This document shows positions 1 through 64,000 of a DNA stretch of 64,000 nt, piece after piece. The position numbers and the translations under genes were made by a program. The number at the start of each line of letters is the position of its first letter. The stretch's first letter is position 1. This stretch comes from Cherax quadricarinatus (taxonomy: Eukaryota; Arthropoda; Malacostraca; Decapoda; Parastacidae): contig NC_091355.1 of the NCBI RefSeq assembly GCF_038502225.1, forward strand, positions 17,948,148-18,012,147, read 5' to 3'. The notes under the pieces are model-generated. The model was not told the DNA's origin and ran no database searches. It saw only the letters and a list, made by a program, of their open reading frames with translations.

Positions 1-414
1 GCAACCTGCGTACATTGTGGTGATGAAGAAACGGCTTTTCATGCAGTGTATTTTTGTCCATCCCTAGAAGAGGTAAGGTTGTGGGTGCGAGGTGTTTTCG
101 GGATGCTGGGAGGCAGGGTGGCTGTGTTAAGGGCGTTACTCCTTGACGTGGATGGGGTGACACAGGATGTGGCGCGAGCGTTAAGATATATCGTCGTGGA
201 CTATTTGTACATGTCCTGGGGAATGCGTGAGGTGCGGGGCACTGGTAGGATTGGGGCGTTGGCCGCACGTTTTTACAGAACAATGTGCAGAAACAGAAGC
301 GTCTATGGTAGCAGGTGGATTGTATTTTTTCCTGAAGGGTATTGCGATATGACGGTGGTAAAACTTCGCAGATTAATTGGAACAGGACGGCAATGGGCTG
401 GTGGACAGCGATGA
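1..414 (+). pseudogene. LINE reverse transcriptase C-terminal fragment with CCHC zinc-binding motif
   Basis: The reading frame is open from the left edge of the window to a TGA at 412-414, so the start lies outside. The first residues form Cys-x2-Cys-x8-His-x4-Cys (bases 7-57), the spacing of the zinc-binding knuckle found after the reverse transcriptase of many LINEs (zf-RVT type). The rest is a basic tail of about 120 residues without other motifs I recognise. In a LINE this knuckle is thought to help bind template RNA or target DNA. The Met at 46 is internal, not a real start. The AT-rich DNA that follows fits a 3' trailer. The clade is not determined. Confidence 0.6.
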
Positions 415-1640
415 TTTGGCGTGAAAGTGGACTGAACAGTAGTATGATAAGGGTGGAAGCAGGAGGGAAGGGGGAGAGAGGGTTGGTTCTGGTATGTTAT
501 TAGTGTGGATGAGCAATGGTTTCGTCAGTTGCTTTAGTTGCAATGTTGGCTGTTTTGTTTAATCTAACTTGCAATATTCCACATGTCTGTTTTTGTATGA
601 TTAGTTATCCATTATAGTGTTATGGAGTCTCTATCGAGCGGTATGCTTTACATGTAATATGTTACATTTACCGTTTTTTGCTTATGTTTGTTGTCCTGTG
701 CACCCGGGGATACCTGGGTTTTGTAGAGGACTCTGTTATCATGTGTTAATTAACCTTGCATTACGTTGCAAGGATATCTGGCGGTTGTCACTGTTTTATG
801 TTATGTATAACAACACACTGATTTATATGCACTATAACTTGATGGAGTTATTCCCTCATATATATGAGACCTAAAACAGTGCTGTATTGGTCATTTTATG
901 TTAGGGTGTTTTGAATCTTGACGAACATTCTAAGTCATTGTGTGCACTACATATTGTTAGTTGTATAAGTTAGGTTTAATATACGCATGTGTTTAGTGTA
1001 CATGTAGGAAAGTATATATGTGAAAGGTGGATAAGGTATAGGGGATGGGACATGGCTACAGTTGGTGGCATGCGCATTTATTGTGGTACTGTTGTGTATT
1101 TGGTTTGTATTTTACCTGTTAGAACTGTTGGTGTCTTGGCGCAAGTGAGCTTATGTAGCACAATCTATGCACTGTAAAATGTATTTTTGATACAACTTTT
1201 AAAATGTTAGGATAACAGTTGGCATTTTGTCACTACTGTAGAGTTGTTGTCATTAATATTATACGTTCTTAGGTTTAAATTGGTTTGGTTAATTTATAAG
1301 TTAAATAAACAATGGTGAAATGTTGTACATTTTGGTGAATTGGGGTTCATAGGGGGGAGGGGGTCGTTATACTGCTTCCATTTTTTCGGCATGTATTTTA
1401 CTGTGTGTATATTGGATTTTGTTGATGGGAAGGGGTAAGGGGACTCTGTATTTTGTCTTACTTGCACATTTAATTTTTGTTGCAATGGAATTATGTATCA
1501 TGGCAGTATTCATCTAGCAGCTGCATGAAGTGTATATATTTTGACATTATTGCATGGCGCAGTGTTTCGACCACGATGACTATATTGTTTGTCGATGATC
1601 TGATTCTGTATACTTTGTTTAGTTAATGTATTGCACTACC
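415..1640. other. AT-rich non-coding stretch, probable trailer of the left-edge LINE
   Basis: T-rich DNA with short spurious ORFs only, none showing a known domain. It follows the stop of the LINE fragment directly and ends near 1640, where A/C-rich DNA begins that suits the leader of the next element. No clear poly(A) or microsatellite tail marks the boundary. Confidence 0.3.
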
Positions 1641-1821
1641 CAACGTAGCACCCAGAATGACCAAAGATTACCAACAGTGAAACCTACAAATCGAACATAA
1701 TAGAGATCAAAGGAAGACTGCCCACAAACCGAAAGCAACACCCCGCTGCCAGCCGAACAACGTAACCCTAAACTTTGTATAACTACAACTTCTTCTTAAC
1801 TACAACAATTCCTGTAGTATT

Positions 1822-2807
1822 ATGAGGCGCAATCTAAGAGGAAACAGCACCAAGGCCAGCAAGAAAACGCCGAAAAATCAACTATTCAACAAGTGTAGTC
1901 AGGAGGACGCCGGCCCAGCAACCACCCCATTCACCACCACTCAAGGCGACACCACAACAATAACAACAAACATGGCTGCCACCAGCCCATCCTCCCCTCT
2001 CTTCCCCGGATTCAACCTACCAAGTAGTCTCTCAGGTATGACCAACGATCCAGATACCCTAAAGTCATGCATCTCCAACTTAGTTATTGAAAATATGAAT
2101 CTTCGAGAGACGCTAACAAAACAAGACACCAGGATGACACAACTCGAGAACAAAATCCTCAGTCTTGAACAAAAGTTATCAACACCAGGAATGACAAACT
2201 GTGGCAAGACCATCCAGACAGTCATAGATAGCCATACCCAACAAATAATATCTCTTAATACAAAGGTTGAAGAAGCAGTAAAAGAATGGAAGAACAACTT
2301 AGATAACCAGTTCAGCGACTACTTTGCTCTCCAAGAAGATAAAACTGAACAAGATAAACTATCGGACGCAGTAATAGTTAACAGTACACTTTTTCCCAGT
2401 GATATGAACCAAACAGTAAAGAAATTACTCTGCAGATCATAAAGGACCAAACAACTGTTATTGTACCAGAGTCTGAAATAAAAGAAGCCAGGTTACTAGG
2501 ATCCCATGGTAGAAAAAGTGTTATGCTTAGATTCCACTCACATGACAGGAAAAAAGACTTAATTATTGCATCTATTAAAGTAAAGAAAGAGGTATACATA
2601 AACGAGTGTCTTACCAAAAAACGTCAGAACCTCCTGTATAGAGTCAGAAAACTTAAGCGGGAGAATAACGACACAATACACCAATGCTTCACACGGGATG
2701 GGAAAATTCTTGTTAGGAAAACAAATGTAGGTCAACTGTACACAATCACGAACGAGAATGATCTATCACGATTTCTCAGGGATACTAATCTTACAGAGAA
2801 TAATTAA
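1822..2807 (+). pseudogene. Family A LINE ORF1: coiled coil plus FP-like nucleic-acid-binding domain, frameshifted
   Basis: The first frame (1822-2442) encodes 206 residues: a Ser/Thr-rich head, then a predicted coiled coil of roughly 70 residues (from about residue 80) rich in Leu, Glu and Gln. The second frame becomes open at 2403 and runs to the stop at 2805-2807. It contains the VYINECLT-KKRQNLLYRVRKLK-type segment seen at the C-terminus of many CR1/L2 ORF1 proteins (baculovirus FP25-like fold). The frame change lies between 2403 and 2439 and is best explained by one small indel. Such proteins form trimers and chaperone the element's RNA. Both Met starts inside the second frame are internal. 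Confidence 0.7.
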
Positions 2808-4143
2808 ACAATATCCAACTTAAAAGCCTACGTAGTGTAGTGTATGTTTTGCTCCATTATTGTTCAAGTTTCATTGTGCAATCTCTTAGTATTTAAATAA
2901 TCAACTACCTCATTTTGTGATTTTACTAGTAAGCATAAGTCACCTTATGTAATTTTCTTATTTACTATTGTTTGCTTAAACATTAGCTGAATTGATACTT
3001 TCTCTGTCCATATTACTACATCATATTTTTTTTAAATACTATCAATTGATATTACTTACTAAAATTATTATATAATTATCATTTTTACTATAATTTCAAT
3101 TTACTCTTAACATTTTTGACATTTAATAACCATTACTTGTCTAATTACCTTTACCTGTTTTATACCACATTTACTATCTTAGAGTACTCTTAATTACCTT
3201 GTACTGCCATATAACCTCTAGTATAACTACCAGTGCAATATTGAATGAAATAAACATTACTTTTTCACTTTTTTTGTAATCATTATTACTTACTAAAATT
3301 TTATTAAACACCATATTTACTACCAGTCAATTTAACTTTTGTACATTAAACATTATTTTATACTTCCCATAACATTTTGTTGCCAAATTTTCAAGTTTGT
3401 ATATTCAACTCCAACCTTTATATTATCCTTTGTACCTGTCTACCATCTTACTATCATATTATAACCAAGACATTACCATTATTCATTGTTCTTACCTGTC
3501 CATTTAATTTTGTTTACCACTACTTATTGTGTGTGCAATTAGTGTATATTCCAATTACTTTTTTGCAAGTACCAAAACTATCTTTTGCTAGCTAGTACCA
3601 ACTACCTCATTTCTTTTTACTTTTTATTGTGCAATAAACTGCTCAACTTATTTAATATTACAAATCAGATCTTACTCCTAAACCAATATTATTTCATAGT
3701 GACTATCTGTCCATTTAACTTGTTTACCATTACTTAATTGTAGTCCCTTATATATTTTTTTGTCCTTTATTTTAGCTTTATATAACTACCTTAGATCATA
3801 TATTTGCAATTGTTAAACTAATCAAGGTGCTATTCTCAGGTGCTAAAGTTAATAAGTTCACTATTTTGCCATTATACTCCAAAGCTCATTTATTTGATTA
3901 CCACTTTATTGTTCACCACAACTTATATTAGTCCCTTTTATATTATAATCTTATATTATAATTCTAACTTTAAAGAATTACCTTTAAAGTAGTACCTACT
4001 ATCATATTCCCAAGCTCCATTATTTGATCATCACTTTATTTGTTCACCACAAATTATTTTAGTCCCTTTTATATTGTCTCCTTTATTTTAGCTTTAAAAA
4101 ACTACCTTAGCTTATTATTTTTTACATTTGTTAAATAATTCAG
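2808..4143 (+). other. AT-rich inter-ORF region of family A LINE with diverged direct repeats
   Basis: No coding potential. A block around TAGTCCCTT...TTTATTTTAGCTTTA...AACTACCTTAG...CAGGTGCTATT occurs near 3745-3845 and again near 4061-4152, with a partial copy near 3930. The direct repeats are about 310 bp apart and diverged. The last copy runs straight into ORF2. Confidence 0.45.
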
Positions 4144-7100
4144 GTGCTATTTTTTTTTTTAGCTTTAGAATATTTACTTTATTTTTTACTTAATTCTAAC
4201 TATAAATTCACTACAAATCTTATGATTACAAGCATTGATCCTGATACCAACCTCTTATTTAATGACTTAAATGATTCAAACAGTTACTGTAATTACTACA
4301 CAGCAGAACAATCAAAGGCACTTCTCAGAGCCAACAACAACATTACTATCTTTAACTACAATGTCAGATCTTTAAGCAAGCATTATGATGACCTCCTAGC
4401 ATTACTAAATTCCTTGCATGCCAATATGTCCATCATTACACTAACTGAAACCTGGCTAAAGCCTGATACTACAGATGTCTATGCCATTCCTGGTTACACA
4501 GCCATACACAACTGTAGGCCAGACCAACAAGGGGGTGGCACAGCTATATACTACTCAGACCAACTAGAATGTATCACTAATACTTGCACAAGGGATGAAC
4601 ATGGGGAATATATAATAGCTAAATTCAAATCCAAATACCTACAAAAACCTCTCACAGTGATAAACATCTACAGAATTCCACAATCAAACATTAGCCAATT
4701 TAGTCAAAACCTAGGAAGTATGATAACTGATGCACACATGAACAAAGAACACTTACTAGTCACAGGTGACTTCAATATAAATCTCCTGCAAGACCAGGAC
4801 CCACACGTTACTGAATTCACAAACACAATGAGTAACTGCATGTTGCTACCAACAGTAACAAAACCTACAAGAGTTACAGAGACTAGTGTTTCCCTACTTG
4901 ACCACATCTGGACCAACACCATATCCCCTTTAAAATCAGGCATAATTACAGATAATACCACAGACCACTACCCTACTTTCCTCATAACTCTTGGTAAAAT
5001 ACCCCAAGACACTACTAAAGTCACCTTCAGACTTCACAATGAGGCAGCCATTAATAACTTCACAACAGCAGTAACAAACATTGACTGGCACACTGAGCTA
5101 GAAATCTATACAGATATTGACGAATGTTTTAATAATTTTCTAAAAAAGACCCAATACTTTTATAACAAGCACTGCCCTAAAAAAACTAAACAGATGACAG
5201 CTAAGAGACTGAACAGTCCCTGGCTAACACCCAGCATTCTCAAATCCATAAACACAAAACACCGATATGAAAAACAGTATAGAATGGGTCACATAACCAG
5301 AGACCAAACAAAACGTTACTCGTCAATCCTAACCAGCCTGATAAGAAGGGCAAAAAAATTGTATTATGAGAACAGATTATCCAACTTACGAGGTGATATA
5401 AAAAAGACCTGGAAGACCCTATCAGAAATTCTGGGAACAAAAAAGATATCACGACATAGCGAAATAAAATTAGCAAAATCAGATGAACCCCAACTCCCAC
5501 CAACAAAAACAGCAAACAGACTCAATGATTTCTTCTCCACTATAGGTCAAAACCTTGCCAATAATATCCCAAGCTCAGATACCCCACCAAATGACTACCT
5601 CACTGGCAACTACCCGAACACACTGTTCCTAGCTCCGACTAACCCATACGAAGTCTCCCTTATTATCAACGCACTGAAAAACAAGGCAGGAGATTTAAAT
5701 ACCTTACCACCCTTTATATACAAAAAAGCGTCACAAGTACTATCACCAATCATTGCAACACTCTTTAACAAATCCATTGAATCCTCCACCTTCCCTACAG
5801 TTCTCAAAATAGCAAGGGTCACCCCGATCCATAAAGGAGGTGACCAAACAGAGTTGAATAACTATAGGCCAATATCCAATTTACACCCTCTCTCAAAAAT
5901 CTTCGAAAAATTAATTCATAAACGAATCTACTCCTACCTCATCTCCCATAACATTCTCAACCCCTGCCAATTTGGATTCAGGCCTAATAAAAATACTAAC
6001 GAAGCTATTATACACATGCTAGAACATATATACACTGCAATAGAGGAAAAAGAAGTCCCTCTGGGGATCTTCATTGACTTACGTAAAGCTTTTGATACAG
6101 TTGACCATGACTTGCTCCACGTAAAATTGTCACACTATGGTATTAGAGGGCACTCCCTCAACTACCTCAAGTCTTACCTCAGCAACAGAAGCCAATATGT
6201 GTACGCAAATGGGGCAAGCTCTTCCGCACAACCAATTACAGTTGGTGTCCCACAGGGAAGTGTCCTTGGCCCTCTTCTCTTTCTCCTATACATAAATGAC
6301 CTACCAAATGCTTCGCAATTACTCAAACCCACACTTTTTGCAGATGACACCACATACGTCTTCTCTCACCCGAGCCCAGTCACGCTAGCCAATACTGTAA
6401 ACACCGAATTACAGAAAATATCTACCTGGATGAGGACTAACAAACTTACACTAAACATTGACAAAACCTACTTCATTCAGTTTGGTAGCAGAGCTACAGA
6501 TGTACCTCTTAACATAACGATAAACGGATCACCTATCACAAAGCTAACAGAGGGAAAATTCTTAGGAATCCACCTCGATAATAGACTCAAATTTCATACA
6601 CATATACAACAAATTTCTAAGAAAATTTCCAAGACTGTAGGCATACTATCGAAGATACGGTACATGTTCCACAGTCAGCCCTCCTGGCCCTTTATCACTC
6701 TCTTATTTACCCCTATCTTACCTATGGAATTTGTGCATGGGGCTCAACAACAACTAACCATCTCAGACCACTAATTACCCAACAAAAGGCTGCAGTTAGA
6801 ATGATGATAAATTCTCAATACAGGCAGCACACTCCACCAATATTCAAAACACTCAACCTACTCACCATACAAAACATCCATACTTATTATTGCACTTATT
6901 ACATACATAGAACACTTAACTCTGATATTAACCCTCCCCTCAAACATCTCCTTGCCAACCTCAACAGAACACATGACCATAACACAAGGCACAGATCACT
7001 CTTTGATGTTCCTCGTGTCCATCTCACGCTATGCAAAAACTCGATGCACATAAAAGGCCCTAAAATCTGGAATTCATTACCTGTAAATATAAAAGAAACA

Positions 7101-7172
7101 CTACCTGTTTATAAATTCAAGTCTCTTCTCAAAGTTCACTTACTCACTCAAAACCAAATAAATACTGAATAA
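4144..7172 (+). pseudogene. Family A LINE ORF2: endonuclease and reverse transcriptase, one frameshift
   Basis: The first segment (4144-6774) has an EEP-type endonuclease: FNYNVRSLSKH near 4351, LTETWLKPD near 4440, GDFNINLL near 4767 and a TTDHYPTF motif near 4960. Reverse transcriptase follows: NNYRPISNL near 5860, CQFGFRPNKNTNEA near 5965, IDLRKAFDTVDHDLL near 6073, GVPQGSVLGPLL near 6243 and FADDT at 6337-6351. A frameshift between about 6670 and 6684 moves the thumb and C-terminal region to another frame, open to 7172. The enzyme nicks target DNA and primes cDNA synthesis from the nick. Apart from the indel all catalytic motifs look intact, so decay is modest. The real start may be the Met near 4222, just before the endonuclease. 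Confidence 0.85.
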
Positions 7173-7535
7173 CTGAACCATATAAATTGTATATCCTAAA
7201 TGTTACTCACAATTATATCACACAAATGTTAAACCTAACTTAGTTATTTTTTTTAAATACACTACCTAACAGAATACTCCATTCTACTGAATGAACAGCA
7301 ATGCATGCAACCATATGACCTGTCTTTGTAATACTCATTTGTATTTTATAGTTATCTGTTTACAATAATGTCTTATCACTGATTTCATCATTGCTTAGTT
7401 AATCTTAAGTTAATTGTAAGCCAGCCCGTAATGCTATGCATATAAGTGGCTTTGGCATGCTGCTCTTACCTGTATTTTTTTGTACCTCTGTATGTATGCT
7501 AAATTTCTAAATAAATAAATAAATAAATTGTGTTT
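7173..7535 (+). other. Family A LINE trailer and AAAT tail
   Basis: Non-coding DNA after the ORF2 stop, ending in TAAATAAATAAATAAATAAA at about 7510-7530. Short tandem 3' tails of this type are usual for L2/CR1-like LINEs. Confidence 0.55.
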
Positions 7536-7904
7536 TTTAAATAAAATATAAAAAAAATTCCCTAGTAAGGATTATGTAGGACTTTCAATATGCTGTTATG
7601 AGAACCTTATTGAAATGCATTGTTGCAAAATATATTATGTTCCATTTTTTTTGTGTGTGTATGTGTGCTCTTGCTTTGACTGGATTACTGAGTACTTGTC
7701 GACTGTTGTAGAAATAAAACCGACAGTTCCAAATGATGCTCGGACTTTATTGGGGCATTCTGGGTGGTTAATCTTCCGGGTTTAAATTTCAAACTAGATC
7801 TAATTGCATCTTATTTCAAAAAAGTGATTACCGCCTTGCATTTCACAGTTCATCCTTTAACTATCATTTTCTGTCATCTAGTGGCACAGAAAACGAAGCC
7901 ATTT

Positions 7905-8200
7905 TCAAGGTGCCTAGGATGGTAGACTTAAGTAACTTGGATGGTACATGTTTGTATGTGAAAGATGGTAGTCTCTAGCACCTTGGATGGTGCATGCTTG
8001 TAAGTGAAGGATGGTAGTTTCAAGCACCTGGGGTGTAAAAGATGGCAGGTTCAAGTATCTGGAAATGCGAGATGTCAGGTTCAAGAACCTGGGGTGAGAG
8101 ATTTGACAGGTTCAAGCACCTGGGATTTAGAGGATGGTAGGCTCAAGCACCTGGGATGTGAGAGATGGGTTCAAGAACCCAGAGTTTGCATGCGTCTGCC
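7905..8200. repeat. Degenerate minisatellite, unit about 30-40 bp
   Basis: Repeated forms of GGTTCAAGCACCTGGGATGTGAGAGATGG with variable spacing, about eight copies. The plus-strand ORF over it is a by-product of the repeat. Confidence 0.6.
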
Positions 8201-8444
8201 AGGAACTATAGGGTATTGTAAACAGTGATTCCTTTAAAGATCGAACTAGATGAAGTTGGAAATATTAAAAAATGAGACATAATTTGCACAACTTTCATGC
8301 ACATAACACAGTTCACTGTGTATTGAGTTACTTGGATCGTCGCTGACTTTGATTTTTAATAGTAATCCTCTAACTATTCGATTTGTTTTCACTGATTATT
8401 CGAGAAGGAATCTTTCGATTGGCTTCAAATTTTCAACGCTGCTG

Positions 8445-8690
8445 TATGGAGGGGGGTCTAAGAGGTAGTGAATTCACGAATGCATTATTAGAGTGCACAG
8501 TTGAAGTTCGTGGGTTTATGAGGGTGGGTGCAGGAAGGAAGAGGAGCAATTGATGGAATAATGAGGTGAAAGGGAGTAAGGGAGAAATGTTAGGGCATGA
8601 AAGGCTTTTACTATGTAGAAGTGATATACGAGAAGAGAAAGCGGAGTATACTAAGAGTGAAAGGTCAAACAAGTTATAAGTGCCAAAAGA
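8445..8690 (+). pseudogene. Decayed RTE-type LINE fragment (pre-RT linker)
   Basis: Translation on the plus strand gives LLECTVEVRGF-RVGAGRKRS, a stop, then WNNEVKG. After a frame change comes LLCRSDIREEKAEY. This matches, in order, the region between endonuclease and reverse transcriptase of the nearly intact RTE ORF at 49767-52487 (VVLECSAEVCGY-KVGAGGKRS-WWNDDVK and LQSRSDARREEYMEKK). It carries stops and shifts and is an old scrap. Confidence 0.65.
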
Positions 8691-9700
8691 GAGCCATTTA
8701 CCAGGGAGAGAAAACTGGACGATCCTTCTCCCACTCTGTAAATGAAAGACTTACCAGGAAGTTCGACTAAATAGTTCCATCTCAACTTTACTTCGATTCT
8801 GTATGCTTTCTAAAAATTTTCTGTATGCAGTAAATATTCTTATTTTTGTAAGATTTTATTAGGCGCAGCTAGTAGCGCTATATCTGCGTGAACAGAGGCA
8901 AAATTAATGTCTGAGTTTCCTTTGTAGTGTATGAAGACGAGATGAGAAATCCCAACTTATTATCTCTATCCCTGTTTTGATTACTCGTCGTAGTTAAAAG
9001 GACATAGTTTAGAAAAAAATATTCACGTTAATAAAGAAAACTTTATTTCATTCTGACACTAATTTTAATATCTGTATTTATTCGTTTACGAACTCGAAAT
9101 CTTCATTGCCAGAAAGATCTTAAAATATTACATGTCTCCACCTGAGAAGTGTTGTGACAAGGTCAATTTTGTGTTCTTGTAACTACATTCTCAGTGACTT
9201 AACGACAGACCTTTAGTATGGTAACTACCTTCTCAGTGATTAAAATCAAGTCTCCGGTCTGGTAACTTCATTTTCAATGACTTTTGGTCAAGTCTCTGCT
9301 CTGGTAACTATACAATTCAGTTAGCAATGAAAATTCTCATCAGAGTTTATTCCGTAATTATAATACAGAAAAATAAGATATAAAAACCAAATGTTTGAAA
9401 TATTGAAATGGTTTTTACATCTCACTAATGCAGTGTGGTGGTGGTGATGTGAGTGGAATAAGTTCACACTACAGTGTGGTGGTGGGTAAGTCCACAATAC
9501 AAAAAGTCCTGAGAAATCTATAATATTCATTAAGATAAGCCTTGAGTTTTACTTCCTGCCTCAATATTTACATCATGACGAAAAAGGTACAGAGCTGACA
9601 TTGTATTTAAAGCAGTATAGTGGTCACCATCTCTCTATTACTGATGTACCAGCAAATCATATACAGTGTCAATTATGTTATTAACATGCTCTCTGAACGA
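8690..9700. other. No gene seen; contains a roughly 55-bp diverged tandem repeat at 9140-9315
   Basis: AT-rich. Near 9140-9315 a unit like GGTAACTACATTCTCAGTGACTT...GTCAAGTCTCTG repeats about four times with many changes. A short GTGGTGGTG duplication lies at 9430-9485. Confidence 0.4.
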
Positions 9701-9702
9701 CG

Positions 9703-9703
<1 letters not shown>

Positions 9704-9771
<68 letters not shown>
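9704..9771. repeat. (TA)n microsatellite
   Basis: About 34 uninterrupted TA units. Confidence 0.95.
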
Positions 9772-9775
<4 letters not shown>

Positions 9776-9964
9776 AACAGTACACATGCATGGATTATAC
9801 AGTCTGGAGAATAGGAAGTAGTCAAGCTTGACCGATGAAAAATAAGTAACTTTAATTGCTTACATCAAGTACTCTTCAATTCTTAACAGAATCAAGAAAC
9901 TTTATTCTGAAGTCTTCTTATTCAAATATTTGCAATAAAATAACGGAGGTGACAAAATAACATG

Positions 9965-11110
9965 ATACAGTGGCAATGTTGACACGATGGTGTTGGTGGC
10001 AGTGTTGACATGATGGTGCTGGTGGCAGTGTTGACATGATGGTGCTGGTGGCAGTGTTGGCACGATGGTGTTGGTGGCAGTGTTGACACGATGGTGCTGG
10101 TGGCAGTGTTGACACGATGGTGCTGGTGGCAGTGTTGACACGATGGTGTTAGTGGCAGTGTTGACACGATGGTGTTAGTGGCAGTGTTGACACGATGATG
10201 TTGGTGGCAGTGTTGACACGATAATGTTGGTGGCAGTGTTGACATGATGGTGTTAGTGGAAGTGTGGACACAATGGCGTTAGTGGCAGTGTGGACACGAC
10301 GGTATTAGTGGCAGTACTCGCCTAGTTGTACTCACCTAGTTGAGGTTGCAGGGGTCGAGTCCTAGCTCCTGGCCCCGCCTCTTCACTGGTCGCTACTAGG
10401 TCACTCTCCCTGAACCGTGAGCTTATCATACCTCTGCTTAAAGCTATGTATGCATCCTGCCTCCACTACATCGCTTCCCAAACTATTTCACTTCCTGACT
10501 ACTCTGTGGCTGAAGAAATACTTCCTAACATCCTTGTGATTCATCTGTGTCCCCTTGTTGCTGTGTCCCATCTCTGGAGTATCCTGTCTTTGTCCACCTT
10601 GTCAATTCCTCTCAGTATTCTGTATGTCGTTATCATGTTCTCCCTATCTCTCCTGTCCTCCAGTGTTGTCAGGTTGATTTCCCTTAACCTCTCCTCGTAG
10701 GACAGACCTCTTAGCTCTGGGACTAGTCTTGTTGTAAACCTTTGCACTTTCTCTAGTTTCTTAACGTGCTTGTCTAGGTGTGGGTTCCAAACTGGTGCCG
10801 CATACTCCAATATGGGCCTAACGTATACGGTGTACAGGGTCCTGAACGATTCAGTGTTGACACGATGGTGTTAGTGGCAGTGTGGACACGATGGTGTTAG
10901 TGGCAGAGTTGACACGATGGTGTTAGTGGTAGTGTGGACACAATGGTGTTAGTGGCAGTGTTGATACGATGGTGTTAGTGGCAGTGTTGACACGATGGTG
11001 TTAGTGGGAGTGTTGACACAATTGTGGTGATTGTAGTGTTGATACGATAGTGTTGGTCGTAGTGTTGACACGATGGTGTTGATGGTAGTATTGATACGAT
11101 GGTGTTGATG
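9965..11110. repeat. 26-bp minisatellite array, interrupted by a LINE tail
   Basis: Unit TTGACACGATGGTGTTGGTGGCAGTG with exact 26-bp spacing (for example starts at 9979, 10005, 10031). About 13 copies lie left of 10316 and about 9 right of 10850. Because 26 is not a multiple of three, the array is open in three minus-strand frames. Those ORFs have no coding meaning. Confidence 0.9.
10317..10850 (-). mobile_element. 5'-truncated family C LINE inserted in the minisatellite
   Basis: On the minus strand it encodes the end of a reverse transcriptase: MEYAAPVWNPHL, VKKLEKVQRFTTRLVPELRG, EERLREINLTTLEDRR and RILRGIDKVDKDRILQRW, then a trailer ending GTACTCACCTAGTTG (left side). The 26-bp array resumes on the right with CAGTGTTGACACG, and CAGT also precedes the element on the left. 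The insertion is therefore clean, with at most a 4-bp shared sequence. Confidence 0.85.
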
Positions 11111-11325
11111 GTAGTGGTGATACTGCTATGGAGTCAATCCCAGCAGGGATTCTCTGGGTAGTCACACCTTGTGTTGGGGGAGACGTTGTATGGGGAGTTA
11201 TGAGGACAGTGAGGATACAATGACTGCTTGTAGATGACCAGAATTATAGTGAAGTAGGAGCCTACAACATCGGGGGATAATACAGTATTCAAAGAGAAGA
11301 TACACGGGACATGCAGACGATAGTT
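11111..11325. other. Short unassigned stretch between minisatellite and CR1 tail
   Basis: No ORF or recognised repeat. It would lie downstream of the lectin gene. Confidence 0.3.
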
Positions 11326-11601
11326 CTAGCGATGGATATTGGGAAGCACTGCTATGGTAATAGAGTTGTCAATGAGTGGAATAAACTCACAAGTAACGTC
11401 ACTGAAGCTAAAACGTTGTGCAGTTATAAAAAATAAGTTAAACAAATACACGAGTGGGTGTGGGTGGGTGTGAGTTGGACCTGACTAGTTTGGGCCAGTA
11501 GGCTTACTGCAGTGTTCCTTCCATCTTGAGCGGTTGTTTTGGACCTGCCTGGCACTGGGCCAGTAGACCTGATGCAGTACTCTTTATTTCTTATGTTCTT
11601 A
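11325..11601 (+). mobile_element. Family B (CR1) LINE 3' end, heavily truncated
   Basis: It contains NRVVNEWNKLTS-type coding remains followed by GAGTGGGTGTGGGTGGGTGTG, GTTGGACCTGACTAG, GGGCCAGTAG and TTCTTATGTTCTT. The same series forms the C-terminus and trailer of the complete copy ending at 18461. The tail stops about 18 bp from the stop codon of the lectin gene on the other strand. Confidence 0.8.
11583..11588 (-). promoter_or_regulatory. Possible poly(A) signal AATAAA for the lectin gene
   Basis: AATAAA on the minus strand, 31 nt past the TAG at 11622-11620, inside the tail of the CR1 fragment. It is the first canonical signal after the stop. Whether it is used is unknown. Confidence 0.4.
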
Positions 11602-11619
11602 CGGTGGAGATTTAATGCT

Positions 11620-11824
11620 CTAAACGGTGACGCAGAGAGGGCTCTTCTGCAGGAGACAGTCCTCGTCAGTCATGTAGAAGTAGTGCTGGTAGGAGAGGGA
11701 CGCGCAGTAGCCCAGTTCGTTGTGCTCGGGAGCCTGACGATAGTGGTAGCAGGTAGCTCTGTTAGCAGCGCGCGTCGTCTGCGTTGCCGTAGTTAAGTTA
11801 CGTGTCTGGCACTCCTCGTATTGT
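11620..11824 (-). CDS. Lectin gene coding exon 8: CTLD C-terminus and stop
   Basis: 205 nt, entering in phase 2. The acceptor is AACCCCAACAG and the stop TAG at 11622-11620. It encodes QYEECQTRNLTT, NRATCYHYRQAPEHNE, GYCASLSYQHYF and MTDEDCLLQKSPLC. The last three cysteines fit CTLD positions C2, C3 and C4. An extra pair (EEC, ATC) may make an additional disulfide. Where other family members have EPN/QPD and WND, this protein has APE and MTDED. Confidence 0.9.
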
Positions 11825-14147
11825 CTGTTGGGGTTAAGTGTTGTTACTGCATTTCTAGTTCATTGGTAGATGAACATCGTTAGTAGGTGGAAACCTTGTT
11901 AAACAACGAAGGAGACTTTGCTTGCCAGAAATGCTCTGTACAACTATGATTTTTTTTACTCCAGCTATACAGCTGGAGTAAAAAAAAGCCAGCCCTATCT
12001 GAGGCATACTGTCACCACCCCAGGATGCAACCCACAACAGTCGACTAACACCCAGGTACCTAATTACTGCTTGGTGAACATGGGTAGCAGGTGGCAATAT
12101 AAACACAAATGCAGTATAATGTGATCCTTTATTGACTACGTTTCGCCCACACAGTGGGCTTTTTCAAGTCACAAACAGTTCTGTTTGTGACTTGAAAAAG
12201 CCCACTGTGTGGGCGAAACGTAGTCAATAAAGGATCACATTATACTGCATTTGTGTTTATATTGCCATTGTGTCGGTATTTTATACCATTTATTTCCATG
12301 GGTAGCAGGTGTAAGGAAACATTTCCAACGTTTCCACCCGGCCGGGATTCTTCAGGCACAACTAAATTTCAACCATTTCTGTATCATTCTGAAATAAATA
12401 TTATCTGAAAATTTACTGAAATAAATTATCATATTATTACTAGTTAGTGAGTGGAGAAGACCTTGTTAGTGGGTGGAGGAGAGCTGGTTAATGGGTGGCG
12501 GAGACCTGGTTAGTGGGTGGCTGAGACCTGGTTAGTGGGTGGAGGAGACCTGGTTAGTGGGTGGAGGAGACCTGGTTAGTGGGTGGAGGAGACCTGGTTA
12601 GTGGGTGGAGGAGACCTGGTTAGTGGGTGGAGGAGACCTGGTTAGTGGGTGGAGGAGACCTGGTTAGTGGGTGGAGGAGACCTGGTTAGTGGGTGGAGAT
12701 GACCTAGTTAGTGGGTGGAGGTGACCTAGTTAGTGGGTGGAGGTGACCTAGTTAGTGGGTGGAGGTGACCTAGTTAGTGGGTGGAGGTGACCTAGTTAGT
12801 GGGTGGAGGAGACCTTATTTTCGTCTCACTCGTAGTGAAGAACTCATTGGTAGGAGACATTGTGACTCACAGTGATGATCTTGTTAGTAGATTAAGGAAC
12901 TTTGTTAATGAATTAATGATCATAAAGAACCTCTTAGCGAGTGGAGAGATATTGGTAACTGATAGAATGAACCTTGATAATGTTCTAATTGCGATGATAT
13001 TTTTAATTAGTGGCACAGTAAACAATCCAACACCTTGACGGCTCACTAAGAAGATTTTATCAGTATAGCAGCAGAGTTAAGGGAGGAGCACTGCATCCGA
13101 CCTAGTAGCACAAGCTAGTCAGGTCCAAATCACACCCACCCACACCCACTCACGTATATATCCAACCTATTTTTAAAACTACACAGCGTCTTAGCTCTAT
13201 GACGGTACTCGGGAGTTTGGTCCACTCATCCACAACTCTGTTACCAAACCAGTGTTTTCCTATATACTTTCTGAATTTCAACTTTTCCAGTTTAAAGCCA
13301 TTGCTGAGACTCCTGTCTATGTTAGATATTTTTAGCACAATATTTACATTCCCTTTATTAATTCCTGTTTTCCATTTATACACCTCACTCATATCCCCCC
13401 TAAAGGGTTTCAAACACAATGCCAGCAGAAAAGCAAGGCTAACATCATGAATGAAACACTGTCAGGACTTTGGAGAAAAACCTAACACTGCTGACCTCGT
13501 ACGGGAATTTCTCTGAAGGGAAAACCAAGTTCTATGATGGCCCTGTAGGGACAATCTACTATTGTGATGGCCCTGTAGGGAAAACCTGGCATTATGATGG
13601 GCCAGTAGGAAAAAACCTACTAGGGAAAATGTACCATTGAGATGGCCCTGTAGGGAAAACTTAATTTTATGATGGCCCAGTATGGAAAAACCTAGCACTG
13701 TGATGGCCTAGTAGGGGAAACACCTAGTATTGTGATGGCCCTGTATGATAATCATGTAGGGGAAAATGTTTTAGTGTGCTAGTGCTGTAGGGAAAATGAA
13801 GCACTATAATGGCCATGTTGAGGAAAGTTAGCACTGTAATGCTCATTTAGGGAAAAATTAGCACTATGATGGCGCTCTAAGTTAAGTCAAGGGCTACCAT
13901 ACCTAGTTGCAAGAATCAACTCATATAAACTTACCTAACAGCCCAGTAAGGGGAACCTAACACCATGGGTACCTCATCTATCCATGTCCATCCATCTCTC
14001 TTCTCCATCTGTCGACCACCCACCCAGAAGTCCGTCGTCAGCTCTGTAATATCAAATATTATCCATAGTTCTTAATAGACAAAGCTTGATGTTAAGTAAA
14101 TGCAGAGTGATTTATAATCAATACAGTGCAATGTAAAATAAATATAT

Positions 14148-14212
<65 letters not shown>

Positions 14213-17200
14213 AATAAATATAGGGAGGTACTACCTTTAGAACTTTACTGGGGACCCTCATCCTCAGAAAACAAAAAACGTACCTCAGTGAAAATTCAAG
14301 GTTCTCCCCGGAGCTATTTGAATATTTTCTTCTCCTACCACCCTCTATATTTTTATGCTACATGTTAACTTTATTAAGAGATAGAATACATTGATAGAAA
14401 ACACAAACATGAATACACTGGCACAATATAGCGTGGGGGGTTACAAAGCATGGCTTGCTTCTGCAGTGTTTTAAAAATTGAGGTTGGAGAGTTGAAGGAG
14501 GTGGTCTTGCTTCTCCAGGAGGAGATTAGGAGGCTGAAGGTTCACCTCAATGGGTCTGGGAGAGAGTGTGAGGTGGCTGGAGTTGTGGGAAATGAGGCTT
14601 CTAGCAGTGAGGTGCAGTCTGTCTCTCGCTGTGAGGAGGCTGTAGGTGGGGAGGTAGCAACGGCTACCAGCAGTGAGGTGCAGCCCAGCACCTGCTACAA
14701 GTGGCGAGTGGTTCACAGTAATGGGAGGTGCATCAGAGTAAGGAGAGTTAAGAGTGAAGATCTGAAGGTAGGAAATCGCTTCTCTGTTCTTCAGGATGAA
14801 TGTACTTCAGTGGCCAGTGAAGGTAAGGGTACTACTGCCCCTGCTAATGGAGGTAAGCGCATTCTTGTGGTTGGTGACTCTCAGGTAAGATATATTGACC
14901 GTGCTTTTTGTAATAGGAATAAGAAGATGAGAGATAGAGTGTGCTTCCCTGGAGCTGGTGTTGGGGACATAGTCAACAGGCTGCATAATATCATGTCAGT
15001 GCTGGTGGAAATGATATTGGGAAGGGTAGGAGAGAAGAGCTGCTAGATAAGTACAGGTCAGCTATAGATTTCATTAAGTCTAAGGGAGGGATCCCAATCA
15101 TATGTAGCAACTTGCCTAGAAGGGGAGTAGGAAATGAATGGTTATCTAGGGCAATTGGTGTAAATTGCTGGCTAGACAGATACTGCAAGGAACTTGCAAT
15201 CCTATTCATTGACAACTGGAACAACTTTTATGGCAAACATGATATGTATGCAAGGGATGGGGTACATCTCTCTGGGGCTGGGGTGGTAGCACTTGCAGAC
15301 TCGATTGAGAAGGCCATTGGTGAAATGCCTATGATTTTAAACTGATAGAAGATAGAGGTATGGGTGTGTGTGGGAAACAAACAGGTTGCAACACTAGGGT
15401 TCGAAACAGTAAATGTATAAAAGGCATTCAGCATGAAGTTATAAATAAAAACAATAGATTAGGTCAGCAAACAAAGGGGGACAGCAGAGGGCAGCAAGGG
15501 ACTAACTCCCTTAAGGTTTACTATACTAATAGCAGGAGTGTAAGAAATAAGATAAATGAGCTAAGATTAATTGCAAGTGCAGGAAACATATATATTATTG
15601 CTATAACGGAGACCTGGCTCAATCTGAAAGATAGAGAGATGCCCTCTGAATGTCACATACAAGGCTATGAATTATTCCACACTGACAGGGTCAACAGGAA
15701 AGGTGGTGGAGTAGCGATGTATGTCAGAGACAATTTAAATTGTTGTGTTAGACAAGATATAAAATTAGAAGCGTCAGCCACTGAATCTGTTTGGTTACAG
15801 CTTCTCGAGGGCCGAGAAAAACTAATTTTGGGTGTGATTTACAGGGCCCCAAATCTTGATAGGGAGTGCAGTAAACTTCTATGGGACGAAATTCGTAAGG
15901 CATCTACAAACGAAAATGTTGTGCTAATGGGAGATTTCAACTATAGACAGATTGACTGGAGCAATTTGACAGGAAATTTAGAGTCAGGTGACTTTCTTGA
16001 TACGATCCAGGATTGTTTTTTAAAACAGTTTGTGACAGAGCCAACTAGGGGAAATAACCTCCTTGACTTGGTTCTTGCCAGTAGGGAAACACTAATTAAT
16101 AATCTTAAGGTTAACGATGAGCTTGGGGAAAGTGATCACAAATCACTCAGTTTTAATATATCATGGAATTCCCATAATAATGGCAATCAAGTCTCCGTCC
16201 CTGACTTTCGCTTGGCTGATTTCATAGGACTGAAAAATTACTTAGGTGGGCTGAACTGGAATGACCTGACTAAGGGTCAGGTAGGTGGTGATGGGTGCCG
16301 AAATGACGCTTTCCAGGGCATAGTTCTAGCTGCTCAGTCAAATTATGTTCCAAATAGGGAAATCAGATCAAACAAAAATGATCCTAAATGGATGAACAAT
16401 AGATTAAAATATCTAATTGGTCAAAAGAGAGGCATATATAGGTAAATCAAAAGAGGAGAGGGGCAATTAAGAAATCGATATATTCAGTTAAAGAGAGAAC
16501 TAAAAAAAGGAATTAGAAAAGCAAAAAGAGATTATGAGGTTAAAGTTGCAAGAGATTCGAAGACTAACCCAAAAGGATTCTTTCAGGTATACAGAAGTAA
16601 GATCAGGGACAAGATAGGCCCACTCAAAAGTTCCTCGGGTCAGCTCACTGACAGTGATAAGGAAATGTGTAGAAGTTTTAACACATACTTCCTCTCAGTT
16701 TTTACACAGGAGGATACCAGCGATATTCCAGAAATGATAAATTATGTGGAACAGGACGATAATAAACTGTGCACGATTAGGGTCACAAGTGACATGGTCC
16801 TTAGGCAAATAGATAAATTAAAACCTAACAAATCCCCAGGCCCTGATAAACTGTATGCAAGGGTTCTAAAAGAATGTAAAGAGGAGCTTAGCAAACCTTT
16901 GGCTAATCTTTTCAACATATCACTACAAACTGGCATGGTGCCAGATAAGTGGAAAATGGCAAATGTGATACCTATTTTCAAAGCAGGTGACAGGTCCTTA
17001 GCTTCAAACTATAGACCAATAAACCTAACCTCCATAGTGGTAAAATTTATGGAATCAATAATTGCCGAGGCAGTTCGTAGCCACCTTGAAAAGCATAAAT
17101 TAATCAACGAATCTCAGCATGGTTTTACAAAGGGGCGTTCCTGCCTTACGAATTTGTTAACTTTTTTCACTAAGGATTTGAGGAGGTAGATCATGGTAAT

Positions 17201-20200
17201 GAATATGATATTGTGTACATGGACTTCAGTAAGGCTTTTGACAGGGTCCCACTTCAGAGACTATTGAGGAAAATTAAGGCACATGGAATAGGAGGAGAAA
17301 TTTTTTCCTGGATAGAGGCATGGTTGACAAATAGGCAGCAGAGAGTTTGCATAAATGGGGAGAAATCAGAGTGGGGAAGCGTCACGAGCGGTGTTCCACA
17401 GGGGTCAGTGTTGGGCTCCCTGCTGTTCACGATATACATAAACGACATAGATGAGGGCATAAAGAGCGACATCAGCAAGTTTGCCGATGACACCAAAATA
17501 GGCCGTCGAATTCATTCTGACGAGGACATTAGAGCACTCCAGGAAGATTTGAGTAGACTGATGCAGTGGTCGGAGAGGTGGCAGATGCAGTTTAATATAG
17601 ACAAATGCAAAGTTCTAAATGTTGGACAGGACAATAACCATGCCACATATAAACTAAATAATGTAGATCTTAATATTACGGATTGCGAAAAAGATTTAGG
17701 AGTTCTGGTTAGCATTAATCTGAAACCAAGACAGCAGTGCATAAGTGTTCGCAATAAAGCTAATAGAATCCTTGGCTTTATATCAAGAAGCATAAATAAT
17801 AGGAGTCCTCAGGTTGTTCTTCAACTCTATACATCCTTGGTTAGGCCTCATTTAGATTATGCTGCACAGTTTTGGTCACCGTATTACAGAATGGATATAA
17901 ATGCTCTGGAAAATGTACAAAGGAGGATGACAAAGTTGATCCCATGTATCAGAAACCTTCCCTATGAGGATAGACTAAGGGCCCTGAATCTTCACTCTCT
18001 AGAAAGAAGTAGAATTAGGGGGGATATGATTGAGGTGTATAAATGGAAGACAGGAATAAATAAAGGGGATGTAAATAGTGTGCTGAAAATATCTAGCCTA
18101 AACAGGACTCGCAGCAATGGTTTTAAGTTAGAAAAATTCAGATTCAGAAAGGATATAGGAAAGTACTGGTTTGGTAATAGAGTTGTGGATGAGTGGAACA
18201 AACTCCCAAGTACAGTTATAGAGGCCAGAACGTTATTTAGCTTTAAAAATAGGTTGGATAAATACATGAGTGGGTGTGGGTGGGTGTGAGTTGGACCTGA
18301 TTAGCTTGTGCTACCAGGACGGTTGTCGTGTTCCTCCCTTAAGTCAAGGTGACCTGACCTGACTAGGTTGGGTGCATTGGCTTAAGCCGGTAGGAGACGT
18401 GGACCTGCCTCGCATGGGCCAGTAGGCCTGCTGCAGTGTTCCTTCGTTCTTATGTTCTTAATATGTCAAAGGTTATGAATCTCCTCCAGCTCCTCCGAAG
18501 CCGGACACGAGCCCAGTATGCAGCATGCATTTCCCCTCTGGATGGCTACGCTGAGGCGCTGTAACATGAAAGTGGCTGCCCTTGGGTCCCTGGTGGTGTC
18601 GATGAGTCTGGAACTCAGTTCTTTAAGGAAACGTGTGGCATTTTTTCCCCATGCTCCCAGGGTCTCTGATCCCACTGGGACAAATTGATACTGTTGGCTT
18701 ATGTCCCTGTACTTGCCGATCTTGTACTCCTCCCTGTGGTTAGCAGTTCCTCCCTGTCGCCCGACACTGTGATGGACATGGGAAAATGTTAAACCCCGAC
18801 GGGTCAAAACGGGTAATGGGCAGTAATAATGTATGATCCAATGGGAGGATAGATTCAATCTTCCGGATCAGACACTCTTTCTCATAATAACTTTTCAACG
18901 AGCTACACAATTGGTTGCTTTCCTTCTTGTTTTGTTAATTTATTAATGCACCTCAGTCTCATTCCGAGGGCGGAATTCAAAAGTTTACAGAGGCGTATAA
19001 TGGGTTTGTGGTCTGAAGATCACCACTGCAGTTCCTATTGAAAAAAAAATATTTTACAGAACAAGAACATATAATGTAGCAATAGTCGAAAACATAATCA
19101 TTACTTGAATCTGGAATTTTTTTCCAGTCTGGAACATTGTTCCAGACTAAGGAACACAACTCTTCTTCAGGCTGAGGGACTGACCACCTCAAAACCACAT
19201 CTTCAAGGCTGACGGATTGATTACACCGTCTTCACATTTCTACTGCTTCTGCAAACTCCTCAGTACTCGACTGAAGAAGCCTACTCTGTAGGCAAAACAC
19301 TTCAGAATAAAGATTCCTAACTGTTGCACATGTGTCTTATCAGCATGTCAGTATTGTATAGCATTTTCATATTCATTTTCCCATGTATTTGAGGTGTATT
19401 TGTACTCTGGCTGGCTGAGTTTGTATAGACGTGGTCTTGACACTATAAAGCTGTTTTGGTCCATAGCACTTATTGTACAATCTATTATCAATTTCAGTAG
19501 TGCAATGGCAGTCTTATCTAACGCAAGTTTAAAATCACCATATTTCGTTAATCCCTTTACCGGGCAGGCATCACTTTTGTGTTCACAACAAATCAAATGG
19601 TACAATGAGGTGCTTGTGGAAACCATATAAATATCTTCCAGATAGCTCCACAGCCACCATGAGCATAAGTGTATTTCCAACAGAAATTTGTGATGCCTGG
19701 AAGTGTGGTAAATACGGCACTGTGGAATCATGGTGCTAGAATTCGAGCAAGGTTTTTGGGAGCAGCATCATCTGTGATGTAGCCGTCCTATCACGAATCA
19801 CATTGGTTGGGAGACTAGAATGTAAACAGTTTGAGTGGAGACATTTACCGGGCAGGCATCACAAAAGTGATGCTTGAAGGCATTTTAAAATATGACACCA
19901 TGGAATGTAAGAGCACAGTTGAAACAAATTCCTATTATTCTTAATAAGTCCTTATTAAATAACGAAGGAAAAACATAAATAATGGTTCTTTATTTACCAT
20001 TTAAAAAAAAGTATTTTATAATATTCACAAGCTTTACCTGGTGGGCATCATTTTTCGGCATCACTTTTACCGAAAATTTTTTGGGAAAATAGAAACAATG
20101 TAAGAGTAAATTAAAAAGGATATACTTTAAACCTAGGCTATCAGAATTTTTAAATCTACCGATTTCGATCCTTATCCGGTTAACTACCGAACGGAAACTG

Positions 20201-23200
20201 CAATAATATATAGCAAAAGCTATTTCGGGAACCACAGATCCTTAGTTTCGTGAGCTAATGCAAGTATAGTTGAGCCTCAGTATCAGAAATAATTTCAATC
20301 ATATGGGAAGAGCTAAACTCATAGGGACTACTCAGTGCCTGGAGGAATGAATGGAAATCAGGTTTGACCCACGGAAGGGGAAACCCGGTGCAGTTCACTT
20401 GGATAAGGAGCCTTTTTGTGGCATCAAGGAACCTCCCTTGAGGGGACCAGTATCAGAAAATAATGTTAATAAAATTACGACACAATATGAGAAGTTAATA
20501 CGGGTGGCGTAAGGCCAGAATTTCTAAAAAAAAATTCTAGTAACCTAATTACACATATATCGATTACCAATAATGTAAAACTTAAATATCAAAAGCTAAA
20601 ATGCAGGTAGTGTAAAGCCTGAATGGCACAAGCAACAGGGGATACTGACGGTTGTGCTGAAGATGTTGGATGACAGTGGAGAAGTGGCTGACGCTCTTGA
20701 AGGTGAGGAGGTCACCGTTGATCACCTTGCAGAAGGCCCGCGCCTCTCCCCAGCTCACCTGCATAAAAAAGACTTTGATCAACTTATTAACCCGGAGAGT
20801 TAGTGATTTCAAGGTAGCCCCGGAAAAAGCCAACGTACAGTGGATTAACATGCTAATACCAGTTACTGCTAAGAGAACAGGGCCATCATTGTCAAAAAAT
20901 TCACCAAAGCCTCAACTCTTCTATTAGAACCCAGGTTATTCTGGTATGATATAAATGAGCCATTATTCTTTGAAGGAGTTCTTTCCTGGTGTCTCCCTCA
21001 CCCTTTCTGTCCTCCAGTGTCGTAAGGATGATTTCCAATAACCTCTCCTCATAGGACATACCCCTTAGCTCCGAGACTAGTCTTGTTGAAATCCTTTGCA
21101 CTTTCTTTGATTTTTTTTGACATGCTTGACCAAGTGTGGGTTCCATACTGGTGCTGCATATTCCAATATGGACCTGACATATACGGTGTACAGTGTTTTG
21201 AATAACTCCTTACTTAGGTTTCAAAACGGAATTCATAGGTTTGCCAGGCGCCCATATCCTACTAGAGTTATTGTTGATGAGAGTCTCAAGAGATATGTCG
21301 GCATGGTACTCTCCCCAAGATCCATTTCCATGAATGAGGTTTGCAGTCTTTGGCCCCCTAGCATGTACTCCGTCTGCGATCTCCTTTGACCTCCAATCTT
21401 CATGATTTTGCACATGGTAGGGTTAAACTCCAGGAACCATTTGTTGGATTGGGTTTGCAGCCTATCCAGATCCCTTTGTAGCAATACCTTGTCATAATTC
21501 TCCACATTAGCTTCACATCGTCTGGAAACAGAGAAACCCCTGAATCTTTCTATTCTGCATATCATTCACATATACCAGAAACAGTACCGGCCCTAGGACT
21601 GACCCTTGTGGAAGCCCGCTCGTCACATGCGCCCACTTTAACACCTCGTCACGTACCATCACTCGTTTTCTTTCTGTCTGGTATTCCCTGACCCATCACA
21701 TTGCCTTTCCCGTTATTCGTGCCTGTTATTCCTTTTGCACTAATTTTTGGTGCGGAACTGCGTCCAAAGCCGCCTTACAGTCCAAGAAAATGCGCCTCCT
21801 CCTCCTCCTCCTCCTCCTCCTCCTCCTCCTCCTCCTCCTCCTCCTCCTCCTCTCTTTCACTCTCTCTCTCTCTCCTGTCTTACTTATTTCCCCTTCCCTG
21901 AAACCGTGTTGGTTATCGTGTATAAGCTCATTCTTTCTAGGAGCTCCACCAATCATGTCCTAATAAGCTTCACCATGACTCGGCATACATGATAGTGACA
22001 CTGATCTGTAGATTAATGTCTTCCATACCTCAGGTGGTTGCCCTATTATGATAGATGTGTTGATTGTTGTTAGAGGCACACACACTGCCTCAGCTCCCTC
22101 TCAGGACCCACGGAGAGATGTCCGATCCCACCGCCTTTGAGGTATCTTGCTCGTTTAGCAGTCATTTCACCTCCTCGGCTGTGTGTATTGTGTCCAGCAC
22201 TTGTGTACTTACCTAATTGTGGTTGCAGGGGTTAAGACTCAGCTCCTGGTGTATGTGTGTGTGTGTGGGGGAGGGTGGATGGGTGAATTTTGCTTCTGTT
22301 GGATAATGCAACTAAGGCAAAATGGGAAAGAACCTTGCCAACAGAGAAGACAGAGAGGCACTGATCTCCGACGACGGTGTACATATCAGGGCAGTCAGGG
22401 TGGCTGATGGTATTGTTGAGGTTGGCTACCAGGTCCTCTCCCAACAGCTCGCTTCTCCGCCAACTCTGTACTGTAGAAACAGGACATCACTTGTTAGATA
22501 CATTTCTTCTCTGTGACACAGTACATCACCTGCTGCGTCCTAACAGACCCTTTTAAAACAAACAAAATCAAAGAACTGGAGAATATACAAAGAACCTTCT
22601 ATCCCTACAAATTCAGTTAATAACGTAAATCGAGTAGATAAATGGTTTAATAAACTGAGAACTTGATAAATGAAAATCTTGTGCAACATTTGGGTATCTT
22701 CATGAAACCTTTCGCCAGCCAGTTACTTCTTCAGGTCATTGCAGAGGAAGGATGGACTTAACACAACGACTTCAAGCTGAGGGACTGATTGCCTCAGCGT
22801 CCTTCTCATCTTTTATCTTCCTCTGCGTTGGACTGAGAAGACAGTGGCTAGCGAAACGTTTCCTGAATAAAGATACTCAAATGTTGCACAAGCGTTTCAT
22901 TTACCTAAATTATTGCTAATGTCTGAAGTTCCTTGAACTGTTCTTCCTAGAAGGGAGGCTAGAAACACCTTTAAATTTTTGCCTGTAAAATCCTGGAAGG
23001 ATTGGTCCCAAATATGCACTCAGAAAATGCTGCCCGAAGATGAAGTAGCTCAACAGACGGTGCACAATACCTCCATTGGAAAGCCTAGGTGTAACAAGTA
23101 CACTAAGGAGATCATGACCTCGTAACTTCCTCCCAACATCACCAACAGACACCTATCTTCAAGAGGGAACTGTATAATTTCCTCCAAGTTATTTTCTGAT

Positions 23201-26200
23201 GAGCTGAGATACTGTACTAAAGATGGCCAATTGGTTGACTGGCTCATTATCCAGCAGGCCTTGTCTAGGAGAGTATCATAGCACCGGTGACGCACGCAAA
23301 AGTATTTAAGTAGCCATTAGCTCTGGGAAAAGCGAACTCGTCATACTAGAGCCATTTTTCTGCTTGAAGAAATCTCCATTAAATGAAAAAAGACGTTGGA
23401 GAAAACACAAAGCACTGTGATTTCAATAATTTTTATTTAAGATAATGGGATTTTTTCTTAATGTGCAGCCAGTACTTAAAACAGGTATGATAATACATTA
23501 TCAACTGGCACTTTGGGAAAAGGAGACCTCACATCGAAGCTCTTCATTTTCATTTACACCAAATTAAATTTTCTGAAATGATGAAATGAATGAAATGGGA
23601 GTCAAAAAATATAAAATAACGAGTGCAATTTATTTAATCACTTGGCAGGGATGAAAGGATCTCGCGTTGAGGTAAAGTTATGAGGCCACCTTTGGTTTTC
23701 CAGGCGAACTTTGATCGAATATCGAACTATGAACCGTTAAGTTTCATTCCAATTGTTCAGTCGGTTACTAAGTTATCCTGTTATCAGGCACTAATCACGT
23801 TCATAATTAGTTCTTTACCCAGCTCAGACCTCGGGAGTAGCGAGAGTGTCATGGGCAAGTTTATGCTCAGACCAAATCACTTCTTATTTGCAAATAACAT
23901 CACAGGTGTTTTCCTCGGTGTTGTCAATTTGCACTATTGCTAGAGCACCAAACGAAGATATTGCACTTGATGATAATTGCTTAATATTTAATAAAAAGTG
24001 GAATGTGTAATTTCTTGTGTTTTTTTGGTTCTCACCATTTTCTTTAAAAGACAGATTACTAAAAACGAATTTGCTAGGAAGAATGTGCAAAACGTGAAAT
24101 TCAAAATCAGGAATTTCATGTACTTACTGCTTTCCTAATGATTACGTGTAATTACCAAGGAATTGGAGGAACCGGCAGAAAATACTCAAACAGCAACAGG
24201 AAGAATCGTCTAAATTTTCTCCTGAAGTATGATTATTCTCATGAAGACTGAGCTCCCAGGGAGAGAGAGAAAGTAAGCAATACGCTGAGCTTATGGGTAA
24301 TAACCCACTTTCAACAGTTCAGAAATATCATGAATATTGTAGGTTGAACCAGAGAACCTTTTCTCAGACGATGTTTAACTAGTTAAATATCGCCTGTAGA
24401 GGGAAAGAATAATGGAAGCAGACTCGAACCATAACTCATGCAAATAGCAGGACTGATGCTTTGCCCACTCAGCCACAGAGCTTACAGTAGTGTCATTATA
24501 TAACCAGCAGTTATGTAAAATGGTTGTATCTTATTCCACAACCCCAGAAACTTTCATGGTACATCTGTTCTCATGCTCTACAAAGTCTCATTATCCATAA
24601 CAAAACTAGTAGCAAATAACGAATGTAAATAAATAAACAGAATAATAAATGGGGACTCTGCCTGTGGTTCATACAAATGGCAGACAGTGATGTAACAATA
24701 CAGCCACAGAGGTTACAATAAGATGATTTTAAACCAGCATTTCTCTGACAATGTTGAATCAGCAACACAAGCTGTGACCACTACCTGAGGCTGAAGGAGA
24801 CGGTTGCTACTGCTCTTGGTGCCATAAGACGTAGGGTATCACGAATACCGGAATGTAATCATCCTTCCCAACTATAGCGATGCGATAACCAGGTCCCCGG
24901 CACAGGTATATTAATAGTAACCGCAACTGTACATCACCGCTACTCCTTGGCAGCCAGTGATGTGTCATTATATGGCCCGTGTCAGTGCATTCTTCCTCGT
25001 AATATATTTTCATCATAAGGATTCAAGTGTTTCGTCTACGTTAATTTTTTCATAATGACTTTATACTCATTGAGAAGCGTTAACACCGTAATTAACATAC
25101 AGCGTATCGGGTCAGGTATGATACGAGGAAGGCAAGAGCAGCATATGCAACAATGGCAACATAAGCAAAACTGACAACATAAGAAACACAGGCAACATAA
25201 AAAATAGAAACAACACTGACAACATTAGCAATTTAAGCAACACTGGCAACATAATATAAGCAACACTGGCAACATAATATAAGCAGCACTGGCAACAAAC
25301 AATATAAGCAACGCTGACAACATAAGCAATATAAGCAACATTGGCAACATAAGCATTATAAGCAACACTGGCAACATAAACAATATAAGCAACACTGGCA
25401 ACATAAGCAGTATAAGCAACACTGCCAACATAAACAATATAAGCAACATTGGCAACAAACAATTTAAGCAATATTGGGAACAAACGATATAAGCAACGCT
25501 GGCAACATAAGTAGTATAAGCAACACTACCAATATAAACAATACAAGCAACATTGGCAACATAAACAATATAAGCAACAATGGTAACAATATAAGAAACA
25601 CTGGCAACATAAGCAATGTCAGCAACACTGGCAACATAAGCAGTATAAGCAACACTGGCAACATAGTGGAATCGTTAATGTGGTGGAATACATTCTACTA
25701 CATTAACACATCTTTAAGTGAGAATAATACGTATATTGTATAAGGAAAAATGTGGGGGGAAAAGTTTATTAACGATTGGATTTATGACATAATGATGGTG
25801 GTCGTATAAATCGGAGAATATTTGTTAGATAATGAGCGGCCAACGCCAATTATCTAATTACCTTGGCTGGCAAAATCCTTGTATCTAGAGCCCCCTTCAC
25901 TAGCTAAATATCAGCACCTTTTTCTAAAGAGGTAACTTACCAGGAGCTTCGTCGGCTGGCAGAACTATAGATGTGAAGGTCTGAACAGTGTTGTCCAGCA
26001 GCACCTGTGGAAGACTCGGTGTCAGCATCGTCAACATAGTACTACTGAATGCACTGCTGCTGAATTTTCACTCGAATCTTCTCAAAAAAATTAAACAAAA
26101 AAAACTTTCTTTTTTTTCGTTTTATTAATTTAATAGTTATGCTAAAATTAAAAAAAAAAAAATTTTTTTACTTTATTAATTGAATGGTTGTGTTATTTTT

Positions 26201-29200
26201 TAAGCTTTTAAAATATTTCTTTCAGACTAAAAGTAAAAAGTACCAATGTTGGATGGCGTGACAAATACTGAGAAAAAGTCATTTAGTACGGAGCAGATCT
26301 TGAAATACAGAGACGTTATTCTGTAAATTGACTTCATCAAGTCAGTACAAGGTGTAATGTACCATGACATTATGTACAGAAATATGAGAAGTAATAAGAG
26401 GAGAGGTTAGGTGTCAACAGTGAGCAACAGTGACACTTGTGCTTGTTGATAGGTATTACCTTGCAACACTTGATATATGAGAGGATTAGCAATACTGAAG
26501 GCCCGTTGAATCTGTTCTATGCTGTCAGAAGTCTCTTAAAAAGCCGCCTCCAAGCAGTCGCTTGATCATGTTGTCTTCATTAGTAAAATGTCCAGTCTAT
26601 GAGATGTTCGCTTTTTTCTCTTTTTACAAGAGTGTTCAAGATGTGGCATTTGTATGAACAGTTTTGAGTACTCTGGTAGGTAAACGTCTTTATGTTTCTC
26701 ATATTTTGACATTCTTTCGCTCCCCACACAGAATGTCATATATGTCTGCTTTAGCGATTTTTTTTTTTACCTTTGATCATGTTAATTCAAGAATGTTTTT
26801 TTCAAGGTTATACAAGTTAAGTTGTTGTTGTTCATTTGGATGGTAACAGGGAGGACTTCTTGCCAAACGTTTAAGTTTTGGACACCATTATTAATGTCGA
26901 TCTACAGCACAAAGTTTACTTCTTATGAGACATCGCAGATTTACTATAAGCAGCAAAAAGTTACCAAGTTTAGACATAACATCTTTACACATGTTACTGC
27001 TGATTAAACCGCCATTTCATTACACAAATTACCCGCGTGTAGAAGAGGGGAAACTAATAACGTTTCGTTCAGACTTGGATCATTGACAAGCCACACTGAT
27101 ATAAATACTCTGGAAAACGTACAAAGGAGGATGACAAAGATGATCCCATGTATCAGAAATCTTCTCTATGAGGATAGACTGAAGGCCCTGAATCTGCACT
27201 CTCTCGAAAGGCGTAGAATTAGGGGGGATATGATCAAGGTGTATAAATGGAAAACAGGAATAAATAAAGGGGATGTAAATAGTGTACTGAAAATTTCCAG
27301 CCAAGACAGGACTCGCAGTAATGGTTTCAAGTTGGAAAAATTCAGATTCAGGAAGGATATAGGAAAGTACTGGTTTGGAAATAGAGTTGTGGATGAGTGG
27401 AACAAGTTCCCGAGTACAGTTATTGAGGCTAAAACGTTGTGTAGTTTTAGAAATAGGTTAGATAAATACATGAGTGGGTGTGGGTGAGTGTGAGTTGGAC
27501 CTGACTAGCTTGTGCTGCTGGGTCTGGTACAGTGCTCCATCCTTGAGTGGGGATGACCAGACAGGGTGGGTCATTGGTCTAATCCGGGGGGATGGGACAT
27601 GGACCTGCTCCGCATGGGTCAGTAGGCCTGTTGCAGTGTTCCTTCTTTCTTATGTTCTTATGTTCTTAAAAAGAGACGAAGGCGAGAATATATATATAAG
27701 GGGGCGGGGGAAGAAGAGAATGGTGATGGTAGAGCATAAAATTAAACTTTTTTACCTTTAATAACACCCCATGATGACAACAGTAGTGAAATCTTCAGTC
27801 AGCGATGTACTTACTAACTTACCCCTGGAGTTATTTACAGCAGGAAGCTTTGCAAATGTTTTCCCATATAAAGAATTCTGGCTGTGATTTATTAGCGACA
27901 TCATTCTTATTCCACCCAGGCTCTACAACATGGAACTCTTTTGCAACCAATTCTATACGATATATGGGTAAAAATACCCTTACCTCCCAAAAAATGACGA
28001 TCACACAATCAAATACTGGTGTATTTATTGTTTGATATCTTCTGCGCACTTAGAAACTACAACGCAGTCTCCTACACCTAAGAAAAACAGAAAGCAATCA
28101 ACAATCCGATGCGTGGAGCGCGTGGGAAACTGCTCCTTCCAACTGACCTTACACAACCAGCATTATCATGTAGAAAACCATTTGTGAATTACCAAGATCA
28201 AAAACTTAAAATCACTTCTATACTGAATCAGGCATTTACAAAACCCATTACGGAGAGTACGAAGAACTCTACATCTCTGAATCAACACGTAAGCTGCACA
28301 GCAGAATCCATGAGCACAAATTCGCAAGTGAAACCCACAAGTTGAACAGGGAAGGAGGGCTATAAAAAGGTTATAACAGGAGGGTTATAACAATAGTGGT
28401 TATAACAGAAGTGGTTTTAACAGGAGTGGTTATAACAGAAGTGGTTATACTGGGAGGGTTATAACAGGATTGTTTATAGCAACTGGGTTATAACAGGAGT
28501 GTTTATAGCAACAGGGTTATAACAGGAGTGTTTATAGCAACAGGGTTATAACAGGAGTGTTTATAGCAACAGGGTTATAACAGGAGGGTTATAACAGGAG
28601 GGTTGTAACAGAAGTAGTTATAACAGGAGGGCTATTACAGAAGTGTTTATAACTTCTCCAGTGGCACATTGTGGGTAGCCGAGGAGGTGGTGAGCGACAG
28701 ATGTGTGGCAAGTGTGGTGCAAGAGGTAGGTGTAAGGCAAGTTTGAGGCATGTATACTCACCTAAATGTGGCTGCAAGGGTCGAGATTCAGCTCCTGGCT
28801 CCCTATACATATGAGGCAGATACGGATCAAGCGTGGGGCTGCAGTGAGTCAGGTGAGGTGCAGGTACAGATATGAAGCAGGTGTGCTAAAGGTGTATACA
28901 TGGTGTGCAGAAGGGTTGAAGCAGGTATGGGGCAGGTATGAGAGAGATTATTTACCTTACACATTTTTGGGTCAACGTCTCCCTGGCAAGGTGGATCAGT
29001 CTGCTGGCAGTAGTTAAGTAGTCTCATACATTCCATCTGACTGCCCCTACGGCAGTTCACTTCACCCTTCTCGCATGTGTAATGAGATTTAAACACCTGC
29101 AACACATAACATTGGAAATAAGAACATAAGAATGGAGGAACAATGTCCATACAAGGCAGGTCCTTGTCAAAGCCACCACTACATACCATACTATTTAATT

Positions 29201-32200
29201 TTCTTCATGTTAAAGATTTATAATTTATCATCACTCTGCCTTAAATAATTTTATGCCCTCTGGAACCGATAAAAATATTTAAATGGTCATATGATACAAA
29301 ATATGGAAGTTGAAAATCGATAAAGAATTTAATTCAAAGCCCAATGAGGAGGTTAGGAGTCTAAATGGTGATCTGACACCTCGGATATATCAACTACAAG
29401 AAAATAAATGCTGAAAAAAGTGAGCACTTCTTAAATATCTTAAATATCTTGAAGGAAGCCAGCCCACATGTTTTAAAATATTAATTTGCAAATTGGTGCC
29501 TGAGAAGTCCAGTAAGACTCGGAACTTTCCTCTATGTAAGATTAATCAGCGTTGAGGGTTTTTAAGCCGATAAGAATATTAATTTATAAGTAATGGAATG
29601 GAAACCAATATAATTTTTTTAAATTTCTTCAATCAATTTAGCAATTTGGTACCAACACAACCTAAAAGTAATTCGTACGTTCATCCAGCTTGGAAAATTT
29701 TAAGTCACCCTAAATTTTTATTATTACATTCATGGGAATAGCGTTAAACCCGCAAGGATCACAAAGCGCCTAGGGAAATGGAGACTATTACATCCCAGGA
29801 TTCCAAATGGCCTGTTATCCCGGGTGTAATGGGAGCAAAATAAACACAGTAGAAAAAGTTTAGACTTATATTATCCTTCACCAATTTAGAACAGCAATAT
29901 GTACACTATGTACAGTGATAAGTATAGTGCACTCCACGGTAAGCAAGGCAGAAATAGAAGCCACAAGATAGCAGACCGTGCTTCAACCAGCTCTAGAATG
30001 GGAATGACAAGGGCAGACAGGAGAGCGGTACCCACATAACCTCTGCGATTGCCAAAACCATCTTCTTATTGGCTAGAACCTGGTCACTAGTTGAACGATG
30101 GGGCCCCATCATCAACTCTTAGCAACCTGGTTCGCTGGTTGGGGGAGATAGCCTGTAAATGAGGGTGTGTACATGCGCCGAATAAAGGTTACGTACTCTT
30201 TGCATGCCACAGAGACAATCAAAATCCCTCCAAGAACTGGGAGGATTGGTCCAATTCCTGGATGAAGAATCCAGTTAAAGCACAGAAACCAACATCTTAA
30301 TTTAATAAAGTTGGCAAGATAATATTTAAAGAGCCCAGTAATGTAGCTTTTCTTATTACCAACATACACCAGCAGTGAAAGGATTATACCGATCAGAAGA
30401 GACGTTCTCCGGTATACACACAGAAACCAGTAATCAGCACTTTCTTGTGTAAGAAAATTGGTGTTCACCTGCCCAACCTAAAATAATAGCGACACTTTTT
30501 TAAGGGAATTACATCAGTGTTCATAGTTTGAATCTGTTCAGAAGTGTCCTTCAATAGTCATCGCACAGAACGTATAAATAAAGTTGGCAAATTGGCATCT
30601 ATTCAGTCCATTAACAATATAAGCTTTTCTCACAGTATGATATTCTACTGTTGAAAGTTTAAAGCTAATTGGACGAGGCGTTCATAAATTATCGCACGAA
30701 AACCACATGTGCTAATTTATTTATAACTAAGAGACTGTTTGGAGGCGATATTTTTCTATTACCAGTCTTATCAATTTTGGCGTAGCGAGAAAAATACGAA
30801 AATCTATTGCTTCATTTCTCTTTTGGTTTCAGGTTTTGGATATCACTTCCTCCCTCAGTAGATTTTAGACAGTTCTGCTCATGCCGAACTTAACAGTGAT
30901 TCCGTTGCTCATTCCTCCTGAGTAACTTAATGCTCTCCAACTTATGTGAGACGAGGGATGCTGAGTACTGGACAGAAGGGTTCACTTTCTTGAACACTTT
31001 ATACCTCATTGTCAACTTATTGAGGAATATATAGACAGTATAATAACCTACGTGATATGTGAAGATATCTTAATAATGAAAATAAGATACCACGCGATCT
31101 TCACTGCTCTCATCCTGATAGCTGGCTTAGTTGGATCTCGTTTTGTGTACTCAGATTCAGAGTCTGCTCTTCTGTCCTGACCCAATGCTTCTGTCCACAC
31201 TGTGGACAGAGTAATTAGCTAGTCTCCATGTAAAACAAAAAAATAAAGAAAAAAAAAAGTCCTGGACTACTTCAAGGAATTCTAGGAAATTTGGCTAAAA
31301 TTAAAATCCCGCTATGATTACTACATTTTCATTCACTGAGACTTCACAGTTTATTGCCTGAAATTTTTTGTCTGCACAACAAGCTTCCTAAGTCGAATAT
31401 TGGCGAATATATGACCGGAGATATAAGAATTAATTTTTAAGTGGTACATCAGCCTTGGTAAGAAAAGTTCAATTACTTAAGCCTGAAAAATCCATATCAC
31501 GATCGGGGACTGAACTCGTGGTGAGTGAGTCGCAAAACTCCCAGGCCAGCGCGTAAACCGCTAGAGCAGCTAGCTACAGTAAGATTTATCCAACTAGGTA
31601 TATTTATACACGATAAGCGGGTTAACAATAGCCCCACTGTAACCACAGTTGCAAGTTTTTACGAATGAATCTCCCGATTAAGGTGATAAATTCGCCTGCA
31701 TTCAACTGAAGAAACTTGTTGAGTAGATGAAACGTTTTGTTAATAAAGATACCCAAGTGTTGCACGCGTGTCTTTTTTGTTTACCTGTCAGTATTGTATA
31801 CCATCAGTAATATAAGACTTCCATGTAGTCCGAGTTCTGACTCAGGTTTATATTTCTCTTACAAATTTGCAACCAAACGGATACAGTATTTCCAGTTTTC
31901 TCTGAAATATAAGCAACGCTACCTACTTGTTTCCACCAGTGACGAATAATTTGAAACGATATACATATTTTGCATATGGCAGGCATGTCTTGACTCTTTA
32001 AACCAAACCATGTTCTGGTAATTGCGATTATATCTATTTCCCGTATATTCGATTATTCTTAGTTCGTTAAATTTGGTTCCCTGCACTACAACTAAGAGTG
32101 CACGAGATTTTGATAATTTTTCTTGTTTCCCTGTTTTTTCTAACTGCTTTTTGGCCTTTTATTTTTATCACTTTACAAAACTTATTTTCATTTATTTCCA

Positions 32201-34765
32201 GTACCACAACCGCTTTCCCTGTACCCTTAGTCTCACATCTTCAACACTAGTTTCTGTATCAGAAACTATTATTGTATTTCCCCCCTATCCTTTTGACAAT
32301 TTTCAAATCCTTAAAGTTATCCAGATCACTGTCAGTTATAAGTTTAAACACCCTGATCAACCACTAGCTACCCTCTCTACTAACACAACTAGAGCACTGT
32401 CTCCCTTCCAGGAAAGATGAATACCAACCCAAGCAAACCTACCACTACTGTTAAAAAATAGTGTCCCATATGTCAATGTACTATACTTTGGGTTCCTCGC
32501 AGTGCTTACCCAATCGACTGTTCATTCCAAGTGTCCTTTAAGGCCACTTGTTTTCCACCCTTATTCTTGGCAGAATACTTCGTATTACAGGTATACAACC
32601 TTTCATTAATCTTTGTAACAACTGGCCTAAATTTAGCAAATCTTCACATCTTGCCCTCCTTATATATTTGCCTCCTTTGCTCAGGCATGCATTGGTATCA
32701 TTTCTACACTCAGACAAAATATTGGTCATGTGGCCTACGAAGTACCCTAGTCCTGCACTAGGCAGGTAAACAGTAATATTATACTTAGGGTAGAGTGATG
32801 CAGCAGTCGTGCAGGGGAGGGGTACACTGAAGCAGTAGTCATACAGGGAAGGGGTACACTGCAGCAGCAGTCATACAGGGGAGGGGTAGAGTGATGCAGC
32901 AGTCATACAGGGAAGGGATACACTGCAGCAGCAGTCATACAGGTGAGGGGTACACTGAAGCAGCATTCATACAGGGGAAAGGGTAGAGTGATGCAGCAGT
33001 CATGCAGGGGAGGGGTACACTGCAGCAGCAGTCATACAGGGGAGGGGTACACTGAAGAAGCATACAGGGGAGGGATACACTTCAGCAACAGTCATACATA
33101 GGAGGAATACACTAAAGCAGCAGTCATACAGGGCAGGGATACACTGCAGTAGCAGTCATACAGGGAAGGGATACACTGCAGCAGCAGTCATGCAATGGAG
33201 GAATAAACTGAAGCAGCAGTCATACAGAGCAGGGATACACTGCAATAGCAGTCATACAGAGGAGGGGAACACTGAAGCAGCAGTCATACTGGGGAGGGAT
33301 ACACTGATGCAGCAGTCATACAAAGGAGGAATACACTGAAGCAGCAGTCATTCAGGGGGAGGGATACACTGCAGCATCAGTCATACAGGGAAGGAGTACA
33401 CTGAAGCATCAGTCATACAGGGAAAGGGGTACAGTGGTGCAGCAGTCATACTGGAGTTGGTAAATACTTACGTAGCAGAGGTCGGGGTCTTCGTCTTCTC
33501 CCCCAGCGCAGTCATTGTCTCCGTCACACACATAACGAAGCTTGACACACTTGGCCTCCGAGGAGCACGCGATCTCGTCCTCCCTCAATGTGCAGTCCAA
33601 CCCAGCTGCAGGAAATAAACCAGAGGCATGGTGAGGGAGGCAGGTGCAGTGCATGTGAAACAGTGCGAGAATACGTAAATGACTGTGGGGGGAACAGGGT
33701 GGGTGTATGTGAATTACCACCGATGTTCACCAATATTTTGAAGCAGTTCTATAGCATGAACCACTGATAATGCGAAAGATGACTGGATGTGCACAGTGTA
33801 TAAGGGCTCGTAGCTATGGTCCTGGAGTACCTTGATGCCTGCAAGAGGTGCAGAGGTCAGAGACAAGTGCACTTTGGTAGCAACAAATACATACACTGAA
33901 ATTAAAACTTATATCTGACAGTCAATGACTAGGTACTTATTTGCATTCATTAGCGTAGAAACTACAGTAGGTATGCATTCGAGATGTTCCATTGCCTTTG
34001 ATGTATCCAGCTCAGAAATTTTTTTCCTCTTCCTCTATTGTATTCATGTTGTCCAATACTTGTTGGTGTACTCTTTACCCTTGACTCTTCGATATTTCTC
34101 CAGTTTCCACTGAGAACACCTCTTTAAATCAACCATTTAACATCGCGTAGATTTTTTTTTTTTTTTGAGTGTGTGAACTTCCCTTCTTTTTCAAACTAAT
34201 TACCTGGCCATTGACAATCTTCACTTGGTCTGACAGTGGAACAGTTGTCGCTTAAACTTGACATTTTCTGCTAAGTCGCTTTAAAATTGTTGCTCTTCCT
34301 CGATTATTCGTTTCTGGCTCATCTGATCACTTTTCTGTTCCCTTTTGTCCTTCCCTTTCTATTGTTTTCTCACACTCTTGTGCTCTTCTTTCTTTTCTCT
34401 ACTTTATTAATTGATCCAGTGGATCTCTTCATTTTTGCCATATGTCCATATTCTAGGAAGGAAGTTCTTCTCTGCCTCTTCTATTTTTCCAGCTTGATTC
34501 TTCATTTCTTTTCGAGTTTCCTTTTTCCGCTTCACCGTATTGAGGAATTCTTTCATCCCATCGAAGTTCCTCTTCTGTAGTTTACTTTCATATCGTCCTA
34601 GCGCCGTTCTTCCCTAAAATTTTTAATTCCACAAAGTATTCGAAATTCACTGTAATATGTTCGCTAACACCCAGGGGCTCAATTATTCTATTTAACCTAT
34701 GTGTAATTGTGGCAAACATCACATGTAATATTTCCTTCTTTTTAGCTCTCGCTCTCTCTTGTCTA

Positions 34766-34822
<57 letters not shown>

Positions 34823-37800
34823 TTTTACGCAAGGGTTTTTACAGGGTTTAATTAGGAGTTACTTTATCTAAAAGCTATGAGCTGCTACGTACCTCAGCTC
34901 ATTTAAAGACTTTTTTGTTGTTACGAAGCATAGATGTATTGAATGGAATAATGTCGGAGTCTGCTGTGGCCCAGCGATTTCATATGATCAGCTGATTTGA
35001 TTTTATCGCTGTCGTTATACTCTACGAACATGTTCTTGTCTCGAGTCATCCTAGGAATGAATGATCATAGATCATTTGATTAATTAATCAAATGATCTTA
35101 GATCATTTGATTAATTAATCAAATGATCTTAGATCATTTGATTAATTGTTTGCTGTACGTCTTATTTGTATAGAAACCAAGTGTGGTACGTTGATAACAT
35201 TGGTATGGTGCATATCAATAGGACAACCCACATCTCTCCGATGCTGTTAGGCTCTATTGGAAAAATATATCTATCCAGGCCGTTTCCAGGCGTGAGAAGT
35301 TGTCTTGCTAGGTTCTCTATTCTGTCCTGAGGTCACAGATGAGGTATGAGAGCACCATGAGTATACTCATGGTGTGAGAGTAATTGTGTTTCATACAGAG
35401 TTTAATCGTTTCTACTGTTAGGAAGATACGAGATTTCGGGTTAGAGCTGTTAGCTTCTTTGCTGCCTTGCATGCTAAATTTAACACGTGGACCTTCACAG
35501 ACGGTTCAGAATCTAAATAATTCTCAGGTTCTAACACACTCCCCCTCATTCCTAGCGTTTTTTCAGCATTAATACATAGTGCCTAGAGTCCACCATCATT
35601 TGTGTGTTCCTAGAAGCAAAGTTAGCTGGCTATCGCTTTCCTTTGGATGATGTACCTGATTGATGTATCTGAGAGCAGGTTGTATTTTCTTTCTTGAATA
35701 ACTGTATTGGTTGTAGATGTTTGAGTCAACCAAGTGAGTACACACAGGCAGGTACTTACAACCACCACAGCAACAGAGACAGGAACAAGCACAATTATCA
35801 CAGTAGCAAAGGAAGGTACTACCTAAATAACAAAAAGGTACAATACCGTGACTGGAACGATCCACAAATAACCCGCACATAGAAGAGAGGAGCTTACGAC
35901 GACGTTTCGTTCCGACTTGGACCATTTACAAAGTGTGACTTTGTAAATGGTCCAAGTCGGACCGAAACGTCGTCGTAAGCTCCTCTCTTCTATGTGCGGG
36001 TTATTTGTGTGAAGGTACTACCTCTACTACCACAGCAACCTAGGTAAGTGTTACCATCATTACCGCAGCAACAAAGACAGGCACTCACTATAACCACCAC
36101 AACCACCCCAGCAAATGAAGGGGGTTCTTTCACCACTACCACAACAACAGAGGTAGATACCACCATCACTATCCTAGCAATAGTCAGAAGGTCAACACAA
36201 CCATGACAACAAAAACAGTTATTTAATATGAAAAACACAGCAAAGAACAAATATTTTATGATTAACACTGGAATTTATGATTTAAAACACAGATGAGAAG
36301 CGGAACCTTAACAAAGCTCTTACTAATAAATCCAAAGACAAGAAGAAACTGACAATTACAGCATTTCTCCCGCGGTATGACACTGTGCCTACATTCAGTA
36401 AAGTCACTGGTCTAAACCAAAGACATTACGATTTGTGTTACATGGACGATACTTTAGAATATATCGAACCATGGGATGATTTTGATAGCAAGAGAGTTTT
36501 GTTTAATCACGACGGCCTTTATTTAAATAATGTTGGCATTTCAATACTGGTTCAATACTGTGACCCTACGAGATATTACCTGGAGTTTACCTGGAGAGAG
36601 TTTTAGGGGTCAACGCCCCCGCGGCCCGGTCTGTGACCGGGAAAAACCAGGGAACAATGACCGCAACGTTGTTGGATTCAAAATATCAGTAATGTTAACT
36701 TTATAAAAATAAAAAATACAGATAATGTAAGGGAAATGTGGAGCAGATTTAAAAGGCAAATCCCCCCCCCCCCCAAAAAAAAAAAAAAGTAAAAATATTA
36801 AATGTACCCAGAATGGCTGAGACAATTAGTTTAAACCATAGGTAAAAACGAAATGCATATAAGTATTTTAAAGTTACTGGTGACCTCGAAGATCGTAATG
36901 TCTATGTCCGGTTGCAGAGACAGAAAACATGAGAGAGATTAATGCCAAACAGAAATTTGAAAGACGAGTTGCACAAATCAAAGGTAATCCCGAGGAATTC
37001 TTCAAATACGTCAGCAGTATAAAAATAAGTAAACGCATCAATATAACGTTTAGTGACAACGGCAGAATAACAAACAATAGGGAAAAATGAATCTATAATC
37101 AACACAGGCTTCGGGTTTTTGTCGATTATCTAGATTCTGAACATGACACTAACTTTCCAAAGGAGGAAATTTTGTTTTCAATCCTAACACAGGCAGGTCA
37201 AGAAATGACGAAATTAGCATCCTGAACATAATCACTTAACCTGAATATTAACGAATTAAACGGATCGAATGAAATACCTGCGAGAGTTGTAAAATAATGT
37301 AAATACCAAATACTTATGCCAATGAGGGTAATATTTAACAAATCTTTAGAAGTGATCAAGTTGTCAATAACTGGGATGTTTCCTCAGTATTTCAGAATGA
37401 GGACAACATTTGTATACTTAACTTTCGCTTCATCAATTAAACGTCAAATTTACATAATTAAATGGACACTATTATGACAGAGAAGATAGTTCACTTTATG
37501 GAAAATAAGAAAATAAATGACGCCATCATAGATTGCGCAGCAAAATATGTCCGACTAAATTGAACTCTTCAATTACATATACAAAAAGCCGAGTTGCAAA
37601 GGCCCCATCAGCTGTAGTATACTAAAATTACTAGAATGACCTTAACAAGGTACCCCATGCCTGGATGAGTGACAGGCTCACAGACAGGAAACGGAGAGAG
37701 GTACTCAACGGAGTGTGTCTGAGTGACTTCCTCAAAGGGGTGGTGTTTCCCAGGGATCGGTATTTGATCCAATCCTCTTGATCTGCAGGTAGGGCTTCCA

Positions 37801-39712
37801 CCTAGGATAACTAAATCTGTATAATACACTAAACTGGGAAATAGTACAGCAAAATTGAGTATTCAGGGCTGTCTGGATAGTTTGATGTTGTGGTCGAAGG
37901 TATTGAGATGAGTTTCAAGGTAGACAAGTGCAACGTAGTGCAGAACGTTCGGTAACAAGTTTACCAAACAAGAGAAGACAAGGACCTTGAAGTAATCATA
38001 AGCAATGAACTCAAAAGTACCAAGCAATGCCTAACCGCGAGCAGCAAAGGAATCCGAATACAAGGCTTCATAACTAGAGATTTCAAACACAAAGCATCCG
38101 ACACTGTATAGGGTCTCAATAATGCACTTAAATATGCCGTCCAATTTTTGTCTACATATTACATAAAAGAGAAAAGTATATTAAAGAGGATGCAGAGAAG
38201 TACAACCAAACTCGTACCATCACTCAGAAACAAATCTTATGAAGAACGACTCGAAGCTCTCGGACTTTTATTCTCTTAGGAAATGGAGACTACGAGGAAA
38301 TCTCATCTAAACTTGTAAGACACATTCAACATGAGAAACTGTACTTGATGCTCTGAATGAGTCCATAAATCGAATCAGTGCAATAAAACTGCGAGTCAGA
38401 CGATGCAACATCAACATATGCAATATCTTTTGCAAACAGAATTATAGCAGACTGAAATAAACTACCAGCTAATTTTTTAAGTGTAAAAATAATGCAGCTA
38501 TACAAGTAACAAATAGAAAGTTACTCAGCAAAGTACAGGATTCACTAGAAACATCGTGTCCTAGAGGGATACCAGATGCTGTCAGTCAAGGTTGATGGGT
38601 CATCAACACGTGTTTTATTTGTTTTATATCTTAAAATGATCAGTAAGGTATAGGACATGGTGAGAGAGGATAAGAGATATATATTGCCAAGCATCTTCCA
38701 TATTTTAAATAGTCGATAATTCCAAACTAAATCCTGATTAGACCCAAGCTGACAGTCATGTACGTGTATATACAGCAGATAGAGAACTCTGAAGTCTACA
38801 GATTCCTGATGTCTTTTTAGCTATTACATCAGAAAGACCGGTTCACAAAGAAGCAACCAAGTCAGTGATTGAAGTACCGGTAGACAGTGAGCTGCGATAT
38901 CCATACCAGAACTGGTGGTAACCTGAAGTAGAACCAATGTTCTGAGTGGCAGTGGATTAACAAATGTAGGTTAAAACAGAAACAGTACTAATTTAGCAGA
39001 GGTAGTTGTAGCCCACGTTATCCATTCAGTTTCATCTCTACTGGAACTTTATGCCATTTTGTCAGGATAGTATGGCATATTATCACTCATTTTCTTCCCG
39101 GCAGTTGCCGGAGGGAGTGAAGGGTGGAGGGAGAGCCGTCTGTATTTCTAGCTTTGATACTCGCACCTAGACTCTACACGATAGTCCTAAATCTAAGTAG
39201 AAGAAGGTGGTAGTTCTCAGAAAATAGTCTCGGCGTGAACTGTAGAGTTCTCTGCTATTTGCCTTTTCATATACTCCTATGTACGACCACAGTTACAGAG
39301 AAAGAGAGAGAGAGAGGCAGGCACCACAAACCACCACCACTACCACCACCACAGGCACAACAAACCACGATCACCACAGGCACCTTAAACCACCGCCACC
39401 AACTCAGCAACAGAAGCAGTATTCACCATCACAATGGTGAAGAAGCGGGTAATAACCACCATCCTTGCAACAGAGACAAGTACTCACCAGCACCATAACA
39501 GAGACAGGTACTCAGCACCACTCCAGCAACAGAAGCATTTATATCCCTCACCACAGCAACAGCAGCAAGTACTCACCAGCACAGCAACAGTACCAAGTGC
39601 TCACCACCACAAAAACAGAAGCATATGCTCACCACAGCAACGGTAGCAGATACTCACCAACATAAGAGCCAGGGAACATCAGGAGGAGCAGAAAGGAGGT
39701 AGCTGAAGTCAT
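11620..39712 (-). CDS. Secreted LDLa-LDLa-like-C-type lectin protein, 8 coding exons, 317 aa
   Basis: Joined coding segments on the minus strand: 39712-39658, 33605-33472, 29096-28956, 26004-25941, 22470-22334, 20758-20650, 14043-13935 and 11824-11620 (954 nt). All junctions are GT-AG and the phases agree throughout, giving one open frame to TAG. Order: hydrophobic signal peptide (residues 1-18), canonical LDL-receptor class A domain (about 20-62), divergent six-cysteine LDLa-like domain (about 71-109), linker, then a C-type lectin domain with the N-terminal cysteine pair of the long form (about 155-317). Two N-glycosylation sequons are visible (NNT in exon 5, NLT in exon 8). LDLa-CTLD proteins are known from crustaceans as immune lectins, so secretion into haemolymph is a reasonable inference. 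EPN/QPD and WND are absent, so calcium-dependent sugar binding is doubtful. Further phase-compatible exons could have been missed, especially in introns 1 and 2. Confidence 0.85.
11950..11987. repeat. Perfect 17-bp inverted repeat with ATAC loop
   Basis: T8-ACTCCAGCT, ATAC, AGCTGGAGT-A8. In intron 7, 37 bp or more from the repeat at 12008. Confidence 0.85.
12008..12360. mobile_element. Dispersed short repeat (SINE-like), split by a foldback element
   Basis: AGTCGACTAACACCCAGGTACC ... GGTGAACATGG-CAGCAGGTG ... GGAAACA also occurs at 56790-56890 without interruption. Here it is broken at 12094-12296 by the foldback element. The right part ends in CCCGGCCGGGATT, similar to the T-arm side of tRNA-derived repeats. 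Confidence 0.6.
12094..12296 (+). mobile_element. Foldback retro-element (type a): 87-bp perfect inverted repeat, 15-bp TSD
   Basis: Arms 12092-12178 and 12181-12267 are exactly complementary with a 2-nt spacer. A short single-copy end follows (GTGTCGGTATTTTATACCATT). The insert is bracketed by CATGGGTAGCAGGTG at 12079-12093 and 12297-12311, a 15-bp target-site duplication. The uninterrupted relative at 56850 serves as an empty site. Each arm holds a small hairpin, GCCCAC-TGT-GTGGGC, followed by GAAACG. There is no coding capacity. A long TSD argues for target-primed retrotransposition rather than cut-and-paste. Confidence 0.85.
12435..12815. repeat. 22-bp minisatellite in intron 7
   Basis: Unit GAGACCTGGTTAGTGGGTGGAG, about 17 copies. 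Central copies are nearly identical and a GTGACCTAG variant takes over on the right. Worn copies (GAACCTCTTAGCGAGTGGAGA) continue to about 12990. Confidence 0.92.
13082..13408 (-). mobile_element. Family B (CR1) LINE 3' fragment, minus strand
   Basis: Minus-strand translation gives RGDMSEVYKWKTGINKGNVN, SNGFKLEKLKFRKYIGKHWF and NRVVDEWTKLPSTVIE. These are nearly the same as the end of the complete copy (18020-18250), followed by the shared trailer. Truncated at the 5' end near 13408. Confidence 0.85.
13520..13885. repeat. Degenerate minisatellite next to exon 7, unit about 33 bp
   Basis: TGATGGCCCTGTAGGGAAAACCTAGCACTG-like units, about ten copies, quite diverged. The end of exon 7 (13935-13968, GCCCAGTAAGGGGAACCTAACACCATGG) has the same pattern. 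Confidence 0.75.
13935..14043 (-). CDS. Lectin gene coding exon 7: CTLD central strands
   Basis: 109 nt, phase 1 to 2. The acceptor is TTGATATTACAG and the donor TAG/GTAAGT. It encodes TTDFWVGGRQ, GWTWIDEVPM and GSPYWAV, the FWVGG (WIGL-position) and W-W segments of a CTLD. Too short and interrupted to appear as a long ORF, it was found by looking for the missing middle of the domain. The intron 7 minisatellite next to it resembles the end of this exon. Confidence 0.9.
14152..14208. repeat. (TA)n microsatellite
   Basis: About 28 TA units. Confidence 0.95.
14450..15345 (+). pseudogene. Family B LINE ORF1: coiled coil plus SGNH-hydrolase (esterase) domain, frameshifted
   Basis: The N-terminus holds a short Leu/Glu-rich coiled coil (VGELKEVVLLLQEEIRRLK) and a Ser/Val-rich linker. 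The esterase follows: VVGDSQVRYIDRAF (block I, Ser), PGAGVGD (block II), AGGNDIG (block III) and YARDGVHLSGAG (block V Asp and His). Blocks III and V lie in another frame: the shift falls between about 14989 and 15000. ORF1 esterases of CR1 elements are thought to act on lipids or membranes during transposition, but their role is not settled. All four catalytic blocks are visible despite the indel. Confidence 0.85.
15360..18289 (+). pseudogene. Family B LINE ORF2: endonuclease and reverse transcriptase, one stop and one frameshift
   Basis: Endonuclease motifs: TNSRSVRNK near 15525, AITETWLN near 15601, GGGVAMYV near 15703, GDFNYRQIDW near 15930 and ESDHKSLSF near 16130. The frame is broken by one TAA at 16443-16445, then continues in the same frame through KSPGPD near 16834, NYRPINLTS near 17009 and QHGFTKGRS near 17115 to 17189. 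After a 1-nt-type shift (about 17165-17180) it goes on with VYMDFSKAFDRVP near 17213, GVPQGSVLG near 17392, FADDT at 17480 and the C-terminal RMTKLIPCIRNLPYEDRLR and RFRKDIGKYWFGNRVVDEW blocks, stopping at 18289. Only two lesions in 2.9 kb indicate a fairly young copy. Confidence 0.9.
18466..18860 (-). pseudogene. Fragment of an invertebrate retroelement-associated protein
   Basis: A 130-codon frame on the minus strand reads KYRDISQQYQFVPVGSETLG, AWGKNATRFLKELSSRLIDT, DPRAATFMLQRLSVAIQRGN and ACCILGSCPASEE. The pattern KY-D-Y-FVP-ET-GVWG-A-F---GR--EPR---FL-QR-S-AIQRGN is one I associate with the C-terminal part of proteins encoded by invertebrate retroelements. I cannot name the family with certainty. 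It begins right next to the CR1 tail at 18461. The opposite-strand match to a GGGAAAATGTTAAACCCC-type short repeat (18778-18830) lies in its upstream part. Confidence 0.5.
19125..19375 (+). mobile_element. Foldback element relative (type a), diverged
   Basis: Contains CTGAAGAAGCCTAC-TCT-GTAGGC-AAAAC, then AATAAAGATTCCTAACTGTTGCACATGTGTCTTATC and the terminal CATGTCAGTATTGTATAGCATT. The same order is found at 22830-22900, 31700-31803 and, reversed, at 44447-44600. Confidence 0.65.
20305..20455. repeat. Dispersed GGGAAGCGCTAAACCC-type repeat
   Basis: GGGAAGAGCTAAACTCATAGGGACTA ... GGCATCAAGGAACCTCCCTTGAGGGG. Relatives at 29744-29835 and 45030-45115, with shorter traces at 18778 and 57195. Probably SINE-derived. 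Confidence 0.5.
20650..20758 (-). CDS. Lectin gene coding exon 6: CTLD helices
   Basis: 109 nt, phase 0 to 1. The acceptor is TTTTTTATGCAG and the donor ACC/GTCAGT. It encodes VSWGEARAFCKVINGDLLTF followed by a helix with HFSTVIQHLQHN. WGEAR-FC-GDLL is the helix-1/helix-2 signature of C-type lectin domains, and its cysteine pairs with the last cysteine of exon 8. Confidence 0.9.
20945..22205 (-). pseudogene. Decayed family C LINE reverse transcriptase, with internal (CCT)n expansion
   Basis: Reading leftwards on the minus strand: SKAVGSDISPWVLR (near 22110), NQHGFREGE (near 21925), then a GAG/AGG run, FLDCKAALDAVPHQK (near 21770), FNPTMCKIMKIGGQRRSQTE (near 21420), YTVYVRSILEYAAPVW-type sequence (near 21160) and VSELRGMSYEERL with LTTLEDRK (near 21040). 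The order is that of a LINE reverse transcriptase and thumb. Many stops and shifts make it non-functional. It fills much of lectin intron 5. Confidence 0.8.
21789..21850. repeat. (CCT)n microsatellite inside the LINE reverse transcriptase
   Basis: About 20 CCT/AGG units, then a (CT)n run to about 21882. The tract replaces the stretch between the HGFR and FLDCKAALD motifs and stays open in several frames, giving spurious poly-Ser, poly-Pro and poly-Arg ORFs. Confidence 0.9.
22205..22267 (-). mobile_element. Family C LINE terminal stub in (GT)n DNA
   Basis: GTACTTACCTAATTGTGGTTGCAGGGGTTAAGACTCAGCTCCTGG is the extreme 3' end of family C (compare 10317 and 59278), followed by a (GT)n run. Confidence 0.65.
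22334..22470 (-). CDS. Lectin gene coding exon 5: start of the C-type lectin domain
   Basis: 137 nt, phase 1 to 0. The acceptor is CCTGTTTCTACAG. It encodes a polar stretch with an NNT glycosylation site, then HPDCPDMYTVVGDQCLSVFS, the opening beta strands and N-terminal cysteine pair of a long-form CTLD. The donor, AAG/GTTCTT, is unusually weak. The join to exon 6 (FSVGK-VSWGEARAFC) is exactly what a CTLD requires, so the boundary is probably right. Confidence 0.85.
22680..22905 (+). mobile_element. Foldback element (type a) in lectin intron 4, diverged arms
   Basis: The left arm TTGTGCAACATTTGGGTATCTTCATGAAACC-TTTCG...CTTCTTCAGGTC (22678-22740) is complementary to the right arm GACTGAGAAGACAGTGGCTAGCGAAACG...GATACTCAAATGTTGCACAAG (22831-22893), with a 90-bp centre. 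The same core hairpin and GAAACG motif occur as in the copy at 12094. Confidence 0.7.
22906..24400. other. Intron 4: no gene or repeat recognised
   Basis: AT-rich, short ORFs only. None shows splice-flanked coding signal or known domain. Confidence 0.35.
24415..24490 (-). repeat. tRNA-derived repeat (SINE head), minus strand
   Basis: The minus strand reads CTCTGTGGCTGAGTGGGCAA (box A like) and, about 45 nt on, TATGGTTCGAGTCTGC (box B like). A more worn second copy with GGTTCATACAAATGGCAGAC and CAGCCACAGAGGTTAC lies at 24660-24718. No intact cloverleaf, so not called as a tRNA gene. Confidence 0.55.
25135..25672. repeat. 27-bp minisatellite in intron 4
   Basis: Unit AAGCAACACTGGCAACATAAACAATAT and variants, about 18 copies. 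The 27-bp length keeps long open frames on both strands (Asn/Ile/Ser-rich on plus, Leu/Val-rich on minus), all of which I treat as artefacts. Confidence 0.88.
25941..26004 (-). CDS. Lectin gene coding exon 4: linker
   Basis: 64 nt, phase 0 to 1. The acceptor is GTCTTCCACAG and the donor CTG/GTAAGT. It encodes 21 residues (VLLDNT, QTFTSIVLPADEAP) without cysteine, a spacer between the LDLa modules and the lectin domain. Support comes from two strong splice sites and exact phase fit with both neighbours, not from homology. Confidence 0.7.
26010..27020. other. Intron 3, right part: no gene seen
   Basis: AT-rich with poly(A)/poly(T) runs near 26085-26170. No supported coding region. Confidence 0.35.
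27025..27097. repeat. Half arm of foldback element type b
   Basis: AATTACCCGCGTGTAGAAGAGGGGAAACTAATAACGTTTCGTTCAGACTTGGATCATTGACAAG matches one arm of the element at 35825-36010. It is joined directly to the truncated CR1 that follows. Confidence 0.6.
27097..27672 (+). mobile_element. 5'-truncated family B (CR1) LINE with an open terminal frame
   Basis: An open frame to about 27487 encodes INTLENVQRRMTKMIPCIRN, YEDRLKALNLHSLERRRIRG and FRFRKDIGKYWFGNRVVDEW, colinear with 17895-18280 of the full copy. The trailer follows, then TTCTTATGTTCTTATGTTCTTA (two and a half 8-bp tail units). No lesion in the retained frame suggests recent insertion. Confidence 0.9.
28231..28366 (+). pseudogene. GIY-YIG endonuclease fragment, Penelope-like element
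   Basis: Plus-strand translation from 28231 reads GIYKTHYGEYEELYISESTR then KLHSRIHEHKFASETHK and a stop. GIY, 9-10 residues on LYI-E, and then R-RI-EHK form the core of the GIY-YIG nuclease (Tyr, Tyr, Arg and His positions) as found C-terminal to the reverse transcriptase of Penelope-like elements. No reverse transcriptase is recognisable upstream, so this is a remnant within lectin intron 3. Confidence 0.7.
28370..28655. repeat. 29-bp minisatellite (GGGTTATAACAGGAGTGTTTATAGCAACA)
   Basis: Three to four exact 29-bp copies in the centre, with 16-bp half units (GGTTATAACAGAAGT) on both sides. Confidence 0.85.
28751..28803 (-). mobile_element. Family C LINE terminal stub
   Basis: ATACTCACCTAAATGTGGCTGCAAGGGTCGAGATTCAGCTCCTGGC, the diverged 3' end of family C. 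Confidence 0.6.
28956..29096 (-). CDS. Lectin gene coding exon 3: divergent LDLa-like six-cysteine domain
   Basis: 141 nt, phase 0 to 0. The acceptor is TGTGTTGCAG and the donor AAG/GTAAAT. It encodes 47 residues with six cysteines (HYTCEKGEVNC, MECMRLLNYC, PPCQGDVDPKMCK). The spacing of the last three (C-x6-C-x8-C) is close to LDLa (C-x5-C-x8-C), but the final Asp/Glu cage is incomplete, so calcium binding may be lost. It could instead be another small disulfide module. Confidence 0.82.
29108..29166 (-). mobile_element. Scrap of family B (CR1) tail
   Basis: TAAGAACATAAGAATGGAGGAACAATG...GGCAGGTCC is the complement of the CR1 tail and end of trailer. It lies just upstream of the exon 3 acceptor. 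Confidence 0.5.
29170..31480. other. Intron 2: GGGAA-GCGTTAAACCC repeat at 29744-29835, otherwise unassigned
   Basis: Apart from that repeat I see no gene. A possible LTR-like stretch with GAACGATGGGGCCCCATCATCAA and an AATAAAGG signal lies at 29850-30210, but no matching second copy or coding region supports it. Confidence 0.3.
31490..31700 (-). mobile_element. tRNA-derived SINE, minus strand
   Basis: The minus strand shares GAGATTC-TTCGTAAAAACTTGCA, ATATACCTAGTTGGA-AATCTTA, GTAGCTAGCTG, GGGAGTTTTGCGACTC and a box-B-like GAGTTCAGTCCCCGATC with the SINE at 46840-47105, in the same order. Confidence 0.6.
31695..31805 (+). mobile_element. Foldback element relative (type a), right arm only
   Basis: CTGAAGAAACTTGTTGAGTAGATGAAACG, then AATAAAGATACCCAAGTGTTGCAC and TGTCAGTATTGTATACCAT: core, middle and terminal motifs of the family. 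Confidence 0.65.
31806..32780. other. Intron 2: no gene recognised
   Basis: Short ORFs on both strands lack domains or convincing splice sites. Confidence 0.35.
32790..33455. repeat. 32-bp minisatellite adjoining the exon 2 splice donor
   Basis: Unit CAGCAGTCATACAGGGGAGGGGTACACTGAAG, about 20 copies, starting about 17 bp past the donor at 33471-33466. Confidence 0.9.
33472..33605 (-). CDS. Lectin gene coding exon 2: LDL-receptor class A domain
   Basis: 134 nt, entering in phase 1 and leaving in phase 0. The acceptor is TTTCCTGCAG and the donor TAC/GTAAGT. It encodes a full LDLa module with six cysteines and the calcium-binding acidic cluster: LDCTLREDE, ACSSEAKC, RYVCDGDNDC and GGEDEDPDLC. 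LDLa modules bind calcium through this cluster and mediate protein or lipid contacts. This is the clearest single domain of the gene. A 32-bp minisatellite begins about 17 bp past the donor. Confidence 0.92.
33610..34760. other. Intron 1, left part: no gene seen
   Basis: Pyrimidine-rich and AT-rich DNA. No repeat identified. Confidence 0.35.
34766..34818. repeat. (CT)n microsatellite
   Basis: About 24 CT units with two interruptions. Confidence 0.92.
35070..35150. repeat. Tandem perfect palindromes, 31-bp period
   Basis: The 28-bp palindrome GATCATTTGATTAA/TTAATCAAATGATC occurs at 35070-35097 and 35101-35128, and half of it from 35132. Confidence 0.85.
35353..35374. repeat. 22-bp perfect palindrome
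   Basis: CACCATGAGTA/TACTCATGGTG without loop. Confidence 0.8.
35745..36190. repeat. Degenerate CACCACAGCAACAGAGACAGG minisatellite in intron 1
   Basis: Same unit type as 39325-39657 (ACCACCACAGCAACAGAGACAGGTACTCAC), more worn, and split by the foldback element at 35825-36010. Confidence 0.65.
35825..36010 (-). mobile_element. Foldback retro-element (type b): 72-bp inverted repeat, 13-bp TSD
   Basis: Arms 35863-35934 and 35938-36009 match in 71 of 72 positions with a 3-nt spacer. GAAGGTACTACCT stands at 35812-35824 and 36011-36023. On the minus strand the order is the same as in type a: two inverted arms, then GTCACGGTATTGTACC and a T-rich end. Each arm has GGTCC-AAGTC-GGACC followed by GAAACG. 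No coding capacity. Confidence 0.85.
36340..36570 (+). pseudogene. C-terminal part of an SGNH-esterase-type LINE ORF1
   Basis: The frame reads FLPRYDTVPTFSKVTGLNQR, YIEPWDDFDSKRVLFNHDGL and YLNNVGISILV. This resembles the end of ORF1 esterases of CR1-like LINEs (PRxD, then a DPWDxF segment, then DGLHLN-G). The catalytic His of the DGxH block is Tyr here. The following LINE remains (36890-38500) may be its ORF2. Confidence 0.55.
36575..36645 (-). mobile_element. 3' end scrap of family E LINE
   Basis: ATTACCTGGAGTTTACCTGGAGAGAGTTT, GGGGTCAACGCCCC and CGGCCCGGTC are the complement of the tail near 55300-55400. Confidence 0.65.
36890..38500 (+). pseudogene. Strongly decayed LINE ORF2
   Basis: Successive frames show KFERRVAQIKGNPEEFFKYV (36950), FKVDKCNVVQNV (37915), DKDLEVIISNELKSTKQCL (37980) and RMQRSTTKLVPSLRNKSYEE with RLEALGL (38190-38270). 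These are the pre-RT linker, post-catalytic and C-terminal blocks of a CR1-like ORF2. Dozens of stops and shifts. An old copy in lectin intron 1. Confidence 0.7.
38500..39320. other. Intron 1: no gene seen
   Basis: No domain or repeat recognised apart from a short GA run at 39298-39315. Confidence 0.35.
39325..39657. repeat. Minisatellite at the exon 1 splice donor, about 30-bp unit
   Basis: CACCACAGCAACAGAGACAAGTACTCACC-like units. On the gene strand each unit carries GGTGAGTA or a close variant, and the unit nearest exon 1 contains the donor itself. Confidence 0.7.
39658..39712 (-). CDS. Lectin gene coding exon 1: signal peptide
   Basis: The ATG at 39712-39710 sits in a good context (ACCACCATGA). 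It opens a 19-residue leader with core SFLLLLMFPG and ends TTG at the donor GTGAGT (39657-39652), phase 1. Joined to exon 2 it reads SYVA-GLDC, a plausible cleavage region. The frame stays open upstream (another Met about 25 codons before), but the shorter start gives a classical signal peptide with the better context. TATAAAA lies 135 bp upstream. Confidence 0.8.
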
Positions 39713-39846
39713 GGTGGTCAGTAAAGCACTGGTAGAGGTAGTGAGGGACCACACTGTAGCTGGTATACCCATACACCCCATCACGTGTACAGGAAGCAGG
39801 GAGTAGCCAGCCTCAGCCTCGCTTCCCTTAGTCCTTCGTGCAACAG

Positions 39847-39853
39847 TTTTATA
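39847..39853 (-). promoter_or_regulatory. TATA box of the lectin gene
   Basis: TATAAAA on the minus strand, 135 bp upstream of the chosen ATG. A start site 25-30 bp downstream would leave a 5' UTR of roughly 105-110 nt. A CACGTG E-box lies between it and the ATG (around 39782). Assigned by position and motif only. Confidence 0.45.
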
Positions 39854-39949
39854 GTATAGTCTTCTGTCCAGGGCAGCACAACCATGACTACCTATTTGTA
39901 ATTGTCCGAGTCTGCATGAAGTTGAGTATTTGGTGCCTGTCATATAGGC

Positions 39950-40345
39950 CAAGCTGCGTTTTCCTTTCCTACGAAGATATAGTCAGCTGAACGTAAACCT
40001 GTGCTCCATAAATGAATGGCTACTGCCCGTTGTAATTCATCTCCGGGCACGGGAACGGGATGGATGGGGGTTCTTCCTTGAACTAGATGGCGTTGGCCTC
40101 ACCAGGCAGCTGCTGGAGACATCAAACAGCTAGAAGTGGTTGAATCCTTCTTCAGCCCCTCTAGGGTGACGAACTTTTGATCCAAGGAATTGGACATATC
40201 TTTCCCTTGGAATAAACCTGATCATTTCTCGGGTCATTTATTTTTCCCCTGATGAAAATAATGCTCATTTGAGAGTGAAATTTTTAACGATATGCCACGA
40301 TTATTTTGTTTCCCTGGTGTAATCCGTAGCATTTTGTGAGGCAGT
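39950..40345. repeat. Dispersed repeat, probable
   Basis: GGGCACGGGAACGGGATGGATGG and CTTCTTCAGCCCCTCTAGGGTGACGA (40035-40170) look like a non-coding repeat I associate with decapods. No coding signal. Confidence 0.35.
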
Positions 40346-41580
40346 TAAAATAATGAAAGGAAGTAAAGCAGTTAAGATAGACAGAAGTGTTAAAAACACG
40401 TTGGGATACAGTTTTGGAATGTTTGGTGCATTTGTGTAATATATACATGTTATGGAAGGGGTATGTAAGGACTGGAAGAGAACACGCTTAAAGAAGAGAA
40501 ATTAAGAGTGTATAAGAATAATAGGAGAAAAAACCTGATGAGAACACCAGATAAATTAGAAGGTAGTTATTATTGAAAGTATTACTGGGAAACAATAAGT
40601 AGAATTGTAGAACAAGGAGGTTTTAGGAAGAGTATAGAATGGTTACATTGAAACAAGAATGCAAAAGATTTAAAGGTAAGGACACCTTTGTAGCATTCAT
40701 GTATTTAGAAAAGGTATGTGATAAGGTGGATATGGGTGAAATATAGCAGATGTTGCAAATGTATGGAATAGGTGGTAGGTTACTTAAAGCAGTAGAGGAA
40801 TTTTAGGTGCAAAGTGAGTCTCAGATTAGGGTATTAAGGAGAGAGGAAGATTGTTTCGGTAAAAAAATATTCCTTAGACAGGTATGCGTGATGTCACCAT
40901 AGTTGTTTGACATATGGACGGGGTCGTGAAAACAGTGACTGCCTGAGTACTGGGAGATGTGTGGGATTAAAGGAAAACGAATTTGATACATAATGGAATT
41001 CTCGTAATTGCTACTTACCAAAAATACAGTTCCTTTAAGAGATTCTAAAAAAGAAAAACATGTGAGGGTTGATGGATGAATTTGGAAGGGTAAGATAAAG
41101 AAGGAAAATTAAAAAAAAGACATTGGAAAGATTCAGGTAAAGAAATATACAAATATTTAGGTAATGAAAGACTGGATATCAGATTGGCCCGAGGAAGAAT
41201 TTATGCTTAGATAATTGATAGTGGACTTGCCGGAGGATGGGTCTACGCAGAATACAGCGACCCATAAAATAATCGAGAATTGGGGATAATGATGGATGGC
41301 GCGTTGAAACATCTGTTAAGAAAAAAAATATCCATGCAGGTAAACAAGGAAACGTACCAGAGTATAGTGGTACCAGCATTGTTATAGGTGAGAGGCATGG
41401 GTTTTAAAAGTTGCAGCGAGATGGAGGCTGGAAGCAGTGGAGATGTGTTTGGGTTCATTGTGTGATGTTAATTCTACGCAGAGAATTCGGAGCTGAGAGA
41501 TGAGAAGTTGTAAAGGTTACCAAAAGTATTACTAAGAAGGCTGAGCAAGGGTCGTTGAGGAGGTTTGCATATTTTGAGAG
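40345..41580 (+). pseudogene. Decayed RTE LINE (reverse transcriptase to C-terminus)
   Basis: Frames give REAVKIMKGSKAVKID (40350), FVAFMYLEKVCDKVDMGEI (40690), MLQMYGIGGRLLKAVEEF (40752) and, near 41360-41470, ALL-VRGMGFKSCSEMEAGSS-type remains of LLYGCEAWV-AARRRLEAVEM. All are colinear with the intact minus-strand RTE at 49767-52487. Many lesions. Confidence 0.75.
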
Positions 41581-41602
41581 GTAGTAAAATAAAATAAAAG
41601 CC

Positions 41603-41692
41603 ATGGTACGAATGGGGTTCGAACCCCTGACTAGTGAGTCTTGAAACTCCCGGCCAGTACACTTCAACCATCTGTCCACGTAGCACATCTTA
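41603..41692 (-). repeat. tRNA-derived repeat, minus strand
   Basis: The minus strand has GTGGACAGATGGTTGAAGTG, GGGAGTTTCAAGACTC (anticodon-arm-like) and AGGGGTTCGAACCCC (T arm). The T arm is perfect, but the acceptor stem is not formed and box A is poor, so a SINE head is more likely than a gene. Confidence 0.55.
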
Positions 41693-42589
41693 TGATCTAA
41701 TTTTTATTACTTCGCATCGCAGGTTAGCAATTACACACGAATCGATTTATTTTGTTTAGTCATTACTGATTGTCAGAAACAGTTTTTTCCCTAATTATAA
41801 TCAGTGAAACCTATTCGCTTGCCTCGTTCATACCGATCCAGTCTTCCATTGAAGCCATACCGTCCATCTCTATACTCTGCTTCTTGGTGCTATTGGGGGG
41901 GGGGAGGGATCTTAATCTACTAGTCCATGTCCCCTTTCACTTGTTTGCATTTCTAGTTTGCATATCAGTTTCAAGTGGAGGGAGTGTATTAAAGGCTTTC
42001 CTGCTCTTCATGAATATGTAAACAACGTTACCCTGGTTTTCTTGTTTGATCTCAGTTATTCAGTCATTGAACCCTAGTGAGGCAGGAGTTTGCCTTTCCA
42101 AATCCTTGTGCATGATTGTGTGTTTACTCAATTCTATGGAGTCGCAACTCCTGGATCCACTTTTTTTTATTACCTGTCTTGAGAAGTTTATATATTGTGA
42201 TCATGTTTTCCCTGGTGCTTGCCTAAGATGTGGATATTAGTTTGCGCTCCATAAGTCTCTCCACGTCGTATGTTTCCCTCATTTTGTAGTACTCTTATTG
42301 TGAACCTTAAGATCCTGTCTAGTTTCTTGGTAAGTGATAAGGCGTAGACTCCAGGTCGGCGGTGAATAATGAAGACGTGCTGAAATAAACGACTATCATG
42401 AGTTATCAAATCGATGGACGGGGATGCGAACTGTGATCCTAAAGCTAAATAAGAAAGGATCTACGTCTCTGCTCTGGTGGGTGAAACTTCTTTCCGACAT
42501 ACTTGTATACTCTGAGGGGTATGAGAATACCTGTATCAGGAAGCCTGCGGGAAAGAGGATGGGCGTTGGATGAGAGTTTAGGTACTCGA

Positions 42590-42680
42590 ATGGTGGCCGC
42601 TGATACAACTAAGTCACAAAGTGCTCGCTGAAGCCGTGACCTGCTGTCCACATGGACCATGTTCGAGTCCCAGGCAATTA
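42590..42680 (+). repeat. Possible tRNA-derived repeat
   Basis: CATGTTCGAGTCCCAGGC resembles box B, followed by an AT-rich tail. Box A is not convincing. Confidence 0.3.
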
Positions 42681-42712
42681 TTTTTATTCATAAGTAGTGA
42701 ATAAAAAGGCAC

Positions 42713-42872
42713 AATACACAAATAACCCGCACATAGGAGAAATTAACGAATGACGGCGTTTCGGTCCGACTTGGACCATTAATTAGTCACACTGTGTGGT
42801 TAATTAATTGTCAGGCAGTCCGAAGCGTAGTTATAAGTTTCTTTCTCCTCTGTGCTGTTTATTTGCGTGTAA
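42713..42872. mobile_element. Foldback element relative (type b), diverged
   Basis: ACACAAATAACCCGCACATAGGAG...GACGGCGTTTCGGTCCGACTTGGACCATTAATTA (left) against TTAATTAATTGTCAGGCAGTCCGAAGCGTAG...CTCCTCTGTGC-GTTTATTTGCGTGT (right). Same element as 35825-36010 with worn arms. Confidence 0.7.
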
Positions 42873-43559
42873 ATAGTGTATGATTTCGTAAATGATCTTT
42901 TTTTTAATATTAAGTTCCTGAAAGTAGTTCTTTGGTTAGTTCTACATATGCGGAAGGAATCTGATTGGAAGTGTGCTTCCGGTGAGATGTGTGGCGAGAT
43001 GCTTACTCCCAGATCTTTCTCCAAAGTTATCAAGTATGAATGTAGTCACACTTCCCCTTCGTATTCCCTGTCTGGCCTCCCTCCCTCCCTCCCTCCCTCT
43101 CTCTCTCCCCCCTCTCTCCTTCCCTCTCTCTGTCTCTCCCTCCCTCATCCCTCCCTCCCTCATCCCTCCCTCCCTCTCACATTCTCATAACCTTTCACTT
43201 GTCAAGATTGATCTTGTACTGATCCCTTCCTGGACACTCTTGCAGTATATTCGAGTAGTATTTAAGTCTACCTTTTCTGTGGTTGTCATTATTCTCAGGT
43301 ATGTTTTTCATCAATGTCGGGAACAGCATAAGTCCAAGAAATGATCCTTGAGGGACTCCTCTTGTCTGCCTCGCTTACTCCAACTCGGCCTTTCATGTCA
43401 TTACCTTCTACCTGTTCAACAGGAATTCCTGTACTCATTTGCATATCTTCCCTACTACTCCTGTCTATTCTTCCCGTTTATTTAACAGACTTTTTGAACC
43501 ATGTTGCCTTCTAACAAATTTCCTCTTTCCTGTTTTTTTTTTTTTTTTTTTTTGTCCCT

Positions 43560-44440
43560 ATATCATAAAAGTCTAGGAGACTCATAGGACATGATTTGTT
43601 ACCTCTAAGTTCACGTGGTCGGACATTTTTCTATTTGTATCTTTATTAGGTTTCTGATATTCTCATATTTATTATCTTTCCTAGTATCTTTTTCATTATG
43701 CTAGTGAGATACAATGGTCTAATAATACTTGCGGTCTCTGTTACCTAGCAACAAACAGATACCAGAGAGTTGGTCTGCTGTTAAGAGCAGTATATAAGTG
43801 AAGGTCATAAAATGATCCTATATGGAAAGAAGCCTCACTGCTTGGTTTTCGTACATTATTTTGTATTAACTCTCGACGTTGCAGAATAAATAAATAAAGT
43901 ACAGCAGTCAATTATTTTCTGTTATTTCTCCATATAAATCGATATGACATTTTCAATTTGACATCTATCTGGCAGTTGTCTTTATTGATTCTTGGTCAAA
44001 GGCCCTTGCAGTATGCTATGATATTTTTGCCAGGTCTCTCTACCTTCGTTGGTTCAGTTGAGTTAATATTTCGAAATATTTTTTTAAGGGTATCCAGTTT
44101 TAGCTAGCAAAATAAATGCAGGAGCTCCGAGTCTAGTAACGAGTGAGAGTGAGGGTCGGGTGTACGGAAGAAAGGGATGTGGGTGCTGCAGAGGATGTAA
44201 TAATGCGGGCAGTCCAACAAGGGGACCAAGAGTTGTACCCTAGCTTCCTGCCTTTCCCTCGACCTCTCCCACGCCTGCCTCTCCCACCTCTTCCACGCTT
44301 GCCTCTCCCACTCCTACCTCTCGCGCGCCCTCTGCACGGGAAATGCTTGATTTATCATCATCACCGTCGCTTGTGGGCGCGCGATGCGAACGTCTGTAGT
44401 AAACCAATACACATTATTTTATCACTTTGAGCTACCACCT
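43560..44440. other. No gene recognised
   Basis: AT-rich. A C/T-rich CTCCCACCTCTTCCACGCTTGCCT duplication lies at 44265-44330. Confidence 0.35.
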
Positions 44441-44446
44441 GACATT

Positions 44447-44605
44447 GATGATTAAGACACATGTGCAACAGTTGGGTAACTGTATTGTTGAAACGTTTCG
44501 CCTACACAGTAGGCTTCTTCAGTGAAATACAGAAGAATAATTCAACAAAGTTGCACATGCGTCTTAATTATCAACTTGTTCGTATTTTATACCATTATCA
44601 ACATT
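44447..44605 (-). mobile_element. Foldback element relative (type a)
   Basis: GATTAAGACACATGTGCAACAGTTGGG (44450) is complementary to GTTGCACATGCGTCTTAATTATC (44550). Between them lies GAAACGTTTCGCCTACACAGTAGGCTTCTTCAG, which on the minus strand is CTGAAGAAGCCTAC-TGT-GTAGGCGAAACG. It ends near TTCGTATTTTATACCATT. Confidence 0.7.
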
Positions 44606-45024
44606 CCACCTTAAAGTTTTTTCTTATATTCAATGAGTATCTTTATTTAACTGAAAAAGAATCCAGAGATAATAATTCCATTATCTTTTGTTAACTCAAC
44701 CAATTTCTTTATTTCATTCAGAATCTCTTAAGAAGTTTTCCTTGTAATTTTGGGTGACTCTACCAGTTACATCTATCAACTCAAGATCCTTTGGTAATTA
44801 AACCTCGTTATTTATGCAATTTCTTTATTATACAACCTAGTCAACAAACTTTGTTCGAGGAAAACAAATGAGCACTGAAAGTTTGAAGACGACCCGAAGA
44901 TGCATACCTATGTTGTATGATCCTTTTAAATTTAGCGCTTCTCTTTGATTATAATAATAATACAAAACGTTTCATCCATTTCGTAAGATGCGGCAGCCAT
45001 TAAAGACTGATGCCGTTCAGATAT

Positions 45025-45120
45025 ATTTATTTTTGTCAGGGGAAAGTGTTAAACCCCCAAGAGTCCAAGTAGTATAACGAATGGGGTAATGGGAGGGATT
45101 CAGATTCAATCCAAGCAAGA
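45025..45120. repeat. GGGAAAGTGTTAAACCCC-type dispersed repeat
   Basis: See 20305. Followed by AGTCCAAGTAGTATAACGAATGGGGTAATGGG. Confidence 0.45.
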
Positions 45121-45299
45121 GGAGGACGAGTCAAGTTTCTTGGATTAAAATCGTAATGCACTTGCACCTCTGCCTGACTTGCAGAGGTGCAAATGCACGG
45201 AAGCAGCAATTTTCTTTGACTTCAGTATTGTCGTACAGAACAAGGCAGCTCTATCTCCTCCGAGCCTGAGGCTTAAACTTTTTTCTTTTAACCCCCAAC

Positions 45300-45665
45300 A
45301 CCACCACCACCTGACAACATCTCTACAGATACTGCAATGTTTATTACCACCACCACCTGACAACATCTCTACAGATACTGCAATGTTTATTACCACCACC
45401 ACCTGACATCTCTACAGATACTGCAATGTTTATTACCACCACCACCTGACAACATCCCTACAGATACTGCAATGTTTATTACCACCACCACCTGACAACA
45501 TCTCTACAGATACTGCAATGTTTATTACCACCACCACCACCTGACAACATCTCTACAGATACTGCAATGTTTATTACCACCACCACCTGACAACATCTCT
45601 ACAGATACTGCAATGTTTATTACCACCACCACCTGACATCTCTATAGATACTGCAATGTTTATTA
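45300..45665. repeat. 46-bp minisatellite
   Basis: Unit CACCACCACCTGACAACATCTCTACAGATACTGCAATGTTTATTAC, eight copies, very similar. Two copies lack the CAACA after CTGA. Confidence 0.93.
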
Positions 45666-45804
45666 CCACCACCTCCACTAATACTACTAATGCTGCTGGT
45701 ACTGTTACTACTAATGCTGCTGCTGCCGCTACTGCTACTACTAATGCTAATGCTGCTGCTGCTGCTACTACTACTACTACTACTGCTGCTGATACTAAGA
45801 CTAT

Positions 45805-45835
<31 letters not shown>

Positions 45836-46325
45836 ACTAAGACTATTCCTGCTGCTGCTGCTACTAAGACTTTTGCTGCTGCTACTACTTCTACTACTAC
45901 TACTGCTGCTACTACTACTACTACTAATGCTGCTACTGCTACTACTACTAATGCTGCTACTGCTACTACTTCTGCTACTAAGACTATTGCTGCTGCTACT
46001 ACTTCTGTTGCTGCTGCTACTGCTACTACTAATGCTACTACTGCTGCTACTACTACTGCTGCTGCTGCTGCTACTACTAGTACTACTACTACTACGCCGC
46101 TACTGCTACTACAAGTGCTGCTACTACTTCGATTATTACTACTACTACGATTACTACTACTACGATTATTACTACTACAACTACGATTATTACTACAACT
46201 ATTTTTGATAATACTACGATTATTACTACAACTATTATTGATAATACTACGATTATTACAACTGCTATTACTGCTACGATTATTGCAACTACGATTACTA
46301 CTACTACTACCACCACTACCACTAT
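45666..46325. repeat. (CTA)n/(CTG)n compound trinucleotide array
   Basis: About 650 bp of ACT/GCT/TCT triplets, with ACTACGATTATT units on the right. It is open in several frames (poly-Thr/Ala, poly-Leu, poly-Val), none coding. Confidence 0.93.
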
Positions 46326-46723
46326 AATGACTCCTCCTATTGTTGTTAATAACAATAAAACCCCAGGTTCATTCAACTGGTAGGTGAAACGTGGCACTAA
46401 TTTGTCTCATTAGTTTGCACGTGTGTCCATTTGCCACTAACTAGGCATTTGTAAATTCACAGGAAGTTTCCAGTCATGTGAAAGAAGTTTCCAGTTATGC
46501 ACAGTAACTTCTGAAACATGCACATGAAAGTTCACTTTTGCACAAGAGCATTTCAATCGAGGAAAATATATTGCCATGCAGAAGGTTTTTCCACCATTAC
46601 TCAAGCAGTTTCCACCCTTGGTCGAGCAGTTTCCACCCTTGGTCGAGAAGTTTCAAGCCTTGCACAAGAAGTATCTAGTTTTACATAAGACGATTCTTTC
46701 CTTGCAAATAGAAGTTTCCAGGT

Positions 46724-47107
46724 ATTAAACCATACTACGGGCGGGATTTGAACCCGCGATCAGAGAGTCTCAAAACTCCAGATCGTGGTATGGTTTGTTT
46801 GCAATCGTGTCATTACGATTTCGTAAGTCATGTTGACGGCAGTGAGGGGACTTGAGCTAGAGTTCGTCACGGCCACGCTAGCTGGAGATTCGTCTGTAAA
46901 AACTTACATTTGTGGTCACAGAGGTGCCTATACTAACCTTCCTATGGTGCAGAAATATACCTAGTTGGACGAATCTTATTGTGGCTAGCTGGTCCATTGA
47001 CTAACACGACGGTCTGGAGTTTTGAGACTCTCTGACCGCGGGTTCAAATCCCGCCCGTGGTATGGTTTGTTTGCAATCGTATCATTACGATTTCGTGAGT
47101 TATGTTT
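46724..47107. mobile_element. tRNA-derived SINE cluster with inverted tRNA-like ends
   Basis: The plus strand from about 46985 has GTGGCTAGCTGG (box A like), GGAGTTTTGAGACTC and GCGGGTTCAAATCCCGCCC (T arm, box B), then TATGGTTTGTTTGCAATCG. The same tRNA-like end occurs inverted at 46729-46787. GGTATGGTTTGTTTGCAATCG-TCATTACGATTTCG is directly repeated at 46787 and 47059. Confidence 0.65.
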
Positions 47108-47475
47108 TCCAGGTATTCACAAGATGTTTCCAGCCATGCAGAAAGAACTTCCCAGCATTCCTCTCACATCGACAATGCAACATTCCTCTTCTCTGCCTGT
47201 GTTCATTCAGAGAGGCGGCGGCGTCCCAGGCATACATGTGCCTCAGCATGTTTAAATTTCTCATTTTAATGATACAAGTAGAGAGAGAGAGAGAGAGAGA
47301 GAGCCTGTCCAGCAGACAGAAAGAGAGATACAGACAAACAGAGAATAGTAGAAGAGGGAGGAAGATGGACAGGACCTTCACACCAAACTAATAAATGTCC
47401 TGACTATTGACGAGTCTCCTCTCTCCTGGATTTTATTAAAGTTTGACAAACACTGTTTAATATGTCGTCGACGAC

Positions 47476-47479
<4 letters not shown>

Positions 47480-47526
<47 letters not shown>
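47480..47526. repeat. (CA)n microsatellite
   Basis: About 23 CA units, directly 5' of a family C LINE end. Confidence 0.95.
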
Positions 47527-47528
<2 letters not shown>

Positions 47529-47815
47529 GACAGGATGTTCCAGGGACGGGACACAGAAACAAGAGGCCACAATTGGAAGTTGAAGACACAAATGAGTCAG
47601 AGAGATAGTAGGAAGTATTTCTTCAGTCATAGAGTTGTAAGGCAGTGGAATAGCCTAGAAAATGACGTAGTGGAGGCAGGAACCATACACAGTTTTAAGA
47701 CGAGGTTTGATAAAGCTCATGGAGCGGGGAGAGAGAGGACCCAGTAGCAACCGGTGAAGAGGCGGGGCCAGGAGCTAGGACTCGACCCCTGCAACCACAA
47801 TTAGTGAGTACACAC
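47527..47815 (+). mobile_element. 5'-truncated family C LINE between AC repeats
   Basis: RDTETRGHNWKLKTQMSQRD, RKYFFSHRVVRQWNSLENDV and EAGTIHSFKTRFDKA, a stop, then the trailer GGCGGGGCCAGGAGCTAGGACTCGACCCCTGCAACCACAATTAGTGAGTACACAC. The coding end is undamaged. Confidence 0.88.
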
Positions 47816-48109
47816 AATGAGTCATTGTGGTTGTTAGGAAGTAGCTTCTTAGTCTTAGTGTGAAGAAATGGAATGATATACATAAATAGGTGCAGTTTCA
47901 AAGATAGGTATGACAAGGCTCGTAAGGCATAAAGCACCAATCAGTCGTTTGAAGTTTTGTTGCATATTAACAAACAATTCATTAAAAATCAATGAAGAAA
48001 GTGTGAGCAACAGCAGAAATAATGGCAGAAGTAACAGCAGTAGTAGCATAAACAACGGTAGCAATAACAGCAGCAGCAGATAACAATACCAGGTACATTA
48101 CTAGAAGAC

Positions 48110-48625
48110 AAGACCAGAGGATCGACACCATGCCTAACCCTTCTAGGGTAGGGTAGGTGCCTGAGCCCGAGCCTTTAGCTCATAAGACTGTCATTCCCAT
48201 TTTCTCCCTTGGGGCGGGGATGGCAGACCAGAGAGGCCTAGCTTCTGGCTAGGCTTGGGGACAGTTGGTCCCAAAGATGAGGAGGTACTTGCATCTCCTC
48301 CCATGGGAGACTTCGGTCTCAGACACTCCCTAAAGAGGGAGCCAAGGCCGGGCCACCACTTGGAAAAGGCCCGGGCCGGGAGAATACCGGCTAATCTTTA
48401 ATAATAAATAAATAATAATAATAACCAGACCAGAGGCCTAGCTTCTCCCTACGAGCCCCATGAGGGCGGGGAATGTGGCTAGGCCTGGGGACACTTGGTC
48501 CCAAAGATGAGGAGGTACTATACCTCCTCCCATGGGAGACTTAGGTCTCAGACACTCCCTAAGGAGGGAGCCAAGGCCGGGTCACCACTACTTGGAAAAG
48601 ACCCGGGCCGGGAGAATATCGGCGA

Positions 48626-48701
<76 letters not shown>

Positions 48702-48715
48702 AAAAAAAAAAAACA
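48110..48715 (+). mobile_element. A-tailed SINE dimer
   Basis: Two GC-rich units: AGGCCTAGCTTCT...GGGGACA-TTGGTCCCAAAGATGAGGAGGTACT...CCCATGGGAGACTT-GGTCTCAGACACTCCCTAA-GAGGGAGCCAAGGCCGGG...CCGGGCCGGGAGAATA. The first ends in (AATA)n at 48400-48422, the second in about 70 A (48627-48714). The layout is that of short retroposons. The poly-Lys and poly-Phe ORFs there are artefacts. Confidence 0.75.
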
Positions 48716-49082
48716 GGCCGCCGAAATGAAAGCAGCAGTAACTCACATAATTAATCTTTCTATCTCTTCTAATACTCTGTCTGATGAGTTCAAGTCGGCG
48801 CAAGTCACGTCTGTTTTCATGAAAAAAGTTGATTAAATATAGTATTGTCAGAGAAGGTAGGAGAGATGTTTCTAAAATTTTGTCAAGCTTGGATCACGTG
48901 TGTAGATTTTGTTACTTCAGATCTATCACAGTTTAATCTATCATAAGCTGTAAAGCAAAAACACACAAGCAAAGTCAGTGACTTATTGATGCTAGGTATT
49001 CATATCCCCATATATGCAAAACAACCACTGTGAAAGAGTAGTGAAATTCCAAGCGCTTTCGTGACTACTCACATTGTCAAGA

Positions 49083-49168
49083 AATATATATATATATATA
49101 TATATATATATCTATATATATATATCTATATATATCTATATATATCTATATATATATATCTATATATA
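49083..49168. repeat. (TA)n with TATC interruptions
   Basis: Microsatellite, about 86 bp. Confidence 0.92.
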
Positions 49169-49332
49169 TGGTGCTGTGGCTACATCTGTCTGTCATATAT
49201 GAGGATGAAGAAAAGATTAGAACTATTACTGTACCTTGTGGCACAGAACTTTTCACTGTAGCCGCCTCAGATTTTACTCTTTAATATTACTCGTTGTGTT
49301 TTGTTCGTTATGAAGTTATAGATCCATCTACC

Positions 49333-49336
<4 letters not shown>

Positions 49337-49428
<92 letters not shown>

Positions 49429-49528
49429 TATATAATATATATAATATATATAGATATAATATATATATATAATATATATATATATATAATATATATATAT
49501 TTTATTATATATATTTATATTATATTAT
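49337..49528. repeat. (TA)n-rich tract at the 3' end of the RTE LINE
   Basis: A long TA run and ATAATATATA variants, adjoining the RTE tail GGGAATCGGCCGGTGTGATAATATAATATA (complement). Confidence 0.9.
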
Positions 49529-49529
49529 C

Positions 49530-52495
49530 ACACCGGCCGATTCCCACCAAGGCAGGGTGGCCCGAAAAAGAAAAACTTTCACCATCATTCACTCCATCAC
49601 TGTCTTGCCAGAAGGGTGCTTTACACTACAGTTTTTAAACTGCAACATTAACACCCCTCCTTCAGAGTGCAGGCACTGTACTTCCCATCTCCAGGACTCA
49701 AGTCCGGCCTGCCGGTTTCCCTGAATCCCTTCATAAATGTTACTTTGCTCACACTCCAACAGCACGTCAAGTATTAAAAACCATTTGTCTCCATTCACTC
49801 CTATCAAACACGCTCACGCATGCCTGCTGGAAGTCCAAGCCCCTCGCACACAAAACCTCCTTTACCCCCTCCCTCCAACCCTTCCTAGGCCGACCCCTAC
49901 CCCGCCTTCCTTCCACTACAGACTGATACACTCTTGAAGTCATTCTGTTTCGCTCCATTCTCTCTACATGTCCGAACCACCTCAACAACCCTTCCTCAGC
50001 CCTCTGGACAACAGTTTTGGTAATCCCGCACCTCCTCCTAACTTCCAAACTACGAATTCTCTGCATTATATTCACACCACACATTGCCCTCAGACATGAC
50101 ATCTCCACTGCCTCCAGCCTTCTCCTCGCTGCAACATTCATCACCCACGCTTCACACCCATATAAGAGCGTTGGTAAAACTATACTCTCATACATTCCCC
50201 TCTTTGCCTCCAAGGACAAAGTTCTTTGTCTCCACAGACTCCTAAGTGCACCACTCACTCTTTTTCCCTCATCAATTCTATGATTCACTTCATCTTTCAT
50301 AGACCCATCCGCTGACACGTCCACTCCCAAATATCTGAATACGTTCACCTCCTCCATACTCTCTCCCTCCAATCTGATATTCAATCTTTCATCACCTAAT
50401 CTTTTTGTTATCCTCATAACCTTACTCTTTCCTGTATTCACCTTTAATTTCCTTCTTTTGCACACCCTACCAAATTCATCCACCAATCTCTGCAACTTCT
50501 CTTCAGAATCTCCCAAGAGCACAGTGTCATCAGCAAAGAGCAGCTGTGACAACTCCCACTTTGTGTGTGATTCTTTATCTTTTAACTCCACGCCTCTTGC
50601 CAAGACCCTCGCATTTACTTCTCTTACAACCCCATCTATAAATATATTAAACAACCACGGTGACATCACACATCCTTGTCTAAGGCCTACTTTTACTGGG
50701 AAAAAATTTCCCTCTTTCCTACATACTCTAACTTGAGCCTCACTATCCTCGTAAAAACTCTTCACTGCTTTCAGTAACCTACCTCCTACACCATACACTT
50801 GCAACATCTGCCACATTGCCCCCCTATCCACCCTGTCATACGCCTTTTCCAAATCCATAAATGCCACAAACACCTCTTTAGCCTTATCCAAATACTGTTC
50901 ACTTATATGTTTCACTGTAAACACCTGGTCCACACACCCCCTACCTTTCCTAAAGCCTCCTTGTTCATCTGCTATCCTATTCTCCGTCTTACTCTTAATT
51001 CTTTCAATTATAACTCTACCATACACTTTACCAGGTACACTCAACAGACTTATCCCCCTATAATTTTTGCACTCTCTTTTATCCCCTTTGCCTTTATACA
51101 AAGGAACTATGCATGCTCTCTGCCAATCCCTAGGTACCTTACCCTCTTCCATACATTTATTAAATAATTGCACCAACCACTCCAAAACTATATCCCCACC
51201 TGCTTTTAACATTTCTATCTTTATCCCATCAATCCCGGCTGCCTTACCCCCTTTCATTTTACCTACTGCCTCACGAACTTCCCCCACACTCACAACTGGC
51301 TCTTCCTCACTCCTACAAGATGTTATTCCTCCTTGCCCTATACACGAAATCACAGCTTCCCTATCTTCATCAACATTTAACAATTCCTCAAAATATTCCT
51401 TCCATCTTCCCAATACCTCTAACTCTCCATTTAATAACTCTCCTCTCCTATTTTTAACTGACAAATCCATTTGTTCTCTAGGCTTTCTTAACTTGTTAAT
51501 CTCACTCCAAAACTTTTTCTTATTTTCAACAAAATTTGTTGATAACATCTCACCCACTCTCTCATTTGCTCTCTTTTTACATTGCTTCACCACTCTCTTA
51601 ACTTCTCTCTTTTTCTCCATATACTCTTCCCTCCTTGCATCACTTCTACTTTGTAAAAACTTCTCATATGCTAACTTTTTCTCCCTTACTACTCTCTTTA
51701 CATCATCATTCCACCAATCGCTCCTCTTCCCTCCTGCACCCACTTTCCTGTAACCACAAACTTCTGCTGAGCACTCTAACACTACATTTTTAAACCTACC
51801 CCATACCTCTTCGACCCCATTGCCTATGCTCTCATTAGCCCATCTATCCTCCAATAGCTGTTTATATCTTACCCTAACTGCCTCCTCTTTTAGTTTATAA
51901 ACCTTCACCTCTCTCTTCCCTGATGCTTCTATTCTCCTTGTATCCCATCTACCTTTTACTCTCAGTGTAGCTACAACTAGAAAGTGATCTGATATATCTG
52001 TGGCCCCTCTATAAACATGTACATCCTGAAGTCTACTCAACAGTCTTTTATCTACCAATACATAATCCAACAAACTACTGTCATTTCGCCCTACATCATA
52101 TCGTGTATACTTATTTATCCTCTTTTTCTTAAAATATGTATTACCTATAACTAAACCCCTTTCTATACAAAGTTCAATCAAAGGGCTCCCATTATCATTT
52201 ACACCTGGCACCCCAAACTTACCTACCACACCCTCTCTAAAAGTTTCTCCTACTTTAGCATTCAAGTCCCCTACCACAATTACTCTCTCACTTGGTTCAA
52301 ATGCTCCTATACATTCACTTAACATCTCCCAAAATCTCTCTCTCTCCTCTGCATTCCTCTCTTCTCCAGGTGCATACACGCTTATTATGACCCACTTCTC
52401 GCATCCAACCTTTACTTTAATCCACATAATTCTTGAATTTACACATTCATATTCTCTTTTCTCCTTCCATAACTGATCATTTAACATTACTGCTA
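49530..52495 (-). mobile_element. RTE-clade LINE, 5'-truncated, nearly intact (family D)
   Basis: One ORF plus a short trailer (49766-49530) that ends with TTTTCGGGCCACCCTGCCTTGG and GGGAATCGGCCGGTGTGATAA, a sequence I associate with decapod RTE elements. TA repeats border both ends. There is no ORF1, as is usual for RTE. It starts inside the endonuclease. Confidence 0.92.
49767..52487 (-). CDS. RTE LINE endonuclease/reverse transcriptase, 906 codons, 5'-truncated
   Basis: Residues 1-170 are the later part of an EEP endonuclease (VVGDLNAKVGETF at 71, LLDYVLVDKRLL near 139, SDHF at 166). The reverse transcriptase spans about 380-690: GGKAAGIDGIKIEML, NYRGISLLSVPGKVYGRVI, GFRKGRGCVDQVFTVK, FMDLEKAYDRVDRG, GLRQGCVMSPWLFN and LLFADDTVLLG (FADD at 651). 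The tail has LLYGCEAWVMN, WFGHVERM and RGRGRPRKGW. The first endonuclease motifs (Asn and Glu) are missing, so the Met is only the first one after truncation and the protein cannot support full endonuclease activity. No internal stop in 2.7 kb suggests a young copy. Confidence 0.93.
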   Translation of the reverse strand: MLNDQLWKEKREYECVNSRIMWIKVKVGCEKWVIISVYAPGEERNAEERERFWEMLSECIGAFEPSERVIVVGDLNAKVGETFREGVVGKFGVPGVNDNGSPLIELCIERGLVIGNTYFKKKRINKYTRYDVGRNDSSLLDYVLVDKRLLSRLQDVHVYRGATDISDHFLVVATLRVKGRWDTRRIEASGKREVKVYKLKEEAVRVRYKQLLEDRWANESIGNGVEEVWGRFKNVVLECSAEVCGYRKVGAGGKRSDWWNDDVKRVVREKKLAYEKFLQSRSDARREEYMEKKREVKRVVKQCKKRANERVGEMLSTNFVENKKKFWSEINKLRKPREQMDLSVKNRRGELLNGELEVLGRWKEYFEELLNVDEDREAVISCIGQGGITSCRSEEEPVVSVGEVREAVGKMKGGKAAGIDGIKIEMLKAGGDIVLEWLVQLFNKCMEEGKVPRDWQRACIVPLYKGKGDKRECKNYRGISLLSVPGKVYGRVIIERIKSKTENRIADEQGGFRKGRGCVDQVFTVKHISEQYLDKAKEVFVAFMDLEKAYDRVDRGAMWQMLQVYGVGGRLLKAVKSFYEDSEAQVRVCRKEGNFFPVKVGLRQGCVMSPWLFNIFIDGVVREVNARVLARGVELKDKESHTKWELSQLLFADDTVLLGDSEEKLQRLVDEFGRVCKRRKLKVNTGKSKVMRITKRLGDERLNIRLEGESMEEVNVFRYLGVDVSADGSMKDEVNHRIDEGKRVSGALRSLWRQRTLSLEAKRGMYESIVLPTLLYGCEAWVMNVAARRRLEAVEMSCLRAMCGVNIMQRIRSLEVRRRCGITKTVVQRAEEGLLRWFGHVERMERNRMTSRVYQSVVEGRRGRGRPRKGWREGVKEVLCARGLDFQQACVSVFDRSEWRQMVFNT

Positions 52496-52496
52496 T

Positions 52497-52645
<149 letters not shown>

Positions 52646-52647
52646 AC

Positions 52648-52748
52648 TACTGCGACTGGGCGGGAATTGAACCCACGAAATTTTAGCCCACCTCTTGGAA
52701 GCCCACCAAAATCCACGATGCCCTAGTCCACTGAGGCAACAATGCTTC
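52648..52748 (-). repeat. tRNA-derived repeat, minus strand
   Basis: The minus strand has GTTGCCTCAGTGGACTAGGGC (box A) and GTGGGTTCAATTCCCGCCC (box B and T arm), about 75 nt apart. The anticodon arm TTGGTGGGCTTCCAAGAGG is imperfect. It ends in the (AC)n tract. Confidence 0.6.
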
Positions 52749-52769
52749 AAACATCAGGTACTCAGTAAT

Positions 52770-52812
52770 ACTGATTTCATTCTCCTCCAAACAAGAGGAG
52801 AATGAAATCAGT
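52770..52812. repeat. 18-bp perfect inverted repeat, 7-nt loop
   Basis: ACTGATTTCATTCTCCTC, CAAACAA, GAGGAGAATGAAATCAGT. Confidence 0.85.
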
Positions 52813-52867
52813 TGCAGTCGCAGTTATAACCATGAATGTGCTAGCGTTAGGAAGCGGCATGCCCAAA

Positions 52868-52985
52868 AGAAGAGATAGGATGCACCTCACGGAGCAGGGA
52901 GAGAGTGGACGTGGTAGTAACCAGCGAAGAGGGGGGGCCAGGAGCTGTGAATCGACCCCTTCAACCACAAATAGGTGAGCGCAAA
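52868..52985 (+). mobile_element. Family C LINE extreme 3' end
   Basis: CTCACGGAGCAGGGAGAGAG ... GGGGCCAGGAGCTGTGAATCGACC ... CAACCACAAATAGGTGAG. Confidence 0.7.
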
Positions 52986-53282
52986 TAGATGGATACTTGA
53001 CACTGATGGGCATGTTATTTACATTACTTAGGAACAGTAAGGGATCCAGAATACTACCTTGGGGAACCAGACATGCTCTCGGTAGAGGTTCTGATTCTAT
53101 GTAATGATCTTGACAATTTGTTTCCTATTGCTCAGAAAGGACTTAAGCAAGTTTACAGAACCCATGCCGAGAGCTTGTAGTTTCTTTCATATGTGAGGTA
53201 TGCTCAAGGTACATTCCTCTAGGAAAAAAGAAGAGACGTAAACTAGAAAGAGATAGATGCTCCCTCTACAAGGCGAAGGTGA

Positions 53283-53400
53283 ACATAAGAACCTAAGAAG
53301 GAACACTGCAACAGGCCTACTGGCCTATGCGAGGCAGATTTAATTCCCCCACCGGCTCAAGCCAATACCTTGACCTAGTGAGGTCAGACAGATTCACAGC
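53283..53400 (-). mobile_element. Family B (CR1) tail and trailer scrap
   Basis: GAACATAAGAACCTAAGAAGGAACACTGCAACAGGCCTACTGGCC, complement of 18400-18460, continuing into trailer sequence. Confidence 0.75.
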
Positions 53401-53559
53401 TGCTCAAAAAGATCCAGTCTATATAAAATACAGGAGGCACTGGCCAGAGAGAGAAAAAAAATCAAACTTTAGCGGTCATATAGGAGCCATGAAACACATG
53501 AAGAACTTTAAGCCATAAATTTAACTAAAAAAAAAATGGTTTTTATTTTCTTACGCCAA

Positions 53560-55410
53560 ATCTAGGGCAAAAATCGAATCCAGTATTGGGCCCCTGCTTA
53601 AATGAGATTGGACTTAGAGATGATGACAAAGAAATGCGTGAAATATTCGAATCCCAATATGACCTAGCGTTTAGTGATCCGATTATCAGGCTAAGGGTCG
53701 ACAATCAAATAAGTTTTCTTTTATGATTGAGACTCAAAATTTAGTTAATTCAAGAATCTCTGATATAATCCTAACAGTAGAGGACATTCAAAAAGCAATA
53801 AATGACATACCCATGCACTACTCCAGGCCCAGACTCTTGAAACTCCGTGTTCATCAAGAACTGTAAGAAACCTCTTAAACGTGTCTTAAATATTCTATCT
53901 ATAGGGAGCATAAACATGGGGGTCATCCCAGTCACTAAAAATAGAGATATAGCCCCACTCCACAAAGGTGGCAGTGGGGATATATCTGCAAAGAATAACA
54001 GACCTTCAGCACTAATGTCCCATATCATAAAAATCTTTAAAAGGGTTCTAAGAAGAAAGATCACCAACCACTTGCATTTCCAACAGTTGCACAACTCAAG
54101 GAAGCACAGGTTTAGAGCAGGTCACTCCTACCTCACAACTACTGAACCACTATGACATGATCTTGGATACACTGGAGAACAAACAAAATGCAGATTTAGT
54201 ATACACAGACTTCGCGAAAGCCTTCGACAAGTGTAGTGGTGTAACACCACACAAAATGCGTGATAAAGGAATAACAGGACATGTGGGTAGATGGATCTAT
54301 AACTTCATAACGAACAAAACACAACAAGTAATAATAAAGAGTAAAATATGAGGATGCTACAGTGAAAAGTTCTGTTTCACAAGGTACAGTAATCGCTCTA
54401 ATCCTTTTCATCCTCATATGGCATGTATGTAGCTACAGCACCATGTCCTCCTTTCCCGATTATACCAAAATTTGCATAACAGTGTCATTCATTAAGGACA
54501 CTGCAAATCTTCAAGTCAACATTAACCTAGCCTTTAAATGGGCCTCAGAAAACATGAAGTTCAGTGAAGACAAATTTCAATTACTTCGTTATGGAAAAAC
54601 TCGAGGAAATAAAAACTTAATCGGAGTATAAAACAAATTCCAACCACACAATAGAGCGATAAACTAATATGAAGGACCTGGGAGTGATAGAGAATCTCGC
54701 TTTCCAACATCACAACAACGTCTCTCACATCTGCTGGAAAATGATAAGATGGATAATGAAAGCCTTCAAAACTAGGGATGCCAAGCCAATGATTCTCTTT
54801 AAATCGTTTGTTTTCTCTAGGCTAGAATATTGCTGTACACTAACGGTAATTTCAATTTCAATGTAGGCGAAATTGCAGACCTGGATAATATAAAGAGAAT
54901 TTTCACTTCATGTGTCATTACAATAAAGCACTTAAATTACTGGAAACGGTTTAAGTCCCTTGAGCTGTACTCCTTGGAACGCAGGCGAGGAAGATACATG
55001 ATAATATACACACGGAAAAGTCTTAGAGAGACAAGTTTCAAATCTACATACTGAAATCAATCCCTACATGAGCAAACAAAAGACTCGGAAGGCGGTGCAA
55101 CATCCCCAAATGAAAAGCAAGAGCACAATGAGTACGCTAAGTGTCAGGGGCCCAAGACTATTCAACTGCCTCCCAGCATACATAACGGGGATTATGAATA
55201 GACCTCTGGCTGTCTTCAAAAAGGATCTGAACAGGCACCTAGAGTCAGTTACCGAACAACCGGGCTGTGGTTCGTATGCCGGTTTGCGTGCGGCCAGCAG
55301 TAACAGCCTGGTTGATCAGGCCCTGATCCTCTACGAGGTTTGGTCATGGACTGAGCCGTGGAGGCATGACCTCCGAAGCACCCTCCAGGTATACTCCAGG
55401 TATCGAAGAC
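53560..55410 (+). pseudogene. Decayed LINE reverse transcriptase and tail (family E)
   Basis: In several frames: MGVIPVTKNRDIAPLHKGGS (53920), LMSHIIKIFKRVLRRKI (54015), ADLVYTDFAKAFDKC (54190), GITGHVGRWIYNFITNKTQQ (54270), FSEDKFQLLRYGKTRGN (54560), MKDLGVIENLAFQHH (54670), IKHLNYWKRFKSLELYSLER (54920) and RLFNCLPAYITGI (55160). The order is that of a CR1-like ORF2. The catalytic FADD is altered (DYTKI near 54460). The end CGGCCAGCAGTAACAGCCTGGTTGATCAGG...CTCCAGGTATACTCCAGGTA is a tail type I associate with decapods. Confidence 0.8.
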
Positions 55411-55504
55411 CTTTTGGAAGTAGTATAGGGTCACCATGCCTATAATATTCCTTAGCGATATTTGAGCTCTCAGGTAGTTCATCAAATTAGTTAAGGTGTC
55501 GGTC

Positions 55505-55848
55505 TAGTATGAACCAGCAGTAATGGATTTAAATTAGACAAGTTTAGATTTAGAAAGGACATAGGAAAGTATTGGTTTGGAAATAGGGTAGTTGATGAGT
55601 GGAACAGTCTACCTAGTTGGGTTATTGAGGCTAGGACCTTAGGTAGCTTCAAATTTAGGTTGGATAAATATATGAGTGGGAGGGGTTGGATTTGAGTGGG
55701 ACTTGATAGAGTTATCAGGCCTTATTTTTTGGGAAGCATTGAAAACTGGGTTGGGCAAATGTTTTGTTAGTGGGATGGATTGTAAAGGACCTGCCGAGTA
55801 TGGGCCAACAGGCCTGCTGCAGTGATCCTCCTTTCTTATGTAAGATCT
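55505..55848 (+). mobile_element. 5'-truncated CR1 tail, subfamily related to family B
   Basis: SNGFKLDKFRFRKDIGKYWF and NRVVDEWNSLPSWVIEARTL, then a different trailer ending GGGCCAACAGGCCTGCTGCAGTGATCC and TTCTTATG. The coding end is intact, the trailer diverged. Confidence 0.8.
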
Positions 55849-56059
55849 CCTGAAACCTGATTGGTAAGTATGGAGAATGTTTATGTCATTAAGATACTGA
55901 ACTATTTGACGGTACACCGCCATCTATAGAAATCTGAACATCACATTGATTATATTAACAGACGTATAGTTGATATAGTCCATTCATCTCGCTCTATCTT
56001 GCCTAGCATGTATGAGGGTTTAATTATTATTTCAGGATTGTGAGTATTTTTAATTGGCT

Positions 56060-57015
56060 CTAAGTAAGTTTATTCAGGTATACACAAATACAGTTACATA
56101 GATAATCATACATAGCAGCTTATGTGTAGAGAACCTAGGATAACCCAAAAAAGTCAGAGTGACTCATTTCCATTGGGGTCCTCTAAATCTGATTGGCTTT
56201 AAATTTAATTATCCAAGGAACCCAGTCTTAATTATACATTTCATAGTGATTATTCCCATCATTCATGCCATCTAAAAGTTTAGTCAAGATATTTGAAGAT
56301 AGCATAAAAAAATTTCTATAAATACATACATGATTGGTGGCATAACGAGACTGTTGATACGTAAATTGCTTACAATAGTTACCGCTTAGGCACTTACACA
56401 GTTGAGAGAAAATGTACTTGTGTTTGGGTAAACACAAGCAGTTATTAAGGTTTTTAAAATCTAGCTTATTTTCACTATTTTTGCAAGCATCTGATAGGCG
56501 TATCATGGAGACTGTCTAGTTGCCATAAAACATGGATGTAGTTTTCTTAGTGCTTGAGCTCCGGTGGCAAAAATAGAGGAGCCATGCAATTAGGACCCCA
56601 ATGGAAACAAGTCACTGACTTTTTTTTCGGTTATCCTAGGCTCTCTACACATATGCTGCCATGTTTAATAATAATAATAATGTAATATATATTTACTACA
56701 AGTACATGTACAAGGTATACAGTCCTAGCTGACATCAATGACATACTACTACATAGAAAGTACAGTATTTCGGGGAAATTAGGTCCTTGTACTAGGATGC
56801 GACACCAGTCGACTAACACCCAGGTACCCATTTTAGACTGATGGGTGAACATGGACAGCAGGTGTCTTATGGAAACATGTCCTTAATGTTTTCCAGCCGT
56901 ACCGGAGGAGACAAACTCCGGACATCAATGTATGAGCTGAGTACGCTTGCGATCGAGCTACGGAACACCTATGATAATCTATGTAACTGTATTTACGTAT
57001 ACCTGAATAAGCTTA
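56060..57015. mobile_element. Inverted-repeat element, unclassified
   Basis: CAGC-TATGTGTAGAGA-CCTAGGATAACC ... GTCA---GACT ... TTTCCATTGGGGTCCT occurs at 56118-56182 and inverted at 56592-56658 (about 65 bp). Outside these, TTATTCAGGTATACACAAATACAGTTACATAGATAATC (56071) is mirrored at 56967-57010. No transposase. The 56790-56890 part is the uninterrupted relative of the repeat at 12008. Confidence 0.55.
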
Positions 57016-57019
57016 CTAG

Positions 57020-57540
57020 CTTTCTGTTGTGTGTGTTTTTCCGAAAACAAGAGAGAAAAATAAGGAGGAATAGGATATGAACTTAACTAGCACAAGAACT
57101 TATAAAGGCACGAAACCAAGGGGCCGCTAGAATTCTTGGGATTGTTCCCAGTCGGGGCCCTTCTCTGGGTTCTTTTGGTCCCTTGTATTATAATCAAAAA
57201 GAAGCGCTAAGCCACAAGGGCTATACAGCTGGTCCCTTGTAATTTTCAGAAATTACAATAACATTCACGTGAACTTCTCAATAAGAGAATTAAGAGAATT
57301 CGTCATCATAATGTAGGGATAGCCAAAAATGGTGTCAAATGCATTACCGGTGACACAGATACGTGAAATGATAAGCAAATAGCCAAGCTATTCTCTTAAT
57401 TTTTTGAGAATAATAAGGTTTTGATCTTACTTATTTTTAAGCTGTTCTCCCAGTCGTGAGGGAGGCCAGACAGACCGTGTGATGTTATCACTAAGTCTTA
57501 ACGTAATTATCAGTGCCATATATATTTCTAAATCAAACAA
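57020..57540. other. No gene seen; trace of dispersed repeat at 57195-57235
   Basis: AAGAAGCGCTAAGCCACAAGGGCTATACAGC resembles the GGGAAGCGCTAAACCC repeat. Nothing else recognised. Confidence 0.35.
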
Positions 57541-57544
57541 ACAA

Positions 57545-57755
57545 TTCCTAATGGATAAACAATAGACTAAAATATCTCTAGAATAAAAAAAAAATGAGTT
57601 ATTTAGAGGAGAATCAAAAGAGGTGAGAGTCACCTTATTGAGCAATATATTCATTATAAATCCAAAAAAATGAAGTAAGGAAAGCCAAAAGAGAATATAT
57701 AATTAAGACTGCAAGGGAATCAAAGACCAACCCGAAGGGTTTCTTTCAGCCTGAG
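57545..57755 (+). pseudogene. Family B (CR1) ORF2 internal scrap
   Basis: Nucleotide similarity to 16390-16590: GGATAAACAATAGACTAAAATATCT and GCAAGGGAATCAAAGACCAACCC-AA-GG-TTTCTTTCAG. The region links endonuclease and reverse transcriptase. Confidence 0.7.
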
Positions 57756-57759
57756 GTGA

Positions 57760-59190
57760 AACAGCTAAACCATCACCTGAGTCGGAAAATGAGTCTAGAA
57801 AAGACATGGCTTCACCAGTTGTCAGAGATAGCATTTAACTCGTGGAGGATGCATGTAGATGACACTGGCAACGTGGGATGAGCTGAGGCGTCAGAGTTTA
57901 ATCACAATCCCGAGTTGGCCACTGATGTGAGTGTGATAAAGAAACGATGAGTAAGCTCGCAGTAGCGCACAGGCCAGTAGTGAGACTCAGTTTAACTGTG
58001 AAGGCTTACTCAGCCCTGTAACAACTTCAGACAGTATTACCAAGACTGGCTCCTCCTCAGGAAAATTAATGAATAGAAAAAGAAATAATTCACAAAGATA
58101 AACACTTTATTATTTAGTAATGCAAAGATAAAACATTGAAACATGAAGGTGTATCCTACTTTAAAGAAAAATGAAAAATTAAATGGAAAAATGACATTTG
58201 AATTCAACGCTAATATGTACAGTTATACTGGGGTGTCTGGTGGAGGATGACACCGTCTTGTAGAAATTGTAGCCGTTACTGATGTGGGGGGGGGGGTCAC
58301 AGGTGTTTAGTGACAACCCAACGACTAGTTCTCTACAGAGTCTGTCCCGATGACAGGAACGCAGGTTCTTTACCACTACAAAGATGAGGGGTAGTGTCCT
58401 GTACAATTAACCAAGTAGGTAGATCATAAAGTGACGTCTCAAGACCGGTTTCAGTCAGTCTCCTTCAACACTTCTCGTAGATTGGCAGGTGACCCGATCT
58501 GTCATTCCAAGCTGGAAAGAGAGACAGGTTACCCACTGCTTAAGAAATCACTCTCCATGATAAGTGTAAGATACTTAAAAAAGGTGGTGATTATTTAAAA
58601 GTCTCATGTGGAGCCTAAAACTGAAAGGACTAAGTTTATTATTGGTCAAAAGAGAAGCTTTTAACCATTATCCACTAGAATAGAAGCAGAGGCTTTTACT
58701 TACAGTTGTGTTGGGAGCAGCGAGTCGAGTGATTACTGTTCGGCCGGAGCCCCACACGTCACCTTTCGGAGTGGGGAGAAAGGAAGGGGGGGGGGATAGC
58801 GGGAGCTAGACTGACCCTACCTTAAAAACTTTTCCCCTCACAGTAACCTAGGCTAGCCTCCACAAATGAAGTTGAGTGGAATATTCACAAGACCACTTAT
58901 GGCCAGGTAGTTGCCCGTCCTCCTAAGTGACACGGTCTAAGCATAGGGACGGAATGGAGAAAGTAAAACAATTACCAAGAGACAAATGGCTTACGCTAGA
59001 GTCATTCACACATTTAATTTGGAATTAGAATTTCCAAGTAAAATCTTTCCTCGCACGTCTCCTATTCCAATTACTATTGCTGCTACTCCTGCTTCAAGAA
59101 CAATAATAAGGAAAATAATAAAAAAAAAAAAACAGCTATGACAGCACAAACAGCACAATAGTCAAGTTGCAAGAAACCACAGTGTACTGT
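57760..59190. other. No gene recognised
   Basis: Includes a G10 run (58265-58277) and a G-rich tract at 58785. A donor-like GTAAGT on the minus strand near 58700 has no coding partner. Confidence 0.35.
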
Positions 59191-59198
59191 GTGATCGC

Positions 59199-59206
59199 GC
59201 GCGCGC

Positions 59207-59278
<72 letters not shown>
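59199..59278. repeat. (GC)n(GT)n microsatellite
   Basis: About 5 GC and 35 GT units, leading straight into a family C tail. Confidence 0.95.
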
Positions 59279-59281
<3 letters not shown>

Positions 59282-60057
59282 CACCTAGTTGTACTCACCT
59301 AGTTGAGGTTGCGGGGGTCGAGTCCGAGCTCCTGGCCCCGCCTCTTCACTGATCGCTACTAGGTCACTCTCTCTGAACCGTGAGCTTTATCATACCTCTG
59401 CTTAAAGCTATGTATGGATCCTGCCTCCACTACATCGCTTCCCAAACTTACTGACTACTCTGTGGCTGAAAAAATACTTCCTAACATCCCTGTGATTCAT
59501 CTGTGTCTTCAACTTCCAACTGTGTCCCCTTGTTACTGTGTCCAATCTCTGGAACATCCTGTCTTTGTCCACCTTGTCAATTCCTCTCAGTATTTTGTAT
59601 GTCGTTATCATGTCCCCCCTATCTCTCCTGTCCTCCAGTGTCGTCAGGTTGATTTCCCTTAACCTCTCCTCATAGGACATACCTCTTAGCTCTGGGACTA
59701 GTCTTGTTGCAAACCTTTGCACTTTCTCTAGTTTCTTTACGTGCTTGGCTAGGTGTGGGTTCCAAACTGGTGCCGCATACTCCAATATGGGCCTAACGTA
59801 CACGGTGTACAGGGTCCTGAACGATTCCTTATTAAGATGTCGGAATGCTAGGCGCCCATATGCTGCAGCAGTTATTTGATTGATGTGCGCTTCAGGAGAT
59901 GTGCCTGGTGTTATACTCACCCCAAGATCTTTTTCCTTGAGTGAGGTTTGTAGTCTCTGGCCCCCTAGACTGTACTCCGTCTGCGGTCTTCTTTGCCCTT
60001 CCCCAATCTTCATGACTTTGCACTTGGTGGGATTGAACTCCAGGAGCCAATTGTGTG
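59279..60057 (-). mobile_element. Family C LINE, 5'-truncated, between GT repeats
   Basis: The minus strand encodes WLLEFNPTKCKVMKIGEGQR, EKDLGVSITPGTSPEAHINQ, YGRLAFRHLNKESFRTLYTV, LEYAAPVWNPHLAKH, TRLVPELRGMSYEERLREIN and RKYFFSHRVV, then a damaged end and the trailer GGGGCCAGGAGCTCGGACTCGACCCC...CTAGGTGAGTACAACTAGGTGAGTA. Its truncated 5' end lies exactly at the next GT run. Few lesions. Confidence 0.9.
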
Positions 60058-60490
60058 TGTGTGTGTGTGTGTGTGTACTCACCTATTTGTGGTTGCAGGG
60101 TCGTGTCTTAGCTCCTGGCCCCGCCTCTTCACCGGTTGCAACTGGGCCCTCTCTCTCCCTGCTCCATGAGCTTTATCAAACCTCGTCTTAAAACTATGTA
60201 TGGTTCCTGCCTCCACTACGTCATTTTCTAGGCTATTCCACTGCCTGACAACTCTATGACTGAAGAAATACTTCCTAATATCTCTGACTCATTTTGTCTT
60301 CAACTTCCAATTGTGACCTCTTGTTTCTGTGTCCCCTCCCTGGAACATCCTGTCTTTGTCCACCTTGTCTATTCCGCGCAGTATTTTATATGTCGTCATC
60401 ATGTCTCCCCTGACCCTCCTGTCCTCCAGTGTCGTCAGGCCGATTTCCCTTAACCTTTCTTCATAGGACATTCCCCTTAGCTCTGTATGT
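60057..60490 (-). mobile_element. Second family C LINE copy, shorter, between GT and GC/GT repeats
   Basis: ELRGMSYEERLREIGLTTLE, MMTTYKILRGIDKVDKDRMF and NWKLKTK, then RKYFFSHRVVRQW-type sequence and the trailer. The 5' truncation is at CTCTGTATGTGTGTGTGCGCGCG (60481). Confidence 0.88.
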
Positions 60491-60589
60491 GTGTGTGCGC
60501 GCGCGCGCGTGCATGCGTGTACTATGTATGTCACGTTCAAGCAAATGCACAGTTAAAATATTCGTTCATCGACAACTACAAGTTACTAA

Positions 60590-61290
60590 CGTCACACTCC
60601 CAGTTGACAACATATAAGGCGCACGACCATGTCAGATATATAAGACGATGTTTCCAAGCAGTTGTAACGTTAGTAAACTGCTTAAGCATAACCCAGAGCC
60701 GACCCTTCACCCTGACCTTGAGCATATACGGCGCGGGGTGATTTTCCAAGACTTACTGAGGGTAAAAAAATAAAAAAGTACGCCTTATATGCTGGAAAAT
60801 GCGGTACTATTGTATGACATAATAATTATTATTGCACACAATAGATGATTACCAATGTTGCACTCTCACATGACATCCCTAATTGTAGAAGTACAACTAT
60901 TGCTACATCACGACACATCGATAGTTATTAATGTTGCACTCGGACTCCTGGCATCAAAGGTTTTAATGGTATCAGTCATACCTTCACACATGACTGGTTA
61001 CCGGTGTTGCAATCTTGAACAACGAATTGCTAAATGTCATGGCAACATTCGCAATTTCACACAACTCATAACTCGTTACAATTTTCACAGTCTTACATGA
61101 CACATGACTAATTTCCGTAGTACAAGATCAAAACTAGTTACCAATATTGTAGTCCCACACATCAATAATTGTTAGAGGGGACCACTATCGCAACTTCACA
61201 TGAGGCCTTCCTAATTACCAGTGTCACAAACCCAAACGATATATGACACTGTTATGTACCGCTGTAACTACTTCACAAGACACATCGCTA
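60590..61290. repeat. Very degenerate repeat, about 60-80 bp unit
   Basis: TTACCAATGTTGCACTCTCACATGACA...CTAAT-like phrases recur about eight times (60850, 60930, 61000, 61140, 61215) with many changes. No gene. Confidence 0.4.
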
Positions 61291-61299
61291 ATACCCCTA

Positions 61300-61880
61300 G
61301 GAGGGTAAGATGGATGTCTTAGTAACTGGTAGTGGGTGCTTCCACTGGCCGTGGCCTAGCCACCCATTGGTCGTACCAGCCAGGAGACAGTGATAAACGA
61401 CGACCAACAACGGCAACCAATATCCCCAATTCCTCGCCACGGTGAAGTGAAGGACACGCTGCACTGGCCACTTAACATGGTGTCCTGCTATCTGTTGCTG
61501 GTTGTTAATTGTCTGGCCATCGACTGACGACTGACAGACGACTGTAGACTGTCCGATTCGATTCGAAGTGGTTCGCCGGTATGGTCCCCACCCGGGTCTT
61601 GTCCATAAGGTGACCTGGCCAATGCCAGGTCACTTGTACGGTAGTCTTGCCTTGGGAAGTGGACTGGCCCTTTTCCCTGCCTTATATAAGACAGAAAGCT
61701 TCACTCTAGCTTTGTAATTGGCTACCTCAAAACAGCTAATCACAGCACTCTCATTGCATGAATGAACCACTCAAGCAGCCAATCAACATTCCGTATTGGA
61801 AGTGGGCTTCCTTATGAACCAAATATAATGTGGCTGTCAACCAGTCATCGTCGTGTTAAAAATAAATAAATTAAATTAAT
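61300..61880. other. GC-richer unassigned block with TATA and hairpin
   Basis: It contains GTGACCTGGC-CAAT-GCCAGGTCAC (near 61609-61632), TTATATAAG (61683) and AGCCAATCA (61777). It could be a promoter or an LTR, but no adjoining coding exon or second LTR is visible. Confidence 0.3.
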
Positions 61881-61929
61881 AATAATAGGTAAGTGCCTAG
61901 AATATAGGGAGAGAGACACAGAGTCTATG

Positions 61930-62100
61930 ATGAGGAAAACACATGTACAACACCTTGGAATCTTTAATGGCAAAGCGTATCGCCTGCACAACAGGCTTCT
62001 TCAGTGGAAAACGGGAGAAAATAACATCGGAGAGAGAATTAGTTTCACGTGATAAAACCGTCAGCCTTGGTAGGTGGTAGTCAGTCTATCAAACATACCC
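61930..62100 (-). mobile_element. Foldback element relative (type a), one arm
   Basis: ACACATGTACAACACCTTGGAATCTTTAATGGCAAAGCGTATCGCCTGCACAACAGGCTTCTTCAG is the complement of the core and middle motifs. Confidence 0.6.
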
Positions 62101-62159
62101 TAGGCATGCAGCCAGACTTTATGTACTGGAACAAAAGCGAAGCAGATGAATTCTGTGTC

Positions 62160-62345
62160 ATAGGTTGGTTTAAGAAAACACCTGGACATATTTATTAGAA
62201 AACGTTTCGGTACTGGAACCTTGATCACTTCTAACACACAGAAGTGTGTTAGAAATTATTAAGATCCCAGGAACGAGACATTTTCTAATATGTCAGTGTT
62301 TGCTTACGTGTCTTTTTAAACCAGTTTGTCGGTATCAAATACCAA
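62160..62345 (+). mobile_element. Foldback element relative, third variant
   Basis: AAAACACCTGGACATATTTATTAGAAAACGTTTCGGTACTGGAACCTTGATCA...CTAACACAC is complementary to GTGTGTTAGAAATTATTAAGATCCCAGGAACGAGACATTTTCTAATATGTCAGTGTTTGC. It ends with GTTTGTCGGTATCAAATACC. Confidence 0.65.
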
Positions 62346-63129
62346 GGTTTATACGATAATGCCACAGGTGAGCGTGGCCAGCTAGTGGAAGGTCGCGTTA
62401 TACAGTTGCTTAGCAGATAAAATGCAAAAGACTATCCCTTTACCAAGATGTACTGTTTCTATGTCAGACAATAATCAAATTTATAATGGTAAACAATCCC
62501 GTCAAGTTAATGAATAAGACACCTGGGTGTCTTCAGTGCCAAGACATTCCACATACAAGCGAAAATAACTCTGTGGACAGTTGTGGTAGTAGCTTTAACC
62601 TGATCATTCCATCAACCTTGGTAAGAGGATGATCAGTCTTTTAGATTAATAGGCGCAGATAAAGTTTCGTACTGTGTAAAACAGAGCTGTTTAAAACATT
62701 GTTATAATATGTTATAGTGTAATGCGCCAAAGCTGAAACAATAATAGTGGGTTAATACGCCGCTACCCCTCACCCGGCGCACTCCGTCAGTGTGCGCTCC
62801 TTACGGCGGTGAGTATTGCTTTTCACCACTCCATTAATGTTGAAAACTAATTGATGAAAGCTTTAAAGTAATCAGCCATCAAAAATGTTATAATTACCTG
62901 ACCTAGCAACACCGTGGTATCTTGGTACAAAGGAAGTCCTGTGCATCTTACGTGCTAAACAACTGTTTAGCATGACCTACCTCCACTAGTGGGTCGAGCT
63001 CATCTGTGACATCTCCAGTTGTTTAGCTTCATTTCTGTTTTAATATATAAAGTTTGTCCGCATACTTAAGTTTTAGGATTGAGAGAATGAATACTTCCTA
63101 CCAAGGCTTTCGTACTGATCACGGAAGAA

Positions 63130-63169
<40 letters not shown>

Positions 63170-64000
63170 CCAGTGTTATATTCACCTGTATTCAACATTT
63201 AAGTGTCGCACATAAGTGTTTATCATCACCATATCGGCATTGTATAACATTAATAAGATTAGTTATTATTAGTACAAGATTTTACGAACTTGTTAAAATA
63301 AAAAAAAAATAATAACGATAATAATAATATGCACATATACACCAAAAATACATTCCAGTAAGAAAACTGAGGCTCAGAACCTCTGCATGTGGAGGATAAT
63401 CTCTCATTATTTAGTGTAGCTTCCTGGGCGGGCGTCGTAATAGCGGTGTCAGTGAAGGCGACACCGACAAATTCCATGGATTGCAAGCTGAGATTTTTAA
63501 AAACGGCCAGAAACCTTAGAACTTAAGGAAATAAATTGTTTGCAACACTCATTGTTCTCAAGTTTGTAGAAACTACAACCACACATCCTTTTCAAGGAAG
63601 GGGAAAAAGGATGAGCTTGGATGCTAGTGAAGGATGAGGGTTTGGTACATTTGCAGTGACTTGCATGAAAAATTAGTACATGGTACAAGAGAACGATATA
63701 TAGTACAACTTGCGATTTTCGCTTAAATAGCAACACTCTTCTTGCCGTATAAGACAAGCGAAAATTTGTGTATGCAATAATTTCACAAAAATCATTCTGA
63801 ACCTAACGAGAAAAGTATAATTCATTGTTTATGTTTATTATTAAAGTACTGTAAACTTATCCAAAGTATATTTAGTTGGATTAGGCTAAATTAAATTGCG
63901 CTTGTTATAATAAGGTTAGGTAAGTTTTATAAGGTTGTTTTGGTACAAAATTATTAATTTTTACATTAACATAAATGAAAAAAAATATATTTGTAAACTT
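62346..64000. other. No gene recognised; (CTA)n(CTG)n at 63129-63171
   Basis: A weak foldback trace lies at 62505-62660. A 75-codon minus-strand frame at 63486-63259 with one hydrophobic segment (VFLVYMCILLLSLLFFFYF) has no other support. Confidence 0.35.

What the first reader, a model, noticed from the sequence alone, without database searches (positions are those of the whole stretch)
11620..39712. Complete eight-exon LDLa-C-type lectin gene hidden among repeats
Every exon is 55-205 nt, so no single ORF reveals the gene. Eight segments with GT-AG borders join in matching phases to 954 nt, 317 codons plus stop, with signal peptide, LDLa, LDLa-like and a CTLD complete from first to last cysteine. 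Chance agreement of seven junction phases plus domain order is very unlikely. Crustacean lectins with LDLa modules are known. A gene with two such modules before one long-form CTLD may be a less described architecture.
Basis: partly seen in the sequence, partly recalled or inferred. Interest (0 to 1): 0.85.

Follow-up and report, generated by a model that had tools for sequence, protein, structure and literature searches.

The report
Ordinary crayfish LDLa C-type lectin gene
The eight scattered pieces do join into one real crayfish gene for a probably secreted lectin-like protein, and close relatives of it are already predicted in other crayfish, lobsters and crabs, so it is a correct but ordinary find.

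Summary
On the minus strand, eight segments (39712 down to 11620) with GT-AG borders join in phase to 954 nt, 317 codons plus stop. The product matches a Procambarus clarkii protein at 87% identity over 96% of its length (E 2e-190) and Homarus, Panulirus, Portunus, Petrolisthes and Eriocheir proteins at 72-81%. All seven junctions lie in continuous alignment with these six, and the seven form one clade with one member per species.

The layout is not new: the six cysteines are kept in 53 of 65 family rows, including a 311-aa Penaeus japonicus protein that may be the published QAP lectin MjGCTL (PMC5379193). Most likely function, inferred: a secreted pattern-recognition lectin or opsonin. A LINE protein in the window is 91% identical, over 55% of its length, to one from Cherax quadricarinatus, which suggests a Cherax source.

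The parts
39658..39712 (-). Exon 1, 55 nt: start codon and hydrophobic N-terminus (signal peptide), donor in phase 1
   Evidence: candidate first exons; orthologue starts; no tblastn hit
33472..33605 (-). Exon 2, 134 nt: LDLa module with the acidic calcium-ligand pattern
   Evidence: Pfam PF00057 E 2e-5; 49 of 54 proteins at E 0.001, best 7.7e-26; column counts
28956..29096 (-). Exon 3, 141 nt: six-cysteine module, weakly LDLa-like, without the LDLa calcium-ligand pattern
   Evidence: 40 of 54 proteins at E 0.001, best 4.2e-26
25941..26004 (-). Exon 4, 64 nt: linker
   Evidence: 11-15 of 21 residues identical to six orthologues; tblastn weak, 3 of 54 at E 0.001, best 5.8e-5, no better than low-complexity noise
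22334..22470 (-). Exon 5, 137 nt: linker (helical in the orthologue's model) and start of the CTLD (C158, C169)
   Evidence: 53 of 54 at E 0.001, best 3.4e-23; model
20650..20758 (-). Exon 6, 109 nt: CTLD core (C187)
   Evidence: 54 of 54 at E 0.001, best 3.4e-17
13935..14043 (-). Exon 7, 109 nt: CTLD core into the long loop
   Evidence: 54 of 54 at E 0.001, best 4.2e-18
11620..11824 (-). Exon 8, 205 nt: long loop, QAP motif, last CTLD cysteines, stop codon
   Evidence: 54 of 54 at E 0.001, best 2.2e-37
39847..39853 (-). TATA-like box upstream of exon 1 (consensus match only)
11583..11588 (-). AATAAA, polyadenylation-like, with 31 nt between it and the stop codon, inside a copy of a dispersed repeat

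Best explanation
It is an intact eight-exon gene, orthologue of one gene per species in six other reptant decapods, in a family laid out as signal peptide, LDLa, six-cysteine module, QAP-type C-type lectin domain. Inferred mechanism: the protein is secreted (about 34 kDa and pI 4.9 if cut before residue 20, a site I assumed; no other strongly hydrophobic 19-residue stretch). The LDLa holds calcium and acts as a rigid ligand-binding or spacing module. The CTLD binds microbial or haemocyte surface ligands through a non-classical QAP site, so that the protein serves as a soluble pattern-recognition lectin or opsonin. Shown here: gene structure, homology, domains, predicted fold of the P. clarkii orthologue. 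Inferred: secretion, calcium binding, ligand, immune role.
Against: No transcript, expression or binding data for this gene. Identity to the shrimp proteins nearest to published ones is only 36-48% (P0049, P0044, P0008). Positions that hold the classical calcium/sugar ligands are mostly replaced (numbering recalled). PMC5379193 describes LvCTLD, close to MjGCTL, as calcium-independent and technically not a lectin, so sugar binding cannot be assumed. The orthologues of highest identity carry no functional name.
Confidence: 0.6

Rival explanations
1. The protein is a CTLD protein that is not a lectin: the QAP site does not bind sugar, and the protein works through protein or lipoprotein contacts (for instance with yolk or haemolymph proteins) by its LDLa and CTLD surfaces.
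For: Positions of the classical site are replaced: Q/A/P for E/P/N; G in 51 of 65 rows two before C290; T or S in 60 of 65 and D in 64 of 65 at 302-303 (correspondence recalled). PMC5379193 calls LvCTLD calcium-independent. A reference title seen reports an LDLR-bearing shrimp lectin as a receptor for a viral protein and vitellogenin (abstract not read). One orthologue per species among the rows found and 72-87% identity would fit a housekeeping role.
Against: MjGCTL, with the same motif, is reported to bind sugars and bacteria in a calcium-dependent way. No direct test here.
Confidence: 0.35
2. The joined exons are a pseudogene or a fortuitous chain of exons from different genes.
For: The gene is spread over 28 kb among LINE and tandem repeats; exon 1 has no homology hit of its own and exon 4 only a weak one.
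Against: No stop or frameshift, GT-AG borders throughout, exon order and continuity equal to six orthologues, 87% identity to P. clarkii. No second copy of an exon seen in the window.
Confidence: 0.02
3. The true start lies upstream: in-frame ATGs at 39781 and 39772 would add 23 or 20 residues before the stated start.
For: The frame is open upstream and both ATGs are in frame; the candidate from 39772 also met my first-exon criteria. The Petrolisthes model P0005 has an N-terminal extension of similar composition.
Against: The ATG at 39712 follows ACCACC and gives a short signal peptide like that of P. clarkii. Five of the six orthologue models start at about the same place.
Confidence: 0.15

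Closest known systems
Procambarus clarkii uncharacterized protein, 319 aa (P0001), and its Homarus, Panulirus, Portunus, Petrolisthes and Eriocheir orthologues (P0002-P0006)
   Same: Full length, same modules and cysteines, QAP motif; 87% and 72-81% identity
   Different: Substitutions; signal peptide length; a glycine-rich tail in the two brachyuran crabs among the six; an N-terminal extension in Petrolisthes
MjGCTL, gill C-type lectin of Marsupenaeus (Penaeus) japonicus, 311 aa (PMC5379193)
   Same: Signal peptide, LDLa, CTLD with QAP motif, similar length. P0008 is a P. japonicus protein of the same 311 aa; its 244 of 311 identity to P. vannamei P0060 is near the 77% that the paper gives for MjGCTL and LvCTLD
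   Different: 48% identity to P0008. That P0008 is MjGCTL was not verified: the paper predicts 5 N-glycosylation sites and I count 4 sequons in P0008. The passages read mention one LDLa and not the six-cysteine module, which P0008 has
Penaeus merguiensis C-type lectin with LDL receptor domain (P0044) and P. japonicus C-type lectin 2 (P0049)
   Same: LDLa followed by a QAP-type CTLD
   Different: 36-38% identity; the six-cysteine module is absent, with a threonine/proline-rich linker in its place

Membership tests
C-type lectin-like domain (CTLD) superfamily | CTLD fold and Lectin_C profile match | tested here: met
C-type lectin-like domain (CTLD) superfamily | Long form: extra N-terminal cysteine pair plus the four core cysteines (definition recalled) | tested here: met
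   C158, C169, C187, C290, C306, C314 in 64-65 of 65 rows; the pairing itself was not tested
Classical calcium-dependent C-type lectin (EPN or QPD with WND) | EPN/QPD and WND ligand motifs | tested here: not met
   QAP at 280-282 and T-D at 302-303 instead; correspondence to the EPN and WND positions rests on recalled mannose-binding protein numbering
LDL receptor class A module, exon 2 | Six cysteines with the acidic calcium-ligand pattern; Pfam match | tested here: met
   PF00057 25.1 bits over a cut-off of 24.1; six cysteines, D56 and E57 in 65 of 65, D46 in 59 and D50 in 61 of 65 rows
   No PF00057 match in 8 of 8 module pieces at E 10; one LDLa stretch only in the whole protein
   hhalign score 18.1 to the exon-2 module, reached by 1 of 200 shuffles that keep the cysteines and 0 of 200 full shuffles; probability 29-37%. 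In a profile search of solved structures the best LRP2 stretch runs through both modules (profile 22-106, E 6e-5); of its 36 stretches one other passes position 79
Decapod QAP, LDLa-bearing C-type lectins (MjGCTL kind) | Signal peptide, LDLa, CTLD with QAP | tested here: met
   definition from PMC5379193; signal peptide judged by hydropathy only
Decapod QAP, LDLa-bearing C-type lectins (MjGCTL kind) | Calcium-dependent binding and agglutination | not testable with these tools
   needs purified protein

The most novel reading that the evidence does not exclude
The exon-3 module is a separate, unnamed six-cysteine domain kept by most members of a family seen so far in decapods (four of the six cysteines in two krill proteins). 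The reptant orthologue, with its replaced calcium/sugar site, has a conserved role other than glycan recognition, carried by this module and the CTLD together.
Probability: 0.2. Interest if true: 0.4.

Novelty: new member of a known kind. Interest (0 to 1): 0.17.

Why it matters
It supplies a crayfish orthologue, with exon map, of a decapod lectin family studied, in the papers I saw, mainly in shrimps. It also adds two points. First, the QAP motif is not limited to shrimps: PMC5379193 wrote in 2017 that all reported ones were from shrimps, and it is present in predicted proteins of crayfish, lobsters and crabs. Second, 53 of 65 family rows carry a six-cysteine module that Pfam did not name in the 8 pieces tested.

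Tried and rejected
Second copies or paralogues in the window: tblastn of 54 family proteins found these exons and, at E 0.001, only 4 further rows in low-complexity sequence. Non-coding RNA: no Rfam match at gathering level. Genome-wide copy number and neighbouring paralogues could not be examined, because the genome search ('own') did not complete.

Fold search of the exon-3 module alone gave nothing usable, and no conclusion is drawn from that. Profile searches of solved structures with A3 modelled the whole family rather than the module. A wider profile search (51 proteins at E 0.001 among 2096 candidates) showed, among named sources, only decapods and the krill Meganyctiphanes norvegica; word-based picking of candidates limits this. 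Papers on LvLdlrCTL, FmLdlr and LvCTLD were met only as reference titles or mentions, MnCTLDcp and LdlrLec only as mentions in PMC5379193; none was read. PMC11240081, PMC8151143, PMC5437397 and PMC11602452 were searched for passages only and added nothing but references.

My notebook gives the upstream ATGs as 39782/39773; the right places are 39781/39772.

Full report
Check of the observation. The minus strand holds eight segments at the stated place. Every intron starts GT and ends AG, and the segments join in phase to 954 nt that encode 317 residues and a stop. Introns are 1575-6606 nt and hold tandem repeats and, in intron 6, a LINE.

More than chance. The joined protein finds P. clarkii P0001 at 87% identity over 96% (E 2.0e-190), Homarus P0002 at 81%, Panulirus P0003 at 77%, Portunus P0004 at 74%, Petrolisthes P0005 at 73% and Eriocheir P0006 at 72% (54 proteins at E 0.001 or better among 366 candidates). 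Aligned with these six, exons 2-8 show no inserted columns and every junction is continuous; exon 1 shows 14 inserted columns, from signal peptides of differing length. Identical residues to P. clarkii per exon are 10/18, 40/44, 39/47, 15/21, 41/45, 33/36, 31/35 and 60/67. In tblastn of 54 proteins, hits at E 0.001 number 0, 49, 40, 3, 53, 54, 54 and 54 for exons 1 to 8. Against the reading: the best hit on exon 4 (5.8e-5) is no better than noise in the low-complexity stretch near 46 kb (4.2e-5). So exons 1 and 4 stand on the whole-protein alignment, not on hits of their own. Reversed proteins reach 4.9e-9 in that low-complexity stretch, but only 0.037 on an exon. The first exon is one of three distinct donor sites in 30,395 upstream bases that meet simple criteria.

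The second module. Exon 3 encodes six cysteines spaced 6-7-6-6-8. All six are kept in 53 of 65 rows. Of the 12 others, P0043, P0044, P0046, P0048, P0049, P0051 and P0053 have none, P0041 has 1, P0050 and P0064 have 5 each, and the two krill proteins P0065 and P0067 have 4 each. Pfam LDLa matches 0 of 8 pieces. Profile comparison with the neighbouring LDLa scores 18.1 against a mean of 10.3 for shuffles that keep the cysteines, reached by 1 of 200. A profile of the family aligns one stretch of LRP2 across both modules. My reading is a degenerate LDLa without the usual calcium-ligand pattern, or a distinct module; this is not settled.

Family and orthology. In a tree of 65 proteins the window protein pairs with P. 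clarkii (100/97) inside a clade of seven with one member per species (100/100). Other clades hold paralogues from the same species. 'One per species' holds for the rows found, not for genomes searched. Contig lengths in the hit tables coincide for orthologue and paralogues in Homarus, Panulirus, Portunus and Eriocheir, which suggests linkage there; for the three P. clarkii rows they differ. This is inference from lengths only.

Function. PMC5379193 (passages and Discussion read) reports that MjGCTL, a QAP and LDLa-bearing lectin of kuruma shrimp, agglutinates bacteria with calcium and promotes haemocyte encapsulation, and that all QAP proteins reported then came from shrimps and had an LDLa. 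The same paper describes the near relative LvCTLD as calcium-independent. PMC9028835 (two passages) cites an LDLa-bearing L. vannamei lectin as possibly helping a viral infection. PMC9021376 (passages) reports two LDLa-bearing lectins among 25 in Portunus. I favour a secreted pattern-recognition role (about 0.6), with a non-lectin, protein-binding role as the main rival (0.35). That the gene is real and belongs to this family I hold at 0.93 or more.

Novelty. Eight searches of open papers listed papers on known LDLa lectins and, in the titles and abstract starts shown, none that names this orthologue. Searches showed only part of their hits (20 of 45, 15 of 28, 10 of 12), and subscription journals are not held. 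The verdict is a new member of a known kind.

Source organism. A LINE protein in the window is 91% identical over 55% to a jockey-type polymerase annotated in Cherax quadricarinatus (P0086). With 87% identity of the lectin to Procambarus, a Cherax species is likely, but no record names it.

Noticed in passing
window 11500-11602, minus strand: A dispersed repeat begins about 18 nt past the stop codon; other copies lie at 18461 and 27669 (minus) and 53279 (plus). In this copy it supplies an AATAAA, so the gene may use a repeat-derived polyadenylation signal.
   Followed up: partly
window 49770-52559, minus strand: A 930-aa LINE frame without a stop (endonuclease and reverse transcriptase), 91% identical over 55% to a Cherax quadricarinatus jockey-type protein.
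   Followed up: partly
window 4135-7172 and 14432-18289, plus strand: Two further LINE elements spread over more than one reading frame; the second lies in intron 6 of the lectin gene, opposite in direction.
   Followed up: partly
window 39712-39781, minus strand: In-frame ATGs at 39781 and 39772, upstream of the chosen start, with no stop between; the Petrolisthes model has an extension of similar composition.
   Followed up: partly
window, about 35860-36010: A long inverted repeat with arms of some 70 bases and almost no spacer, seen by eye.
   Followed up: no
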